This document shows positions 1 through 64,000 of a stretch of DNA of 64,000 nt, one piece after another. The DNA lies in assembly GCA_030522415.1 (NCBI GenBank), contig CM060115.1, positions 8,653,579 to 8,717,578 of the forward strand, read 5' to 3'. The notes beneath the pieces are model-generated. The model did not search any database and had not been told where the DNA came from. It saw only the letters and a list, made by a program, of their open reading frames with translations. This stretch comes from Channallabes apus (lineage: Eukaryota > Chordata > Actinopteri > Siluriformes > Clariidae). The translations under genes and the position numbers were made by a program. The first letter of the stretch is position 1. Every line of letters starts with the position of its first letter.

Positions 1-445
1 TAAAAATAATACGGCGATGTAGGGAGAGAAAAAAAAACGCTGCCACTACTGGGTTCACCCTCTGACTGCATGACGTCGGATTAAAGGGAGTTTTTTGTGG
101 TTTATGAAGAAATGCGAACATTTCCGCGCAAGTTTTATTTTTTAAGCATTTTATTTTTGCCTTTTTTCCGCATTTCCCTCTGTATAGCATGTAGGATCAT
201 GGGATATATCCGGTCCTCAGAAGCATAAAATGGACGCGGAGAAAACGAACTACAGTAGACACGGTTTCCTTGCGTTCGTTGGGATTTGAACGCCAAGAAA
301 AAGCTGCATGCAACGTTTTTTTAACACCGTATAAACACGCAGCCGGACAAACGCACGTCACCGAAGCCCGTGTGAACACGTCATTGACTCCTATGTGTAG
401 AAAACCCTCTGCGCTTCATCCGCGGTCACCGGACGCTACAAACGG
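1..445 (+). repeat. Interspersed DNA-transposon-like repeat, copy 1 (cut by window edge)
   Basis: This stretch is about 85-90% alike by eye to 48955-49496 in the same orientation. Shared landmarks are the tract after 'ctgggttcaccctctgac', the segment 'ggatcatgggatatatccgg', and the end 'cgcttcatccgcg'. Homology stops near 440, where a mariner relic begins. Short minus-strand reading frames in both copies are alike only because the DNA is alike. The outer motif GTTCACACnGGC recalls terminal repeats of non-autonomous DNA transposons, but the left end lies outside the window. Confidence 0.6.
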
Positions 446-1105
446 CAGAAAAACGGTCGAAGAGTATAAGCAAAAGCGTTTGGATATCTTCCAAAAAAAA
501 AAAAAACTGGACAGAGACTTTAAGGCAACTTAAAGAGAATCATTACTGGTGACGAGATGCGGATTCATCACTACAAGCCTGAGAATAAACGGCACAGTTT
601 GGAATGGGAACATCCTCAATCGCTGACCTAGAAAATGTTCAGAAGTCAACCATCAGCTGGAAAATTGATTGCTTACAGTTTTTTGGGATTTTTAAGGGCC
701 AGAATTGGAACATTATCAGGATGAAGGTTCAACAATCAACAGTGCTTGTTACAATGAGACGCTTATTGAAGAGCTGAAGCCTAAACTCTGGATTAAACCA
801 GAGGACTGCTATCCAAGGGCGTCGTGATCTTGTATGATGATGCACATCTGCACACTTCTGCCCACACTGTCGACTCTCTGCAAAATCTTAGTATTGAGGT
901 GTTAAAGCATCCTCCATATAGTCCAGATCTTGCTCCATTAGACTTTCACCTGTTTGGTCCCCTGAAAGCAGCCCTACAAGGACAAAGATTCACTTCTGAT
1001 AAAGACAGTGAAGACAGCGGTGCATTTGTGGCTCACAGCTCAGCCTGAAAGTATTTTTTAATGGGGGAATACGAAAGCTTGTAGACAGATGGACAAAGAG
1101 AAATA
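446..1105 (+). pseudogene. mariner-family transposase relic
   Basis: Conceptual translation gives fragments typical of mariner transposases: GDEMRIHHYKPENKR near 550-595 (family form: GDExWIHHYxPExKR, first catalytic Asp), then YDDAHLHTSAHTVDSL near 833-880 (second catalytic Asp in the DNARPH position), then HPPYSPDLAPLDFHLFGPLK near 910-970 (third catalytic Asp in SPDLAP). The fragments lie in different frames with stops between them, so the gene is dead. The N-terminal helix-turn-helix part is not recognisable; it may be replaced by the repeat ending near 440. It is a different family from the four mariner relics at 31.3, 37.2, 41.6 and 47.3 kb. Confidence 0.75.
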
Positions 1106-1831
1106 AATTAAGAGTGTCATTGTCAGCCTCTTATTCATTTAATGTTACTGTACATTACATTAATATACAGTATAGCGTCCAGTACACCAGCACATTTATA
1201 TAAAACACGTGCCCTACAGTATATGGTGCAACAGAAATACTTGTAAATCACTGAAATACTTTTTAAAAGAGATGCAATCCAGGGGTATTTGTAAACATTT
1301 CTGCTACTACCGAAGTCAAAAATCTGACTTGCTGCCATATTATACTGTATGAGTCACGCACAGTAAAATGATTGCTCTCTTGTTGCTTTGTCGTAGCATG
1401 CAGAGGGAGAAAAAAGGAGATAAGAGAGATGCTAAACTTGGCCTCCATTATAGATGCTCTCTACATCATTACCCATACGGGTCAGAACGGCTCTAGCATC
1501 TCTGGCTCTGGAAAAATCAATGCCTAATAGAGTGAAGAGGGGCAGGGGCACCTAGGGACATCCTCTGTACATGATACAAACTACCATTTTTCCAGCTATT
1601 GGTGACTCAAATATCACTATGTCTAAATATCGCTATGTCTAAATACAGGTATCGCTATGTCTCTGTCGCTATGTGTATGTACTGTACTTGCAGGGAATTT
1701 TATTTAATAATGGCAAAAATCATTCTGTCTATCACTCTAGACAATTAAATGCTGAGAACACATAATCATGTACTGTATTACTTAGTGTAATTAACGATGC
1801 TAATATAAGTGTAATGGTAATATAAAAAAAT
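1106..1831. other. No gene seen; footprint-rich spacer
   Basis: No coding potential is visible. Six TACAGTA/TACTGTA 7-mers fall between 1146 and 1777. A short degenerate run built on 'ctatgtctaaatat' lies at 1614-1675. Confidence 0.6.
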
Positions 1832-2047
1832 TTAAAAAGTCCCGAAATATGGCTGTGTCATCTGGGAACTAACAATCTGTTCATTCAGTACATTCAGGTC
1901 GTCAGCTGACTTCATTTTATTGCCACATACAGAGAGTTGTCCTGTGACCACTATGCATGATGGGTGCATCGCTTCATGCTCTTCCCTCCTTACCCTGATG
2001 TACCCTTCACTCTGGAATAGGGTCAATCTGGACTCATCAGACCACAT
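1832..2047 (-). pseudogene. Tc1-like transposase fragment (family E)
   Basis: The minus strand reads MWSDESRLTLFQSEGYIRVRR, the classic Tc1 block around the first catalytic Asp (WSDESxFxLFxxDGxxxVRR), then EHEAMHPSCIV and later KMKSADDLNVLNEQIV. Between HPSCIV and KMKSAD the usual GGGSVMVWGCF block is missing, so the copy is internally deleted. Related pieces occur at 40216-40450 and 45100-45165. Confidence 0.8.
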
Positions 2048-2597
2048 GACCTGTAAAGATTGCGCCTACAGTGGTTACCTAATCGGAATGTTGGTTTTAC
2101 CGTCGCGGCGCTCAGCGGCTGCATTTGGGTTTGTGCGTTTGCTGGCTTTTACCGCTGAGAGGCGCTATATAACTACAGATGGACGCCTCATGCCTTAGTT
2201 CATTCTCTGCAGGATTAATGAGCCGTGCTCCTTTAGAGCTGCACGTACAGTAGTAGCGGATAAAATCAAGTGAAACACTGTAGTTAAACAAATTCATAAT
2301 CACAGTACTAAAATTACAGTACAAATGTAGTCACTGTCCTTCCAGGTTTTATTAATATGTAGGGTTCTTATCCCAATTCCAATACTTTCACAAGTATAGG
2401 ATCCTTACAGTAGTTGTTTTATTTGCTTGTTGTAGGCCAATAATTTGACCCTTCTGAAACAGCGACTTATTTCTTGGCCAGGAGGTGTACATGGCACGAA
2501 TCCAATCATTTTCTGACTGACAGAACTTGCTTTAAAATTACAGACAGATGTGATGGGGATTGAAAGATGTTTCAAATAAATAAACTGAAACAGCAAA
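2048..2597. other. No gene seen
   Basis: There is no homology to other parts of the window. A GC-richer patch at 2090-2200 contains CGCGGCGCTCAGCGG and GCTGAGAGGCGC, which are partly complementary, but no reading frame is convincing. Footprint 7-mers are at 2246, 2315 and 2406. Confidence 0.5.
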
Positions 2598-2860
2598 AAG
2601 GGCGGCACAGTGGCTTAGTGCTTAGAACTGTTGCCTTGCACCACCAGGTTCCGGGTTTAATTCCCGCCTCGACTCTGTATGCATGGAGTTTGTACAGTAT
2701 CATCTCCTAGCACAGTACAGTATGTGTGTGTCCTGCAATGGATTGAAACCCTGTCTAGAGTGTACCCCGCCTCATGCCCTAAGTCTCCTGGCTCCAGGCC
2801 TGCCGGCATCCTATATACAGGATAGAACGATATAGACGGTGAATGAGTAAGTAACAGCAA
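2598..2860 (+). repeat. tRNA-derived SINE (main family), old copy
   Basis: It begins GGGCGGCACAGTGGCTTAGTG (Pol III A-box region), has a B-box-like GGTTCCGGGTTTAATTCCC, then the body 'gtaccccgcctcatgccc' and the tail 'ggtgaatgag'. The layout matches young copies such as 40655-41004 but it is diverged and shortened. Two TACAGTA scars (2693, 2716) lie inside; removing CAGTA at 2716 brings 'tatgtgtgtgtcctgc' back into line with the family sequence. The design resembles vertebrate V-SINEs; that assignment is tentative. Confidence 0.8.
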
Positions 2861-3530
2861 AAAGGATCTGGAAATCAGGCCTTGGATTTTGGAATTTAGT
2901 TCCAATTTACCAATAAACCTTTTATGTACAGTACCAGTCAAAACTTGACACATACCTTCTAAATCAAAAGTTTTTGTTTAGTGATTTATTTTCTACATCC
3001 TTGGACTGGAGATTTCAAAACGGACACATACGGAAATAAGTGTATGTACTTAAAGGGAATTTAATTTAATAATGGCAAAAATCATTAAAAAAAGAGGTTC
3101 TTCAGGTTTTTTTCGTTGGCTCCAAATTAGCCTCATGCACACTGCACATTAACCTGCATCATAATGCATCAAGACAGCTGAAACCTTTCATTAAGTCAAT
3201 GTCAGCTTTGTTATCATTATGCAACTGGCACAATAAATTGAGATAGTGAACCCTTCTGTGCTCCATTACACAATCAATTTAAAAAGACATTTGGGGACGT
3301 GAAGAGAAGAATAAACAAAAGCACAACATACAAACAAATTAATCATCATATTATTCCATTGGCAGCATTTATAAATCTTTTAATCAGTGAATTGATTCGT
3401 AGTCACATATCAAGATATGCATTGTGTTGTCTCTGAAGATATACAGATATACACTCTCAATTATTATAAATTCATAGAAAGGTGACACATCCTGATAGGA
3501 CAAGCTGCCGTTCGGCTTGGCATGACGTAC
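2861..3530. other. Probable intron 3' of the GH47 exon; no gene seen
   Basis: AT-rich DNA with no reading frame of note. On the minus-strand gene model this is the intron downstream of exon 3531-3625. The next GH47 exon is not found between here and the window start. Confidence 0.5.
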
Positions 3531-3625
3531 CTGCCCAGGTTAATGACTCCTCGTGGGATTCCAGTCGGAGTGCTGAATGCCGGCAGCAGCTTCTCACCGA
3601 GCTCCAGAACCTTCTGCTTAAACAC
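3531..3625 (-). CDS. man1c1: Internal exon of class I alpha-1,2-mannosidase (GH47), MAN1C1-like
   Basis: Read on the minus strand, a pyrimidine-rich tract and CAG acceptor (3626-3628) precede a 95-bp exon. It encodes VFKQKVLELGEKLLPAF followed by STPTGIPRGVINLG, then leaves two bases (AG, completing Ser) before the donor GTACGT at 3530-3525. KLLPAFxTPTGIP is a hallmark of Golgi mannosidases I, type II membrane enzymes that trim Man8-9 N-glycans to Man5. The residues after IP separate paralogues: MAN1A1 and MAN1A2 have WA, whereas MAN1C1 has KGV, and RGV here fits MAN1C1 best. GH47 membership is close to certain; the paralogue is likely. No other exon of the gene was found, so the introns on both sides are long. 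The exon carries no frameshift or stop. Confidence 0.7.
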
Positions 3626-3814
3626 CTGAGAGACACAAGAGACGGAGACAAGCTGTCATATACACGCACCCTTAACTTCCGTATTCTGTTCAGTGGATTT
3701 TTCGCTTGCCCGGGTTATATTTTTACAATTTATCCCAGTATGACGAGTTTAAAGGTGCAGTGTGGAATTTTTAAAGACGACCACTAAGAATAATATAATG
3801 TCACAAACTGTGTT

Positions 3815-3950
3815 GGGGGATGTCACTTTTTAAAGTAACTAATTACATGACAAAATTACTGTCTTTAAAAAGTAATCGGTTACATTACAGCGTTACTGTC
3901 TGATAAAAGTAACTAGTTCGAGTAGTTTTCCATTGCAGAAAATTAAAACT
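3815..3950. repeat. hAT (Tol2-like) terminal fragment
   Basis: The motifs 'aaagtaactaattacatg', 'aagtaatcggttacattac' and 'aagtaactagttcgagtag' are the AGTAACnnnTTAC subterminal motifs of Tol2-type hAT elements, also seen in the complete elements at 5349-7240 and 58321-60091. Only one end is present and no 8-bp duplication was found. Confidence 0.5.
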
Positions 3951-4203
3951 CCTTTTTGATTCCTCATGCATGTTGTTTTAGTCAAGACCTTTATAATTAT
4001 TCTACCACCATCACTCAGCCAAGTTTGGCCTATAATCAGTTAACTACGTAAGTACGTTTCATCATGATTCACCACCAGTTTTGGCGAAGTGATTACGTTT
4101 CCATCTTTCCGCGCGTCAGCCCTCGCATAGTCAAACCGCATAGGTGAGACAGGGGTATAACAGCAGGAATAACAGAGGGGGGCGAGGCTTGTAGGACGAC
4201 TTT

Positions 4204-4204
<1 letters not shown>

Positions 4205-4277
<73 letters not shown>
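4205..4277 (+). repeat. (CA)n microsatellite, about 36 units
   Basis: An uninterrupted CA run. The minus-strand Cys-Val reading frames through it are artefacts of the repeat. Confidence 0.98.
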
Positions 4278-4279
<2 letters not shown>

Positions 4280-4395
4280 GGGATTGGTAATGACTGCTGT
4301 CTGGCTCACAGATTACATAAATTACCCAACACTGGTCACGAATAGCATGAAAGTGTGACATGAATCTTTAAATCTTAAAAAATAAAAATTCAATA

Positions 4396-4768
4396 AGTCC
4401 CCTACATATGAACAAGTTCCATTCCGAGAGCTTGTTCATAAGTCTAATTTGTTTGTAAGTCCAACAAACATGGTCTAGATACTAGGATACAAACACAATT
4501 GGCGATACACAGTATAAAACTAACATGTTCCATGATGTTGTACTTGTTCATTAGTATTATGCCGATAGTTGAACGATTCATCTTTTCACCTCGCTCCATT
4601 CTCTCAATTATGTTAAATTTTGACTCCATGGTTATTGCTTGGTGGACATCCTGGGATGCACGCTGGACACACATGATAATGTACGCGAGACATGTGATCC
4701 AACTTCTGAACGTTGTAATGTTCGTATCTTTGAAAGTTTGTAACTCGAATGTTTGCATGTAGGAGACT
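4396..4768 (-). mobile_element. pogo/Tigger-like MITE with TA target duplication
   Basis: Inverted ends AGTCCCCTACAT (4396) and the complement AGTCTCCTACAT (ending 4768) are flanked by TA on both sides (4394-4395, 4769-4770). On the minus strand the inside encodes MESKFNIIERMERGEK then MNRSTIGIILMNKYNIMEHV. That recalls the N-terminal CENP-B/pogo helix-turn-helix of Tigger transposases with an internal gap. At 373 bp it cannot code for a full transposase. The right-hand TA duplication is also the first TA of a TACTGTA 7-mer (4769-4775). Confidence 0.65.
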
Positions 4769-4917
4769 TACTGTAGCTCAGTTCTGCCCCTTTTCCTTAA
4801 ATGGCATCTCACAAGGGATACATAGTGACCTTCATAAATCCTAGCGATAAACTGTAATACTAAATAGTTAAAATCAAAGGATCTGTTCAATTTCATGTTT
4901 TATGTCTTTATTTTTTT

Positions 4918-5293
4918 ATTCATTCATTCATTTTCTATACCGCTTAATCCTTTGTTCAGGGTCGCGGGGGACCTGGAGCCTATCCCAGGAGACTTCGGGC
5001 ACTAGGCGGGGTACACCCTGGACAGGGTGCCAATCCATCGCAGGGCACACACACATACACACACTCACACACCCAATCACACACTACGGGCAATTTAGGA
5101 ACGCCAATTAGCCTAACCTGCATATCTTTGGACTGTGGGAGGAAACCGGAGTACCCGGAGGAAACCCACCAAGCACGGGGAGAACATGCAAACTCCATGC
5201 ACACAGAGACGGGAATCGAGCCTGGCCGGGGAATCGAACCCAGACCCTGGAGGTGCAAGGCGACAGTGCTAACCACTACACCACTGCGCCGCC
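4918..5293 (-). repeat. tRNA-derived SINE (main family), full-length, young
   Basis: Minus-strand copy: head GGCGGCGCAGTGGTGTAGTG at the right, B-box GGTTCGATTCC, body, and tail (GAAT)n at the left. It is flanked by a T-rich direct repeat, tttattttttt at 4907-4917 and 5294-5304. It is nearly identical to 22142-22500, 40655-41004, 45396-45756 and 56064-56410. No footprint 7-mer lies inside. Confidence 0.93.
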
Positions 5294-5348
5294 TTTATTT
5301 TTTTTATAGCCTTAAAATAAACTTTGCCAATGCCACTTTCTATATAAG

Positions 5349-7240
5349 CAGAGGTGGAAAGTAACGAATTACATTTACTCGCGTTACTGTAATTGAGTAG
5401 CTTTTTTGTGTATTTCTACTTTTTAAAGTAGTTTTAAAAATCTGTAATTTTACTTTTACTTAAGTACGTTTTGTTTGAAGTATTGTAATTCGCTACATTT
5501 TAAATCATATTCGCTACTGAGTAAAAAATAAATGAATGAAAATTATAAAATAATAAAAGATATTATGCTTTATAAATGCCCCATTGCGCTCGCGTGTGTA
5601 TATCATGTCCTGGTCGTGCGCCGTTCCAGACTCCACTCCAGGTTTTCTGACAGCTACCTGACCTTCCACACGGTCGCTTCCGCCCTGAGTGACGTCATCG
5701 ACTAGCGCGACCATGTATAAACCGGAGAGAGACGTGGGAAAGATGAAAGAGGTTGTGATTTTGGTGTTTTGATATTTGGTTGTGTATTCTGGTTTTGACT
5801 TTTTGCCTCCAATTGACTTTGATTATTGCTTTGTCCCTTTGGTTTGGTTGGTCTTTGTATATATTTGTAGACAGTGGCGGACTGGGACAATAATTCAGGC
5901 CGGGAATTTGACTCCACTCCCAGGCCACCTCTGCTGCTGCAGTCACCACCACCCTATTCATGTAATCTACTGGACTGATAAACTTGTAGGCGAACCCTAT
6001 TATTGTAACAGGCTCTCTCACTCTGCACATCTAGTTGCTCTGCAATATGAAATAAGCGTGTTCAATAATCTGTATTTATAATTGTGCAGCCATCAGTTGT
6101 ATGTCCCCAAAATCACAGTCCTACTACTGATCTTATAAATCATAAAAAGCACATGTTGTTTAAAAAGTATAGGCTGCTGCCTGCATGTTTAGTTTTGCTT
6201 ATCTTAAACTTTACCTGAAGGTTCCTGCTCTGACTCAAACGCTGAACTGTCCACCACCTCTACTGTAGCTCAACAGCAGGAGCATTTGCAGCACTAGTGC
6301 TACTGCTGCTTCCTTAGTCACCTTTTCTAAATAAATAAATAAACAAACAAACATTGCAGACTGCATATTGTAGACTAGAAATGAAAAATCTAAATAACTA
6401 ATACTGTATTCTTTTCCATACCATCTACTTGATTTATTATTTAAAAAATTTGACCCACTAACACTATTTTGTCTACTTTTTTATTCATTTTTATTTATTA
6501 TATTAAAAATATGCTACATGTAGACGAAACGAGACTTGACACAGCACAGCAGCACTTACATATTGTTGCTCGTTTGTTGGTTTAATTTTATCTATTGTGA
6601 TTATCTAAGTGATTTGGAGAAAGTGCTCGTCTGCCAAATTATTATAAATATAATGTAAATGTAATCTTGACCGACCTGTTCCCTTACTGGCGAACATGGC
6701 TGGGATTTTGCAGCAGCTTGCTGCGTCTGCGGCCGGGGCTTTTTTTCTTTTTATACGCTCCCTCTCTCTCTCTGCTCCTCCTTTGCGTTTACGCTCCATT
6801 TTTTGAACGATTTAGTCAGATATACCCTGTCTCTGGATATAGCCAGATATTAGGCAGTGCGTCGCTGACGTTGGGTCATGTGGGAGGTCATGTGGGAGTG
6901 TAATTTTCCCTCCTGATCTTCTAATCTTCCCTTTCCATTGCCTGATTCGTAGATTGAGAGATCCATCAATTAATTAGTAGTTGCACACCAGCCTATCACA
7001 TGCCAGGCTGATCGTCTGCTCATCTTTTTTGAACTACGAATGCCTCATCCCACCCCCGCTGTTAAAAAAAAAAAAAAAGTAACTCATTTTTTAATAAGAG
7101 TACATTTTTTAATGAGCTACTTTTTACTTTTACTTGAGTAGATTTTTATAATTGTAACTTTACTTGTACTTAAGTAAAATTTCACTGAAGTAACAGTACT
7201 TGTACTTGAGTACAAAATTTTATTACTCTTTCCACCTCTG
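5349..7240. mobile_element. Non-autonomous hAT element (Tol2-like ends), 1.9 kb
   Basis: The ends CAGAGGTGGAAAGTAACG (5349) and the complement CAGAGGTGGAAAGAGTAATA (ending 7240) are inverted repeats. They are flanked by a perfect 8-bp duplication TATATAAG at 5341-5348 and 7241-7248, the hAT hallmark. Subterminal runs of TACTTnAGTA-type motifs resemble Tol2. No transposase frame is intact; short frames at 5695-6080 have no recognisable domain. A decayed SINE tail ('tctgccaaatta', 'taaatgtaat') sits at 6595-6665, and a pyrimidine-rich run at 6755-6780. Scars at 6261 and 6402 are internal; the TTACTGTAA at 5385 may belong to the hAT end itself. Confidence 0.88.
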
Positions 7241-7248
7241 TATATAAG

Positions 7249-9536
7249 GTGATTCACAAGACATACAGTACTATACATGAGGGTTGAAATTGTTTGTAAT
7301 TTGCAAGAGAGGGCTGTAAACATTAATAACCACTGTTTTAAAATATCCTTTAAAAAGATTCTAAAGTAATGTGTGAACATTAAAAAAGAGCATAAGGGTT
7401 AACTCGTTTCTTCTCATATAATTGCACACTGTTGCACTAGTGCGGACAGAGCTGCACTTCCAGGCCCGTGCAATTAATGACTGCGTGTTCATCTACGCAA
7501 ATAAACCTAATTACGCGTGTCATAAACCCCGAGTCGGTATCGTGACATTAACGCTCGGATAAGAATCGGAACAGCTGCGCTTATGATGTCACATGCGGCC
7601 GTTTGATTAAACTATTACATACAGACATCCACAGCCTAATCAGAGCAGCTCAGATCGCCCACTAGCAGATCACGGAAATGAGGGCGAGCGAGACCTCAAA
7701 TTAGAGGTCTTACAGCTTGATTAACTCGCAGTATGATAACTCTGTGTCATAGTTTCATATTTACCTATATGGTACTGTAACTGTGTTCAAATACTAAAAA
7801 ATGTCGAATGATGTTTTTCTATGAAATTAGAGTCAGAGAGAGTGGACCATGTCGTGGTGAGTCTGTAAGATTGGAAATATGTGCAAATTATGAAATATGT
7901 GCAGTAGCACTGCCGTTCGTGGCCGAAGGAAACTAAGCCTCGGGCACACTTATTAAAGTTTCACAGTTATCACAGGATATCGTTTGGTGAGAAACCTTGC
8001 AGATGGCACTATATACATGTTGCCTACGGTGTTATAAAAGCGGACTGCTTCAGTTTATTGGTCAATTTACTAGCCTGGAATGAAATCCATGTCAATAATA
8101 TTCATCAAATACTTTATACCTAGAGGCATTTACTAACAACCAAACAGATGTTGTCTAGCATCATTAAGCCACTGAAACACGATCAAGTCCTTTTCAAAGT
8201 CAGATTACTAATAAAACTCTCCTGATTATCCATAAAGCTTAGTGAGCGTCATTTCTGCCACATTATTCAGAGCCTAGTTTCAGTTAACTACTGTATCGTT
8301 GCCCGCCCCCAAAAACACAGGTTTTACAGCCAAAACAAAAAGTTAAACTCTACATGCTGTCCTTCACAAACCATGTACTACAAATACAGTCTCAGGAGGG
8401 ATAGTGGTAAAGAATATCACGACTAATCGAAATCAGTAGAGTCATTTATCACCCTGGCATTAGGGTTAAATATGATTGCTGGCTTTATCCAGAATTCCAC
8501 TGACGTTGGTATTGTTTTTGGTGCCAGATGGGCTGGTTTGAGTATTTGTTCTGCTCTCTGAGGGTCCCCAGAGATTACACAGTACAGTACAGCATAACAA
8601 AAACTAATCAAAACAAGAAATATGCACTGAGCTGAGGTTCTGTGGTGGAAACTACCTGCATAAACGCTACACTTGCTTACTGTAAATAACCACTCTTTAC
8701 AGTACATGCGTGTTGAACAGCAAAGCGTCTCAGAATGCTATGTAATCTCGATGGATATCGAGTAAGAGAGAGGAAGACCATTTCAGGTTCCACTGCAGTC
8801 AGCGAAGAGCAGGAATCTAAGGTCAGACTGGGAAAAGGTGTACTGAACTTGACTATGTTAAAAATTGGAAAAAGAGGATTCAGAGTCATTTTGCCTGGTT
8901 AGCTCGAAAGCCGGATGTGCTTGGTATTGGATTATGGCGTTTTATCCCCTAAATAATTACTTGGAACAAAAGAACAAGGAGGAACGGTCAACCTGATACT
9001 GCTGTGCTTCAATGTAGGTATGGTTTGTCCAAGTTAAAATGTACTTTAGATTTTCTGGCAAAAGTGTAGTTTTCAGAAACGTAACTTTGTTTTAACAAAT
9101 TTAGAGAACCGTTTTTTTTTTTTTTTTTTTTTGCCTCAATTTATACATTTTTCAACGAAAATGGCTTAGACCTTTCACTTTAGCATAATGGGTAATTTGG
9201 GGAGTCGCGTGAACAAATGGGATTTAACTGATAAACACACGGATCAACAACAATAAAAGCCTTCTTGATTTGGCAATTCAATGAATTTCCATTCAATTCC
9301 ACTTTATTTTGAGGTTGACAAAAACGACAAAGATATGGGGGAGGGGAGGGAATATTTATGCAAGCCACTGCAGTACCATGGATTCTAAATTCATAGTAAA
9401 TATACCAAAGAAAATGTATTTTCTTGATGTGGACTATTTTGTTCTTATGGATTTGATTGTCAACATGATAAAACAGGCTACAGTAGAACAAAGACACTGA
9501 TATACGTAACTGACAAAATGGAATTTAGCAGTTAGC
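7249..9536. other. No gene seen; possible conserved non-coding block at 7440-7720
   Basis: At 7440-7720 base composition is balanced, with homeodomain-type cores (ctaatta, attaatga), a CRE-like tgatgtca and the palindrome AGACCTC-6-GAGGTCT at 7691-7710. No footprint lies between 7270 and 7773. At 8740-8880 a phrase 'tccactgcagtcagcgaagagcaggaat' (quoted in parts: 'tccactgcagtcagcg', 'aagagcaggaat') resembles Tc1 transposase DNA but is too degraded to call. A poly-T of about 24 lies at 9109-9132. Confidence 0.4.
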
Positions 9537-9548
9537 AATAACACTTTA

Positions 9549-9864
9549 GGCGGCACGGTGGCTTACTGGCACCTTCAAGGTTCGGGTTTGATTCTCGCCT
9601 CGGATCCGTGGGCATGAAGTTTGCATGTTCTCCCAGTGCTTGGTGTTTTTTCTCTGGTTGTTTGGTTGGTTTCCTCCAGTTCAAAGACATGCAGATTAGG
9701 CTAACGGCTATTCCCAAGTTGCCCGGTAGTGTATGAATGCGCCTGTGAATGTTTACCGGAGGTAAACTACAGTACCATGGTTGTAAAAATGATAATAAAT
9801 ATAATGGTCACCACCCAACAGAGACAACAGAGGCTTCTAGATGGATGGATGGATGGATGGATGG
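9549..9864 (+). repeat. tRNA-derived SINE (main family) with GATG tail
   Basis: The head is GGCGGCACGGTGGCTTACTG, the B-box region GGTTCGGGTTTGATTC, and the tail (GATG)n at 9839-9864. A perfect 12-bp duplication AATAACACTTTA flanks it at 9537-9548 and 9865-9876. The middle is diverged from the young copies, and one footprint 7-mer (9768) lies inside, so this insertion is older. Confidence 0.93.
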
Positions 9865-9876
9865 AATAACACTTTA

Positions 9877-11105
9877 ACCAAACATAGGTTTTCTGTTTAT
9901 ATCCAGAATCCAGAAGATGCATCATGAAGTGGTTACCAGTTTTACATAACTAGCACGAAAGATTACCTGATGTGGTTACACCTAGGAATTTTGCCAAACA
10001 GCAAGAAGAATATATTAAACAAACTGAATTGCTTAGAAAATTTGAATCTAAAGATAGAAAAAAAAATAGAGGAATGTTGTGATGCCTTCAGTCACTGATG
10101 TTCTTAAGTTGTGCTGTATGTGTTTCCAGATGTAGGATGTAAGATGTCTCCAGTGAAGTAAGCAGTGCCAGTTGGCATCCCGGCATTAATGCTGAGAGTG
10201 TTTCATTCAGTTTACCACTAAACATATGTTGCCTGTCTTTACCCAGAATTCTGAGTGGCAGCTTGAGTTGGTAATTATCTTTAATCTAATTAGCAGAAAA
10301 GCTTGCTAGGATGTAGCATCCAAATAAGAAGGAAATAGAGGAAGAAAAAAAGGGTCTGTTTTTTTCTGCCGCAGTACAGAAGAGTGTAATACTTCCTAAA
10401 GTTTCTTCAACTTCTGAAAAACCAGATGTCTTTACTTACAGTCCTGTGCTTGAGTGCATGCTTTGTAATTAGAATGTAAAAATTATTTACGTTGTACCGT
10501 AAATCATTTATAATGCTAAGCTTTCTAAGAATATTAGCTACAGTAAGAGTCAACTTATTACTAGATATTTTTGTCTCTTTACTCTTTAGAATGCTGAGTA
10601 GCAGCCTTGATCTGATGAAAATGAAAGGCTGTGGCTTGATAGCATGGGGGGTCATCATTATGTTCCCAGGGTCCTCTGGTCTACAGATTTTTATAGCACA
10701 TAATGGGAGCATGACAAAGGCTCCTATGTTCCAAAGTTCTAGAGTTCTATGTTCCCAGAGTCCCAAGTTGAAAAGATCCTGTGTTCCCCTGGTCTACATA
10801 GCATATCATTGAAACTTGAAAAAGACGTTCCATAGCGAAAATACTCCACTATTGGTTTGATGAAGTTATTTCTTAAGAACTCGTTTTTTTTTTTTTTTAG
10901 GAATTGTATGTGTTCAAAAAGTTTTAAAGTTGCCAATAAAAGAAACTAGATAACATTCAGAAAATATAGTATCTTAAATTGGTTCATATTGGTCTTGAAC
11001 AGAATACAGGTTAATCTGTGTTTAAATTCATGAAAATGAACTAAAGAACATGAGAACATAAGACACTGGGAACATAGGTAGCAGCGTGCCTCTTTTATGG
11101 TTAAC
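9877..11105. other. No gene seen; degenerate repeated module
   Basis: A core like 'tttacccagaattctg' recurs at about 9895, 10240, 10585 and (past the SINE) 11310, each followed by a stretch ending near 'ttggtaat' or similar. Spacing is about 340 bp for the first three. At 10655-10800 and 11050-11075 short repeats of 'tgttcccag' / 'gggaacata' occur. The reading frame at 10492-10812 has no recognisable domain. Confidence 0.35.
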
Positions 11106-11117
11106 ACTATTAAACAT

Positions 11118-11228
11118 TTCATTCATTCCATGCACACAGAGACGGGAATCGAGCCTGGCCGGGGGAATCGAACCCAGATCCTGGAGGTGCAAGGCGACAG
11201 TGCTAACCACTACACCACCGCGCCGCCT
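11118..11228 (-). repeat. Internally deleted SINE (main family), 111 bp
   Basis: The (GAAT) tail is joined directly to the tRNA-like head (ccatgcacacagagacgg ... ccgcgccgcc on the plus strand), missing about 250 bp of body. The flanking duplication is intact, ACTATTAAACAT at 11106-11117 and 11229-11240, so the piece behaves as one insertion and not as two fragments. Confidence 0.9.
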
Positions 11229-11384
11229 ACTATTAAACATATTTGTTTTTAAAGTATATTTTATGAAAGTTTATGATATTTATGTGAGTAACAATGACAT
11301 CTGCTGTTTTTACCCAGAATTCTGTGCATCAAGGTCATCTTGGTAATCGGTTATAATTCTAACCTAATTAGTCTTATTCACTCA

Positions 11385-11625
11385 CTCACTCTTTATCTAC
11401 AGTATGCAGCACCGCTTTTTCCTGTTTTCAGGGTCGCAGAGGCACTGGAGCCTATCCCAGGACACTTACTGTAGGACACCGATCCCATTTACACACTACG
11501 GGCAATTTCAGGATGCCAATTAGCCCAATCTGCATGTCTTTGGAGTGTGAGAGAACATGCGAACTCCATGCACACAGACCCTGAAGCGGGAATCAATCCC
11601 GCTGTGGCTGGAGCCACTGTGCTGA
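11385..11625 (-). repeat. tRNA-derived SINE (main family), old copy
   Basis: Minus-strand landmarks 'cagggtcgcagagg', 'ctggagcctatcccagga', 'acactacgggcaattt' and 'tgccaattagcc' match the family body. The tRNA-like head is degraded. Footprint 7-mers at 11398 and 11467 interrupt the family sequence. Confidence 0.85.
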
Positions 11626-11891
11626 CTTATTATTATTATTATATTTCATATAATTAGTATTATTCATACATACAGTTGTGTGAAAAACTATTTGCCCCCC
11701 TCCTGATTTCTTATTCTTTTGCATGTTTGTCACACAAAATGTTTCTGATCATCAAACACATTTAACTATTAGTCAAAGATAACACAAGTAAACACAAAAT
11801 GCAGTTTTTAAATGAGGGGTTTTATTATTTAGGGAGAAAAAAAAATCCAAACCTACATGGCCCTGTGTGAAAAAGTAATTGCCCCCTGAAC

Positions 11892-12917
11892 CTAATAACT
11901 GGTTGGGCCACCCTTAGCAGCAATAACTGCAATCAAGCGTTTGCGATAACTTGCAACGAGTCTTTTACAGCGCTCTGGAGGAATTTTGGCCCACTCATCT
12001 TTGCAGAATTGTTGTAATTCAGCTTTATTTGAGGGTTTTCTAGCATGAACCGCCTTTTTAAGGTCATGCCACAACATCTCAATAGGATTCACGTCAGGAC
12101 TTTGACTAGGCCACTCCAAAGTCTTCATTTTGTTTTTCTTCAGCCATTCAGAGGTGGATTTGCTGGTGTGTTTTGGGTCATTGTCCTGCTGCAGCACCCA
12201 AGATCGTTTCAGCTTGAGTTGATGAACAGATGGCCGGACATTCTCCTTCAGGATTTTTTGGTAGACAGTAGAATTCATGGTTCCATCTATCACAGCAAGC
12301 CTTCCAGGTCCTGAAGCAGCAAAACAACCCCAGACCATCACACTACCACGACCATATTTTACTGTTGGTATGATGTTCTTTTTCTGAAATGCTGTTACTT
12401 TTACGCCAGATGTAACGGGACACGCACCTTCCAAAAAGTTCAACTTTTGTCTCGTCGGTCCACAAGGTATTTTCCCAAAAGTCTTGGCAATCATTAAGGC
12501 TCGTCTCAATTTTGCTAAAAAACAGCTCAATGTTCTTTTTGCTTAAAAGTGGTTTGCGCCATGGAAATCTGCCATGCAGGCCGTTTTTGCCCAGTCTCTT
12601 TCTTATGGTGGAGTCGTGAACACTGACCTTAATTGAGACAAGTGAGGCCTGCAGTTCTTTAGATGTTGTTCTGGGGTCTTTTGTGGCCTCTCGGATGAGT
12701 TGTCTCTACGCTCTTGGGTTAATTTTGGTCGGCCGGCCACTCCTGGGAAGGTTCCCCACTGTTCCATGTTTTTGCCATTTGTGGATAATGGCTCTCACTG
12801 TGGTTCGCTGGAGTCCCAAAGCTTTAGAAATGGCTTTATAACCTTTACCAGACTGATACAGTAGATCTCGATTACTTTTTTTCTCATTTGTTCCTGAATT
12901 TCTTTGGATCTTGGCAT
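11892..12917 (-). pseudogene. Tc1 transposase (family A), three lesions
   Basis: It starts at the ATG at 12917 (MPRSKEIQEQMRKKVIEI), the usual paired-like DNA-binding region. Lesion 1: a TACTGTA scar at 12857-12863; without the 5 bp CTGTA the frame continues IYQSGKGYKAIS as in intact family members. Lesion 2: a stop (TAG) at 12706-12708 in the linker after GRPTKINPRA. Lesion 3: a 2-bp loss near 12391, between WRKSN and FQKKN. The catalytic triad is still readable: LWTDET (first Asp), LQQDNDPKHTS (second Asp) and SPDVNPIEMLWHDLK (Glu), DD34E type. The C-terminus ends KGGPTSY. Total length matches the usual 340 or so residues. Confidence 0.93.
12857..12863. other. Tc1-type excision scar inside Tc1 transposase
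   Basis: On the minus strand GAGATC-TACTGTA-TCAGTC; deleting CTGTA gives ATC TAT CAG TCT GGT (IYQSG), the expected family sequence. So another Tc1 element jumped into and out of this one. Confidence 0.8.
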
Positions 12918-13298
12918 GATGTCTAGCTTTTGAGGTGCTTTTGGTCTACTTCTCTGTGTCAGGTAGCTCCTATTTAAGTGATTTCTTGATTGAAACAGGT
13001 GTGGCAGTAATCAGGCCTGGGGGTGACTACAGATGTTGAACTCAGGTGTGATAAACCACAGTTAAGTTATTTTTTAACAAGGGGGGCAATCACTTTTTCA
13101 CACAGGGCCATGTAGATTTGGAGTTTTTTTTCTCCCTTAATAACGTAAACCTTCATTTAAAAACTGCATTTTGTGTTCAATTATGTTATCTTTGACTAAT
13201 AGTTAACGGTTTTTGATGAGCAGAAACATTTAAGTGTGACAAACATTCAAAAGAATAAGAAATCAGGAAGGGGGCAAATAGTTTTTCACACCACTGTA

Positions 13299-14399
13299 TT
13301 ATAATGAAAGATAAAGAATAATAACACAAGTTGGGTATCAAGCATAAGTTTGCACAAATGACAAAATCTTTATATTATTACGACTTTGTTTTTTGCGCCT
13401 TCGTTTTTAATTTTTTTTTTTTTTAGGAAAAAGAAAATTTTACCATGAAAGTATTTTGGCATCTTTCATTCCTACCCAAAAAACTTTGCATGAACGTAAA
13501 ATTTGACCTAATTATCATCAGAACTAATTAGCATGAGAGCTAGACATATTTGCAGTTCTTTTTTTAATCACTCCGTAATTATACCCACCAGAATGTAGAC
13601 ATAAAGATTCATACGAAACGAAGCAAGAATTTAAAGTGGAGGTTGATGGTTATCTCTAGTTTCATTGAGGAGCAGCACTCTAAACAATGGTTGCGTTGTT
13701 GCATCAGTTATTGTACGTGCTATGACGTCAAGACTCGATCACACAGTCGGCCACATTGAGCAGAGAGGGCACTCGCAGTCAGTCCCCATTGATCTGCGAT
13801 GAGAGAACGCACTGCTCACGATTTTAATCCGATTTGAATTCTCCAGATTACGCACAACACTGGAAAACCCCCTCCAGTAGATTTTCCTTCCTGTACTTCG
13901 CTCTATGGCTTACAAAGTGTAATGAAGCTTAAATGAACACCTACGGTGAAGACAGCTTGAAACACATATGGAATGTGAATGTCTTCTTTTTAAAGGTTTG
14001 GAATACTGAACAACGGAGAGATCTGTTGCATGTGCAGTGTAACACGGCAACAGAGACATCCAATCAGGGATGATTAAAAAATAAACTGTGCAATAAATGT
14101 AATTAAATGGAAAAAGATATTCTTGTTTGCACCCAATAATTCTGAAAGTGTCATATTTTATTATTTCTTTAACAAGTTTAAAAAAAGGTCTCAGCTGTTC
14201 TCCAATGTATGTCTGGTGAAGCGCCAAATGAAAGACACAACTCATTTCTCAAACACCATTTATTTCACTGTCAATGTGCTGTTTTTAGTGTCTATTTAAA
14301 GAGCGACAAGCTGGGGGAGGAAATCGTTTATATGAGGTCATTGGGTGGGCGGGCAGTGAAAGAGTATTTCCCCTTTTTTGACACTTTTTAAAAACATTT
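13299..14399. other. No gene seen between Tc1 and LINE
   Basis: AT-rich spacer with a T-run at 13411-13425. Region 13640-13900 is less AT-rich and non-repetitive in this window. 14190-14399 may already be LINE 5' UTR. Confidence 0.4.
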
Positions 14400-14573
14400 A
14401 ATTGATTTAAATGGTTTGGATCAGTGTTTAAATTACATAGCTTTTTCATTTATACTCTTCGGCTTCGCCTTTTTTCTACGATTTTTGGAGAACGCGCGAG
14501 TTTCCTCGTCTAAGAACGACAAACGGAATTCAGCTCCAAAACAACTAAAACTCCGACACAGAGGTACGTTATC

Positions 14574-15484
14574 ATGTCTACCGTTCAGCTTGTTCAGTGT
14601 GTAGAGTGCAGGATGTTTAGACATTCTTCCTCCGTCATTAGCGATAACTTTATTTGTGATAGGTGTGTGTTAGTGAACACTCTGACGGAGAAGATATCAG
14701 CGTTAGAGGAGCGCATCCAGACTTTAGAGAGGGTTAGACAGTGTGAGAGCAGTGTTATTCCCGTAGCGGACAGTCTGGGTGCCGCAGGCGGAGATAAACA
14801 GCCCCCGACTCCGGCATTAGAGCCCTCACAGCGGGGCGAGTGGGTGACGGCTCGGCGGCATACTCGTTCAGCCAAAGCTAACGCTAAGGCTAGCCCACCG
14901 GAGCACACCTCCTCTGCGCTTCACGTGTCCAACAGGTTTGCTCTCCTCAGTGCTGCACCCGCTGAGAAACCTGAAAGAGCTCTGGTTATAGGAGACTCTA
15001 TACTGAGACACGTGACATTAGCTAGACCTTTAGGGGCGCCAGCGGCAGTGGTTAGGTGTATCCCGGGAGCCAGAGCACCGGACATAGCAGGTAATCTTAG
15101 GGCTCTAGGACAGCACAGGTTCTCTAAGATAGTGGTACATGCTGGAGCTAATGATATACGCCTTCGTCAGTCAGAGGTTAGTAAGAGTAACTTTACAGAG
15201 GTGTTTAAATTAGCGAAGGCGATGTCCGATGAAGTAGTATGCTCTGGTCCCATCCCAATGAGACGTGGCGACATACTGTAGTTTACAGCAGGTTATGGTC
15301 GCTGAACCGCTGGATGTCCAGGTGGTGCTCCGAAAATAATGTGGGCTACATAGATAATTGGAAGACCTTTGAGGGCAAAGCTGGCCTGTTAGGGCGGGAC
15401 GGTGTCCATCCCACTCGGGAAGGTGCTGCTCTCATTTCCTGTAGTATAGCTCATAGTCTCAGTAGAGGTCTAGTTAATCGGTGA
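14574..15484 (+). pseudogene. LINE ORF1 with esterase domain, one frameshift
   Basis: It starts at ATG 14574. Residues 9-42 hold a Cys-rich PHD-like motif (CVECRMF ... FICDRC), then a coiled coil ([16 protein letters not shown]), a low-complexity linker, and an SGNH-type esterase: [11 protein letters not shown] (Ser nucleophile block) near residue 138, HAGANDIR (Asn block) near 190, and GRDGVHPTREG (Asp/His block) at the end. This layout is typical of CR1/L2 ORF1 proteins, thought to bind RNA and membranes or lipids. The frame is broken at 15274-15280 by TACTGTA; without CTGTA it reads RRGDIVYSRLWSLNRWM and continues to the stop at 15482. It is therefore a nearly intact gene killed by one 5-bp insertion. 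Confidence 0.9.
15274..15280. other. Excision scar breaking LINE ORF1
   Basis: GAC ATA-CTGTA-GTT TAC. The first break in ORF1 is exactly this 5-bp insert at a TA; removing it joins the two open frames (14574-15281 and 15239-15484). Confidence 0.85.
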
Positions 15485-17613
15485 CAATCCAGAGCCCAGG
15501 CCAGGGAGCAGACAGACAGGCTAAACCAACCGTATGCTAGCTGCATAGAGTCGTCACTCAGGGTTCACCATATTGAGACTTTGTCTGTTCCCCGATCTAA
15601 GCAAAAATGTAGAAAGACTCAGAAAGTCTGTTTCAATAATCTAATTAACATAAAGACCACAAACTCCGATCATACTGAATGCGCAGCCGGCACCTCTGAT
15701 CTGAAGCTAGGATTGTTAAATATTAGATCTCTCGCATCAAAAGCAGTTATTGTTAATGAAATTATCACAGATTAGGCGTTTGATATACTCTGTTTAACTG
15801 AAACGTGGGTTAAACAGGATGAGTATGTAGCTCTAAATGAAGCTAGTCCTCCTGGATACAGCTACATACACCAGCCTCGGTTAACTGGTAGAGGAGGAGG
15901 CGTACAAAAACACGGACACAAATTTAATTCATTTGAAATTCTTTATAGTAGCATAAGTGTACTTAAGTATATTAAGTCAGCTCAGTCGATTCCACTAATT
16001 ATAATTTACAGACCTCCAGGGCTGTATTCTGAATTTCTTAGTGAACTTGCAGATTTCATCTCAGACCTGGTCGTTTCTGTAGACAAAGTGTTATTTTGAG
16101 AATCCAGAAGACCCTCTGAGAACAGCATTTATGTCCATACTGGACTCAGTAGGCGTGAATCAGTGTCTAGTAGGACCCACTCATAAAGCAGGTCACACTT
16201 TAGATTTAGTAATATTCTTCGGATTAAGTATAAGAAATGTATTCACAATTCCACTGTCTGAAATTATCTCAGATCACTATCTTGTCTCCATTCAAGTGTG
16301 TCACAGTGATAATGTACGCACAGCACCGCGCTACCGTATTAAACGTACATTCACATCAACTACCACACAGAGTTTTATCAGTAATCTCCCAGAGTTACCA
16401 ACTTCGATTAGGCCACCGTCTGACCCCACAGAACTCGATCAGGCGACTGAATATTTAGAGTCGACATTTCGTTGTACCTTAGATAATGTAGCTCCAGCTA
16501 AAAGAAAAATTATTAGAGATAAGAAACTCGCTCCCTGGTATAACGATCACACGCGCACTTTAAAACAGACTGCTCGGAAATTAGAGCGTAAATGGCGTCA
16601 AACTAAATTGTTAGTATTTCAAATAGCATGGAAAGAGAGCATCCTGAACTATAGGAAAGCTCTTAGTGTAGCTAGATCAACGTATCTCTCCACTCTTATA
16701 GAAGAAAATAAAAATAATCCTAGATTTTTATTTAATACCATAGCCAAATTAACCAGAAATAAGACCACTACAGAAATCTCCACAACAATATCATGCAATA
16801 GTGAGGACTTCATGAACTTTTTTAATAATAAAATTGTAAATATCAGGCATAAAATTGAGGCTTTGAAACTGAACAATGTAATTGATACAGATGTTAACCT
16901 AGCCATGTCAGATTCAAACCTAGAATACTTTACTCCCCTTGAAGAGAATGAACTAATTTCACCGATCTCTTCTGCAAATTCATCAACCTGTATTATAAAT
17001 CCTACACATTTTCTTAAACAGATAGTACCAGTAATAACAGAACCGCTGTTGAGATTAATTAATTCCTCACTCAGCATTGGTTATGTTCCAAAATCTTTAA
17101 AATTAGCAGTTATCAAACTAATAATTAAGAAACCTGACCTCGACCCCTGTCAGCTGTCCAATTACAGGCCAATATCAAACCTCCCCTTTATCTCTAAGAT
17201 TCTGGAAAAGATAGTAGCGGAGCAGCTATGCTCATATCTACATAGAAATGGCATACATGAACTGTATCAGTCAGGATTTAGGCCTCATCACAGCACAGAA
17301 ACAGCACTCGTTAAAGTAGTAAATGACCTCCTATTGGCCTCTGATCAGGGTTGTGTAACTATGCTTGTATTACTCGACCTCAGTGCAGCTTTTGACACCA
17401 TTGATCATGCTATTCTTCTTCACAGATTAGAAAATGTAGTAGGAATTAAGGGTACAGCTCTCTCCTGGCTCAGATCCTATTCGACCGATCGTTATCAGTA
17501 TGTAGATTTAAATGGTGATTATTCTGCATCTTCTCTAGTGGAGTTTGGCGTTCCGCAGGGTTCAGTTTTAGGCCCACTGCTTTTTTCCCTTTACATGCTT
17601 CCTCTGGGCAACA

Positions 17614-17620
17614 TACAGTA
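17614..17620. other. Excision scar breaking LINE ORF2 just before YADD
   Basis: AAC ATA-CAGTA-ATC CGT. Without CAGTA the frame runs LGNIIRKHGISFHCYADDT, as expected for the family. Confidence 0.85.
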
Positions 17621-18064
17621 ATCCGTAAGCATGGTATTAGTTTTCATTGTTATGCTGACGACACAGTTATATGTCTCAGCAAAACCTGATGAGAAAAACC
17701 AGCTTACTAAAGTTGAGCAATGTGTGCAGGACATAAGAAATTGGATGCTAATTAACTTCCTTCTGCTTAATCTGGATAAGACAGAAGTTCTAGTCATAGG
17801 ACCGCATACAGCTAGGAGTAAAATCTTAGATCACACCATAACTTTAGATGGCCTTTCTGTTCCATCAAGTGCAACAGTAAAAGACCTCGGCGTGATTATA
17901 GATTCCAGCCTTTCATTTGAAGCTCATGTAGATAATATCAAGATAATGATATCGGTTGGCAAGATAAGAAATATATTGTCGCTAAACGATGCAGAAAAAC
18001 TAGTTCATGCTTTTATCACTTCTAGGTTGGACTATTGTAATGCCTTACTGTCTGGTTGTTCAGC

Positions 18065-18071
18065 TACTGTA
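18065..18071. other. Excision scar breaking LINE ORF2 C-terminus
   Basis: TCA GCT A-CTGTA-GG TGC ATA. Without CTGTA the frame runs LSGCSARCINKLQLVQNAAA, joining the open frames 17631-18080 and 18056-18484. Confidence 0.85.
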
Positions 18072-19504
18072 GGTGCATAAACAAGCTTCAGCTAGTCCAG
18101 AATGCAGCAGCGAGAGTCCTCACTAGAACCAGAAGATATGAGCACATCACCCCTATCCTATATTCACTGCATTGGCTCCCTGTGAAAGTTCGCATTGATT
18201 TCAAAATACTACTCTTGACATATAAAGCATTAAATGGTCTCACCCTGCAGTATCTGAGCGAACTGCTAATGTCTTACGATCCGCCACGCCTACTTCGATC
18301 AAAGGATGCAGGCTGCTTGTCAGTACCGCGTGTTATGAAAACTACAGCTGGAGGCAGAGCTTTTTCTTACAAAGCCCCAAAATTATGGAATAGTCTTCCA
18401 AATAGTGTTCGGGACTCAGACACAGTCTCAGTGTTTAAGTCTAGGCAAAAACCTATTTATTTAGCCAAGCATTTTTATAAATAGATTTGCCTTAGGTACA
18501 GTAAAGGAGTAGATCTGGGGGACTCATGGACATAGAGTATTATGGTGAACTGATATGTTTAGATGCTGTCTTCTTCACTCTCATTTGATCACTCAGGTTT
18601 GTTGACGGTGAGGTGATTGTTTGCTTTACATCTCAGGGAGCCCTCATGTTTGTGTTTCCTTCTGGCTCTCCCTTTTAGTTATGCTGTCATAGTTAGTCCT
18701 GCCGGAGTCCCTGCTTGCACTCTACAGTAAATATACATTCACATTATACATTATGTGACTGTGACCATACCTAACTGCCATCTCTCCTCTTCTTCTCTTT
18801 CTCCCCCTCTTTCTCTTTCCTCTCTCCCCCGTCTCCCCCTTTCAGTCTTTCTCTCTCTCTCTCTCTCTCTCTGTCGAGCTACACATGTCATCCCTGAGCT
18901 GCCAGTGATCCAGACTCCCTCTGCCCTCCGGACCTGTCTGATCCATCCTGGTGCCCCGCTTCTGGTTGGAGGTCTCGTCGCATGGATGCCCCGTGTGTCT
19001 CTTTGGGATGCGTCTGGTGTCTGGGGATGATTCTCTCTACTTAGAAGACGGTTCTGGCCTCGACTGGTGTTGTCAGCTGTTTCTCTGAGGACTTGACAAT
19101 TCGATAGTTCAGGACTGGAACTTTCTACAAGTCTATCTGAGTCTCCAATAACTACCTGGACTCCATTTTAACATCAATTAACATCAACTATTATAGATGA
19201 ACTGCCTGCCACCTAACACTGTATAAATGCAGATCATTTCCTGCTATCTGTTTCACCCAGATGAGGATGGGTTCTCTGTTGAGTCTGGTTCCTCTCAAGG
19301 TTTCTTCCTATTACCATCTCAGGAACTTTTTCCTTGCCACTGTCGCCCGCGGCTTGCTCACCAGGGACTATCTGAACATTTTGATTCATACACATTCACA
19401 TTCCATACAAACTTAAATAATTCTTTTGATTGTGTAAAGCTGTTTTGAGACAATGTCAATTGTTAAAAGCGCTATACAAATAAAATTTAATTGAATTGAA
19501 TTTA

Positions 19505-19760
19505 GATCATCACATAAATTTTAATATTACACAAAGATGACCCGAGTAAATATAAAATGCAAAAGTATGATTTCATTTACAGTATTAAGGAGAAAAAACT
19601 GTCCAAACCTGTTTGGCCCTATGTGAAAAAGTAACTGACCCCCTTTGATAAATTATGAAGTTGAGTTAAATTTCACTTGCCACACCTTGGCCTGATTACT
19701 GCCAGACCTGTTGAATCAAGAAATCACTTAAATAGAACTTGTCCGAGAAACTGTCATAGC
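19505..19760 (+). repeat. Tc1-like element fragment (family B, 5' part)
   Basis: It shares 'ttaatattacacaaagat', 'tccaaacctgtttggccct' and 'tgtgaaaaagtaactga' with the fuller copy at 24726-25665, and 'attactgccagac' plus 'aagaaatcacttaa' with 49497-49700. The scar at 19578 splits a phrase that is continuous in relatives. Confidence 0.65.
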
Positions 19761-19842
19761 ACTTTATCTTTGTCTCTTTCTCTGGATAAATAGACGGATG
19801 AACGGACGGATGGACAGACATACAGATAGATAGATGGCCTGT

Positions 19843-20334
19843 CCTTTGCAGCTATAACAGCTTTAAATCTTCTAGGAAGGCTTTCCACAAGGTTTAGGAG
19901 TGTGGTTATGGGAATCTTTGACCATTCCTCCATATGTGCATTGGTAAAGTCATAGACTTTCACACCAAACTCGCCCATCCAAACTGTTCCCTCAAAGTTG
20001 GGAGCATGAAATTGTCCAAAATGTGTTTGTATGCTGAAGCATTGGAAGTTTCTTTCACTGGGCGTAAGGGGTCGACCCCAATTCCTGAAAAACAACCCCA
20101 CACCAGTTCCAACATGACTGCACACCAGTGCACAAAGCAAGCTCCATAAAGATATGGATGAGGGAGTTTTTTGTGGAAGAACTTGTATGGCCTGCACAGT
20201 CCTGACCTTAATCCGATAGAACACCTTTAGGATGAATCAGAGTGGAGTTTGCATGCCAGGCCTTAAGAATTCGATTTTACTCAAGGCCATATGCATGGGA
20301 ATGCAGGCAAGCGAATACTTTTGGTGATACAGTG
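19843..20334 (-). mobile_element. Tc1-like element relic (family C), rearranged
   Basis: The minus strand encodes the C-terminal tail EEWSKIPITTLLNLVESLPR then RFKAVIAAKDRPS, characteristic of Tc1 transposases. Further right lie 'gggagcatgaaattgtcc', 'gaaaaacaaccccacacc' and 'cagtcctgaccttaatccg', which belong to the same gene but are out of their usual order and partly inverted. The right end CACTGTATCACCAAAAGTAT (complement, ending 20334) is followed by TA. Its terminal trinucleotide is CAC, so this family is not the source of CAG/CTG scars. Confidence 0.75.
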
Positions 20335-20336
20335 TA

Positions 20337-21295
20337 GTCAAGCTTTTCAATGTGTTCAACAAAATTATCCAAGTTTTTATTCATAAAAAGTTTGGAATTC
20401 CACCTTCCCCTAAGATCAGTTCTTTTAGTTTTTGACATGCAGAATTTTTTTTATGTTATGATGCGACAGGAAGTTTTGACACATCCAAAGGGGCTTTACA
20501 TTAATAATTTCTATCGGAATTTCATCTTTCTCCTTCTGACATGAAAGGAACTCTCCTGGTTCTTATCTGGATCTTGGAGCTTTAACATGAGGTGGCAGCT
20601 GGTCTTACACGAGGCTCCAGTGAGCTGTCAGCTTCAACAACTCAACCCTGGTGTTTTGATACAGCTACAGGGGAAGGATCTTATCATAGTGACCCTTACT
20701 TAAACTATGCCAGATGATGAGTGCTAAAGTTTTGTTTTTTTTATTAATTATTATTATTTTTATTTTTTTTTACCAGAGATTGGAATAGTATAAACTTTAT
20801 TTCGTGTGAAGTTCATGTTGAGACTGATGCATCTACAGTATGTGAGTTTACAGTAAGTAAGTATGTTTTACCTTCCTGAAATTCTTTTCAAGAAAGAAAG
20901 CATTACGTACAACGGATCAGAAAAAAAAAAATCAGGAAGAATTTTATGTTGTTTTTGTTGGACAGTAATATCTGGAAAAGTTTATATCTGAAAAAGATCT
21001 CCCATAGTTTTGGCATAGAAGCTCTGCATTTTAAGAGTGAACATGTCGGTCTTAATTATAAACCAGCCAGCATATAATTATAGAATGATTGACAAGTCTG
21101 ATAGCAAAATGTGATAAATGCCATATTTCAAACTTAAAAAAATATTATTCTAAGCCACATAAGGTTGCCTATAACAGAACATTTCATTTGAAAAACACTG
21201 TGTAACCTTATTGTAGAAGCTAAAACTTTCACATTTTTAGCAAAGCATGACACGTAGCCACCTGATTTGCAAGCAAAAGCCAAGATGTCGTGTTA
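20337..21295. other. No gene seen
   Basis: AT-rich, with no repeat homology inside the window. Two footprint 7-mers lie 15 bp apart (20834, 20849). Confidence 0.5.
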
Positions 21296-21301
21296 ATTCG
21301 A

Positions 21302-21570
21302 TTCAATTCAGTTTTATTTGTATAGCGCTTTTAACAATTGACATTATCGCAAAGCAGCTTTACACAATCAAAAGAATTAGTTAAGTTTGTATGGAATGTG
21401 GATGTGTAGGAATCAAAATGATCAGATTGTCCCTGATGAACAAGCCGAGGACGGCGGCGACAGTGGCAAGGAAAAACCCCCTGAGATGGCAAGAGGAAGA
21501 AACCTTGAGAGGAGCCAATGCTGCTTTGCGACAATCACCATTGTTAAAAGCGGTATACATGAATGAATTG
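21302..21570. repeat. Two LINE 3' ends in head-to-head inversion
   Basis: Positions 21302-21515 are the reverse complement of the LINE 3' end at about 19283-19497. Positions 21516-21567 ('tgctgctttgcgacaatc', 'gttaaaagcggtatac') are a plus-strand copy of about 19436-19485. Both tails point outward. Confidence 0.8.
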
Positions 21571-22129
21571 TACTATATGAGGGGCACTAAAAATGTACAC
21601 AGTACTGTACACACTTCAGCAGTTGTTATCTATGCCCTTTTTAAAAACTTAAATGGCATCAAAGCGCAGTACTGTATTATGATTTCTCTAAAGTCGTCTA
21701 CAATTTGACTATCGGAAGAGAAGCTTATATTATATACAGTATATAATTTAAACTCAACTAACATATTACTGACAGTAAATCACATATTTAAATAACCAAC
21801 ACAACCGCGGGCTGATTTATCCACTGTGACAAAACTGTGGGAGATGGATTTATAGCATTTTGAAAATAATAATAAACAAATCACTCAAAATTCACAGTTA
21901 TATAACCCAAACTATTTTGACGAACTATTCTGAGATATGTGCTTTTTAACACCCTTGTAACTCAGAAAACAGACATGAAATATTCCCTTCAAGTTTGCAA
22001 TACCTCTAACTTCATTTGAAAAGATTCCACTTTTCTCAAAACTGCAAAAAAAAAAGAAATTACAGTTTGCTGTCAAACTGTTCATACACTGTGTGAACTG
22101 AAATTGTGGCCGCAGAGTTTTTTCTAAAA
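21571..22129. other. No gene seen
   Basis: AT-rich DNA with footprints at 21603, 21670 and 21735. Confidence 0.5.
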
Positions 22130-22141
22130 ATGGTTATCATT

Positions 22142-22500
22142 CATTCATTCATTCATTTTCTATACCGCTTAATCCTGTGTTCAGGGTCGTGGGGGACCTG
22201 GAGCCTATCGCAGGAGACTTCGGGCACTAGGCGGGGTACACCCTGGACAGGGTGCCAATCCATCGCAGGGCACACACACATACACACACTCACACACCCA
22301 ATCACACACTACGGGCAATTTGGGAACGCCAATTAGCCTAACCTGCATATCTTTGGACTGTGGGAGGAAACCGGAGTACCCGGAGGAAACCCACCAAGCA
22401 CGGGGAGAACATGCAAAATCCATGCACACAGAGATGGGAATCGAACCCAGACCCTGGAGGTGCAAGGCGACAGTGCTAACCACTACACCACCGCGCCGCC
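22142..22500 (-). repeat. tRNA-derived SINE (main family), full-length, young
   Basis: Minus-strand copy with a perfect 12-bp duplication ATGGTTATCATT at 22130-22141 and 22501-22512. The second B-box-like segment present in 4918-5293 ('gggaatcgagcctggccg') is missing, so it belongs to a slightly shorter subtype. No scar lies inside. Confidence 0.95.
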
Positions 22501-22512
22501 ATGGTTATCATT

Positions 22513-23920
22513 ACTTTTCTAAATAAAAAAAATAATAAAAAAAGAGAGAGAGAGAAAAGTTTAAGCATAGGGAAGAGTAAACAGGCCACACGGCACGGTG
22601 TCAAAGCTCGCGGTTTACAAATAATTTTAATGGTAATGCAATTTAGAAAAAAAAAACAGCGCTTGCTTTCCATGGCCTGTCAGCAGGGGCGTACGAACGG
22701 TAAAAACAAAAAAAAAAATCAACTGTGTGGGAATAATACAGCTTTACTTGAGACATTAGACAAGCAATTTGTTCCCTGACTGACTTTACCCAGGATGTTT
22801 TTCCTCATAATTTACCTTATTTAAAGCAGGTCCAAGAGTCAGTTTTTACTTGACAGCTACTGTACTGTATATTAGCTTTGTGCTTTAGTGCAAAACGTAA
22901 TAAAATAACCAAAAAAAAAAAAAAAACCTTTGTCCTTAGACTACATTCAAGCAACAGAGAGAAGCAAATAAGGAAAAAAAACCCTGTAATGAACAATGAA
23001 AAGAAAAGTGGCCAGTTACTGTGTGAACTATACAAAGGCAGACGTAAAAAATGCTATATACTGTAACGAAGCCTAATTTGCTCTGCCTCTCTGTTGTTTC
23101 TGTTCAAAGCCTCAGTCTTTATTAGCAGCTGATCCGTTTACTATCGACTTCACATCTCTTATCCCTTGTACTATTGCTGCCGTATATATTGCTTTTTTAA
23201 ACGGCAAGCCGAAGAGGTTAAATTACATCCTGCAGTATCTCTGAGGCCCATTTTACAGCAGATATTAACATACAGCTCAGCATTACGCACACACAATGCT
23301 CACATCCTTGCATTTACACCTGCTATTAAAAGCCCATGCGTCTGGCCTATTTGCGAGCGGATGCTGGTTTTCGCTCGCGTTACATGGACGCCAATTACTG
23401 TAAAAGAGCAAAGTGCATACAGTATGCATTAGGTACCAGACAGAGGCATGAATCACTGAAGTAGCATTTATGAAAAAAAAAAAAAAAAAAAAACACATGA
23501 TACATCCATCAGAAAGCTTGTGGGAAACAACTGGTTAGTGATTCTAAAGGTATAGGCTTACAGTATGCTAGCTGGGAGCATAACGCGTAAAGATCAGAGC
23601 TGTAATACAGTTATGTACTGTATGTAATCATGTTGCAATGACGTGCTTTTGAAAGTTAGACTCTGATAATGTAAAAAAAAAAATCATAAAAGTTAAATGT
23701 AAATGATAAAATGACGTTGCGGTAACGTTGAATGAACGATCCAAACACAAAGTTGCTATTTCAACCTTAAAACAACAAAATGTTAACCTTTATTTGGAGC
23801 ATTTATGTCAATTAACATTTATTCGCACTACACTACAGTACGCCTCATCATATCCATGATCCCTTACGGTACATTTCTAAAATTCTGATTGGAGATCGGG
23901 ACAGATACAGTACAACAGCT
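22513..23920. other. No gene seen; poly-A runs and footprints
   Basis: A-rich runs lie at 22911-22926 and 23474-23492. Footprints include a tandem pair TACTGTACTGTA at 22858-22869. Region 23090-23420 is less AT-rich, with 'cgctcgcgttacatgg', and may be older unique sequence. Confidence 0.45.
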
Positions 23921-23921
23921 T

Positions 23922-24010
23922 GGGGTTGGGAATGCAGTGGGAATGCAGTGTTGGTGAGAATGGTGGTGTGTTGGGAATGCAGTGTTGGTGAGAATGGTGG
24001 TATACAGTGT
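23922..24010 (+). repeat. Short array of the 34-bp minisatellite (locus 3)
   Basis: About 2.5 units of 'ttgggaatgcagtgttgg' + 'tgagaatggtggtgtg', in the same orientation as the array at 30169-31274. Both arrays begin after 'tggggttgggaatgcag'. Confidence 0.9.
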
Positions 24011-24184
24011 GTATGTCATGTCATGTCACTCGGTTTCATATTTTCTTTTGGAAATATTACCATAAGATGCATCTTAGCTCCCAAATTACTCTACTGTACT
24101 ATGGTGTTTGTGGTCATCTACAGTAGGAACACCACCATCATGTTCCCTAGTGGTCCAGGCGGTTAGCACACGAGGGTCACAACG

Positions 24185-24259
24185 CCCCCCCCCCCCCCCC
24201 AACCCAACCAGCTCATCACCACCACCACCATCCCACCACATCCCCCCCCCCCCCCCCCC
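24185..24259 (+). repeat. Twin poly-C runs (16 and 18 C)
   Basis: C16 at 24185-24200 and C18 at 24242-24259 frame a C-rich spacer with (CAC)n and CCC runs. The minus strand is a strong G-quadruplex candidate, the plus strand an i-motif candidate. Confidence 0.9.
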
Positions 24260-24280
24260 GGTCGCATGATCAGATAGCGA

Positions 24281-24472
24281 GACCTTAATGCTTTTGTCGC
24301 CCCTCACGGTACTTTTACTTTTATACTTTAAGTAGTTTTGAAACCAGTACTTTTAAACAATTACTTAGGTAAAAAGCTTGGGTTGATACTTCAACTTCTT
24401 TAGAAGTATTTTTGAACCCTAGTATCTATACTTCTACTCAAGTAATGAATGTGAATACTTTTGACACCACTG
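24281..24472. repeat. hAT right-end fragment, same family as 58321-60091
   Basis: It matches 59899-60091 closely from 'ccttaatgctttt' to the end GAATACTTTTGACACCACTG. The left end and the 8-bp duplication were not found. Confidence 0.75.
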
Positions 24473-24725
24473 CATGTAGTCAACGTTGTTCCAAAGTCAT
24501 TTCATCAAAGTTTCAATAAAAACCTAATACCTACAGTAATACCTTCCACGGCCCGTAAGGTTGCTGGATTAAAATCACTGCCGTTTTGACGACCAGAAAT
24601 TCCTGCCGGGATTTGTTTAAGTTGCTAAACAGCATTATAATTAGCTAGGTACAGTAATAGCTAAATACTGTAATGAAAGTCAATTCACTGAGTTGATAAA
24701 TAATATTTTTTATTCTATTCATGTA

Positions 24726-25665
24726 CAGTGCCATGACAAACACATTTCCATCTTCCTTTTTTATGTTATATATATTTATCACATTTAAATTATGGAAATC
24801 AAACTATTTTTAATATTACACAAAGATTAAACAAACCTACCCGGCCCTAAATAAAAGAGGAATTGTCCCCTTACTACTGTGATTTCTGGAAAGCTTAAAA
24901 GAGTTAAATTTCACTCAAACCTGATTACTGAAAAACCTTTTAACCACTTAAATAAAACTGTTTGACAAAGTGAAGCTCAGCACGATCTAAAGAAATTCAA
25001 CAAAGGATGAAAAACAAAGTAATTGACATGTATCAGTCTGGAAAGGGTTGCAAACTTGTAACAGTGGAGAACCTTTCCAGAAGGAGCCAGCCTATCAAAA
25101 TTGCTCCAAGAGCGCAACGAGGACACATCCAGGAACTTACTGTATAGAAGAACCCAGGACAACATCTAAAGAACTGTAGGTCTTACTTGCCTCAGTTAAG
25201 GTAAGTGTTCATGATTCATCAATACCAAAGAGACAAAAATGGAAAAATACCATGGAAGAGTTCCAGGGTGAAAGCACAAAAAGGCTTGTCTCACATTTGC
25301 CAAACATCTTGATTATCCTCACAACTTTTGTGGACTGATGAGACAAAAGTTCAACTTTTTTGGAAGTTGTTCACATCATAAAAAGGACATCATAGGTACG
25401 TAGCGGTAGTGCGAAGGTCTGGGGCTGCTTTGCAACTTCAGAACCTGGACAGCTACATCAGCCATAACTGATGTAAGTATAAATTCTTCACTGTACTAGG
25501 AAATCCTGAAGGAGAACGTCCTGCCATTAGTTTGTGACCTCAAGCTCAAGCGCACTTGGGTTATGCAGCAGGACAATGATCCAAAACACCAGCATCACCA
25601 AGTCCACCTCTAAATAACTCAACAAAAAACATCATTATGGTTTTGGAGTGGCCTAGTCAAAGAGC
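24726..25665 (+). mobile_element. Tc1-like element relic (family B)
   Basis: The left end is TA + CAGTGCCATGACAAACAC (24724 on). Transposase pieces on the plus strand include MYQSGKGCKLVTVE-type DNA at 25030-25075, 'gtggactgatgagacaaaag' (WTDETK, first Asp) at about 25330-25350, 'cagcaggacaatgatccaaa' (QQDNDPK, second Asp) at 25567-25586 and 'gagtggcctagtcaaag' near 25650. The third acidic block and the right end are missing. A scar at 25138 lies in the transposase region. Like family A it begins with CAG. Confidence 0.85.
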
Positions 25666-27402
25666 AGGTGACCTTTTATTCTGTGTGTGACTGCAAAATC
25701 TGTAATAAAAAACCCTGATGACATATGAGCACATCAGAACAGGATGAGCTATAAACATTTATCAAATCCTGCAGCTCTAATTAAGTAAGTGCTGACTTCA
25801 CTGGAGTATCACTAAGCTGTGATACTCTAGCCATAAGGCACACAAGACATCATTGTCTTTTTCAGACAGGAACGCTTCTACAGTATGCAAAAAAAAAAAA
25901 AAAAAGTGTAATCAACACAGTGTCCTATCTTTACCGCTGATGTGTTTCCTCAGCTCTGTGTCGGATGCCTCTTTGTGTGAAAAAAGACGGTGTTTTTCAT
26001 GCTTTGTTAGATGCACATAATGCACCAGGCTCAGATGGTTATTTTTTTCCTCAGCGTGATGCAATTGCACATACTCCTTCTGTCTTATTTTTATTACATA
26101 TAAGGAAAAACGTCCCATCTCTTTCCATCTCCACTAATTATTACCGAGGCAAGAAGACGCATGTGCTACTGTAGAACTCTTTCTGACAGCATTCATGGCA
26201 CATAGCGAAAACAAGTGATTATTATTATTTTTTATTACTGTGAATAGGTAAAAAACATGGTGCATTATTATTATTATTATTATTGCAGCTAGTTTTCTCT
26301 GGTTGGAAGAACTGCATTCTGAGTTCTGCAAAGAAGAAAGAATTTGGTATTTTATACAGTAATGTATGACCCCGTTCCAAAGCATAAAGATCCTTGACAA
26401 ATACTAATATGAGCCACCAGACGGGTCTAACAGAGGACACAATGCCTTATTTTACTCAGCAGCCTCAAGAGTCGTCTCGAGTCTTAAATCAGTAGCATTG
26501 CACAGCTACGCCATTATCACCATCCAACCAAAAACATCCCATGGCTAAGTCATTATCAAAGGCTAATCGAAAAAAGTCCCTTGGCTACACTCATCAACAG
26601 GCAGTAAAACGTACCCCATTGGTACGCTATCCCAACAGTACTGGCTACATCAATCGTAATCTGACCCCCAAAAAAACGAGGCAACAAAAATGAGTCCTAC
26701 TGTAGCAGCAAGGGATCACCCCAAAGTAATTGTCCTACTGATGGCTTCATTAAAGACCAAGCAGTGACCATTAAGCATAAATGACTGACTTAAATCCTAT
26801 TAAAACCAAAGAAATAAAGCTTTAAAGGTTAAAAATAAGCTTTATTTTTAACCTTTATTTATCTGGCTTCAATTCAAGATTCAAAGCCTTTCAAATGGTG
26901 CCATTAGAGCTGCTGAAATATTGGCTTATGCAAGCACAGGGGCATGTAAACAGCGAACGTGGTGTTTGGTGTGACAGTTGGGTGTCCAGAGGATGGGACA
27001 TTTCTGTTAGTGGTCTGTTAGTGGAGGGCTGGGTGGTGATTAATGTTTGCACCTTTTCACACAAGCTTTTAAAAATTTGTCATTTTTCAGAAGGACAACA
27101 ATAATTAACGAAGCTGCACCAGGAACAACAGGCGGCAAATATAACAGTGGAGATTGTAATCCTGCAAAAACATACACAGGCGTTTCGGAATGCAAATAAA
27201 ATCAATTATTTCCTGTTTGTGGCAAAAGTGCACAGTCAGGTATGTTTAACAAGAGAGTGGGATACAACATCGTATCAATCAAGCTGCTGCATATGAAACC
27301 ATGACTCTGAGCCAATCCTGCTTACCGCAATGAGAAATCCAGGAAAAAAAATACTTCAGTGTAGGAAAGGATAAGAGGAGTGGTTTTGTGGAGCATGTTA
27401 TA
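25666..27402. other. No gene seen
   Basis: Unremarkable AT-rich DNA with A-run 25888-25905, short (ATT)n at 26219-26230 and 26264-26284, and footprints at 25879, 26167, 26355 and 26698. No footprint between 26704 and the minisatellite. Confidence 0.5.
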
Positions 27403-28764
27403 TCCAACAACACACCACCATTCTCATCACCAACACTCTATTTCCATCATCTGGCACAAAAATTCCCCAAAATACAACCTTTTAGCAACACACCACCATT
27501 CTTACAAACACTGTATTCCCAACACACCACCATTCTCACCAACACAATATTCCCAACACACCACCATTCTCACCAACACTGTATTCCCAACACACCACCA
27601 TTCTCACCAACACAATATTCCCAACACACCACCATTCTCACCAACACTGTATTCCCAACACACCACCATTCTCACCAACACAATATTCCCAACACACCAC
27701 CATTCTCACCAACACTGTATTCCCAACACACCACCATTCTCACCAACACTGTATTCCCAACACACCACCATTCTCACCAACACTGTATTCCCAACACACC
27801 ACCATTCTCACCAACACAATATTCCCAACACACCACCATTCTCACCAACACAATATTCCCAACACACCACCATTCTCACCAACACTGTATTCCCAACACA
27901 CCAGCATTCTCACCAACACTGTATTCCCAACACACCACCATTCTCACCAACACTGTATTCCCAACACACCACCAATCTCACCAACACTGTATTCCCAACA
28001 CACCACCATTCTCACCAACACTGTATTCCCAACACACCACCATTCTCACCAACACAATATTCCCAACACACCACCATTCTCACCAACACTGTATTCCCAA
28101 CACACCAGCATTCTCACCAACACTGTATTCCCAACACACCACCATTCTCACCAACACTGTATTCCCAACATACCACCAATCTCACCAACACTGTATTCCC
28201 AACACACCACCATTCTCACCAACACTGTATTCCCAACACACCACCATTCTCACCAACACAATACCCCAGCAAATCACCATTCTCACCAACACAATATTCC
28301 CAACACACCACCATTCACACCAACACTGTATTCCCAACACACCACCATTCTTACAAACACTGTATTCCCAACACACCACCATTCTCACCAACACAATATT
28401 CCCAACACACCACCATTCTCACCAACACAATACCCCAGCACACCATCATTCTCACCAACACAATACCCCAGCACACAATCATTCTCACCAACACAATACC
28501 CCAGCACACCATCATTCTCACCAACACAACACCCAAACACACCACCATTCTCACTAAAACTGTATTCCCAACACACCACCATTCTCAACAACACTATAGC
28601 CCAACACACCACCATACTCACCAACACAATACCCCAGCACACCACCATACTCACTAAAACTGTATTCCCAACACACCACCATTCTTTTCAGCACTGTATT
28701 CCCAACACACCACCATTCTCACCAACATTACATTCCCAACATATCACTATTTTCACCAACACTA
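27403..28764 (-). repeat. 34-bp minisatellite array 1, about 36-40 units
   Basis: The unit on the plus strand is 'gtattcccaacacacc' + 'accattctcaccaacact'. Variants: actgTATT or acAATATT, ccagcatt, accaatct and, at the right end, ataccccagcacacc. Two long reading frames (425 and 389 codons) run through because 34 bp x 3 = 102 bp has no stop in either; the proteins are monotonous His/Ser/Pro repeats with no start context or domain. The array is the reverse complement of 30169-31274. Confidence 0.97.
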
Positions 28765-28829
28765 TTGTGCATGACTAGTGAATAGCCATTGAGCCTCAGA
28801 CATATTTTGATTCTGCACAGATCATGCAC

Positions 28830-29070
28830 TGGGAAACAATAAATCGTTCGTGTTATCATCTGGAGATCACAAGTTTGAATCCGCTATAGCTATCAGGAGT
28901 TTGAATGGCCATCCACTTAGGGGTGGTATACGTGCATTCTTAAATCAAGGAACACTCACACTGACAGTGCTTTACTCCAGCAGTTTGTAAAGAGGCAGTT
29001 GGCTGGAATCGCATGCCTCGGGGGATGAACAGCATAGCCTTCGTCCTCCTCACTGGTCTGTAGCGGGTAC
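28830..29070 (+). repeat. Decayed copy of the second SINE family
   Basis: 'catctggagatcacaagttt' + 'gaatcc' matches the B-box region of the copy at 36718-37150, and 'ttggctggaatcgcatgcct' follows. The rest is degraded. Confidence 0.4.
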
Positions 29071-30168
29071 CTCATTTTCAGTTGGATTTTATTTGTACAA
29101 AAAAGCTGTGTTCAGTAACCTGGAGCAGTTTTTGATGTTTGAGTGACAGAAAGTGGTATAACCTTGTACTGATTTGGAGAAAATCATTCATTTATCAATC
29201 AAACATCCATACGGAATCACCCAATATTCCATGTTTCTAATTAACACTGCATTAACCACATCACAACATTCCTGCCACACAAAATTTGGACGGAAGGACA
29301 GGAAAAAAATAGAAATAAGCATTAATAGGTTTACTTCAGGGCCCTACAGTAACTTTTGCTTAGTTCTATGAGTTTATACTTTTTGCAGTTTTAAAATTTA
29401 GCATGTTATTCATTCCAGTCCTTGACAAAAAATAAATAAACCACACACCTTTGTCCAGCTCTTCATAATCTATCCTAAAAAACCTCCAGCTTTGCTGTAT
29501 TTGGCTGGCTTAAACATTTAGCCCACTAGGTCTGACAAAATAATTGCAGCCCAAAGGAATAAAATATTGATAACATGGACCTCACAGTCAGCTCCCACAA
29601 GATGGTCCACTAGAATCCTTTTGAGAATAGCCAGAAGGAACATGTGATCAAAGTAAACCAGGGGGAAATGAACAGTGTAACAAGCATACTGTATGAATGG
29701 GAAAGTGATAGAATGAGAGAATGAAAGAGAGAGAGAGAAAGAGAGAGAGAGGTAGAAGAAGTGTGAGGATGAGTCTCTGTAGAACGTTTTATCGAAATGA
29801 GTATGAGAAGCTCTGATGAAATTTCCGGAAGTTTCAGTTTGCTTGATTTGTCCCAGTGCAGCACTTTACTGGGACTCCATCACATTTGGCATTAACCTTA
29901 TTAACACTGTCACCGAAGGGAGTCACACAGTGTCAATGCTTTCTTGCGGAACAGTTGCAATAGACGTTTTTGTCAAATAATACGTTCTCCACCATGGAAA
30001 CGCTTGTTTCTCCACACTTAAAACAGACTTCAAGCACTATCTCGTACCCAATAGTGCTGAATGGTGGAAACGTTTTAAAGAAGCTGTATCTCAGTGAATG
30101 ACGATCCTGACTGAGGTGGCTCGGAGGCCACAGTCGTTCCCATGAACAATCAGGAGTGGAACACCTGG
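29071..30168. other. No gene seen; spacer between inverted minisatellites
   Basis: Unique-looking DNA with a GA-rich run at 29715-29760. A purine-rich stretch encodes a Leu/Ser-rich minus-strand frame that is compositional only. Confidence 0.5.
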
Positions 30169-31274
30169 GGTTGGGAATGCAGTGTTGGTGAGAATGGTGG
30201 TGTGTTGGGAATGAAGTATTAGTGAGAATGGTGGTGTGTTGGGAATGCAGTGTTGGTGAGAATGGTGGTGTGTTGGGAATGCAGTGTTGGTGAGAATGGT
30301 GGTGTGTTGGGAATGAAGTGTTGGTGAGAATAGTGGTGTGTTGGGAATGCAGTGTTGGTGAGAATGGTGGTGTGTTGGGAATGAAGTGTTGGTGAGAATA
30401 GTGGTGTGTTGGGAATGCAGTGTTAGTGAGAATGGAGGTGTGTTGGGAATGCAGTGTTGGTGAGAATGGTGGTGTGTTGGGAATGAAGTGTTGGTGAGAA
30501 TGGTGGTGTGTTGGGAATGCAGTGTTAGTGAGAATGGTGGTGTGTTGGGAATGAAGTGTTGGTGAGAATAGTGGTGTGTTGGGAATGCAGTGTTGGTGAG
30601 AATGGTGGTGTGTTGGGAATGCAGTGTTGGTGAGAATGGTGGTGTGTTGGGAATGAAGTGTTGGTGAGAATAGTGGTGTGTTGGGAATGCAGTGTTAGTG
30701 AGAATGGTGGTGTGTTGGGAATGCAGTGTTGGTGAGAATGGTGGTGTGTTGGGAATGAAGTGTTGGTGAGAATGGTGGTGTGTTGGGAATGCAGTGTTAG
30801 TGAGAATGGTGGTGTGTTGGGAATGAAGTGTTAGTGAGAATGGTGGTGTGTTGGGAATGAAGTGTTAGTGAGAATGGTGGTGTGTTGGGAATGAAGTGTT
30901 GGTGAGAATGGTGGTGTGTTGGGAATGAAGTGTTAGTGAGAATGGTGGTGTGTTGGGAATGAAGTGTTAGTGAGAATGGTGGTGTGTTGGGAATGCAGTG
31001 TTGGTGAGAATGGTGGTGTGTTGGGAATGAAGTGTTGGTGAGAATGGTGGTGTGTTGGGAATGCAGTGTTAGTGAGAATGGTGGTGTGTTGGGAATGAAG
31101 TGTTAGTGAGAATGGTGGTGTGTTGGGAATGAAGTGTTGGTGAGAATGGTGGTGTGTTGGGAATGCAGTGTTAGTGAGAATGGTGGTGTGTTGGGAATGA
31201 AGTGTTAGTGAGAATGGTGGTGTGTTGGGAATGAAGTGTTAGTGAGAATGGTGGTGTGTTGGGAATGAAGTGTT
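30169..31274 (+). repeat. 34-bp minisatellite array 2, about 32 units
   Basis: The unit is 'ttgggaatgcagtgttgg' + 'tgagaatggtggtgtg'. Alternating variants: gCAgtg or gAAgtg, and gttGGtg or gttAGtg. It ends directly against a mariner relic at 31275. Confidence 0.98.
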
Positions 31275-31580
31275 CCATCCGTCTGTGGGAACTGTACACA
31301 CAATCATTCACCAACCCCACCTGGGCGTTATTGCCACATTCCCCATATATTCCTGACCTCGCTCCAAGCTATTTCCACATGTTTGGGCCATTTAAGGAGT
31401 TCCTGGGAGGCCAGGGTTTCAAACGTGAAGCAGGTAGTCTGATCATTGCTCTGGACTAGTAAGAAAACTTTCTACCTTGATGGTATCCAAGCACTGGTGA
31501 AACACTGGGATAAGTCCATTAGTGTAGCAGGAGACTATATAGAGAATCTGGCAATTAAAAGCAGTTAAAATGGTTATTTG
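31275..31580 (+). pseudogene. mariner-like transposase C-terminal relic (family 2, copy 1)
   Basis: Encodes LLPHSPYIPDLAPSYFHMF then GPFKEFLGGQGF, the block around the third catalytic Asp, followed after stops by DNA for FYL-GIQALV-HWD as in the other three copies. Its left edge is the minisatellite; the right terminal repeat seen at 37547 and 47668 is missing. Confidence 0.8.
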
Positions 31581-32146
31581 TTGACAAATTCCTGTGTAGT
31601 CTATGGGAAAGAGAAGACTTCAGGTTGTGCAGTATACAGGAATATATATAGGAATTATCTTCCTACAACTGCATGTGCTTTATTTCTAACATGACCCAGA
31701 ACATTAAACAAACCCTTACAAATGATCAACTGTACAGTATGTACATCCAATAGCCTTTAGTTTCTCTTTGTTAGTCTTTTTTTTTGGATCAAAAAATGAC
31801 TGGAGCACGTTTTCCCCTTGCAAACCGAGAAACTCTTTCAACCCTTGAAAATGGTGTTCATAAAATCATCTGATCATCATTTAATTCATATTACAAAAAA
31901 CTTCAAAACTAGGCATAGGGTTAAGAATAGTAATTAACCCAAACACAAAGAAAGTGCCTAAATTAATTTTTTTGGACAAATAAGGGTACAGACAGCTGAA
32001 CTGATGTTTTAGATAAGCATTTCTAACGTCCTTGAATTTTCACTTTCAGAACTAAATGGAGAAAAAAAGTAAAGGCTTAATTCTAATATTAAACTCAATA
32101 ATGAAGGACCTTTTACATACAGTACAGTAATAAATGAGAACGATCT
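31581..32146. other. No gene seen
   Basis: AT-rich DNA. A tandem scar TACAGTACAGTA lies at 32118-32129. Confidence 0.5.
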
Positions 32147-32147
32147 T

Positions 32148-32273
32148 ACAGTACTGTGCAAAAGTATTGAGTCACCCCATATTCCTTCATATTTTGCTTC
32201 CAAAGTCAGACTTTTTTGTATTTTTAATGTAGTCTTGAGGAATAGTTCTCCAGGCTTCCTAAAGGTCTTTTTT

Positions 32274-32312
<39 letters not shown>

Positions 32313-32830
32313 TTTTTTAGAAAATTTTTTAGTCCAGTGTACCTGAGCAGTTTCACCGGAATGTTTTTTGTTTGTATCGTTTTGGTTTTGTTTTTACGAA
32401 CATTCTCTGAAGTTCTTGTTCTACCCCAAAGTTCCAATGAAACCATGTCATATCATTACATAATTACATAACAACAACAACAACAGTCAGTTATTTTAAG
32501 ACATGAATGTCAGCTGTTCTGGAACAGTTCTTGCAAGAACAATAGAGTCCACTGCGTTTGCAAAACCCATCAAGCACCATGATGGAACCGGCCCTCATGA
32601 AGACCTTCCCAGGAAATCAAGAGGAGAAGTTTATTTCGGGTTAACAGCCTCAGAAATCACCAATTAACAAACATCACTCCAGATTAGAGTTGTTATGCAG
32701 AGCATAATTAGCAGATACATCTCAATATCAACTGTTCAAATGTGATTATTGTATATTTTGGATGCCTTCAGCATTGTTTTACAGCGTAGACAAAAATAAA
32801 AACCATGAAAGACCATTGGCTTAGAAGTTG
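32148..32830 (+). mobile_element. Tc1-like element relic (family D), 5' half
   Basis: The left end 'acagtactgtgcaaaagt' is followed by 5' sequence with (CT)n at 32275-32303 and T-run to 32319, then transposase DNA: 'aagacatgaatgtcagctg' and 'gcaaaacccatcaagcacca' + 'tgatggaacc' (AKTIKHHDGT-like). The paralogue at 41365-41595 covers the same region. The catalytic half is absent. Confidence 0.6.
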
Positions 32831-34285
32831 TGTAGACTGAGGAACGTCTGTAGAACACGTCACTTCCTCTTATCACTTGGGTTATAGCAGCTATAAACTC
32901 TTTCATCTTGTTTTTGAAGTTGGAGGAAATTCATTAATGTTAAATAATCATCTCCACCTAAAAAAGCCCGTGATATTACAGACTATATGTTTTTTGTCTA
33001 ACATACAGATTAATACAAACCTGTGGTTTAAACAACATCTGCTGTCAGACCTCCAGCAACAGAAAATCAATCTCTGATTGTCTGACCGATCAGATTCGGG
33101 AATTGAACAGCGCTGTGGTGTAGATCTGTGTGCTAGATCATTTGGGACGGTAATTAGTGTTTAAGAAAACACAATTAGGGATGACAGGTGACATTTTTCC
33201 TATTGAAGGTTTTATAATGCAATCGACGGTGTTCAGTAACCACAGCTATTATTTCAAAGGCAGTTATACTGTACATTACACATCAGCTAAAACTATTGAT
33301 CCAGAGGGTCTATAAAAAGTTTTACACTGATAATACTGTACTTCACTTCACTTCACCATTCCAGAGTTTGGGCACCAGCTATAGCAAAAGCACAATCTCC
33401 ATGATGTCTTAGCCGTGATCTTTGAACAGACGATAACCCGAGATTGGCAGACCAGAGTGACCTGGGTGGATTATGATAGTGTAGGAGGTCAGATAAATAA
33501 GATGCTTTAGAATAGGAGAAATATGATCGGATTTACGACTACAATAACATTTCTCACATTTATATCCTTGTAGCGTCTAAAGACAGCCTCCAGAATATTG
33601 ATAAGTAGAGCACAAGAAGGCTTAATGCCTGCACTCATTACAGCAGATGTAAAAATTTCAGAGTGAAGTGGCAATTATGAGTAAGAAAGCCTAATTATGG
33701 CCTTGAATTGGTTTCTGGAGTTCTCTGGCGCTCAGCAGCCTGTTCTTATTTAGCTTTTATATAATAACTTACTGCAAATTTGTTTAGATTCCAAATACAA
33801 CAATAGGGTGGTTAAAGGTTTAGGCCGTTCTTTTATAAAGAAAAGACAGATTGTCCCTGAATAAGTGCACTTCATTACAGCAGCCTCACAAACAAGCTCG
33901 AAACCAAAGTTTTTCCTATGCAAGGCTGAATCGTGTTACATCATATTACTTTTTAATTCCTTTTGGGTTTAATCGTGTTCGTGAAAACCTGGGCAAGGAG
34001 GAGGGGGGGTTCTAACAAGAAGGCGAGGATGAAAAGTGAGATTTAGCTTTTTAATTCACATTCCCGTTCGGTCTTGCTTGCGTTCTCTCTTGACATTCTG
34101 TTATTCTGTGTCTAAAGTCTAAAGTCAGCATTGAGGAACATAAATACCAACACCAGATGTTTCAGATGTTAAAATCCAGGTGTGTTTTTGATTGTACCCA
34201 AATATCAAGGGCAAGAACTCAGATTTTTCAACAACAACAACATGCCAACAATCTTTGAAATATTCTGTAACACATATTTGTCTAT
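32831..34285. other. No gene seen; unclassified repeat-like piece at 33355-33600
   Basis: The piece from 'ttccagagtttgggcacc' to 'gataaataagatgcttta' looks like a common fish interspersed repeat, but I cannot name it. The rest is unique-looking. Confidence 0.35.
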
Positions 34286-34289
34286 TTGT

Positions 34290-34575
34290 TTTCAGTGTGG
34301 TCCAGGGTTCCTGGTTCAATTCCTGCCTCTGTGTGTATGGAGTTGGTTGGTAGGTTTCCTCCCGCAGTCCAAAGACTTGATTGAAGCAGATTAGGCTAAC
34401 TGGCAGTCCCAAATTGGTTGTAGTGTGTGAAGAGTGTTGGCACCCTGTCCAGGGTGTACCCTGCCTCATGCCCTAAGTCTCCTGGAATATGCCCCTGGGA
34501 TATGCTCCAGGACCCATATACAGCCCTGAATACAGGATAAAGCGTTATAGGCGATGTGTGAGTGACGGAGTGAGT
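34290..34575 (+). repeat. tRNA-derived SINE (main family), old copy
   Basis: B-box GGTTCCTGGTTCAATTCC, body 'ggcaccctgtccagggtgta' and tail 'gatgtgtgagtgacggagtg'. The A-box head is lost. Confidence 0.85.
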
Positions 34576-34700
34576 GTTATAATCGTCATTAAAGCCTTCT
34601 GGAGAAGAAAATGGGAACCTACAGTACACCAGTATCCTTGCCAAGAAAACCCCATGATATGGTCTGTGAAGTCACAAAGTCAGTCGGACACGACTGAACG

Positions 34701-35144
34701 TGGCCTTGTTCAGACTGCCGGCCCAAATCTGATTTTTGGAAGATCCACATTGGAATCAGATTCCTAATGATGTGCCTCAGTCTGGATGCTTTACTCACTC
34801 AAATCAGATTACAAACTGCCTGTTACATCAGTCGCAACGCAACACAAAGTCCACACGGTGACGTGGAAAGGACATGGATCCATGGTTGCAATTGAGTAGA
34901 GAGACAGTGGAAGAAACTGAGATGGAAATGGAGAACTTGTGAATGGAAGTGAAATGTCCGGTAGCATTTTGGAAGAGGGATCAGTACAGGCAAAGCTAGA
35001 GGGAATGCACAGAAACAGGATGATACTTTATATGAAGACGGATATCACGCTGCATGAGAGAATGGAGATTCAGACGGACACAGCGTCTTTACTACAGTAG
35101 GTCCACAAGGTGAAGGAATCGGGCTGCCAGTCTGAACAGAGCCA
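34701..35144. mobile_element. Non-autonomous DNA transposon with TGTTCAGACTG ends
   Basis: Inverted ends TGGCCTTGTTCAGACTGCC (34701) and the complement TGGCTCTGTTCAGACTGGC (ending 35144), with 'ccaaatctgat' motifs near each end. At 444 bp it has no coding capacity. No target duplication was found; superfamily undecided (hAT or Harbinger). Confidence 0.55.
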
Positions 35145-35264
35145 AATCGGATCTGATCACTTTCAAATAATAGCACGCACACGCAGCCGTAAAGATCAAT
35201 GAAACAAATGGGATTTGCCTTCTGTCTGATCATGACTTTTTTTCTGGTCAGTTAGCTCTTCCAT

Positions 35265-35385
35265 TTGTCTGTTTATCTTATACATTGCTTATCCTGTACA
35301 GGGTCATGGGGAAACCTGGAGCCTATCCAAGGAAACTTCAGGCATCAGGCAGGGTACGCCCTGGAGAGGGTGCCAAGCCAGCAGC
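35265..35385 (-). repeat. SINE (main family) 3' fragment
   Basis: 'cctggagcctatccaagga', 'cagggtacgccctggagagg' and 'gtgccaa' match the SINE body on the minus strand. Confidence 0.8.
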
Positions 35386-36717
35386 CAGTTTTTTTATTCA
35401 GCTTTTAAATTCACTTCAATTACAATTACTGCACATTTGAACCAATCTGTCTGTATGTCTGTCCAGCCAAGATTTAAGGCATTTGGCATCTGCACCATAA
35501 AATGAAATCAAAATGTTGAATATAAGGAAAGTTACAGTATGAGCATTTATGTGCCAGATCATAAACTAGCACTTTTTTGGGACGAAAATAGCGTTTCCCC
35601 CCCCTTGAGGTGGGCGTGGCTATCGCGTCACTCAACGAGACAAAGAATGCAATAGTAAAACGTGTATGCACAGGAAGACACTACTGTAATGCACCTAAAA
35701 GAAGCCACAATCCTCAATACACAAACATGACTCATAATGACATACTTATTAAAAAATGGTATGTACACTATGAAAACTGAACCTCGCACCATAAATTAAA
35801 TTAAATGCGGAGGAGAAGGAAAGTTATGAACAGGTACAGTATGCGCCAGATGCTGATCAGCTTATTTTTAGCCTTAACCTTTTTAACTTTCTACACGTTA
35901 ACGACGGGAATTCCGCTAGTTTTATATAAATATGACAAGATCTCTAGCTACTGTTTCCATATTTTGTCAAAACTCATCTAAAAATCTATTTGAATGACCA
36001 ATTCAGATTTCACTAAAGAATATTTCAACCGTTCTTGACTCAAAGAAATTAAAGAATTTATCCTTTTAATGGCGCACGAACTTGGAGAAGTAAGACAAGT
36101 GCAAGTTTTAATCCCATCTTAACTTCTGAAGAATCTGATCATTTCCATTTCTTATCCAAAAAATATGAGTAAATGATGAGGTAAGTTAATGAGGGAGAAT
36201 CCAACTGATCCAAAAACGAGTCAAAAAAGAGAAAAAAAAATACCTCCAGAAATAATAATTTCCCCCCCAAACAACTGAATAATTACTCAAAAAAACAGTG
36301 CCATAAAACACCATCTGGGCTTCGGCTACAAAAAAAATTCTGCTGGAAAAACTTAGCTGTGGGTAACAAAATACATAAATATCCATGTACAAATTCATCT
36401 GACTAAAGAGGATCATAATCGCAACAGCTCACAGGCTGAATTTCAGCCTGTATTCAGCACACGATGAACTCTCACTGTCTATAAAGACTTGCAGAAGTTT
36501 CTTCACAACATTAATACAATGTATATGATCGTATTCAGCCATAAAGCAGCTTTAAAACAAGTGGGCGGATTGATATACAGACTTGTGGATTAGATAGGCT
36601 ACCCTTAGTGACAAAGCACACACAGTTCAAGTTCAAAGTTCAAAAGTTCAAACAGGCCCGAATTTACCAGGACCACAAGGAAAAAATTATAACTTGTGCA
36701 TGCAATGTGAAAATTTA
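35386..36717. other. No gene seen
   Basis: AT-rich, with a C-run at 35598-35604. Footprints at 35533, 35682 and 35835, then none until 38629. Confidence 0.5.
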
Positions 36718-37150
36718 TTTTTTTTTGTGCTCGCCCGATCATCCGGAGATCGTAAGTTCGATTCCCGGGTGATGCTGTAACCTCTCGCAGCCGGAGGTCT
36801 AGAGAGAGCTGATTGGCCGACTATTCTCAGAGGGGAGGGATGAGAGGTACTTCGTGCTACCACATTAATCACGGCTCTACAGCCAGTCAGGGGCATCTGT
36901 GAGCTCGCGCAAGCGGAAGGAGCGGATAGCGCTGTCCTCCGAGTGTGTTGCGCCGCCCCCAATGGTGCATGAGCGAGCAGTTCGAAAAATGATGTGTTCG
37001 GCTGGCGTCACGTGGTTCGGAGCAAACACGTGATTGTCTTCGACCCTCCCGGCTGAGTGGTAGTAGTAGCCTTAGTGTGGGAGCCCCCTAGTGACGGGGA
37101 GGAATTGGACACGACTAAATTAGGGAGAAAATCGGGGTAAAAGAAAAAAA
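36718..37150 (+). repeat. tRNA-derived SINE, second family
   Basis: 'gctcgcccgatcatccggag' then the B-box GTTCGATTCCCGGGTG at 36758. The body is GC-rich ('gagctgattggccgac') and the 3' end is 'gacggggaggaattggacac', 'gactaaattagggagaaaat' and an A-rich tail. Sequence is unlike the main SINE family. Older pieces lie at 28830-29070 and 51268-51420. Confidence 0.8.
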
Positions 37151-37164
37151 ACTAAACTTGCAGA

Positions 37165-37547
37165 ACAGATTCATCTCTTTGCGGGAACTGTACACACAAT
37201 CATTCACCAACACCACTTGCACATTACAGGAACACGGCTGAGCGTAATCGACGTATCCCTCGTACAATGCTGATGTCACTCCAGATCATTTCCACATGTT
37301 TGGCCTATTAAAGGAGTTCCTGGGAGGCCAGCGTTTAGGACGTGAAACAGGCAGTCTGATCACGTCTCTGGTATACTGAGAAAACTTTCTACCTTGATGG
37401 AGTCCAAGCACAAGTAAGACACTGGGATAAGTGCATTAGTGTAGTGTAGCAGGGGATTATATAGAGAACTGAAGAGGGTTTTTAATTCTCATAACTGTGT
37501 TCTGTTATTCTACAAAATCAAGAGTCCTGGTTTGACCTAAACACCCC
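37165..37547 (+). pseudogene. mariner relic (family 2, copy 2) with right terminal repeat
   Basis: It shares 'gcgggaactgtacacacaat' and 'cattcaccaa' with 31280-31310 and 'aaggagttcctgggaggcca' with the other copies. The right end 'ggtttgacctaaacacccc' is the complement of GGGTGTTCGAGTCAAACC at 41627. At 37466-37481 the sequence 'ggattatatagagaa' shows the unscarred state of the site scarred at 41703. Confidence 0.8.
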
Positions 37548-38043
37548 TTGGTATTTTTAATAAATGACATTTAGCATAGAAAATAAGTGCTTGGTCAGCA
37601 TATCCTTCAACATTTTCTATGTGGATTGACAAAACATTGATTTTTAATCAAACATTCAATTAGAATTACTTAAATTTTATAATATATTCTGTCAAAAGAA
37701 AGAGTGAAATCTCTTCTGATAACCTTTGGTTCGGTAAAGCATTTAAGAAGATCAGTCCTGACAGATACACAGAGTTGTGCTACTTCTCCACACAGCCACT
37801 TTGTAGTGCTTGAGCTTCATTATAAACCAAAAAACAAAGAAATCGATGGAGCAACAGGAAAACCTTTGCAGCCTCGTTTTCTGGCTGTGTACTAATAAGT
37901 GAGTGCATAGGCTGAGGTTAAAGGTCAGGCAGAACAACAGTGGACACCGGTGTGCGCTGAGTGGGGCAAGCGACTACCAGACTGCCTTAAATAATGGCTG
38001 TGTCGTTTTGAAGCTGTTTCGTGAAGAGGCAAAGAAGCAGTTT
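37548..38043. other. No gene seen
   Basis: Unique-looking DNA up to the TTA target site of the Harbinger MITE. Confidence 0.5.
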
Positions 38044-38046
38044 TTA

Positions 38047-38883
38047 GGGTGCTTTCACACCTATAATTCGATTGCTTTAGTCCGCACCAGTCAGAAAAAT
38101 GTTACAATGTTGTAAACAGACGTGGGTACGGTTTGCTTTCACATACGCAGAGTTCTAAACGAACCAAAATAGACCGCGAAGCCCATCGGCACAGGAAACA
38201 GACTATTTTCAGAAAGTCGCACCACTTTCAGTAATCATGGAGGAACAGCTTTGCTTTGCGCTCATGGCGCTGATCCTCGCGCACTGCATTGTACGTGCAA
38301 ATCATTATTTTCAGATAATTAATTTCGAACACGATTCGAGGCTGCGACTCCAAACCAACTTCCTGGTTTATTCATCTCGCAGACGGCGCATCGCCGCCAC
38401 TTCAGGGAGGAGAGACGATCTTCCTGCAGATCCATCAGGTAATCCGTTGGCCAATCAAAACAGCCCAGCCGCACATTTTTCATCTTTAATGTGAATACAG
38501 AGAGGCACCTAATTTCTTCGGCACTGGACGTTTCTCCGCGGTTTGATTTCATCGCGAGTCGATAGCTTGAAAAATTGAATGGAGTCAACAGGAAGTGAAA
38601 AGAATTTAACCCACAACACCGTATCTCTTACAGTATACCCAAAGTGCATTAAACTATACAATTTCATCAGATCTGGTTTGGTTGCTTTCACACCAGATGA
38701 ACCGTACCAAAGTAGAGCGGATAAAGCGGTCCGAGACCACTCCTTCAGGCAGGTCTCGGATCGATTGATTTGGTGTGCACCAAAGTACCGAGATTGCATT
38801 CACATCAACACAAACAAACCGAACCAAAGGACCCAACACGTTTAGTGCGCACCAAATGCTGTACAGTAGGTGTGAAAGCACCC
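38047..38883. mobile_element. PIF/Harbinger-like non-autonomous element, 837 bp
   Basis: Perfect 17-bp inverted ends GGGTGCTTTCACACCTA (38047) and TAGGTGTGAAAGCACCC (ending 38883) with a TTA duplication at 38044-38046 and 38884-38886. A 3-bp TWA duplication marks PIF/Harbinger. An internal 'ggttgctttcacaccaga' near 38678 repeats the end motif. Short frames (38237-38494 and others) have no known domain. Scars at 38629 and 38862. Confidence 0.85.
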
Positions 38884-39081
38884 TTAATCACCTCAAGTCT
38901 GATCATACATGAGTTCTAATTATAAAAATTGTCTCGTAGAAATCAGAGCTATGTTTAATAGTGAAAGTAACAGTATTTCTACATATACGATGTGACAAGA
39001 ACTCAGAGGACTGGGACTAAACAGCTGTGTGTCCACTTGTTACTGAGGATAATCAGAAAAAAAAAGGCTTCTGTTTGTTAG

Positions 39082-40189
39082 TAGGGTTGTGTACCGAAAC
39101 CCGGTGCCAATACGGCACCGGTACCTATAGAACCGGTATGTACCGGACCGAAACAGAACGCAAATTTCGGTGCCTCATTTCGGTGCCACTTAAATGCCTG
39201 AACTGTCGATTGAAATATTTGTTCTCTAGATTCATATATTTTTGTAGATTAATCATTTATTAGATTTAATTAAAAAATTTAAAGCACAAATCATCTGGAA
39301 ATGAGAGACCATCCGACATGCGTGTGAATGCAGTAACTAGCGTTACACTCGCTCTGACGGCAGCAGGCGGTCTACCGATAGCTTAGCATGCTAAATTAAA
39401 CAACTCTCGTTAAAATGCCTAAAACTAAACGGTCGAAAGTGTGGCTGTATTTCACAATAAAGTATTCCGGCACCGCAACGTGCAGCGAATGTTTTACAGC
39501 AGTTGCGTGTAAAGGCGGAAACACGTTAAATCTAATGAAACATTCGAGGGCAGACGGAATAAAGTTAAAAGCAGAGGGAGGCACCGTGTTTTCTTGTGGA
39601 CAACAGCTGGCGCTATTGGTGTGGACGACCCTCAGTCCCAGTCATACCAACTGTAGCAAAAAGGAGTCGCCGATTATGACGTCAGCAGCCTTTCCGCAGG
39701 TTAGTAGTAGGATAATGTAATGTTAATAGCAAAATGCAAATCTTGCATTCATGCTAACAAACAGTCGAACTATTTGTAAAAAACTAATGTAACATGGATT
39801 CTGTTTATAATTATGGCTTTCCAGCTAGTACTAGTAGCACTACAACAGTGACCCCATTTACCATTGTAAAGACGGCTATGCATGTCCTGTGCAGAGCAAT
39901 AAGTCAGGAAAGGAGTCGTATTTTGACAGAAAAGGCAAATATGGTGAAATTTCTGCAAAAGAATTGCTAAAATTTGAAGCTTACATATTCATATATACTT
40001 TAAACTTTTAATATATTGTTAAATTTTAAGCATAAAATTTTTTGTTCAATAAAAATTCATTCTTGAGTCATCCACTATAATTTTTTGGCTTAAAAGTATC
40101 GGTTCAGGCACCGTTTTGGCACCGGTACCGTTTTCAAAGTATCGATTTGGCACCGGTATCGAAAAAAACCCAATCGATACCCAACCCTA
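39082..40189 (+). mobile_element. hAT element, 1.1 kb, with BED-finger exon
   Basis: Ends TAGGGTTGTGTACCGAAACC (39082) and the complement TAGGGTTGGGTATCGATTGG (ending 40189); perfect 8-bp duplication TTTGTTAG at 39074-39081 and 40190-40197. Subterminal 'caccggta' motifs repeat at both ends (39117, 40121, 40151). Most of the transposase is missing, but a 101-codon frame with a BED-like finger remains. No footprint 7-mer lies inside. Confidence 0.9.
39415..39720 (+). CDS. Truncated hAT transposase: BED zinc-finger N-terminus
   Basis: The frame starts MPKTKRSKVWLYFT, then ATCSECFTAVACKGGNTLNLMKH. This follows the BED finger pattern: aromatic residues (VWLYF), CxxC, and the NLxKH helix; the second His expected at the RxKH position is not evident (SRADG). 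The rest (to residue 101) has no domain. In intact hAT elements this finger binds the transposon ends. Start chosen for the ATG just ahead of the finger. The frame is open, but whether it is expressed is unknown; it may simply be the first exon of a deleted transposase. Confidence 0.5.
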   Translation: MPKTKRSKVWLYFTIKYSGTATCSECFTAVACKGGNTLNLMKHSRADGIKLKAEGGTVFSCGQQLALLVWTTLSPSHTNCSKKESPIMTSAAFPQVSSRIM

Positions 40190-40215
40190 TTTGTTAGAGA
40201 GCATAAATATTGGAC

Positions 40216-40450
40216 TTTGGTCCGATGTGGTGTGATGAGTTCAGACTGATCCTATGTCTATGAAGTGACACACCCACTGTACATGCCTTTGAAGGCAGTG
40301 TTACGTTCTGGTGTTGCTTCAGTTGGTCAAGTCTAGACACAAAAATACGAAGTCAGCTGATGACCTGAATGTAATAAATGACCAGATAATCACATGGGTT
40401 TTCACTTCCCTGATCGCACGTCCATATTCCAGGAACATGTGGAATTATTT
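40216..40450 (+). pseudogene. Tc1-like transposase fragment (family E)
   Basis: The plus strand reads WCDEFRLILCL near 40225 (WSDESRFTLF block), VHAFEGSVTFWCCFSW near 40280-40325 (GGSVMVWGCF block), then DNA matching 'agtcagctgatgacctgaat' of 1832-2047. Internal deletion and stops. Confidence 0.7.
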
Positions 40451-40654
40451 TAACACATGAATTAATCAAATCTATATGTTTTTATTTTTTGTAGATGTGA
40501 GCTGAGCAAAATGACAAGGCTGTTGTGCGGCAGAAATGCCACTGTTTTGTCTTGTTTTTTTTGTTTTTTTTGGTTAGTTAGTCAAAGTCTGTGCAATTTG
40601 TTATCAAAGAACTGCTTACAGCTTTATAAAATTTCTTACTAAGAAGCGTTACCA

Positions 40655-41004
40655 GGTGGCGCGGTGGTGTAGTGGTTAGCACTGTCGCGTTGCACCTCCA
40701 GGGTCTGGGTTCGATTCCCCGGCCAGGCTTGATTCCCGTTTGCATGGAGTTGCATGTTCTCCCCGTGCTTGGTGGGTTTCCTCCCACAGTCCAAAGATAT
40801 GCAGGTTAGGCTAATTGGCGTTCCCAAATTGCCCATAGTGTGTGATTGGGTGTGTGAGTGTGTGTATGTGTGTGTGCCCTGCGATGGATTGGCACCCTGT
40901 CCAGGGTGTACCCCGCCTAGTGCCCGAAGTCTCCTGGGATAGGCTCCAGGTCCCCCGCGACCCTGAACACAGGATTAAGCGGTATAGAAAATGAATGAAT
41001 GAAT
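40655..41004 (+). repeat. tRNA-derived SINE (main family), full-length, young
   Basis: Head GGTGGCGCGGTGGTGTAGTG (A box), B-box GGTTCGATTCC, body, tail (GAAT)n. The duplication GAAGCGTTACCA is at 40643-40654 and 41005-41016. No scar lies inside. Confidence 0.95.
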
Positions 41005-41279
41005 GAAGCGTTACCATCTTATGAAGCAATACTGTATATTTATTTATGAGTACTGGCTTTCTGTAGCATGCAATCAAAATGCTGAATGACTTCTGACTCT
41101 AACCGGCTTCTCGATACAGTCATGTACATGGAGAGTGAGATCTGAAATCTGACATACTAAAAAAGAAAAAGAAAAAAAAGATCCTGGTGGAAAAAAAAAT
41201 CTTTGGTCTGCACAAATAAAATGCAAAATACCTCAACAATAAATCCATTAACATTTTTGTTCTTTATTGTATTCAGTTT

Positions 41280-41595
41280 TGTAGAACAGTGGTGAAGAAA
41301 TCCCAACTACGGTATGAAATATCACACAAATATTACATGATTGCATAAAGAGAAACAGCAGTCCATCGTTACTTCAAGACATGAAGGTCAGGCATCTGGA
41401 AAGGAATCGCAAGAAATGACAAGACCGATAGTAAAAACCAGTCGGGGAGCAAAAACACAACAAAAATGACGAACCTGGCTCTCATGAGGTCTGTCCCAGG
41501 GAATTAAGACTAAGACTTCTGACAGGACTAGGGTTGGATCTTCTTTAGATAATTTTCTCATCCATGGTAGTGGAAAGGGGCAGAGCAAAATGAAA
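41280..41595 (+). repeat. Tc1-like family D fragment
   Basis: 'acttcaagacatgaaggtca' and 'acctggctctcatgaggtct' + 'gtcccaggga' parallel 32490-32640. Frames are broken. Confidence 0.6.
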
Positions 41596-41626
41596 ACGTC
41601 AACCTGAAATCTGAAAATGATACATA

Positions 41627-42041
41627 GGGTGTTCGAGTCAAACCGAGACTTTTGATTGCGCAGAATAACAGAACACAGTTCTGAGAACTCATTTTATTTC
41701 TCTACAGTATATAATCCCCTGCTACACTAATGCGCTTATCCCAGTGTTTTACTAGTGCTTGAATACCCTCAAGGTAGAAAGTTTTCTCAGGACTTATTTT
41801 CTCAAACACTGGCCCCCCAGGAACTCCTTTAATGGCCCAACCATGTGGAAATGCCTTGGAGTGAGGTCTGTATGGGGGATGTAGCAATAACTCCCAGACG
41901 ATTTCCTGGATGAGAATCTCATCGTAGTACTGCGAGTACTCTTAGTCGAAGTCTTCTGTATAGTCTTCTGTAAATGTCAATCGTTTCTTCCCGTCATTCA
42001 AGTGAGATTTTATCACAAGTCCTGTTTTGGCTTGAACGCCC
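41627..42041 (-). mobile_element. mariner relic (family 2, copy 3) with both ends
   Basis: Left end TA + GGGTGTTCGAGTCAAACC (41627); right end complement 'ggcttgaacgccc' (42041). The minus strand encodes FYLEGIQALVKHWDKRIS and VAGDYI, the C-terminal motif of mariner transposases, plus a decayed 'ggagttcctgggg' block. Internally deleted. The scar at 41703-41709 is absent from the three sister copies. Confidence 0.85.
41703..41709. other. Excision scar with three unscarred paralogues
   Basis: 'ttctctaCAGTAtataatcc' here; the complements of 37466-37481, 31549-31560 and 47573-47590 read 'ctctatataat', 'ctctatatagt' and 'ctttatataat'. The only difference at the site is the 5-bp insert at a TA. 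Confidence 0.9.
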
Positions 42042-43415
42042 CTGGCATTGTACTGTATAAGTTTGTGATTGAGCATCAGCTGTGGGGCAAAAACCGGAGA
42101 CGGGTTGAATCAGCAGGTGCTGTGTGGTTGTTCTTGGCAGTCTGTTATTAACCGAAGCCTACTGAAGCTCCAGCTTCATACTGGAAGGAAATCACATACT
42201 GTATACAGTATACATACAGTAGGGCTGCCAGTAATAACAAGCAGACGAGAACAATCATGCCTTACCAGGTCGCCTTCATTTCTAAAAAGACTCAAATATA
42301 CTTCCAAAATGTCCAGGATGGCTGCTCCAAAAATATTATATTATTCACTTGAGAGAGCAGAGAAGTAGTTGACATGAGAAAACCTCAGACGAACCATTTA
42401 TTTAGACAGCGAGCCAAACTTTGTTTTAAACCACATGAGCGAGTCGTCCCCCTCCTCCTGCTGCTGACTGATCCGTCTCCGGCGGCCATTACAGAAGTGT
42501 TGATGGGACGTAACAAGACAGTATGGCTTCTTCTTATTCGAGCTGTCTGCACTTCAGTAATTGGCCCGTGGAGAGTGCAGATAATTGTGCATCCCTTCGC
42601 AATGGCGCATTTGGGGGAAGGTTCGGGGGTGGGGGGAATGGGGAGCAGGAAAGCCTTGATTGCCTTTGTTAAGGAGGCGGAATTAGATGGGGGAGATCAA
42701 GGCAGTCACATCGATCACGGCCAAGCATTAAGCCTACAGTATGTTGTGATTATGGTCTTGAGTCGGCATAGGTGATTTTTCACGGATTAAGAACACAGCA
42801 GAACCGGCGTACACAGCGTGTAATCCAATTATTTACACATCCACGCATCAAATGAATCACACACGCCTTTTCTGGTGCATGTCAGTGTGTGACAGCTAAA
42901 ACGGATAACCTTATAGGAATAAAAAAAAAAAAAAAAAAATCTAATAACAAATAGATGAATGAAGGGGTGAAGAGAAAAAGGGCCTCACAGCTCCCCGGGT
43001 TAATCCTGAGCTTAACTATGTGTGTAGATCAATGCGTATGTCACAAATTTTCTCTAGTTTTTAATTATTCATTGGGATTGACCTTTGTTTTGGTTATCAC
43101 TCTGTCTCCAGCCTGTCTGGTCACTGGTCGACTGATGGTGTTCACCTGTCCTGTCTTAGTCCTGTTTCATTATTGTTAAATTAGACCTTACTGTATTTTG
43201 ATGCAAATCTAATAAACCTAGTTCCTACTATTGGGTTCCTATTCTATGTTTCTGATTATGGCTTGTTGAAGCAATATCTCATGTTGTAGTCAATATCAGC
43301 ACGACCTCGAGTGCGATATTGTTTTCATACAACGGTTGCACAAATAAGTCAATTAAATGCACTATATCTCTTAACCCTGTATATACTGTAGGATGATGGT
43401 GGGTCTGGACCATAC
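42042..43415. other. No gene seen; scar cluster
   Basis: Three footprint 7-mers within 25 bp at 42197-42221. The block 42420-42720 is GC-richer and unique, with open frames but no known domain. A-run at 42921-42939. Confidence 0.45.
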
Positions 43416-43419
43416 AGTA

Positions 43420-43550
43420 TACCGGGGTACACCCTGGACAGGGAGCCAATCCATCACAGGGCACACACACTACGGGCGATTTGGAAATGGGAATTGCAGT
43501 AGCCTAATCTGCATGTTTATGGACTGCGGGACATGCAAACCCTCGATCAG
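43420..43550 (-). repeat. SINE (main family) fragment
   Basis: 'ggggtacaccctggacaggg', 'agccaatccatcacagggca' and 'tctgcatg' match the SINE body on the minus strand. Confidence 0.8.
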
Positions 43551-44194
43551 GGGTTAACGATTGTTAGAATAGCAGCGACGCAGAGTAATGCAGGTAGTTA
43601 AAGATCCCAGTGCTGTTGTGCTCTATATCAGGATTCGTGGAATGCCTCTCATCCAATCAGATTACTGGATCGGAACTTTAAACATATTTGTTGCTAATTT
43701 GCCGCTTGATGCTGTACGGACGTACAGTACGCTTGTTGACGTAAAACGCTTGTTGGCGTTTGCGTTTCCATCTACACATCCAGCCGACCCGGGTTAGAAG
43801 CATTTACTCGAGATGAATGAATAATGCAAACCTTAATTAGCATAATGCATATTACGGCATGATGATTGGTCACCAAGAGCTTTCATTTACTTCATTAAAT
43901 TGCCCAGATTTGTACATATTGCTTCGAAGCAATAAATTGTTAAGATTATAGTTGTTAATTAGTATTATTCACACAGCGGTGGTCCTAATTTGGCTTCCTA
44001 GGCAGTAGCATTAAGCTCAAAGCCCTTCGGACGTATTCAGCCTTCGAGTTCGATTTAAGTGGACTGTAATGTAATTTAATATAATTTTAATTATACAGAA
44101 AAAAAAAACCTTTAAAAAAAATATCTAATTTTCATTTTTCAGGCAATTTAATAATGGCTGTGGGACGTAGGGCAGTGTGGGAAAAGCTGTAAAC

Positions 44195-44234
<40 letters not shown>

Positions 44235-45095
44235 CTGTAAAAGCAGTTAAAGTGTACTCATTTAAGGAATACATTTGCACACGTATAATATCCCTTCTCG
44301 AAAGCGTAAAATATCCCGAGCAACAGAAAACCCAACAAAGTGTACTTTTGATTAATTGCGTCTGAAACTTTTAAATGAGATCGCTGAAGCCTGAACCACT
44401 CGAACTGAATGTCTTTATTGAGCTGCTTAAAAAGTAAATAGTGCTTTGATGCTCTGCTAGTGTTAAAAGCCCACACTCAGCCGTTATGTGATCAGAGAGA
44501 TAAATAAGTAATAAGTAACATTCAGAAGACGGATAAATAATACTCGCTGTAATAAAGGAGGCTGTTTAATCAGGTTTAAAGTTTTGCTGGTGCGTGATGC
44601 GAATCCGTTCGCCGCCGAGCCTCGTACACGTTTTCATGAACGACTTTTATTAGTTTAAAATGTCTGAAAGTGAATCAATTAAAGACGCCAGGAGAAAAAC
44701 CCAGGTCACACCCTCCTATTGGGAAAAAAAGAAAACAATCAGAAGAAAATAAGTATTATGTTCGTTGACTTTCTGCATGTACCATACAGTATGGTTTGAT
44801 TGTTTTTCCCCTTGATTAATTAACAATACATTTTACTCTCAGAGTTGATTTTATAGTAAATTAATCGACACGTTCTTCACCAGTGCTTTGGTACGAGCTT
44901 AAAATTTTTTTAATATTTGTAGAGGCCCATTAAAACTGCAGAGCTGAAGTATAATTCATCCTACGTGGCCCAAAAGAAAAAAAAAGAAGTTTAGCTTTTA
45001 GCTTTCATGATTGTGTGTTACTAAAGAAATACTTTTTAAGAACCACAATCCTGAAACGTGTCCATACTGTCGTTCATACAGTAGATGTGATAAAC
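43551..45095. other. No gene seen; possible conserved non-coding block 43790-44060
   Basis: 43790-44060 holds many homeodomain/POU-like cores ('aataatgcaaaccttaatta', 'gcataatgcatatta') and no scar between 43730 and 44785. A (CA)n run of about 17 units lies at 44198-44232. Confidence 0.4.
44198..44232 (+). repeat. (CA)n microsatellite, about 17 units
   Basis: Uninterrupted CA run. Confidence 0.97.
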
Positions 45096-45099
45096 CTGG

Positions 45100-45165
45100 T
45101 TATTCAGTACATTCAGGTCGTCAGCTGATTTCATTTTATTGCCACATAACGTTTCTAAACCTAGA
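45100..45165 (-). repeat. Tc1-like family E fragment
   Basis: 'cagtacattcaggtcgtcag' + 'ctgatttcattttattgcc' is nearly identical to 1886-1925. Confidence 0.75.
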
Positions 45166-45395
45166 CCTGACCAATAGTGATGGGTCGTTCATGAACTCTT
45201 CGTTCTTTTTGAACGTGTCTTTAACGTGACTCAGATGAACGAGTAGTCTCGGAGAGTGATTTGTTCATTTTCTTTGCGCATGCGCAGAGCATCATCAAAC
45301 CTCCGTAGATTATGTACAGGAAACAGAAATGAGTAGTTACCGTTGAGTCTTCTACTCCGAATTGTTCGTTCTTTCCCATAGACGCTATGCAGTGC

Positions 45396-45756
45396 ATTCA
45401 TTCATTCATTTTCTATACCGCTTAATCCTGTGTTCAGGGTTGCGGGGACCTGGAGCCTATCCCAGGAGACTTCGGGCACTAGGCGGGGTACACCCTGGAC
45501 AGGGTGCCAATCCATCGCAGGGCACACACACATACACACACTCACACACCCAATCACACACTACGGGCAATTGGGGAACGCCAATTAGCCTAACCTACAT
45601 ATCTTTGGACTGTGGGAGGAAACCGGAGTACCCGGAGGAAACCCACCAAGCACGTGGAGAACATGCAAACTCCATGCACACAGAGACGGGAATCGAGCCT
45701 GGCCGGGGAATCGAACCCAGACCCTGGAGGTGCAAGGCGACAGTGCTAACCACTAC
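45396..45756 (-). repeat. tRNA-derived SINE (main family), young, head-truncated
   Basis: Near-identical to 4918-5293 including 'gggaatcgagcctggccg', but stops in 'gtgctaaccactac' without the last 15 or so bases of the head. No clear duplication. No scar inside. Confidence 0.93.
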
Positions 45757-47295
45757 GATTTATACTCTTGATTTCTTTCATAATGCAACTTCAGTAAGTG
45801 TTTAATCTTTGATCTTAATCATTCAAATTTTTTTCTTTGGCGAAGTTCAGTTCAACACCATACTTCCAGGATTTAATAATACATCAGAGAGTTATTTCAG
45901 TAATTTCAACTCTCCTTTTCTTTTGTTCCTTTTGTGAAAAAATATAATCCCCTTAGTTGCTTGCTACACTTCTTCCTGAAAGGTTATGAAACTGTTCTGA
46001 AAACATAAGCGACGCTGCGGCACCCAAAGCACTCGTATTAATAGATCATGTCAAGAGGTTCGACACAACGTGCACAGATGGACCAATGCCAGTACAGTAA
46101 GTGTACACCGGTATGGAAGGTGAGTCTGATGTAATAGCACCTTGGCTAATACTTCTTGCTCTAATGTGTAATCATCCTGTAGATATATGTGTAGAAACGA
46201 GCTCAAAGGATTATCACTGAGTAACACGAGCCTCATTATTCACCAGTCACACACAACACTGGATATAATAAAGCTCCACCGAAGGGACGGACAAAGAGAG
46301 ATGAAGTGGAGACAGATGAAAGAGCGTGTCACCTGACTGAAAAACAAGGGAGAATAGAGAGAGAGAGAGAGAGAGAGAGATTGGTGATAAGAAGAAAGGA
46401 GAGATGTACAGTACTGTAGGAAGAGCAAAGAAATGAACATATGCTGAAAAGAGCAAGGGGAAAAAAAACGAGAGAAACATCAGTATGTAGAGGGAGACGG
46501 AGAGAGAGAATGAAAGGAACTAAAGCAAGAATGCCAATACAGAAAACCTGAGAGACATATGAAGAGAAATAAACATACACACAAAAGGATGGACAGAAAG
46601 ACAGGAAAAAGACGAGTACAGACATCAAAAGAATTCTAATGAGACGATGGACTGAGAGGAATGTGAGTGAATAAAAGATGCTGAAAACAAAAAAGAAAAA
46701 GATGAAACATCGTATAGCTTAAAGAGGAAAATGTGACATCAGACTGGAAGGATAGTTGAAGAATTCACTTCTGGGAAAAGACAAAGACAAATAGGGCAAG
46801 GTGAGGACAAAGGGATGGGAAAAGAGAGAGAAATAAAGTTACAGTCGTCTGACACACAGTTAAACATCTCATTTTGAGCAGTTTTAATGGACGATAGATG
46901 AACGCAGGAGCACTGATATCATTAATTAGGGTTGCCAGGTTTGAGTCCAGCACAAATGCATTATAGAATAACCAAGTAGACCTATAATTTCAGGCACTGG
47001 GAAGGAAAGACATATTTTTCTCATTTTCCTCAGCCTTTGCATGGGAATGTATATTTATATTGATTTAAGTAATTCTCATTTCTTATATCGAAAATATTCA
47101 GGCAGCCACAGATTATTCGTATACCAACTGCCATAAAATACATGGACCTGGCAACCCTATTATTAACTGTCCCCTCCATTGATCCTTTACCGGAAATATT
47201 TGCAGATAGAGCAAAGGGCAGAGTGATTAGTACCCCAATGAGACGATTGGCACTACTCGCAATTCCAGTTATGACCACAGGGTGCAATAACACAA
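45757..47295. other. No gene seen; long purine-rich tract 46265-46830
   Basis: The plus strand is dominated by A and G across more than 500 bp, with (GA)n at 46351-46381. Minus-strand Ser/Leu/Phe-rich frames here are compositional. At 46928-47160 two copies of 'gggttgccagg' and its complement 'cctggcaaccct' (46928 and 47149) bracket about 230 bp and could be ends of a small unclassified MITE. Confidence 0.5.
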
Positions 47296-47668
47296 GGACG
47301 TTCGAGTCAAACCGGGATTTGAGTCAAAGTTCTTGAGAATGAAGGTGTAAAACAGATTAACATTTACAGAAGACTTTAACCCCAGTACGGTGATGAGACT
47401 CTTAGTCGCCGTAAAACATTTAAACTGCATTTCCACATCTTTGGACCATTAAAGGAGTTCCTGGGAGGCCGGTGTTTCAGACGTGAAGCAGGCAGTCTGG
47501 TCATGGTGCCGGCATACTCATGGTATCCAAGCACTAGTGCAAAGCTGAGATAAGTGCACTAGTGTAGCAGGGGATTATATAAAGAAATAAAGGTTGTTGT
47601 TACAGTAAATCTCAATAACAGTGTTCTGTCATTCTACGCAATTAAGTCCCGGTTTGACTTGAACACTG
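47296..47668 (+). mobile_element. mariner relic (family 2, copy 4) with both ends
   Basis: Left end 'gttcgagtcaaaccgggatt' and right end 'cccggtttgacttgaac' are inverted repeats. Inside: 'aaggagttcctgggaggccg' and 'agcaggggattatata'. A scar lies at 47601. Strongly deleted. Confidence 0.85.
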
Positions 47669-48660
47669 CTTTAAACTCAGGGAATCTAAATGAGAGTATG
47701 ACTGTGCAACATCTAGAAAAGTAAGCAAAAAGAAATCTGTCAAATAGCAACTTTTATTTCATTTAAAAAAAGGTCAGTAGTAATTCAGTACTAATTTAAA
47801 TACTAAGGGAAGAAAATGTGCGAGAGACGACACACATGGGACATTTTAGGGTTCGACCCTAAGGCTTCAAAGACTCTCTCGCTTTCTCTATCGCCACCTT
47901 TGCTACTGTGAGTTCGGAAGCCACTGCAACTAAACAGCAGTCATGAAATCTAATTAGCCTGCTTTCATTGTTTCTCCACCGGGCCTTTGGCTTTAAAAAA
48001 AGGCAGCTCTATGAAATTACACATTAATCGTTCCTCGAGGCTTATTACCTGACTTTGTTGTTGTTGTTCTTTACTCTCTAGCATGTCAATATCTGAAATA
48101 TTAAATATTCCAATGCGAAACTGGGCTGTGAGCCAGCTGAGATTAAACAAGTCATTCTTCAGGAGGTGTTTTAGTAGATGCATGTGTACTGTACTCTATA
48201 TACACAGGCGTATTTTGTAGCAATAACACTCGTAATTGAGCTTTGGCACCGTCTGTATTATTGTCTTAGGCTTGTTTACGAGGCGATCAGGATTGCTCGC
48301 TTGTTCCTGCTCACAGGGTCGCACCAGCATCTCCGTCGGCACTTTTGAATAAAAGCCATGTGTTTATATTATGCTGTGCATCACTTCCGAGCTTGTGTCT
48401 GCCAAACAAGTTAAAGTAAATGTAGGTTAGACTTTAAGCTACTAAAAGGAAATCCTATCAGGACTAGTGAGACACTGCTGTTCCCTGTGGGCTGTGTTCA
48501 AACCTCATTTAAAGGGCACCTACCGTATTATGCAAAAGTCATTCTCAACCAAAAATCCTTGTTTTCGTATTCATCAGGGTTGTAAAAAAAAACCCAATTA
48601 AATTTGACCCGATTGTGACCTCATATGGGAAGAGTTTCTCCCAAAGCTTCTTTCTCAGCT
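47669..48660. other. No gene seen; possible conserved non-coding block 47870-48180
   Basis: 47870-48180 has 'gaaatctaattagcctgctt', 'gcctttggctttaaaaaaa' and 'gaaattacacattaatcg', rich in homeodomain-type sites and with balanced composition. No scar before 48187. Confidence 0.4.
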
Positions 48661-48661
48661 C

Positions 48662-49496
48662 TAAGGCCTTGTTCACACGGGCGTTACATTTTTGGATAAA
48701 CGAACGAGCTCTGAACGTCCTATACGTTGATGTTGCGTCTTGTGGTGCCGCTCGATTGACTTCTACACTGGCGTTCGTTTGTCTCTGTCTAACGACAGCC
48801 TGCAGCCCAAATTGTAGTGTGTGTGTTTAACCTGTGGGGGGCAGTGTGTCGGGAACTGGATATGAAAGCCCTTGTCGTTTTATTTGAGGTGCCTCCTTTT
48901 AATATGGACCATTTTGCTATATTAGACATTAATCTTATTGTTTTAAAAATTCTCCTAATACGGCAACGTAGGGAGAGAAAAAAATCGCAGCCGCTACTGG
49001 GTTCACCCTCTGACTGCACGCCGTCGAATTAAAGGACAAATGTTTTTTTGTGGTTTATGAAGAAATGCGAAAATTTTCCCGCAAGATTTTCAATTACTGT
49101 CGGATGTCAGTTTCCACTTTTGATTGTCTGCTGCAGCTGGTGCAATGCTGATCAACCAAGATGTGATTTGGTGTTAGCCCCGAAGAGAGACTGGGCTGGG
49201 TCAACTTCCTTCGACATTTTATTTAGCTTTTTTTCCGCATTTCCCTACGTATAGCATGTAGGATCATGGGATATATCCGGTTCTCCGAAGCGTAAAATGA
49301 ACGCGAAGAAAACGAATTAGACACGGTTTCCTTGCGTTCGTTGGGACATGAACGGCAAGAAAAAGTTGCATGCAACGTTTTTTTGACGCCGTGTAAACTC
49401 GCAGCCGGAAAAACACACGTCACCAAAGCCTGTGTGAACACCGTTATTGACTCCTATGTGTAGGAAACCCTCGGCGCTTCATCCGCGCTCACCGGA
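48662..49496 (+). repeat. Interspersed DNA-transposon-like repeat, copy 2
   Basis: The left end carries 'ccttgttcacacgggcg'; the right part carries the complement of GTGTTCACACAGGC (about 49428-49441) and runs on to 'cgctcaccgga'. The part 48955-49496 matches 1-445, with an extra segment at 49095-49235 not in copy 1. No transposase frame is recognisable. Confidence 0.6.
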
Positions 49497-49700
49497 TATT
49501 TGTCAAACTTCAATGATTAAGATCATCAAACAAACTTGTACAAAGTGTATAATACAAAATGCCGTTTTTAAATGATGATTTTATTTGTGATGTTCTAAGC
49601 TCTACGGGGGTTTGCCACACCCAGGTCGGATTACTGCCAGACATGTTGCATCAAGAAATCACTTAAAATTCAGGAAGGGGATGAATACTGAAAATGAAAA
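49497..49700 (+). repeat. Tc1-like family B fragment
   Basis: 'gatcatcaaacaaacttgta', 'aaaatgccgtttttaaatga' and 'attactgccagacatgttgc' parallel 19505-19740 and 24790-24960. Confidence 0.55.
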
Positions 49701-50751
49701 AATACGGTGAAAATATACTGTAGGACTATATAAGACTAAAAGCTGTATTTCTAGGTTTGGCAATACACGACCCTACAGCCTTCTGAGCAAAAATTCTATT
49801 ACAATATTACTGTAAAAATTCATAACCTGGATAACAATAAATTCTCTCTCTCTCTGTTAGAATGTCAGCTCTGAGTCTGCAAGGCCTCCTACATAAACTT
49901 CCTATTATATCAGTCCCATGCAATATTAACATTACATGTATTCCTAGTCAGTCTAATGTAGTTTGCACTTAGTATAAGGGTCATAAGATCATTCTGCCAA
50001 ACGCCTCTGAAGGTCTCGGCTTTAGCGAACCTGCTCTTAATGTGCTCGTTCTGAGTATCTGTAAGCGTCTAAAAAGTCAAAAGTTCGCTTTCGTAACATA
50101 ACGAGTGAAGCTGATGCTCTTCACCAAACATAAAAAAAGGCCTCTGACCTTCAAGCTGGATTTGGTGTGATGCATTCTGTACCAGACACCTGAACTCCAA
50201 CAATGAGACAGCGAGAACAATGAATGTTTTATATTGTAAGTATTTTTTGTTATTCAAAGTAGATTTACAGTAAGGCTACGAATTCGGAATTTGAACTCGT
50301 TTTCCCTGTCCGAAACAAGACTTTTTATACAGTAACATATAGCTTGCATTTATATTTGACTACTACTGTTTCACATTTAAATACAAATAAAATAAAAAAA
50401 GAAATACATCAAAATGACATAGTCCATGCCTTCAGAAGACAAACTGCAAGCAAGAAAAGAAACTTGCTTTGTAACACTGTCAAATACTAACACTGTCCTG
50501 GATTTTTTTTTTTTACTTCTCAGAACCATGGACAGCTCCCAAAGCTGAACTCAACAGTACACACCGCATAAACACACAGATATGAAGAAATATTATTAAA
50601 GATGAGCTACTGTATATTGCGTTTTGGAAAGCATTGTTAATAATTTAACAGGGCAGCTGGTTAAAACTGGAGGTCTCAACTTTTAGTCTAGGAGGAATGG
50701 GATTAACAATCTCATTGAGTTGAGTTCTTTAATGTACTGTATGTGGGTGTG
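49701..50751. other. No gene seen
   Basis: AT-rich, six footprint 7-mers (49716 to 50735). Confidence 0.5.
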
Positions 50752-51180
50752 CAGTCTGATATGAAAGCTTGTTGGTGCGAGCGAGAGGTCAGATATAAAA
50801 TTTGTTAATGTAAGCACGAGGTCAATTACGAAGCTTGTTGGTGCGAGCGAGAGGTCAGTTATGAATCTTGTCGGCTCAAACAAAAGATAAGTTATGAAAC
50901 TTGTTAGGGGGGAGTAAAATATCAGACATAAAACTTTGCACAAGAGAGGGGTCAGATAGGACAATTGGTGTGAGCTAGAGGTCAAATATGAAACTTGTTG
51001 GTGCAAACAAAAGGTCAGATATGAAACTCGTTGGTGCGAGCGAGCAGTCAGATATGAGCGAGTGAGCAGCCGGATATGAAACTTGCTGGTGTGAGAAAAA
51101 GGTCAGATATGAAACTTGGTGTGATCAAGAGGTCAGACATGAAACTCATTGGTGTGAGCAAGAGGTCAGATATGAAACTT
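50752..51180 (+). repeat. Degenerate minisatellite, about 33-bp unit, about 13 copies
   Basis: The unit is close to 'ggtcagatatgaaacttg' + 'ttggtgcgagcgaga'. Copies vary by point changes and small indels. The minus-strand frame through it is a by-product. Confidence 0.85.
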
Positions 51181-51267
51181 GCCAAACATACAGTAGAAAT
51201 AACACATTCATTTACATTAATGTGGGTTTGAAAATAAGATAATTGCCCCTAAATGGTAAAATGTAAA

Positions 51268-51420
51268 TGCGTTCGACCAATCATCTGGAGATCATGCGTT
51301 CGAGTCCCGGGTGATGTTACAGCCAACCATAGCTGGGAGTCTACAGAGCAGTTTGGCCAGGCTCCCCCCTTTGGGAGGGGTGGTACTGTATAATATCATC
51401 ACACAGTTACTACCATAAGG
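51268..51420 (+). repeat. Second SINE family, decayed copy
   Basis: 'gaccaatcatctggagatca' then the B-box-like GTTCGAGTCCCGGGTG, matching 36730-36775. The 3' part is lost; a scar at 51384. Confidence 0.7.
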
Positions 51421-52278
51421 ACCATTGCAGGCCAGATGGTCCACTGGTCAAAACAGCATCCCTTCACCATTGATCTGAATCCACGCCAATGGATTTTCAC
51501 AGAATCATAAGGGACTGGATTGGCTAAATGACCCCTGACCCAATGGTCAGTCATTAGGAGTGTCTAAATTGGATTTGCTCTCTGTGCGTTTACATTGGCA
51601 GCCGAATCTATCTCAAGAGGCTTTTCTGAATCAAAGATGCTGTCGGTTGCCATGGTTTCTGGCTAGTCCAGTGGTTGTTTTCACATTAGAGGTTTTTCAC
51701 ATTACGGATTTGATTCTTATTTCATTACAGATAATATGTTTAGCATTATTCTGTAAACAAATTTCATCATGACATGGTTGAAAGAGATAATATTCACATG
51801 CAAAAAAAAAAAAAAAAAAACAATGTAATTATATTCAAGCTAATAATTTGCGTGATACACACTGTACTGTAAGTTTAGAAAGGTTGCTTCAATGAGATTT
51901 GTTACATCTCGGTACAGTTTTAGCGGTAAATTGCAACAATTTTATTTCCATCTTCAAAAAAACATACAGATTGATAATGTGTGAAAGTGCTCTCATAGAA
52001 AGTGGCTTTCACAAAGGTTGGTTAATGATCTGCGAAAGGGTTCTCCGGAGAACTATTAAGGTTTTCCTTAGAGGGACAAACAAATGAACTCTTTGAGGCT
52101 CTAAATTCCATACAGTACAACGCTGTACAGACGTCCTGACCCCTCATTCCTTCATATTAAATAAGACTATATACACAGATGGAAACATACAGTGTGTGTT
52201 ACAGTGACATACAAAGTGCCTATAGATACAATTTAAACATTACTTGTTTACTGTATGTATATTGTACAGTACAACCTT
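51421..52278. other. No gene seen
   Basis: AT-rich with A-run at 51803-51821. Footprints at 51865, 52111, 52249 and 52265. Confidence 0.5.
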
Positions 52279-52330
52279 AGCAGCAACCTTATTTCCCCTC
52301 TCGTCTGTTCCAATCACTCAGCATTTAGCA
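52279..52330. repeat. Foldback element, single arm
   Basis: 'agcagcaaccttatttcccc' + 'tctcgtctgttccaat' matches the arm of the complete copy at 53799-53927. Confidence 0.75.
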
Positions 52331-52353
52331 TCACTGATACTGTATACTGTACT

Positions 52354-53544
52354 GGGCCCGGTTTCCCGATAACGATTGATCTTAGCGCTTAAGAGCGTTT
52401 TCTACGAGTCACTTTGCGAACATTCGTCATTGTTGCACATGCTGTTTTAGCAATCCATCTAGGTTTTTATTTCCGTTTCTTCTACTTGTGTGAATGTATA
52501 TTCAACTCGAATAACATAAAACGTCCTGTAATTTCTTCTTGAGCAAGTTTAAAAACATAAATTAACTTGAAATGTCGTTCTGTAAAAACACTGTCTTGCT
52601 CCAATCTCGCATAAAACTAATTCTAACAGTTTTAACAGCATCATTTTCCATATTTATATGAAACCTTGATTATTTAAGTAGAATTATTTATTAATTTCTT
52701 TATCAACAATTGCTTATCTCACATCAAAATTAATAAATTAGCACATAAATAAAAAAGCTCTTACATTTATTTTTGAAAAGTTACACCTTGAAGATAATTA
52801 TCTTCACCTGAAGTGCATTTGCTAATAGGAGTACATTTTAATAAGGACAGACCTAGTGGTGGAGAAATGAGCAAAATGGCTGAAATCAAAAAACAAAGAA
52901 AAGACCTTTTTCAAAAAGAAGAAATGAATATTATTTTAGAGGAAGTGGAGCTCTCTTTGTGCCAGGAAGATGAAGAGGTGGAGGAAGAGAATGTAGTCGA
53001 GATGAGACTTCATGATGTTCGACCAAGACATGTTCAATACATGGCTGGGTTTCATGCACGCCAGGAAGTCATCCTTTATTTGTGTCATCTTTAAAGCACA
53101 TTAAATATTTTCTATTAAATACATTTGTACTGTACCCTCGAAATGTCCATATACAACAGTGTACCTTATTTTTCATTCTAACATTTATTATGTCATTTTT
53201 ATTTAATTTCTTTATTAATGTTTTATTTGTATATTGAATTGTGTAATGAGTAGAAAATAGAAATGAATAAAAATATCCGTACAAATAAAATGAAAAATGA
53301 CTTTGAAGAGAAGTAAATTTTAGGTGCAATTTGCCGGTTGTCCAGCAGGTGTCCTCATTATTCTGTCTCTTTACGATGCACTTAAAGCTTTACGATTACT
53401 CCAGAGGACTCGTAGATCTACGAAGATTTTCAAGTGCTACTTAAATTACGATGGTTTTGGGAAACAGACCGTAATATTAAGATCATTCGTACGATCATTT
53501 TTACGAACTACTTAGACTTACGATGCTTTTGGGAAACGCAGCCC
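52354..53544 (+). mobile_element. Harbinger-like non-autonomous element
   Basis: Imperfect inverted ends GGGCCCGGTTTCCCGATAAC (52354) and the complement GGGCTGCGTTTCCCAAAAGC (ending 53544), with 'acgatggttttgggaaacag' repeated internally near 53450. The right side carries several 'cttacgat'-type motifs. The target duplication is not clear, so the superfamily is tentative. Confidence 0.5.
52813..53094 (+). pseudogene. Possible MYB/SANT-like protein start of Harbinger
   Basis: The frame holds MAEIKKQRKDLFQKEEMNII then LEEVEL, resembling the first helix of MSANTD-type MYB/SANT domains (KRKxNFSxxExxxLLExV), the partner protein of Harbinger transposases. The Trp residues of the domain are missing and an acidic run (CQEDEEVEEEN) follows. 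Probably a truncated relic; could be chance. Confidence 0.3.
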
Positions 53545-53798
53545 TGACCTGTTTCTATTAGGGTTGATAGTATTATGATATTTGTCTGAAACATGGTATA
53601 TTATATAATATGTTGCCTGCTTCACTTTACTTTGTTGATAGATAATTCTTAGAATCATTCAAATGATTCAGGAATCATAAAATAAACCTTTAGGATTTAA
53701 TTCAGTACTTGAGTCTTCATAGTAAATTTAATAAAATGATGTAGATTAAATGAAAGAAATGGGAACAAATATTTTATTGTCAGCTGAAAAGTACCTAA

Positions 53799-53927
53799 AG
53801 CAGCAACCTCATTTCCCCTCTCGTCAGTTCGAACCAGTGAGAAACAGGAGCAGGTTATACAGTAAGAGATGATCAGTCTGAATGCTGAGTGGTTGGAACA
53901 GACGAGAGGGGAAATGAGGCTGCTGCT
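53799..53927. repeat. Foldback (hairpin) element, 129 bp, complete
   Basis: Left arm 53799-53838 begins 'agcagcaacctcatttcccc'; right arm 53886-53927 ends 'ggggaaatgaggctgctgct'. The arms pair over about 40 bp with a few mismatches around a loop of about 50 bp. Confidence 0.9.
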
Positions 53928-56051
53928 CTATTCACTAATCTGCCGGATCTCAACGAGACACAAAAAAAGTCCTTCAGGAAGCCTTACATAAGTTCACTTC
54001 ACTAAAAATGCTCCACCTCCGGTTATTTTAGTTTTATTGTCAGAAACACAAGAAGCTCCAACTTTTTGTATTGCTATTGTATTGTATGTACAGTACTCGA
54101 GGAAACACATTTGGATAAAAGTGGTATCTGTGCTCTTAGGCATGCATGATTGACAGTTTATGGCTGGCTTGTGATTTCGTGGCTGCGATCTCTTGACAAC
54201 ATGGTTGATGCTTTTCTGTTTTGCCACTCTGGACTGAAAACGAGTGGCTCAAGTTATCATTTAACCCCTTAAAAGGTGGCAGTGCACTTGGATTGGAAAA
54301 ACGCTAAACTTTAACCTGCTGATTCAGTATTGCTGAACATCATATGTAAAGAGTGGAAGCCAAATCTCTTCACCTACAGTATGCTAGAATACAAAGTTAA
54401 ACTTTTACGCTAATAGCCACCTGGCGCAACTGGCGGAAAATAGTTCAACCTTGGCAAATAACAGTGTCTTTTCCTGTCATCCGATGTCCATCTGGACAAA
54501 GCCCCTTGGCTGCAGAATTATCCAGTTCATTATTTGGCTCATAATGGGCCTCAACATCGCAGCCTTCCACCCTTAAGCGCATTGCTTTTATGTGCTTAAT
54601 TAATAACCAGTGATGGTTAAGAGAGCACTTAGTATTCACACAAACACAGAGACCACGGTACAGCTCACATCTACAGTATCCGTGCATGCTGGAGTCCCTT
54701 CTGCATGCGATTTGCCGAAAGGAAATGCAAATGAATGCGAGGCTTAAATACATAATTCATGCAGCATATGTACAATTTAGGCCCGTCTGATCGTCTCTGG
54801 AGGGCGACCCGGATCGCTTCGCGTTCACGGTTCACCTCTCGGAGACCCCGATGATCTAATGTGTTCATTTAAAATGCGAGTGTAGGTGTAAGCGGTGATA
54901 TCCATCATGATATACAAATCCCCTGTACACTTTGTGGTACTAATACTGTAGAGGACACAGCAGGAGGAATCGCTTATCGAGACGGATATGAATGGATTTG
55001 TTCATAAAACGCTTGGAGGCCACAAACGGGGTATTCGTGGAAAGTGGAAGATTTGGAAGAAATATAAAGTTCTTATATTTTATGATTTCTTCATCGGGTC
55101 TCAGAGCTCCCCGAAAGTGTGCGATGGGGTGCGTTTGTGTATTAATGCTCCAGCTATTGACCTCCTTTTCCAAACATGCCGTTTCAGTTTCTATGTAAAT
55201 GAGCTCCAGGAGGAGGGGCTTTTCTTATATGAGGTCACATTAGGGGGGAAATCTAATTGCCTTGCAATGTCACAATGGAGATTCACCTTGAAACGGCACT
55301 TCAAAGATCCTCTTTAAGCTTGCACCAATTAGTGACATTTATTCCAATCACAGACACGAACTTAAAGAAAATACTTTTAACCTCAGTCATCAAAGCAATC
55401 CAAATCCCTGAATGTAAATCAGCGGTGCTGCGAGCAGCAGCGAGAGTCTCCCTGCAAGTTCAACTTTCTAGTCATTAGCACAGAACCTTAACCTAAGTCA
55501 CTGTTACTCTCACACTGCATCTATCTCTCTCTCTCTCTCTCTCTCATCCCTCTGCCCTGCTCACGCTGTGATCGACGACCATGTGTGCCTCCAACATCGA
55601 TCGCCCTCATGGCATCTAGAACGACAGCCATTCACACAAAAACAGACCTTCACTCCATGTCGAGTCAATTTGAACAGGTTATGACTGTCGTTCCAAATCA
55701 TGCGAGATAGCAGATAGCTGTAATAACTTACTGCTTGAGAAGCAGAAAAAAGAAAGTACTGCTCACTGTAAAATTTACAGTACAATAGCGATAGTACGTA
55801 TATAGAAAATCAATGGGCTAATTGGCTTCGCTCTTCAAAACTGCTGCATAAATCAAGTTTATTTTCAGTGTTTACAGGATCTTAACAAGATTTGAAGCAA
55901 ATAAAATTATTATGTAATATATATACAGTACGTTTCCACATAGTCGTAGCTACATGATAATAATCAACTATAAATAGCCATACGAATTTGCAAGAGACAG
56001 ATTTTTGCTTATAATTAGCAAGAGACAGATTTTCAGGTATTTTAATATAAT
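53928..56051. other. No gene seen; candidate conserved non-coding DNA 54440-55440
   Basis: 54440-54870 and 54970-55440 are non-repetitive with balanced composition ('cttaagcgcattgcttttat', 'cttatatgaggtcacattag', 'gtcacaatggagattcacc'). Scars are sparse: none from 54951 to 55775. A CT-rich run lies at 55524-55544. Confidence 0.4.
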
Positions 56052-56063
56052 ATTTCTCCAGGC

Positions 56064-56410
56064 AGGCGGCGCGGTGGTGTAGTGGTTAGCACTGTCGCCT
56101 TGCACCTCCAGGGTCTGGGTTCGATTCCCCGGCCAGGCTTGATTCCCGTCTCTGTGTGCATGGAGTTTGCATGTTCTCCCCGTGCTTGGTGGGTTTCCTC
56201 CAGGTACTCCGGTTTCCTCCCACAGTCCAAAGATATGCAGATTAGGCTAATTGGCGTCCCCAAAATTTACCATAGTGTGTGAATGAGTGTGTGTGTGTGT
56301 GTGCTCTGCGATGGATTGGCACGCTGTCCAGGGTGTACCCTCCTGGGATAGGCTCCAGGTCCCCGCGACCCTAAATACAGGATAAAGCGGTATAGAAGAT
56401 GAATGAATGA
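56064..56410 (+). repeat. tRNA-derived SINE (main family), young, nested in Tc1 DNA
   Basis: Head GGCGGCGCGGTGGTGTAGTG, B-box GGTTCGATTCC, tail (GAAT)n. Perfect 12-bp duplication ATTTCTCCAGGC at 56052-56063 and 56411-56422. The target is family D Tc1 DNA. No scar lies inside. Confidence 0.95.
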
Positions 56411-56530
56411 ATTTCTCCAGGCTTCCTGAAGGACTTTTTTGGCTCTCATTTTTTGGCACATTTCTGTCTCTTGTTTTCAGTCCAGTCCCCGTGCCTGAAC
56501 AGTTTGTTACACAGTGACCTATAAATCATT
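56411..56530 (+). repeat. Tc1-like family D fragment (SINE target)
   Basis: 'ctccaggcttcctgaaggac' and 'cagtccagtccccgtgcctg' + 'aacagttt' parallel 32251-32350 ('ctccaggcttcctaaaggtc', 'gtccagtgtacctgagcag'). Confidence 0.65.
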
Positions 56531-56551
56531 TAAATATGCATAAAAGGCATG

Positions 56552-56659
56552 AGCCAGTGAGAAACAGGTGCAGATGATGACAGATGATCAGGCCGGTGAT
56601 TAGTAAGCTGGTGATGCGGAGTGGTTGGAACAGACGAGAGGGGAAATGAGGCTGCTGCT
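56552..56659. repeat. Foldback element, right part
   Basis: It contains 'gccagtgagaaacaggtgca' and the right arm 'ggttggaacagacgagaggg' through 'ctgctgct' (56659). The left arm is truncated. Confidence 0.85.
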
Positions 56660-56904
56660 TTAAATGTTATGTAATATTCCCATTTCTTTAATTTAATATA
56701 CATCATTCAAAAATAGTATAGCAGGCAACATAGTACATATTATGCATTTTTCAGATAGAGTTCCCAAAAGAAACTTTCTTAATAAATTTGTACAAAGTGT
56801 AACGGAGACAATTAATTGTTGTACACTAATGTACAATGAGTGTAAAGTAAACTAGAGTATGTGTTTTGGAAATAGACAAATAAAAATGTCTACACTTCAC
56901 TTTT

Positions 56905-57075
56905 TTACATTACATTCAGTCGATGCCCTTATCCAGAGCGACTTCCATTTTATCTTATTATACATACAAGTTTAAGGGCGTACGAGCCAAACAGTGGTAA
57001 CTTGACAGTCGTGGGTTTGAACCTGGGACCTTCCGAACCGTAGTCCAATGCCTTAACCACTGAGTTACCCCTGAC
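56905..57075 (-). repeat. tRNA-derived SINE, third family
   Basis: On the minus strand: head GGGGTAACTCAGTGGTTAAG, B-box GGTTCAAACCC, and 3' end 'ggaagtcgctctggataag' with 'tgtaatgtaa'. Related copies are at 58396-58645 and 62112-62284. Confidence 0.8.
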
Positions 57076-57159
57076 CTTTTTTGTTTATTTTTTCTTATTT
57101 CCTTAAATGCAGTTGATCCACCAGGACATGTTTAGTGACTGATATTCACTTCTGTAAAG

Positions 57160-57960
57160 TTGCAATAGACCTGTGACGGCCGGTCAATAAGGGGCTCAGG
57201 GGCGTCGCCCCCTTAAAGTTAGGCAGAGAAGAATCCTACTTTAACATGTAATTATTTAACATAATAATTATTTATTTTAATAATGAAATAGTCATTTAGT
57301 CACAATAAAGTATTCCACTGTATTTCTTAATATAAATTATTATTATTCGTAATAAAAAAAAAATCTAAACTGTATTACGTTTGTTACAGTACGTGTGTTT
57401 GTGTACGCGGGCCGCCGGACAAACGGTGATCTGAGGCTGAGCTCAAATTGGATTTCTTCAAATCATCCTTGGGGCGGAGCTCTGTGCGCCCCGAACCCTC
57501 CCACTTTAGTTCTTAGCGAATCAATATTGTTTATAAATATTTGGGCTCATGTAATTGGATTGTTAGTTAATGTATCGAATAGTGATTGATGTGGAAGCAG
57601 CTAAATATGAAAGAAAATTCTGTAATTTCTTTACTAAAATACCCCTTCGCAAGGCGATCGGACGAAGAAAGAAAAAAAGCTAAAGAGCTTGGACCAGATC
57701 TTCTAATTAAGCAGCAGTCAAGTGATCGCGGGTTGAGCTTACACCCGGTGCTTTTCCACCACTTCTTATTCCAGCACTTCAAATTAGGGCGGGGCCAAGA
57801 CTTTTGCACAGTACCAGTTAAACTAGTTAAAAAATTGAGAAGTAAAATTACAAGGAAGATGCACATTTTTCAAAAAGCTTTAATCCCTGATGATAATTTT
57901 TTTTTTTTGCTTGAAGGTGTGAGTCTATTTAACATCGTCATGCGTCATCCATTCTAAGCT
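57160..57960 (+). pseudogene. hAT-like (TTF/ZMYM-type) N-terminal relic
   Basis: The frame from 57586 reads MKENSVISLLKYPFARRSDE then ERKKAKELGPDLL-IKQQSSDRG. This resembles the lead-in to the TTF-type zinc finger of ZMYM1/KIAA1586-like hAT proteins. Downstream (LSLHPVLFHHFLFQ) does not match and looks like fused unrelated DNA. A GC-rich end-like block lies at 57177-57215 ('cggccggtcaataaggggct'). Confidence 0.35.
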
Positions 57961-58395
57961 CCAGTGTGACAAACACACAGCATTTCCACTATATTCGTTT
58001 AGACTTGTTATCTGAACATTTTCACCCCGCATGAATTTTTAGCAGTTCGACAGGAAGTGGCCTAAAATCAGTCAAAGAACACAGAAAAACACAGCAGTAA
58101 TTACAGTAAGTCGTTAGAAAGTCCTTTATAGTCCTTATGTCACTGATATAGATGTGAGTCAGCCATGTTTCATCTGTTCATCTGAAATGACTCATTTGTT
58201 TCTTTCACCCTTGTTCCGATGGTTAAAAACTCATTTTTTTTTTTACATTTGAAACATTTATAACAATAATAATATAAAGCTCTTATAGAGCAGTGGTTGT
58301 CAACGCTGTTAATTATCTGACAGAGGTGTCAAGTAACGAAGTACAAATACTTTGTTACCTTACTTAAGTAGAAATTTTGGGTATCTATACTTTTT

Positions 58396-58645
58396 GGGCA
58401 GGGGTGGCTCAGTCGGTTAAGGATGTGGGTTACTGGGTTACTGATCGGAAGGTCGGGGGTTCGAGCCTCAGCATCGCCAAGTTTCCACTGTTGAGCCCTT
58501 GAGCAAGGCCCTTAACCCTATCTGCTCCAGGAGCGCTGTAAGCTGACTGACCCTGCGCTCTGACCCCAGTTTCCTAATTGAGATATGCGAATATGACATT
58601 TCACTGTGCTGTAAAGTACATGTGACAAATAATTGAACATTCTTC
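58396..58645 (+). repeat. tRNA-derived SINE, third family, inside hAT
   Basis: Head GGGGTGGCTCAGTCGGTTAAG, B-box GGGTTCGAGCC, body 'ttgagcaaggcccttaaccc', 3' end 'catttcactgtgctgtaaag'. It splits the left end of the hAT element. Confidence 0.9.
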
Positions 58646-59303
58646 TTCTTTTTCTTCTTTACTGGAGTAATTATTTTTCAGCCGACTTTTTACTTCTACT
58701 CGTTACATTTTCACGCAATTATCTGTACTCCTTACATTTTAAAAATAGCCTTGTTACTCCTATTTTATTTCAGCTTGTCATTCAAAAAGAAAACAAAAAA
58801 AAACATCCGGAAAAATCGCGCCATCCACATGGAGCGAATTTGATTGTGGTTGGATGATGTAATGTTTGCATGTAGTTCTGTTCAGCATCCTGACTCGTAA
58901 GCACGTAAGCACGTCGAGCAGGACGAGGTAACTAAGCGTGTGTAATCTGTCACTGGGCATGCGCATGAGAGAACAAAAAAGTAAACGGCACATTCGCTAA
59001 CAACTCCGTTTGTCTATGTGATCTTTATTTTCTTCTATACCGAAGGACGTTACAGATGAGAAGTATAAACATAACATTCCGACACCCTATTGGTTGGTAC
59101 ACGATCCATCGCACCTGCACATGACGTTACGTCACACACTCCAGCAAGGACGTTTGAATAAATTAGCATTTTCGGTTGATAAGGTTGTGATAAGCAGACG
59201 AAGCTGTCCGTGATAGAGACTCAAGATTCGAGCGAAATGTCACAACTAAGCACCAGCGAGGAAGGTAACAGCACCAGTAGGGTAACAGGAATGATATATA
59301 CTG

Positions 59304-59307
<4 letters not shown>

Positions 59308-59353
<46 letters not shown>

Positions 59354-59355
59354 AT

Positions 59356-59445
<90 letters not shown>

Positions 59446-59452
59446 TTTTTTT
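59308..59452 (+). repeat. Compound microsatellite: (CA)n, (TA)n, T-run
   Basis: (CA)n at about 59309-59349, (TA)n of about 32 units at about 59364-59427, then T25 to 59452. Confidence 0.97.
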
Positions 59453-60091
59453 ATTAACCACTTGGATGAATCATTCATTCTGACAGCACTAATGTTTATT
59501 GTAGACAACCATACAAGGGTAATTGTTACTAAGCCTGCCCTGGGTACACTAATTTTCTTGTATGTTGCCCTCACAGATTCCTGCAGCTAAGCTTGGATGT
59601 ACATTTACATTCCAATAAAGGTTACTGATGACACGCCTCTGGAGTTGGACTTTTTGCACCATTAAAATACTTATAGGCAACTAGTTATCATATCTTCTTC
59701 TCCATGAAACATGTTAATGCTCAGTAGTACAAATACTGTACATGGTTCTTTAATGTATTTGCATTGTACTAAAATGCATTCTTTTTCAATTGCCATATAC
59801 AGTATCCCAAATCACTATGGCCGTTAAATATAACACCTTTTTTTATGAGGTGTTAGTGTACAGTAGTATATAGGCCCGTGGCACAGCCTAAGCTTTTATC
59901 CTTAATGCTTTTTCCCCCCCCCTCACGTTATTTTTACTTTTATACTTTAAGTAGTTTTGAAACCAGTACTTTTACACTTTTACTTGAGTAAAAAGCTTGA
60001 GTTGATACTTCAACTTCTAAAGAAGTCTTTTTAAACCCTAGTATCTATACTTCTACTCAAGTCATGAATGTGAATACTTTTGACACCACTG

Positions 60092-60273
60092 TTATCTGCT
60101 GGGAGCAGAGAAAAACACTGTGCAGGACAGGCATTCCTCCAGGATCGGGGTTGGGACCCACTGTTGTTAATATTCAAATGTTTTTTTTTTTTTTTTTTTA
60201 CATTTTTATTGTTGTCATTTATAAGTTGCAGAAGATCATCATTATTAAACATGTTTTTTTGCCAGATTGAGGG

Positions 60274-60333
<60 letters not shown>

Positions 60334-60880
60334 GCAATAAATATTATTATTATAATACCTAAGTCTATGTATGAGGTTTTATAATGATGTTTTAGGCTGA
60401 TTTAAACAGAGGTATATGTTATGTCATACAGTACACAGTACAGTACCCAGCGTTACTCTGCTACACTTTTCCTTAGTGATGGTAGAACACAAAACCACTG
60501 GAATGAAAGCACAAGAAATAAAAAAGCCTATTAAAAAAAAAACCACCCAGTAACTTAAATGAAACATCACCTCTCAGCTCCCTTTACTACTTCTTTTTCC
60601 TCCTTAAGCAGGTGCTAAAGCCGCAGCGTGAACAGCTGTCTGCTGAATCAAACTGGCCAATTAGTGCAGAAAAAGAGAGTGAGACTTGAAAAAGAAAAAA
60701 GAAAAGAAAAAAAGCTTCTAGCAGGACATCTGAGGACACACTCGATCTCCCTTAGGGCTTTTAGATCGGAGTGCACACACAGTTCACGCTGCTGCGGTAA
60801 CAAAAGCACACATCCTCTCATGTTCACGGGCAGGTGGAGGCAGAAAGAGACAGGAGGTGTGAAGGAGCAATACTGACTTA

Positions 60881-60924
<44 letters not shown>

Positions 60925-61285
60925 ACTGTACCAAAGCAACAGGTCATATTTAACCATCATTACATAACTCCTGTTTTTTTTTTTTTTATATAACACGAGC
61001 CAAATGACAGGTTTGTATTAATGCGCTCCTTACTAATACATTAGCGTTTCCATAGTAACCGCTAATTCAGACTCGTACGGCAGATGCGCCACATTACCAA
61101 AGCCTAGCGATAAATCGATTAAAAAGGAACGGGAATGAAATATTGCATAATTACAGTTTATTATAATTGATGCCGTTTAAAATAAAACAAGAAATCGATA
61201 AGTCACTCTTAATGAAGCAAGAAACTCAGATACTTTGAGATAAGATAATCTAGAATTCGACAGTAGATATCAGATATCTAACCAG

Positions 61286-61329
<44 letters not shown>

Positions 61330-62111
61330 TTCGTCTTGTTTTCGGTTTTGACCTAGGCTTGAGCCACAGCTTCCAGCAAAAACCCTGCAGTCCCAATTAC
61401 CGAGCTTCTTGCAAAATCAGGCACAAGGGTCTGAAAGTCAGCAACTGTGAGAATGTTGGACTTGTCCGCACCACCACACACAACGCCGTGCATTTCCGTT
61501 TCACGAAATAAAAGGCCTCTCAGTTGTGTGATCATTACCACACAACACTTTTTTTTTTTCACACACAGAACATTAAGCTGACGATCCTGCTGTGTACGTG
61601 ACAGAACGTGCTGGACGTGGTGATACTGTGTTAGACTCGGATCCAGGCATGAGGTGGGACGACTGGTGTGGACTGTCAAGAGTAAAAAGAAACGGTTTTG
61701 CACTGAATTTTTTTTTCATCTCTGTAAACAAGCCGTGAATTGCTACGACAATTGACCTACTGCACCTAATTAGGGCGAATGTTATAGCGGGACACTGGAT
61801 GGACAAAACGAGATCGTCCATCATATTCATGTAGACCGATTAACCATAATTGTCCGCTAACAGGTGAAGTGAAACAACACTGATCACCAACTGTACAACA
61901 GAGACAACTGGTGACAGGATCATGTCAGGACCAAAGGCCAGTCTGTCCATTCCGATCCCACGGAAAAGCCAGTGCAGCACATCGATGCTGGTTGTGATAG
62001 AAAGGCACCAGAACACGTAGTGCACCACAACCTGGTGTGTACAGGCCCCATCAAGCATCAAGCAAAAAAAAATGGCTTCCAAACTCCCCAGACCTCCACC
62101 TGATCAGAAAT
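60092..62111. other. No gene seen; several simple repeats
   Basis: (TAA)n at 60274-60330, T-run 60181-60199, (GA)n 60884-60921, (CT)n 61290-61327. Block 60545-60880 is less AT-rich and purine-biased. No scar from 60931 to 63113. Confidence 0.5.
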
Positions 62112-62284
62112 GGAGCGTGGGGTAGCTCAGTGGTTAAGGTCAAAGGTCAAATCCAACAACCACCAAGTTGTTCATGTTGGTCGCTTGAGCAAGACTCTTC
62201 ACCCTCAACTGCTCAGATGTATAATGAGATAAAAATGGAAGTCGCTCTGGATAAATACCTAAATGTAAAAGGGAATATGTGCTA
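62112..62284 (+). repeat. tRNA-derived SINE, third family
   Basis: Head GTGGGGTAGCTCAGTGGTTA, body 'ttgagcaagactcttcaccc', 3' end 'gaagtcgctctggataaata' + 'cctaaatgtaaaag'. B box decayed. Confidence 0.85.
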
Positions 62285-64000
62285 GAAAAACAAGTCTGAT
62301 CCACAGAGGCCCCAGCACCCAAATCCTGGTGCACAGAACAGCACACTTCCGAAGGCTCTGCGGAGCCACACCAGGGTCTTTGGGACAAAACCTTGGTGGT
62401 TTTATTATTAATGGGGGGCCTGGAACCATTTACTTCCCTGATTCTTCAGTTTGTCTCTCTGGTGGACTCGAATAACCTTTTAAAGGTTTCCACAAACAAC
62501 AACTTCAGTTTACTTAAACCATTTCCTTTGTAAAGAACTCTACTTTGTAAAAACTGTCACCATTTACTAGCTGCTATTAAACGATACCTTTTGACCTGTA
62601 GGTTTAAAAGCAAGCATGTGGCTCCTCATAGACACACAAAGGAACTCCTTTTTTCAAAACTACTATAAACACTTCCTATCCTGCAATAATGAGTTGAAAG
62701 ATGCAAGTGAAAAACACAATAAACAATGACTTGGTAATGAAACAGTGGCCCAAATGGATAAAGTTCACGTCAGGACCATCGTTGTTAAGTCCAAGACAAG
62801 GAGAAGCCAAGATCAAGTAAAGACCAAGTATTAAGATTGTCAAAACCAAGTCTAAATAAATATGAAAGTGAATCAAGATTCGAGAAATTCCAATTTTTAT
62901 GGCTATGTTTGTACTTACATGTAGGTTTTTGGAATTTGGCAGGTGACTTTACCACGAGTGCCTTACGTGGATCTCATTCAACATCTGGCCAAATTGTCCT
63001 TCCTCAGACGCTCCAAGGATGGTAACTTGGTGGTGCTGAGATTTGAACCCATGCCCTTCTGAAAGGTATGCCAACATCCCAACCACTGTCCTGTCCCTGC
63101 CCCCCACTTCAGCTACTGTAGTTTCTAGAAATATGAATTGCTTTTTGTTACACCTTGTCAAGACCACGTCCATATTTAGTCCATGTCCAATTTATATCCA
63201 ACGTCCAAGTCTGACATTTTTACGTCCAAGAACATGTGCTGTTTTAGGCACGACCAAGTCCATATACAAAACATCTCAAAACTGGACACAAGTCCACTTT
63301 CTGACTCAAGTCCTACAAGTCTAGAACAGAATGAACAAAACATGGATACTTAACATGGAAGAGGTGAACTTAGGTAATCTAAGCAATGACAGGATGGAGG
63401 TGCAGACAGGCGCTAGAACTGGAATCAAAACACACACATGTTGTTCATCACCTTGGAACCTCCAACATGAAGAGGAAAAACCTTGACAGAAGAACAATCT
63501 TAGATTTCCGACTTTGGTTGGCGGATTTTTAACCTGAGTTGATGCTACTGGGACATCAATATAAAGATACCGTACTGTATATACACAAGCTCAAATATTT
63601 CTTTGGTCTTAACGTTACGGAAATCACACATGGATTTACATTCTTTCTCTCTGTGACGTGACAAAGAGCTTGCTGCGCAAATTAAAACAGAGCGGCGACC
63701 ACTGGGTGTCTTTTTAATAACCGTCACCATAAAACACTGCGTAAGTGACAACTCGGAACATGGAAACAATCGACCAGGACAAAACTATAGAGACGAAGGA
63801 CAGCTTCCCTGCCAATAACACTAATTCCTGCACCCAAGACAGCTCGACTGCCGGCAGGCGGGCGTTAATCTAATCTGTGTGTGAGACTTACTTTCTCCAG
63901 GAAATCCGTTCGGGGACCTGACGAAGGGAGGAAGAAGCAGCGGCGCCGCTGAATCTCAGCTCTTTTCTACGGCAAGCGACATGCATGTGCTTGTACTGTA
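62285..64000. other. No gene seen; SINE relic 62980-63105 (minus)
   Basis: At 62980-63105 the minus strand has 'ggggcagggacagtggttgg' and 'gggttcaaatctcagcacca', a decayed third-family-like SINE head. Repeated 'ccaagtc' phrases at 62785-62860 and 63160-63320 form a loose low-complexity tract. Splice-like signals near 63900 are unresolved. Confidence 0.4.

Follow-up and report, generated by a model that had tools for sequence, protein, structure and literature searches.

A dense excess of TACAGTA/TACTGTA in 64 kb of Channallabes apus DNA, probably left by excision of Tc1-type transposons

Introduction

A 64 000-nucleotide stretch of the Channallabes apus genome (contig CM060115.1, assembly GCA_030522415.1; hereafter the window) is strewn with the 7-mer TACAGTA and its reverse complement TACTGTA, and the question raised is what has placed so many copies of one short word there. 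Most of the excess copies are best read as excision footprints of cut-and-paste transposons of the Tc1/Sleeping Beauty type with CAG termini, a reading given a probability of about 0.93. A Tc1-type element would insert at a TA dinucleotide and duplicate it, and on its departure the transposase would cut three bases inside the nontransferred strand, leaving 3-nt 3′ overhangs (CAG) at both donor ends. On end joining, C-G and G-C would pair around an A:A mismatch, later settled as A or T, and the repaired product, TA-C(A/T)G-TA, would be 5 bp longer than the original TA. The A:A mismatch is a step in the end joining of CAG overhangs, and approximately equal numbers of CAG and CTG forms are expected because of it. 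Published Sleeping Beauty work describes both these overhangs of 3 nt and a TAC(A/T)GTA product, and gives the footprints as TACAGTA and TACTGTA (PMC3432063, PMC4378557).

Results

Abundance of the 7-mer

An exact count gave 126 copies of the motif in the window (72 TACAGTA and 54 TACTGTA), the first at position 251 and the last at 63994, or about one per 508 bp. The first-pass annotation had counted by hand about 126, roughly one per 500 bp, against about 14 expected, and the total stands. Markov models of orders 0, 1, 2 and 3 fitted to the raw window predict 12.4, 9.5, 12.8 and 17.8 copies. The accompanying GC estimate of about 37% was slightly low, as base counts give 40.1%. Orders 4 and 5 of the same raw-window fit predict 41 and 88 copies, these being models that contain most of the TACAGTA word itself. 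With a collapsed-motif null of order 3, 10.2 ± 3.2 copies were expected (maximum 20 over 100 simulations), and approximately 10 of the 126 copies correspond to chance. The Poisson probability of observing 126 copies is about 2e-89. Depending on the null, the excess over chance is about 108–117 copies; an excess of about 115 in 64 kb corresponds to some 1.8 scars per kb, or one per 550 bp.

Among strand-merged 7-mers the motif ranked first once tandem repeats and short runs had been masked (120 copies, the next word having 48), and among the 32 strand-merged TANNNTA words its 126 copies were followed by a runner-up with 27. The 419 other strand-merged 7-mers of the same composition averaged 9.4 copies in the window; the second highest of that composition, ACTGTAT (74 copies), overlaps both the motif and a 34-bp minisatellite. 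Such strong enrichment could in principle stem from biased base composition, or from selection on a functional motif recognized, for example, by a factor or a microRNA; miR-101 and miR-144 do start with UACAGUA. We regard this as scarcely credible, given the low average of the same-composition words and the 72:54 ratio of CAG to CTG forms, for which equality was not rejected (binomial p = 0.13) and which shows no significant strand difference. Moreover, the motif breaks the reading frames of dead transposons, where 5-nt insertions contradict either version of this reading, and its flanks bear a transposon target signature (both described below).

Spacing along the window

The spacing of the motif across the window was near-exponential (KS p = 0.16). 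No gradient was evident along the 64 kb, and individual 2-kb bins contained between 0 and 9 copies. At short range the copies were clustered, with 17 gaps of ≤ 30 bp where 7.2 were expected. Seven of these 17 close pairs ran CTG-then-CAG, where about 4 were expected; judged by eye, the excess of inverted pairs is unconvincing.

One alternative is that the scars are real but local, the product of unusually frequent Tc1 hopping here or beside donor elements, with a much lower density genome-wide. Sleeping Beauty is reported to place 30–80% of its re-integrations near the donor, in windows of up to 15 Mb (PMC7827188), and the short-range clustering would agree with local hopping, while the near-random spacing at the 64-kb scale and the lack of a gradient within the window argue against it. 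On balance this alternative is unlikely.

Sequence flanking the motif

If the motif copies are Tc1-type excision footprints, their flanks may be compared with known Tc1 targets. The flanks were found to carry the Tc1-type target palindrome AYA-TA-TRT; the published consensus is AYATATRT for Tc1 (PMC9635669) and ATATATAT for ZB, with very similar targets reported for SB and Bari (PMC7913693). Scored on both sides for Y(+1), R(+2) and T(+3), flanks reached 3.27 at the motif and 2.50 at other TANNNTA words (p = 5.6e-8), and the score remained high at the 93 isolated motif sites (3.25 vs 2.50, p = 3.4e-6). At these isolated sites, the frequencies compared with control TANNNTA words were 0.57 and 0.46 for Y(+1), 0.64 and 0.48 for R(+2), and 0.42 and 0.31 for T(+3).

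The footprints could instead come from a CAG-ended element outside Tc1 proper, for example of the pogo type (Passer, Tigger). Some Tigger-like ends likewise start with TACAGT, according to a table of Rhodnius elements (PMC4678618), and Passer is reported to leave footprints of 0–4 bp (PMC9976928). The Passer target given in the same report, AAGTACTT, implies T at +2, and this pogo/Passer palindrome does not match the motif flanks: T at +2 is depleted (0.21, compared with 0.33 at all TA sites) while A/G is enriched, as for Tc1-type targets. Furthermore, no pogo domain was present among nine ORFs scanned in Pfam, a small sample. An origin outside Tc1 proper is accordingly judged improbable.

Beyond 3 bp, the flanks of 125 motif copies contained no informative consensus run and no inward terminal repeat; the lone informative position farther out, at −19, reached 0.09 bits, equal to position −3. 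These flanks bear on the further possibility that the 7-mer belongs to repeat families, such as the ends of abundant MITEs, and was copied along with them. Some copies are or may be intrinsic to a family, since the motifs at 52338 and 53858 are common to two copies of one repeat and at the motif at 5385 the alignment with a copy near 58321 shows no 5-bp gap. Both the absence of a consensus run from the flanks and the coding-sequence cases, five of five being insertions relative to proteins, led to rejection of a repeat family as the main cause, and we consider it very unlikely.

Frame-breaking insertions in resident transposons

The excision reading was examined further in decayed transposon coding sequence. 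When this was compared with proteins of other species, all five motifs in it coincided with a 5-nt frameshifting insertion, three in one LINE and one in each of two Tc1 copies. Four of the five insertions were placed exactly at the motif in at least one alignment. By comparison, no alignment placed a 5-nt insertion at any of the 22 remaining TANNNTA words of the well-aligned coding stretches, save at 15279, where the word and a footprint overlap.

The first of the Tc1 copies, family A (11671..13298, minus strand), is bounded by TA duplications and has 218-bp terminal inverted repeats, 90% identical, that start with CAGT. The minus strand carries its decayed DDE transposase, which matches DDE_3 and contains a footprint at 12857..12863 (minus strand). 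This footprint is an exact 5-nt frameshift insertion relative to P0127 (91% identity) and P0121 (95% identity); aligned with the DNA of family B, the site likewise shows a 5-bp gap. Family B (24724..25800, plus strand) is strongly decayed, with a left end reading TA-CAGTGCC and a right end undefined here. A probable footprint in its transposase remnant (25138..25144, plus strand) is a 5-nt insertion that overlaps the motif at 52–55% identity, with ambiguous placement.

The LINE (14574..18484, plus strand), which we take to be of L2 type, has an ORF1 that is SGNH-hydrolase-like, as judged from homologs, and a reverse-transcriptase ORF2. All three of its coding footprints are on the plus strand. 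The ORF1 footprint (15274..15280), a 5-nt insertion that is exact relative to P0241 and off by three relative to P0243, was the only frame change seen in ORF1. In ORF2, the footprint at 17614..17620 is an exact 5-nt insertion relative to P0001 and P0002, the reading being LPLGNIQ followed by a stop where P0001 has LPLGNIIRKHG. The second ORF2 footprint (18065..18071) is likewise exact relative to P0001, and the collapsed sequence reads GCSA|RCINKLQLVQN; P0002 lacks the stretch that follows and is uninformative there. Three of the five clear frame-changing indels in this single LINE copy are scars. Five-nucleotide insertions free of the motif were also seen, in Tc1 B at 25456 relative to both proteins and in Tc1 A at 12408-12413 relative to P0121 only.

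In total, three Tc1 remnants and one weak match were recognized in the window, none of them intact, and so the donor is not seen among them. The first-pass annotation was right that two Tc1 elements start with CAG, as TA-CAG is present at 11671/11673 and 24724/24726, yet both families are broken. Because three retained bases cannot identify a donor, and because B is heavily decayed, neither family is established as the source of the scars. Searches of viral contigs with the Tc1 terminal pattern and the repeat-core pattern gave no matches, and no relative of the Tc1 transposase or the LINE reverse transcriptase was found in viral contigs. In genome contigs the repeat-core pattern had three matches (L001-L003), all in bacterial records.

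Comparison of individual sites with homologs and paralogs

A homolog was available for 13 of the 126 motif sites, the other 113 having none. At eight of the 13 the motif was a 5-nt insertion (two of these, at 25138 and 47601, depending on weak alignments), at two it was common to both copies, and at three it was not an insertion, the site at 1678 differing by 1 bp and those at 5385 and 19578 by substitutions. In a collapse test, with a close partner defined as ≥ 75% identity, three of 125 motif sites had such a partner, in all three cases only when TACAGTA had been collapsed to TA; seven of 125 control sites, drawn from 307, had a close partner, in all seven cases only when left intact. The Fisher probability, calculated by hand, is 1/120, but it is weakened by non-independence among the controls, several of which fall within shared repeats.

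A polarised footprint at 251..257 (plus strand) reads GAACTACAGTAGACACGG where a paralog near 49293 reads GAATTAGACACGG, in an alignment of 288 columns at 88.5% identity. A second polarised footprint, at 41703..41709 (plus strand), reads GGATTATATACTGTAGAGAAATAAA, and the copy at 47427-47666 reads GGATTATATAAAGAAATAAA; a third copy (37276-37546) showed no simple 5-bp gap at this motif. A probable footprint at 47601..47607 (plus strand) is a 5-bp insertion at TA relative to the copy at 37287-37544 (72% identity), its alignment with another copy being unclear. In addition, a point-mutated footprint, TGCAGTA, was identified at 43495..43501 (plus strand), reading AATTGCAGTAGCC where six other SINE-like copies (5106, 11518, 22331 and 45583, and 40809 and 56245 on the reverse strand) are empty and read AATTAGCC. 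One mutated scar against six empty copies indicates that the direction of change was insertion. Five-nucleotide gaps free of the motif made up 11 of 22 in redundant paralog alignments.

Nested and decayed copies

Footprints nested within footprints also occur in the window. One, at 22858..22869, reads TACAGTACAGTA on the minus strand (TACTGTACTGTA on the plus strand); the same TACAGTACAGTA is present on the plus strand at 32118..32129, and a further nested footprint, TACAGTACTGTA, lies on the plus strand at 46407..46418. The core of the first-pass annotation, that 5-bp scars of Tc1-type excision lie at TA sites, is thus supported in the window by reading frames, paralog collapse, the flank palindrome and nesting.

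The 20 one-mismatch words occurred 211 times in the masked window where an order-2 model predicted 167.4, an increase of about 1.26-fold. Transitions (71 vs 57.2) and transversions (140 vs 110.2) were both raised about 1.25-fold, and since decay should favour transitions, these equal ratios make the surplus look more like model misfit than decay. Were the whole surplus of 44 due to decay, mean scar divergence would be near 6% (44/(111 × 7), by hand); the surplus in the raw window was smaller than in the masked one. As one-mismatch derivatives are only modestly above expectation, the scars look, as a rough estimate, fairly young. A raised count of TACAGTG came largely from the 34-bp minisatellite, and other words that joining of CAG ends could give were at most about twofold raised, with small counts (e.g. 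TACACTA, 12 vs 6.4), which counts somewhat against the excision reading, since footprints of 0–4 bp are reported for ZB (PMC7913693) and Passer (PMC9976928).

Discussion

Excision footprints as such are textbook material, unlike their density in this window. The scars were presumably left in the germline, most likely far outnumber the Tc1-type elements still recognizable in the window, and may continue at a similar density beyond it. They may record a single wave of transposition, as the first-pass annotation proposed, or steady activity.

The footprints reported for Sleeping Beauty in engineered cells and mouse tumours are the same two 7-mers with the same 5-bp gain (PMC4378557, PMC3432063, PMC10138897), but they derive from an introduced transposon, whereas the scars described here sit in natural sequence. 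In the mouse tumour work, an estimated 153, 139 and 8 footprints were present in three tumours, and TACAGTA/TACTGTA words lie at more than 300 000 places in the mouse genome. That density can be set against the window on a common scale. The mouse genome has a size of 2.7 Gb, which gives some seven words per 64 kb, compared with 126 here.

Native Tc1 elements of fishes, such as ZB of zebrafish (PMC7913693), have a counterpart in family A of the window, a CAG-ended Tc1 with transposase remnants, and an AT-palindromic target fits the window flanks. In the channel catfish, Tc1/mariner elements are reported to account for 8.8% of the genome (PMC5953449); the term 'footprint' occurs a single time in that paper and seems to denote resident elements. 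Unlike the scar count presented here, these two studies, as far as their available text goes, counted resident elements or assayed a cloned one. The Tc1 expansion in C. elegans Bergerac has a target, AYATATRT, that matches the window flank signature, but that work concerns added copies, and the word 'footprint' is absent from its main text (PMC9635669). Excision footprints of DNA transposons were likewise sought by natural genome comparison in Asian and African rice, where 238 and 249 recent transposition events per whole genome are reported (sums from Table 2), often with complex footprints (PMC4423477), compared with about 115 excess copies of one canonical scar in 64 kb here. Among the matches listed in the open-access literature, with subscription papers mostly outside its scope, no natural genome with a comparable motif excess was found.

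We give slightly better than even odds to a wider claim: that, genome-wide, Tc1 scars would be the commonest class of small insertion and the chief reason why recently dead transposons have lost their reading frames, that they would outnumber recognizable resident elements by far more than 10:1, so that transposon activity is recorded mainly in scars invisible to annotation, and that a count of the 7-mer with its 3-bp flanks could act as a meter across species. If the window density held across a genome of 0.7–1 Gb (an assumed size), more than 1 million excision events would have been retained. The scars would then amount to a kind of mutation that has largely escaped notice, and the count of 7-mers and flanks would measure past cut-and-paste movement without the need for any surviving element.

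Abundance and spacing of the motif

An exact count over the whole window returned 72 copies of TACAGTA and 54 of TACTGTA, where Markov models of orders 0–3 fitted on the raw window predicted 9.5 to 17.8 and an order-3 model, fitted after the motif had been collapsed to TA, predicted 10.2 ± 3.2 (maximum 20 in 100 simulations). The first-pass annotation had ascribed these words to 5-bp Tc1-type excision footprints from the sequence alone, and both its motif count and the strength of the excess were borne out by the 126 copies found. The 419 other strand-merged words with this base composition had a mean of 9.4, and once tandem repeats and short runs had been masked, no strand-merged 7-mer was as common as the motif (120, with the runner-up at 48). 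The mouse genome is 2.7 Gb in size. Assuming that figure, the more than 300,000 places with either word counted there (PMC4378557) amount to ~ 7 per 64 kb, vs 126 in the window. All of the evidence described here comes from this one 64-kb window and from the proteins of other species, and scans of viral and genome contigs turned up no stray fish DNA.

Motif copies lay ≤ 30 bp apart in 17 cases vs 7.2 expected, one possibility being an insertion preference behind this short-range clustering. Close pairs include 1146/1166, 8678/8698, and 23396/23418, and several are inverted and ~ 20 bp apart. Three pairs (22858, 32118, and 46407) overlap by one TA vs 0.25 expected by random placement (p = 0.002); such nested scars would form if an element landed in an existing scar and then left again. 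A degenerate tandem array (50754–51181; 33-bp unit, 13.5 copies) is followed, 8 bp past its end, by a motif at 51189. A 34-bp minisatellite forms two inverted arrays ~ 1.4 kb apart, at 27486–28763 (~ 38 copies) and 30170–31274 (~ 33 copies), which hold none of the 126 motif copies and many copies of TACAGTG, so that the count of the latter word is inflated.

Flanking sequence and excision chemistry

Flanks were aligned on the motif at 125 of the 126 sites, the last lying too close to the window end. No consensus ran past three bases per side in these 125 flanks, and the motif copies are not a repeat family. The three flanking bases are palindromic, reading Y, R, and T at +1, +2, and +3 outward from each TA. 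The mean two-sided flank score was 3.27 for the motif, vs 2.50 for 307 other TANNNTA words (Mann–Whitney p = 5.6e-8) and 2.63 for all 4,433 TA (p = 1.6e-8); the 93 isolated sites, > 30 bp from other copies, scored 3.25 vs 2.50 in 301 controls (p = 3.4e-6). Position +3 by itself was weak (p = 0.075 vs TANNNTA). The pattern equals the Tc1 target AYATATRT (PMC9635669) and resembles that of the zebrafish Tc1 transposon ZB, ATATATAT, to which those of Sleeping Beauty (SB) and Bari are termed very similar (PMC7913693). It is unlike the Passer target AAGTACTT (PMC9976928), because T is depleted at +2. An isolated skew at −19 (T 51, A 41, G 22, C 11; 0.09 bits, equal to −3) is perhaps chance among some 40 positions, and we offer no other explanation.

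The SB transposase is reported to cut three nucleotides within the element, giving 3-nt 3′ overhangs at the donor ends that end joining converts to a footprint (PMC7827188), and CAG ends yield TAC(A/T)GTA (PMC3432063). Alternative products of CAG-end joining were raised at most about twofold, on small counts, and repair therefore seems mostly canonical here. The A or T in TAC(A/T)GTA is fixed by A:A mismatch repair, which the CAG:CTG split of 72:54 (p = 0.13) fits.

Insertions in reading frames

Coding sequence was compared with homologous proteins from Anabas (P0001 and P0241), Silurus (P0002), Pangasianodon (P0243), Xenopus (P0121), and Erpetoichthys (P0127) by a custom-written frame-aware alignment. 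A 5-nt insertion was found at all five coding motifs, with exact placement on the motif in at least one alignment for four. Three lie at 15274, 17614, and 18065 in a LINE (14574–18484), which we take to be an L2, whose ORF2 has an RT domain and whose ORF1 has SGNH-hydrolase homologs. The others lie at 12857 in Tc1 family A (11671–13298) and at 25138 in Tc1 family B (from 24724), where the insertion overlaps the motif with ambiguous placement at 52–55% identity. The 15274 insertion shifts by three bases when P0243 replaces P0241 as reference, and P0001 was the sole informative protein at 18065. None of 22 other TANNNTA words in well-aligned coding stretches carried a 5-nt insertion in any alignment, one of them (15279) merely overlapping a footprint. 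Motif-free 5-nt insertions were seen in Tc1 A at 12408–12413, in the P0121 alignment only and adjoining a 4-nt one, which is probably alignment noise, and in the badly decayed Tc1 B at 25456–25461, against both proteins.

Elsewhere in the LINE, a stop interrupts the frame at 15773, the frame changes near 16088–16092, and 2 nt have been lost at 17663, all three being clear lesions; two extra frame changes near the 3′ end appeared against P0002 only. Footprints thus make up three of five clear frame-changing indels in the LINE.

Insertions against paralogs

Each motif with 25 bp per side was compared ungapped, intact and collapsed, with the rest of the window. Partners of ≥ 75% identity were found for 3 of 125 motif sites (251, 12857, and 41703), each only in the collapsed form, and for 7 of 125 TANNNTA sites drawn at random from the 307, each only in the intact form, these seven not being independent because several sit in the same repeats. 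Gapped alignments added 47601 as a weak case of 5-nt insertion, together with contrary cases at 1678 (a 1-bp difference from its partner) and at 5385 and 19578 (no 5-bp difference); at 52338 and 53858 the motif is common to two copies of one repeat. Pooling the coding and paralog tests, 13 of the 126 sites were comparable: eight are 5-nt insertions, three are not, and two are shared. By chance, about 10 of the 126 copies would be expected. Gaps of length five made up 22 of 218 in redundant paralog alignments (by hand count, five with the motif, six with the mutated scar at 43495, and 11 other). The putative point-mutated scar AATTGCAGTAGCC at 43495 in one SINE-like copy, with AATTAGCC in six others, speaks for the direction of change.

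A repeat with an inverted-repeat core occurs at 52279–52346, 53783–53943, and 56551–56707. Two copies have TATACAGTA in common, and the motif there is therefore older than the copying or part of the repeat.

Resident elements, age, and donor

Among the matches listed, those nearest to the LINE come from Anabas and catfishes, with ORF2 protein identity of 84% to Anabas testudineus P0001 and 72% to Silurus P0002, a pattern that might reflect horizontal transfer or the position of the host. The Tc1 A transposase piece at 11892–12530 shares 96% identity with a protein of Xenopus tropicalis (94% of the ORF covered) and 97% with polypterid proteins (79% covered), and this identity suggests that family A may have spread horizontally. 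An inverted repeat of 217–223 bp (88%) at 19286–21517 surrounds ~ 1.8 kb with Tc1-like transposase scraps on both strands, and is possibly two insertions of one repeat, not the two ends of one element.

After masking, words one mismatch away from the motif (20 in all) numbered 211 in the window vs 167.4 expected under an order-2 model (1.26-fold), a surplus that we take to be partly model misfit because transitions and transversions are raised alike. The motif itself was ~ 14-fold raised (120 vs 8.7), and by the crude test of comparing these two excesses the scars look fairly young. If the whole one-mismatch surplus were decay, mean scar divergence would be near 6%.

Three Tc1 remnants (A, B, and a fragment near 19505–20260) and one weak match (809–988) were recognized, vs ~ 115 excess scars; the remnant count is a lower bound, because remnants were sought only with fetched transposases and self-comparison. 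No intact donor was seen among the remnants recognized within the window.

In the open-access literature, no report of a natural genome saturated with excision footprints was found among the matches listed. The nearest case among those matches is a comparison of rice genomes in which 238 and 249 transposition events were identified in whole genomes (PMC4423477). Single excision footprints are well known; the kind of scar described here is known, and its density appears to be new.
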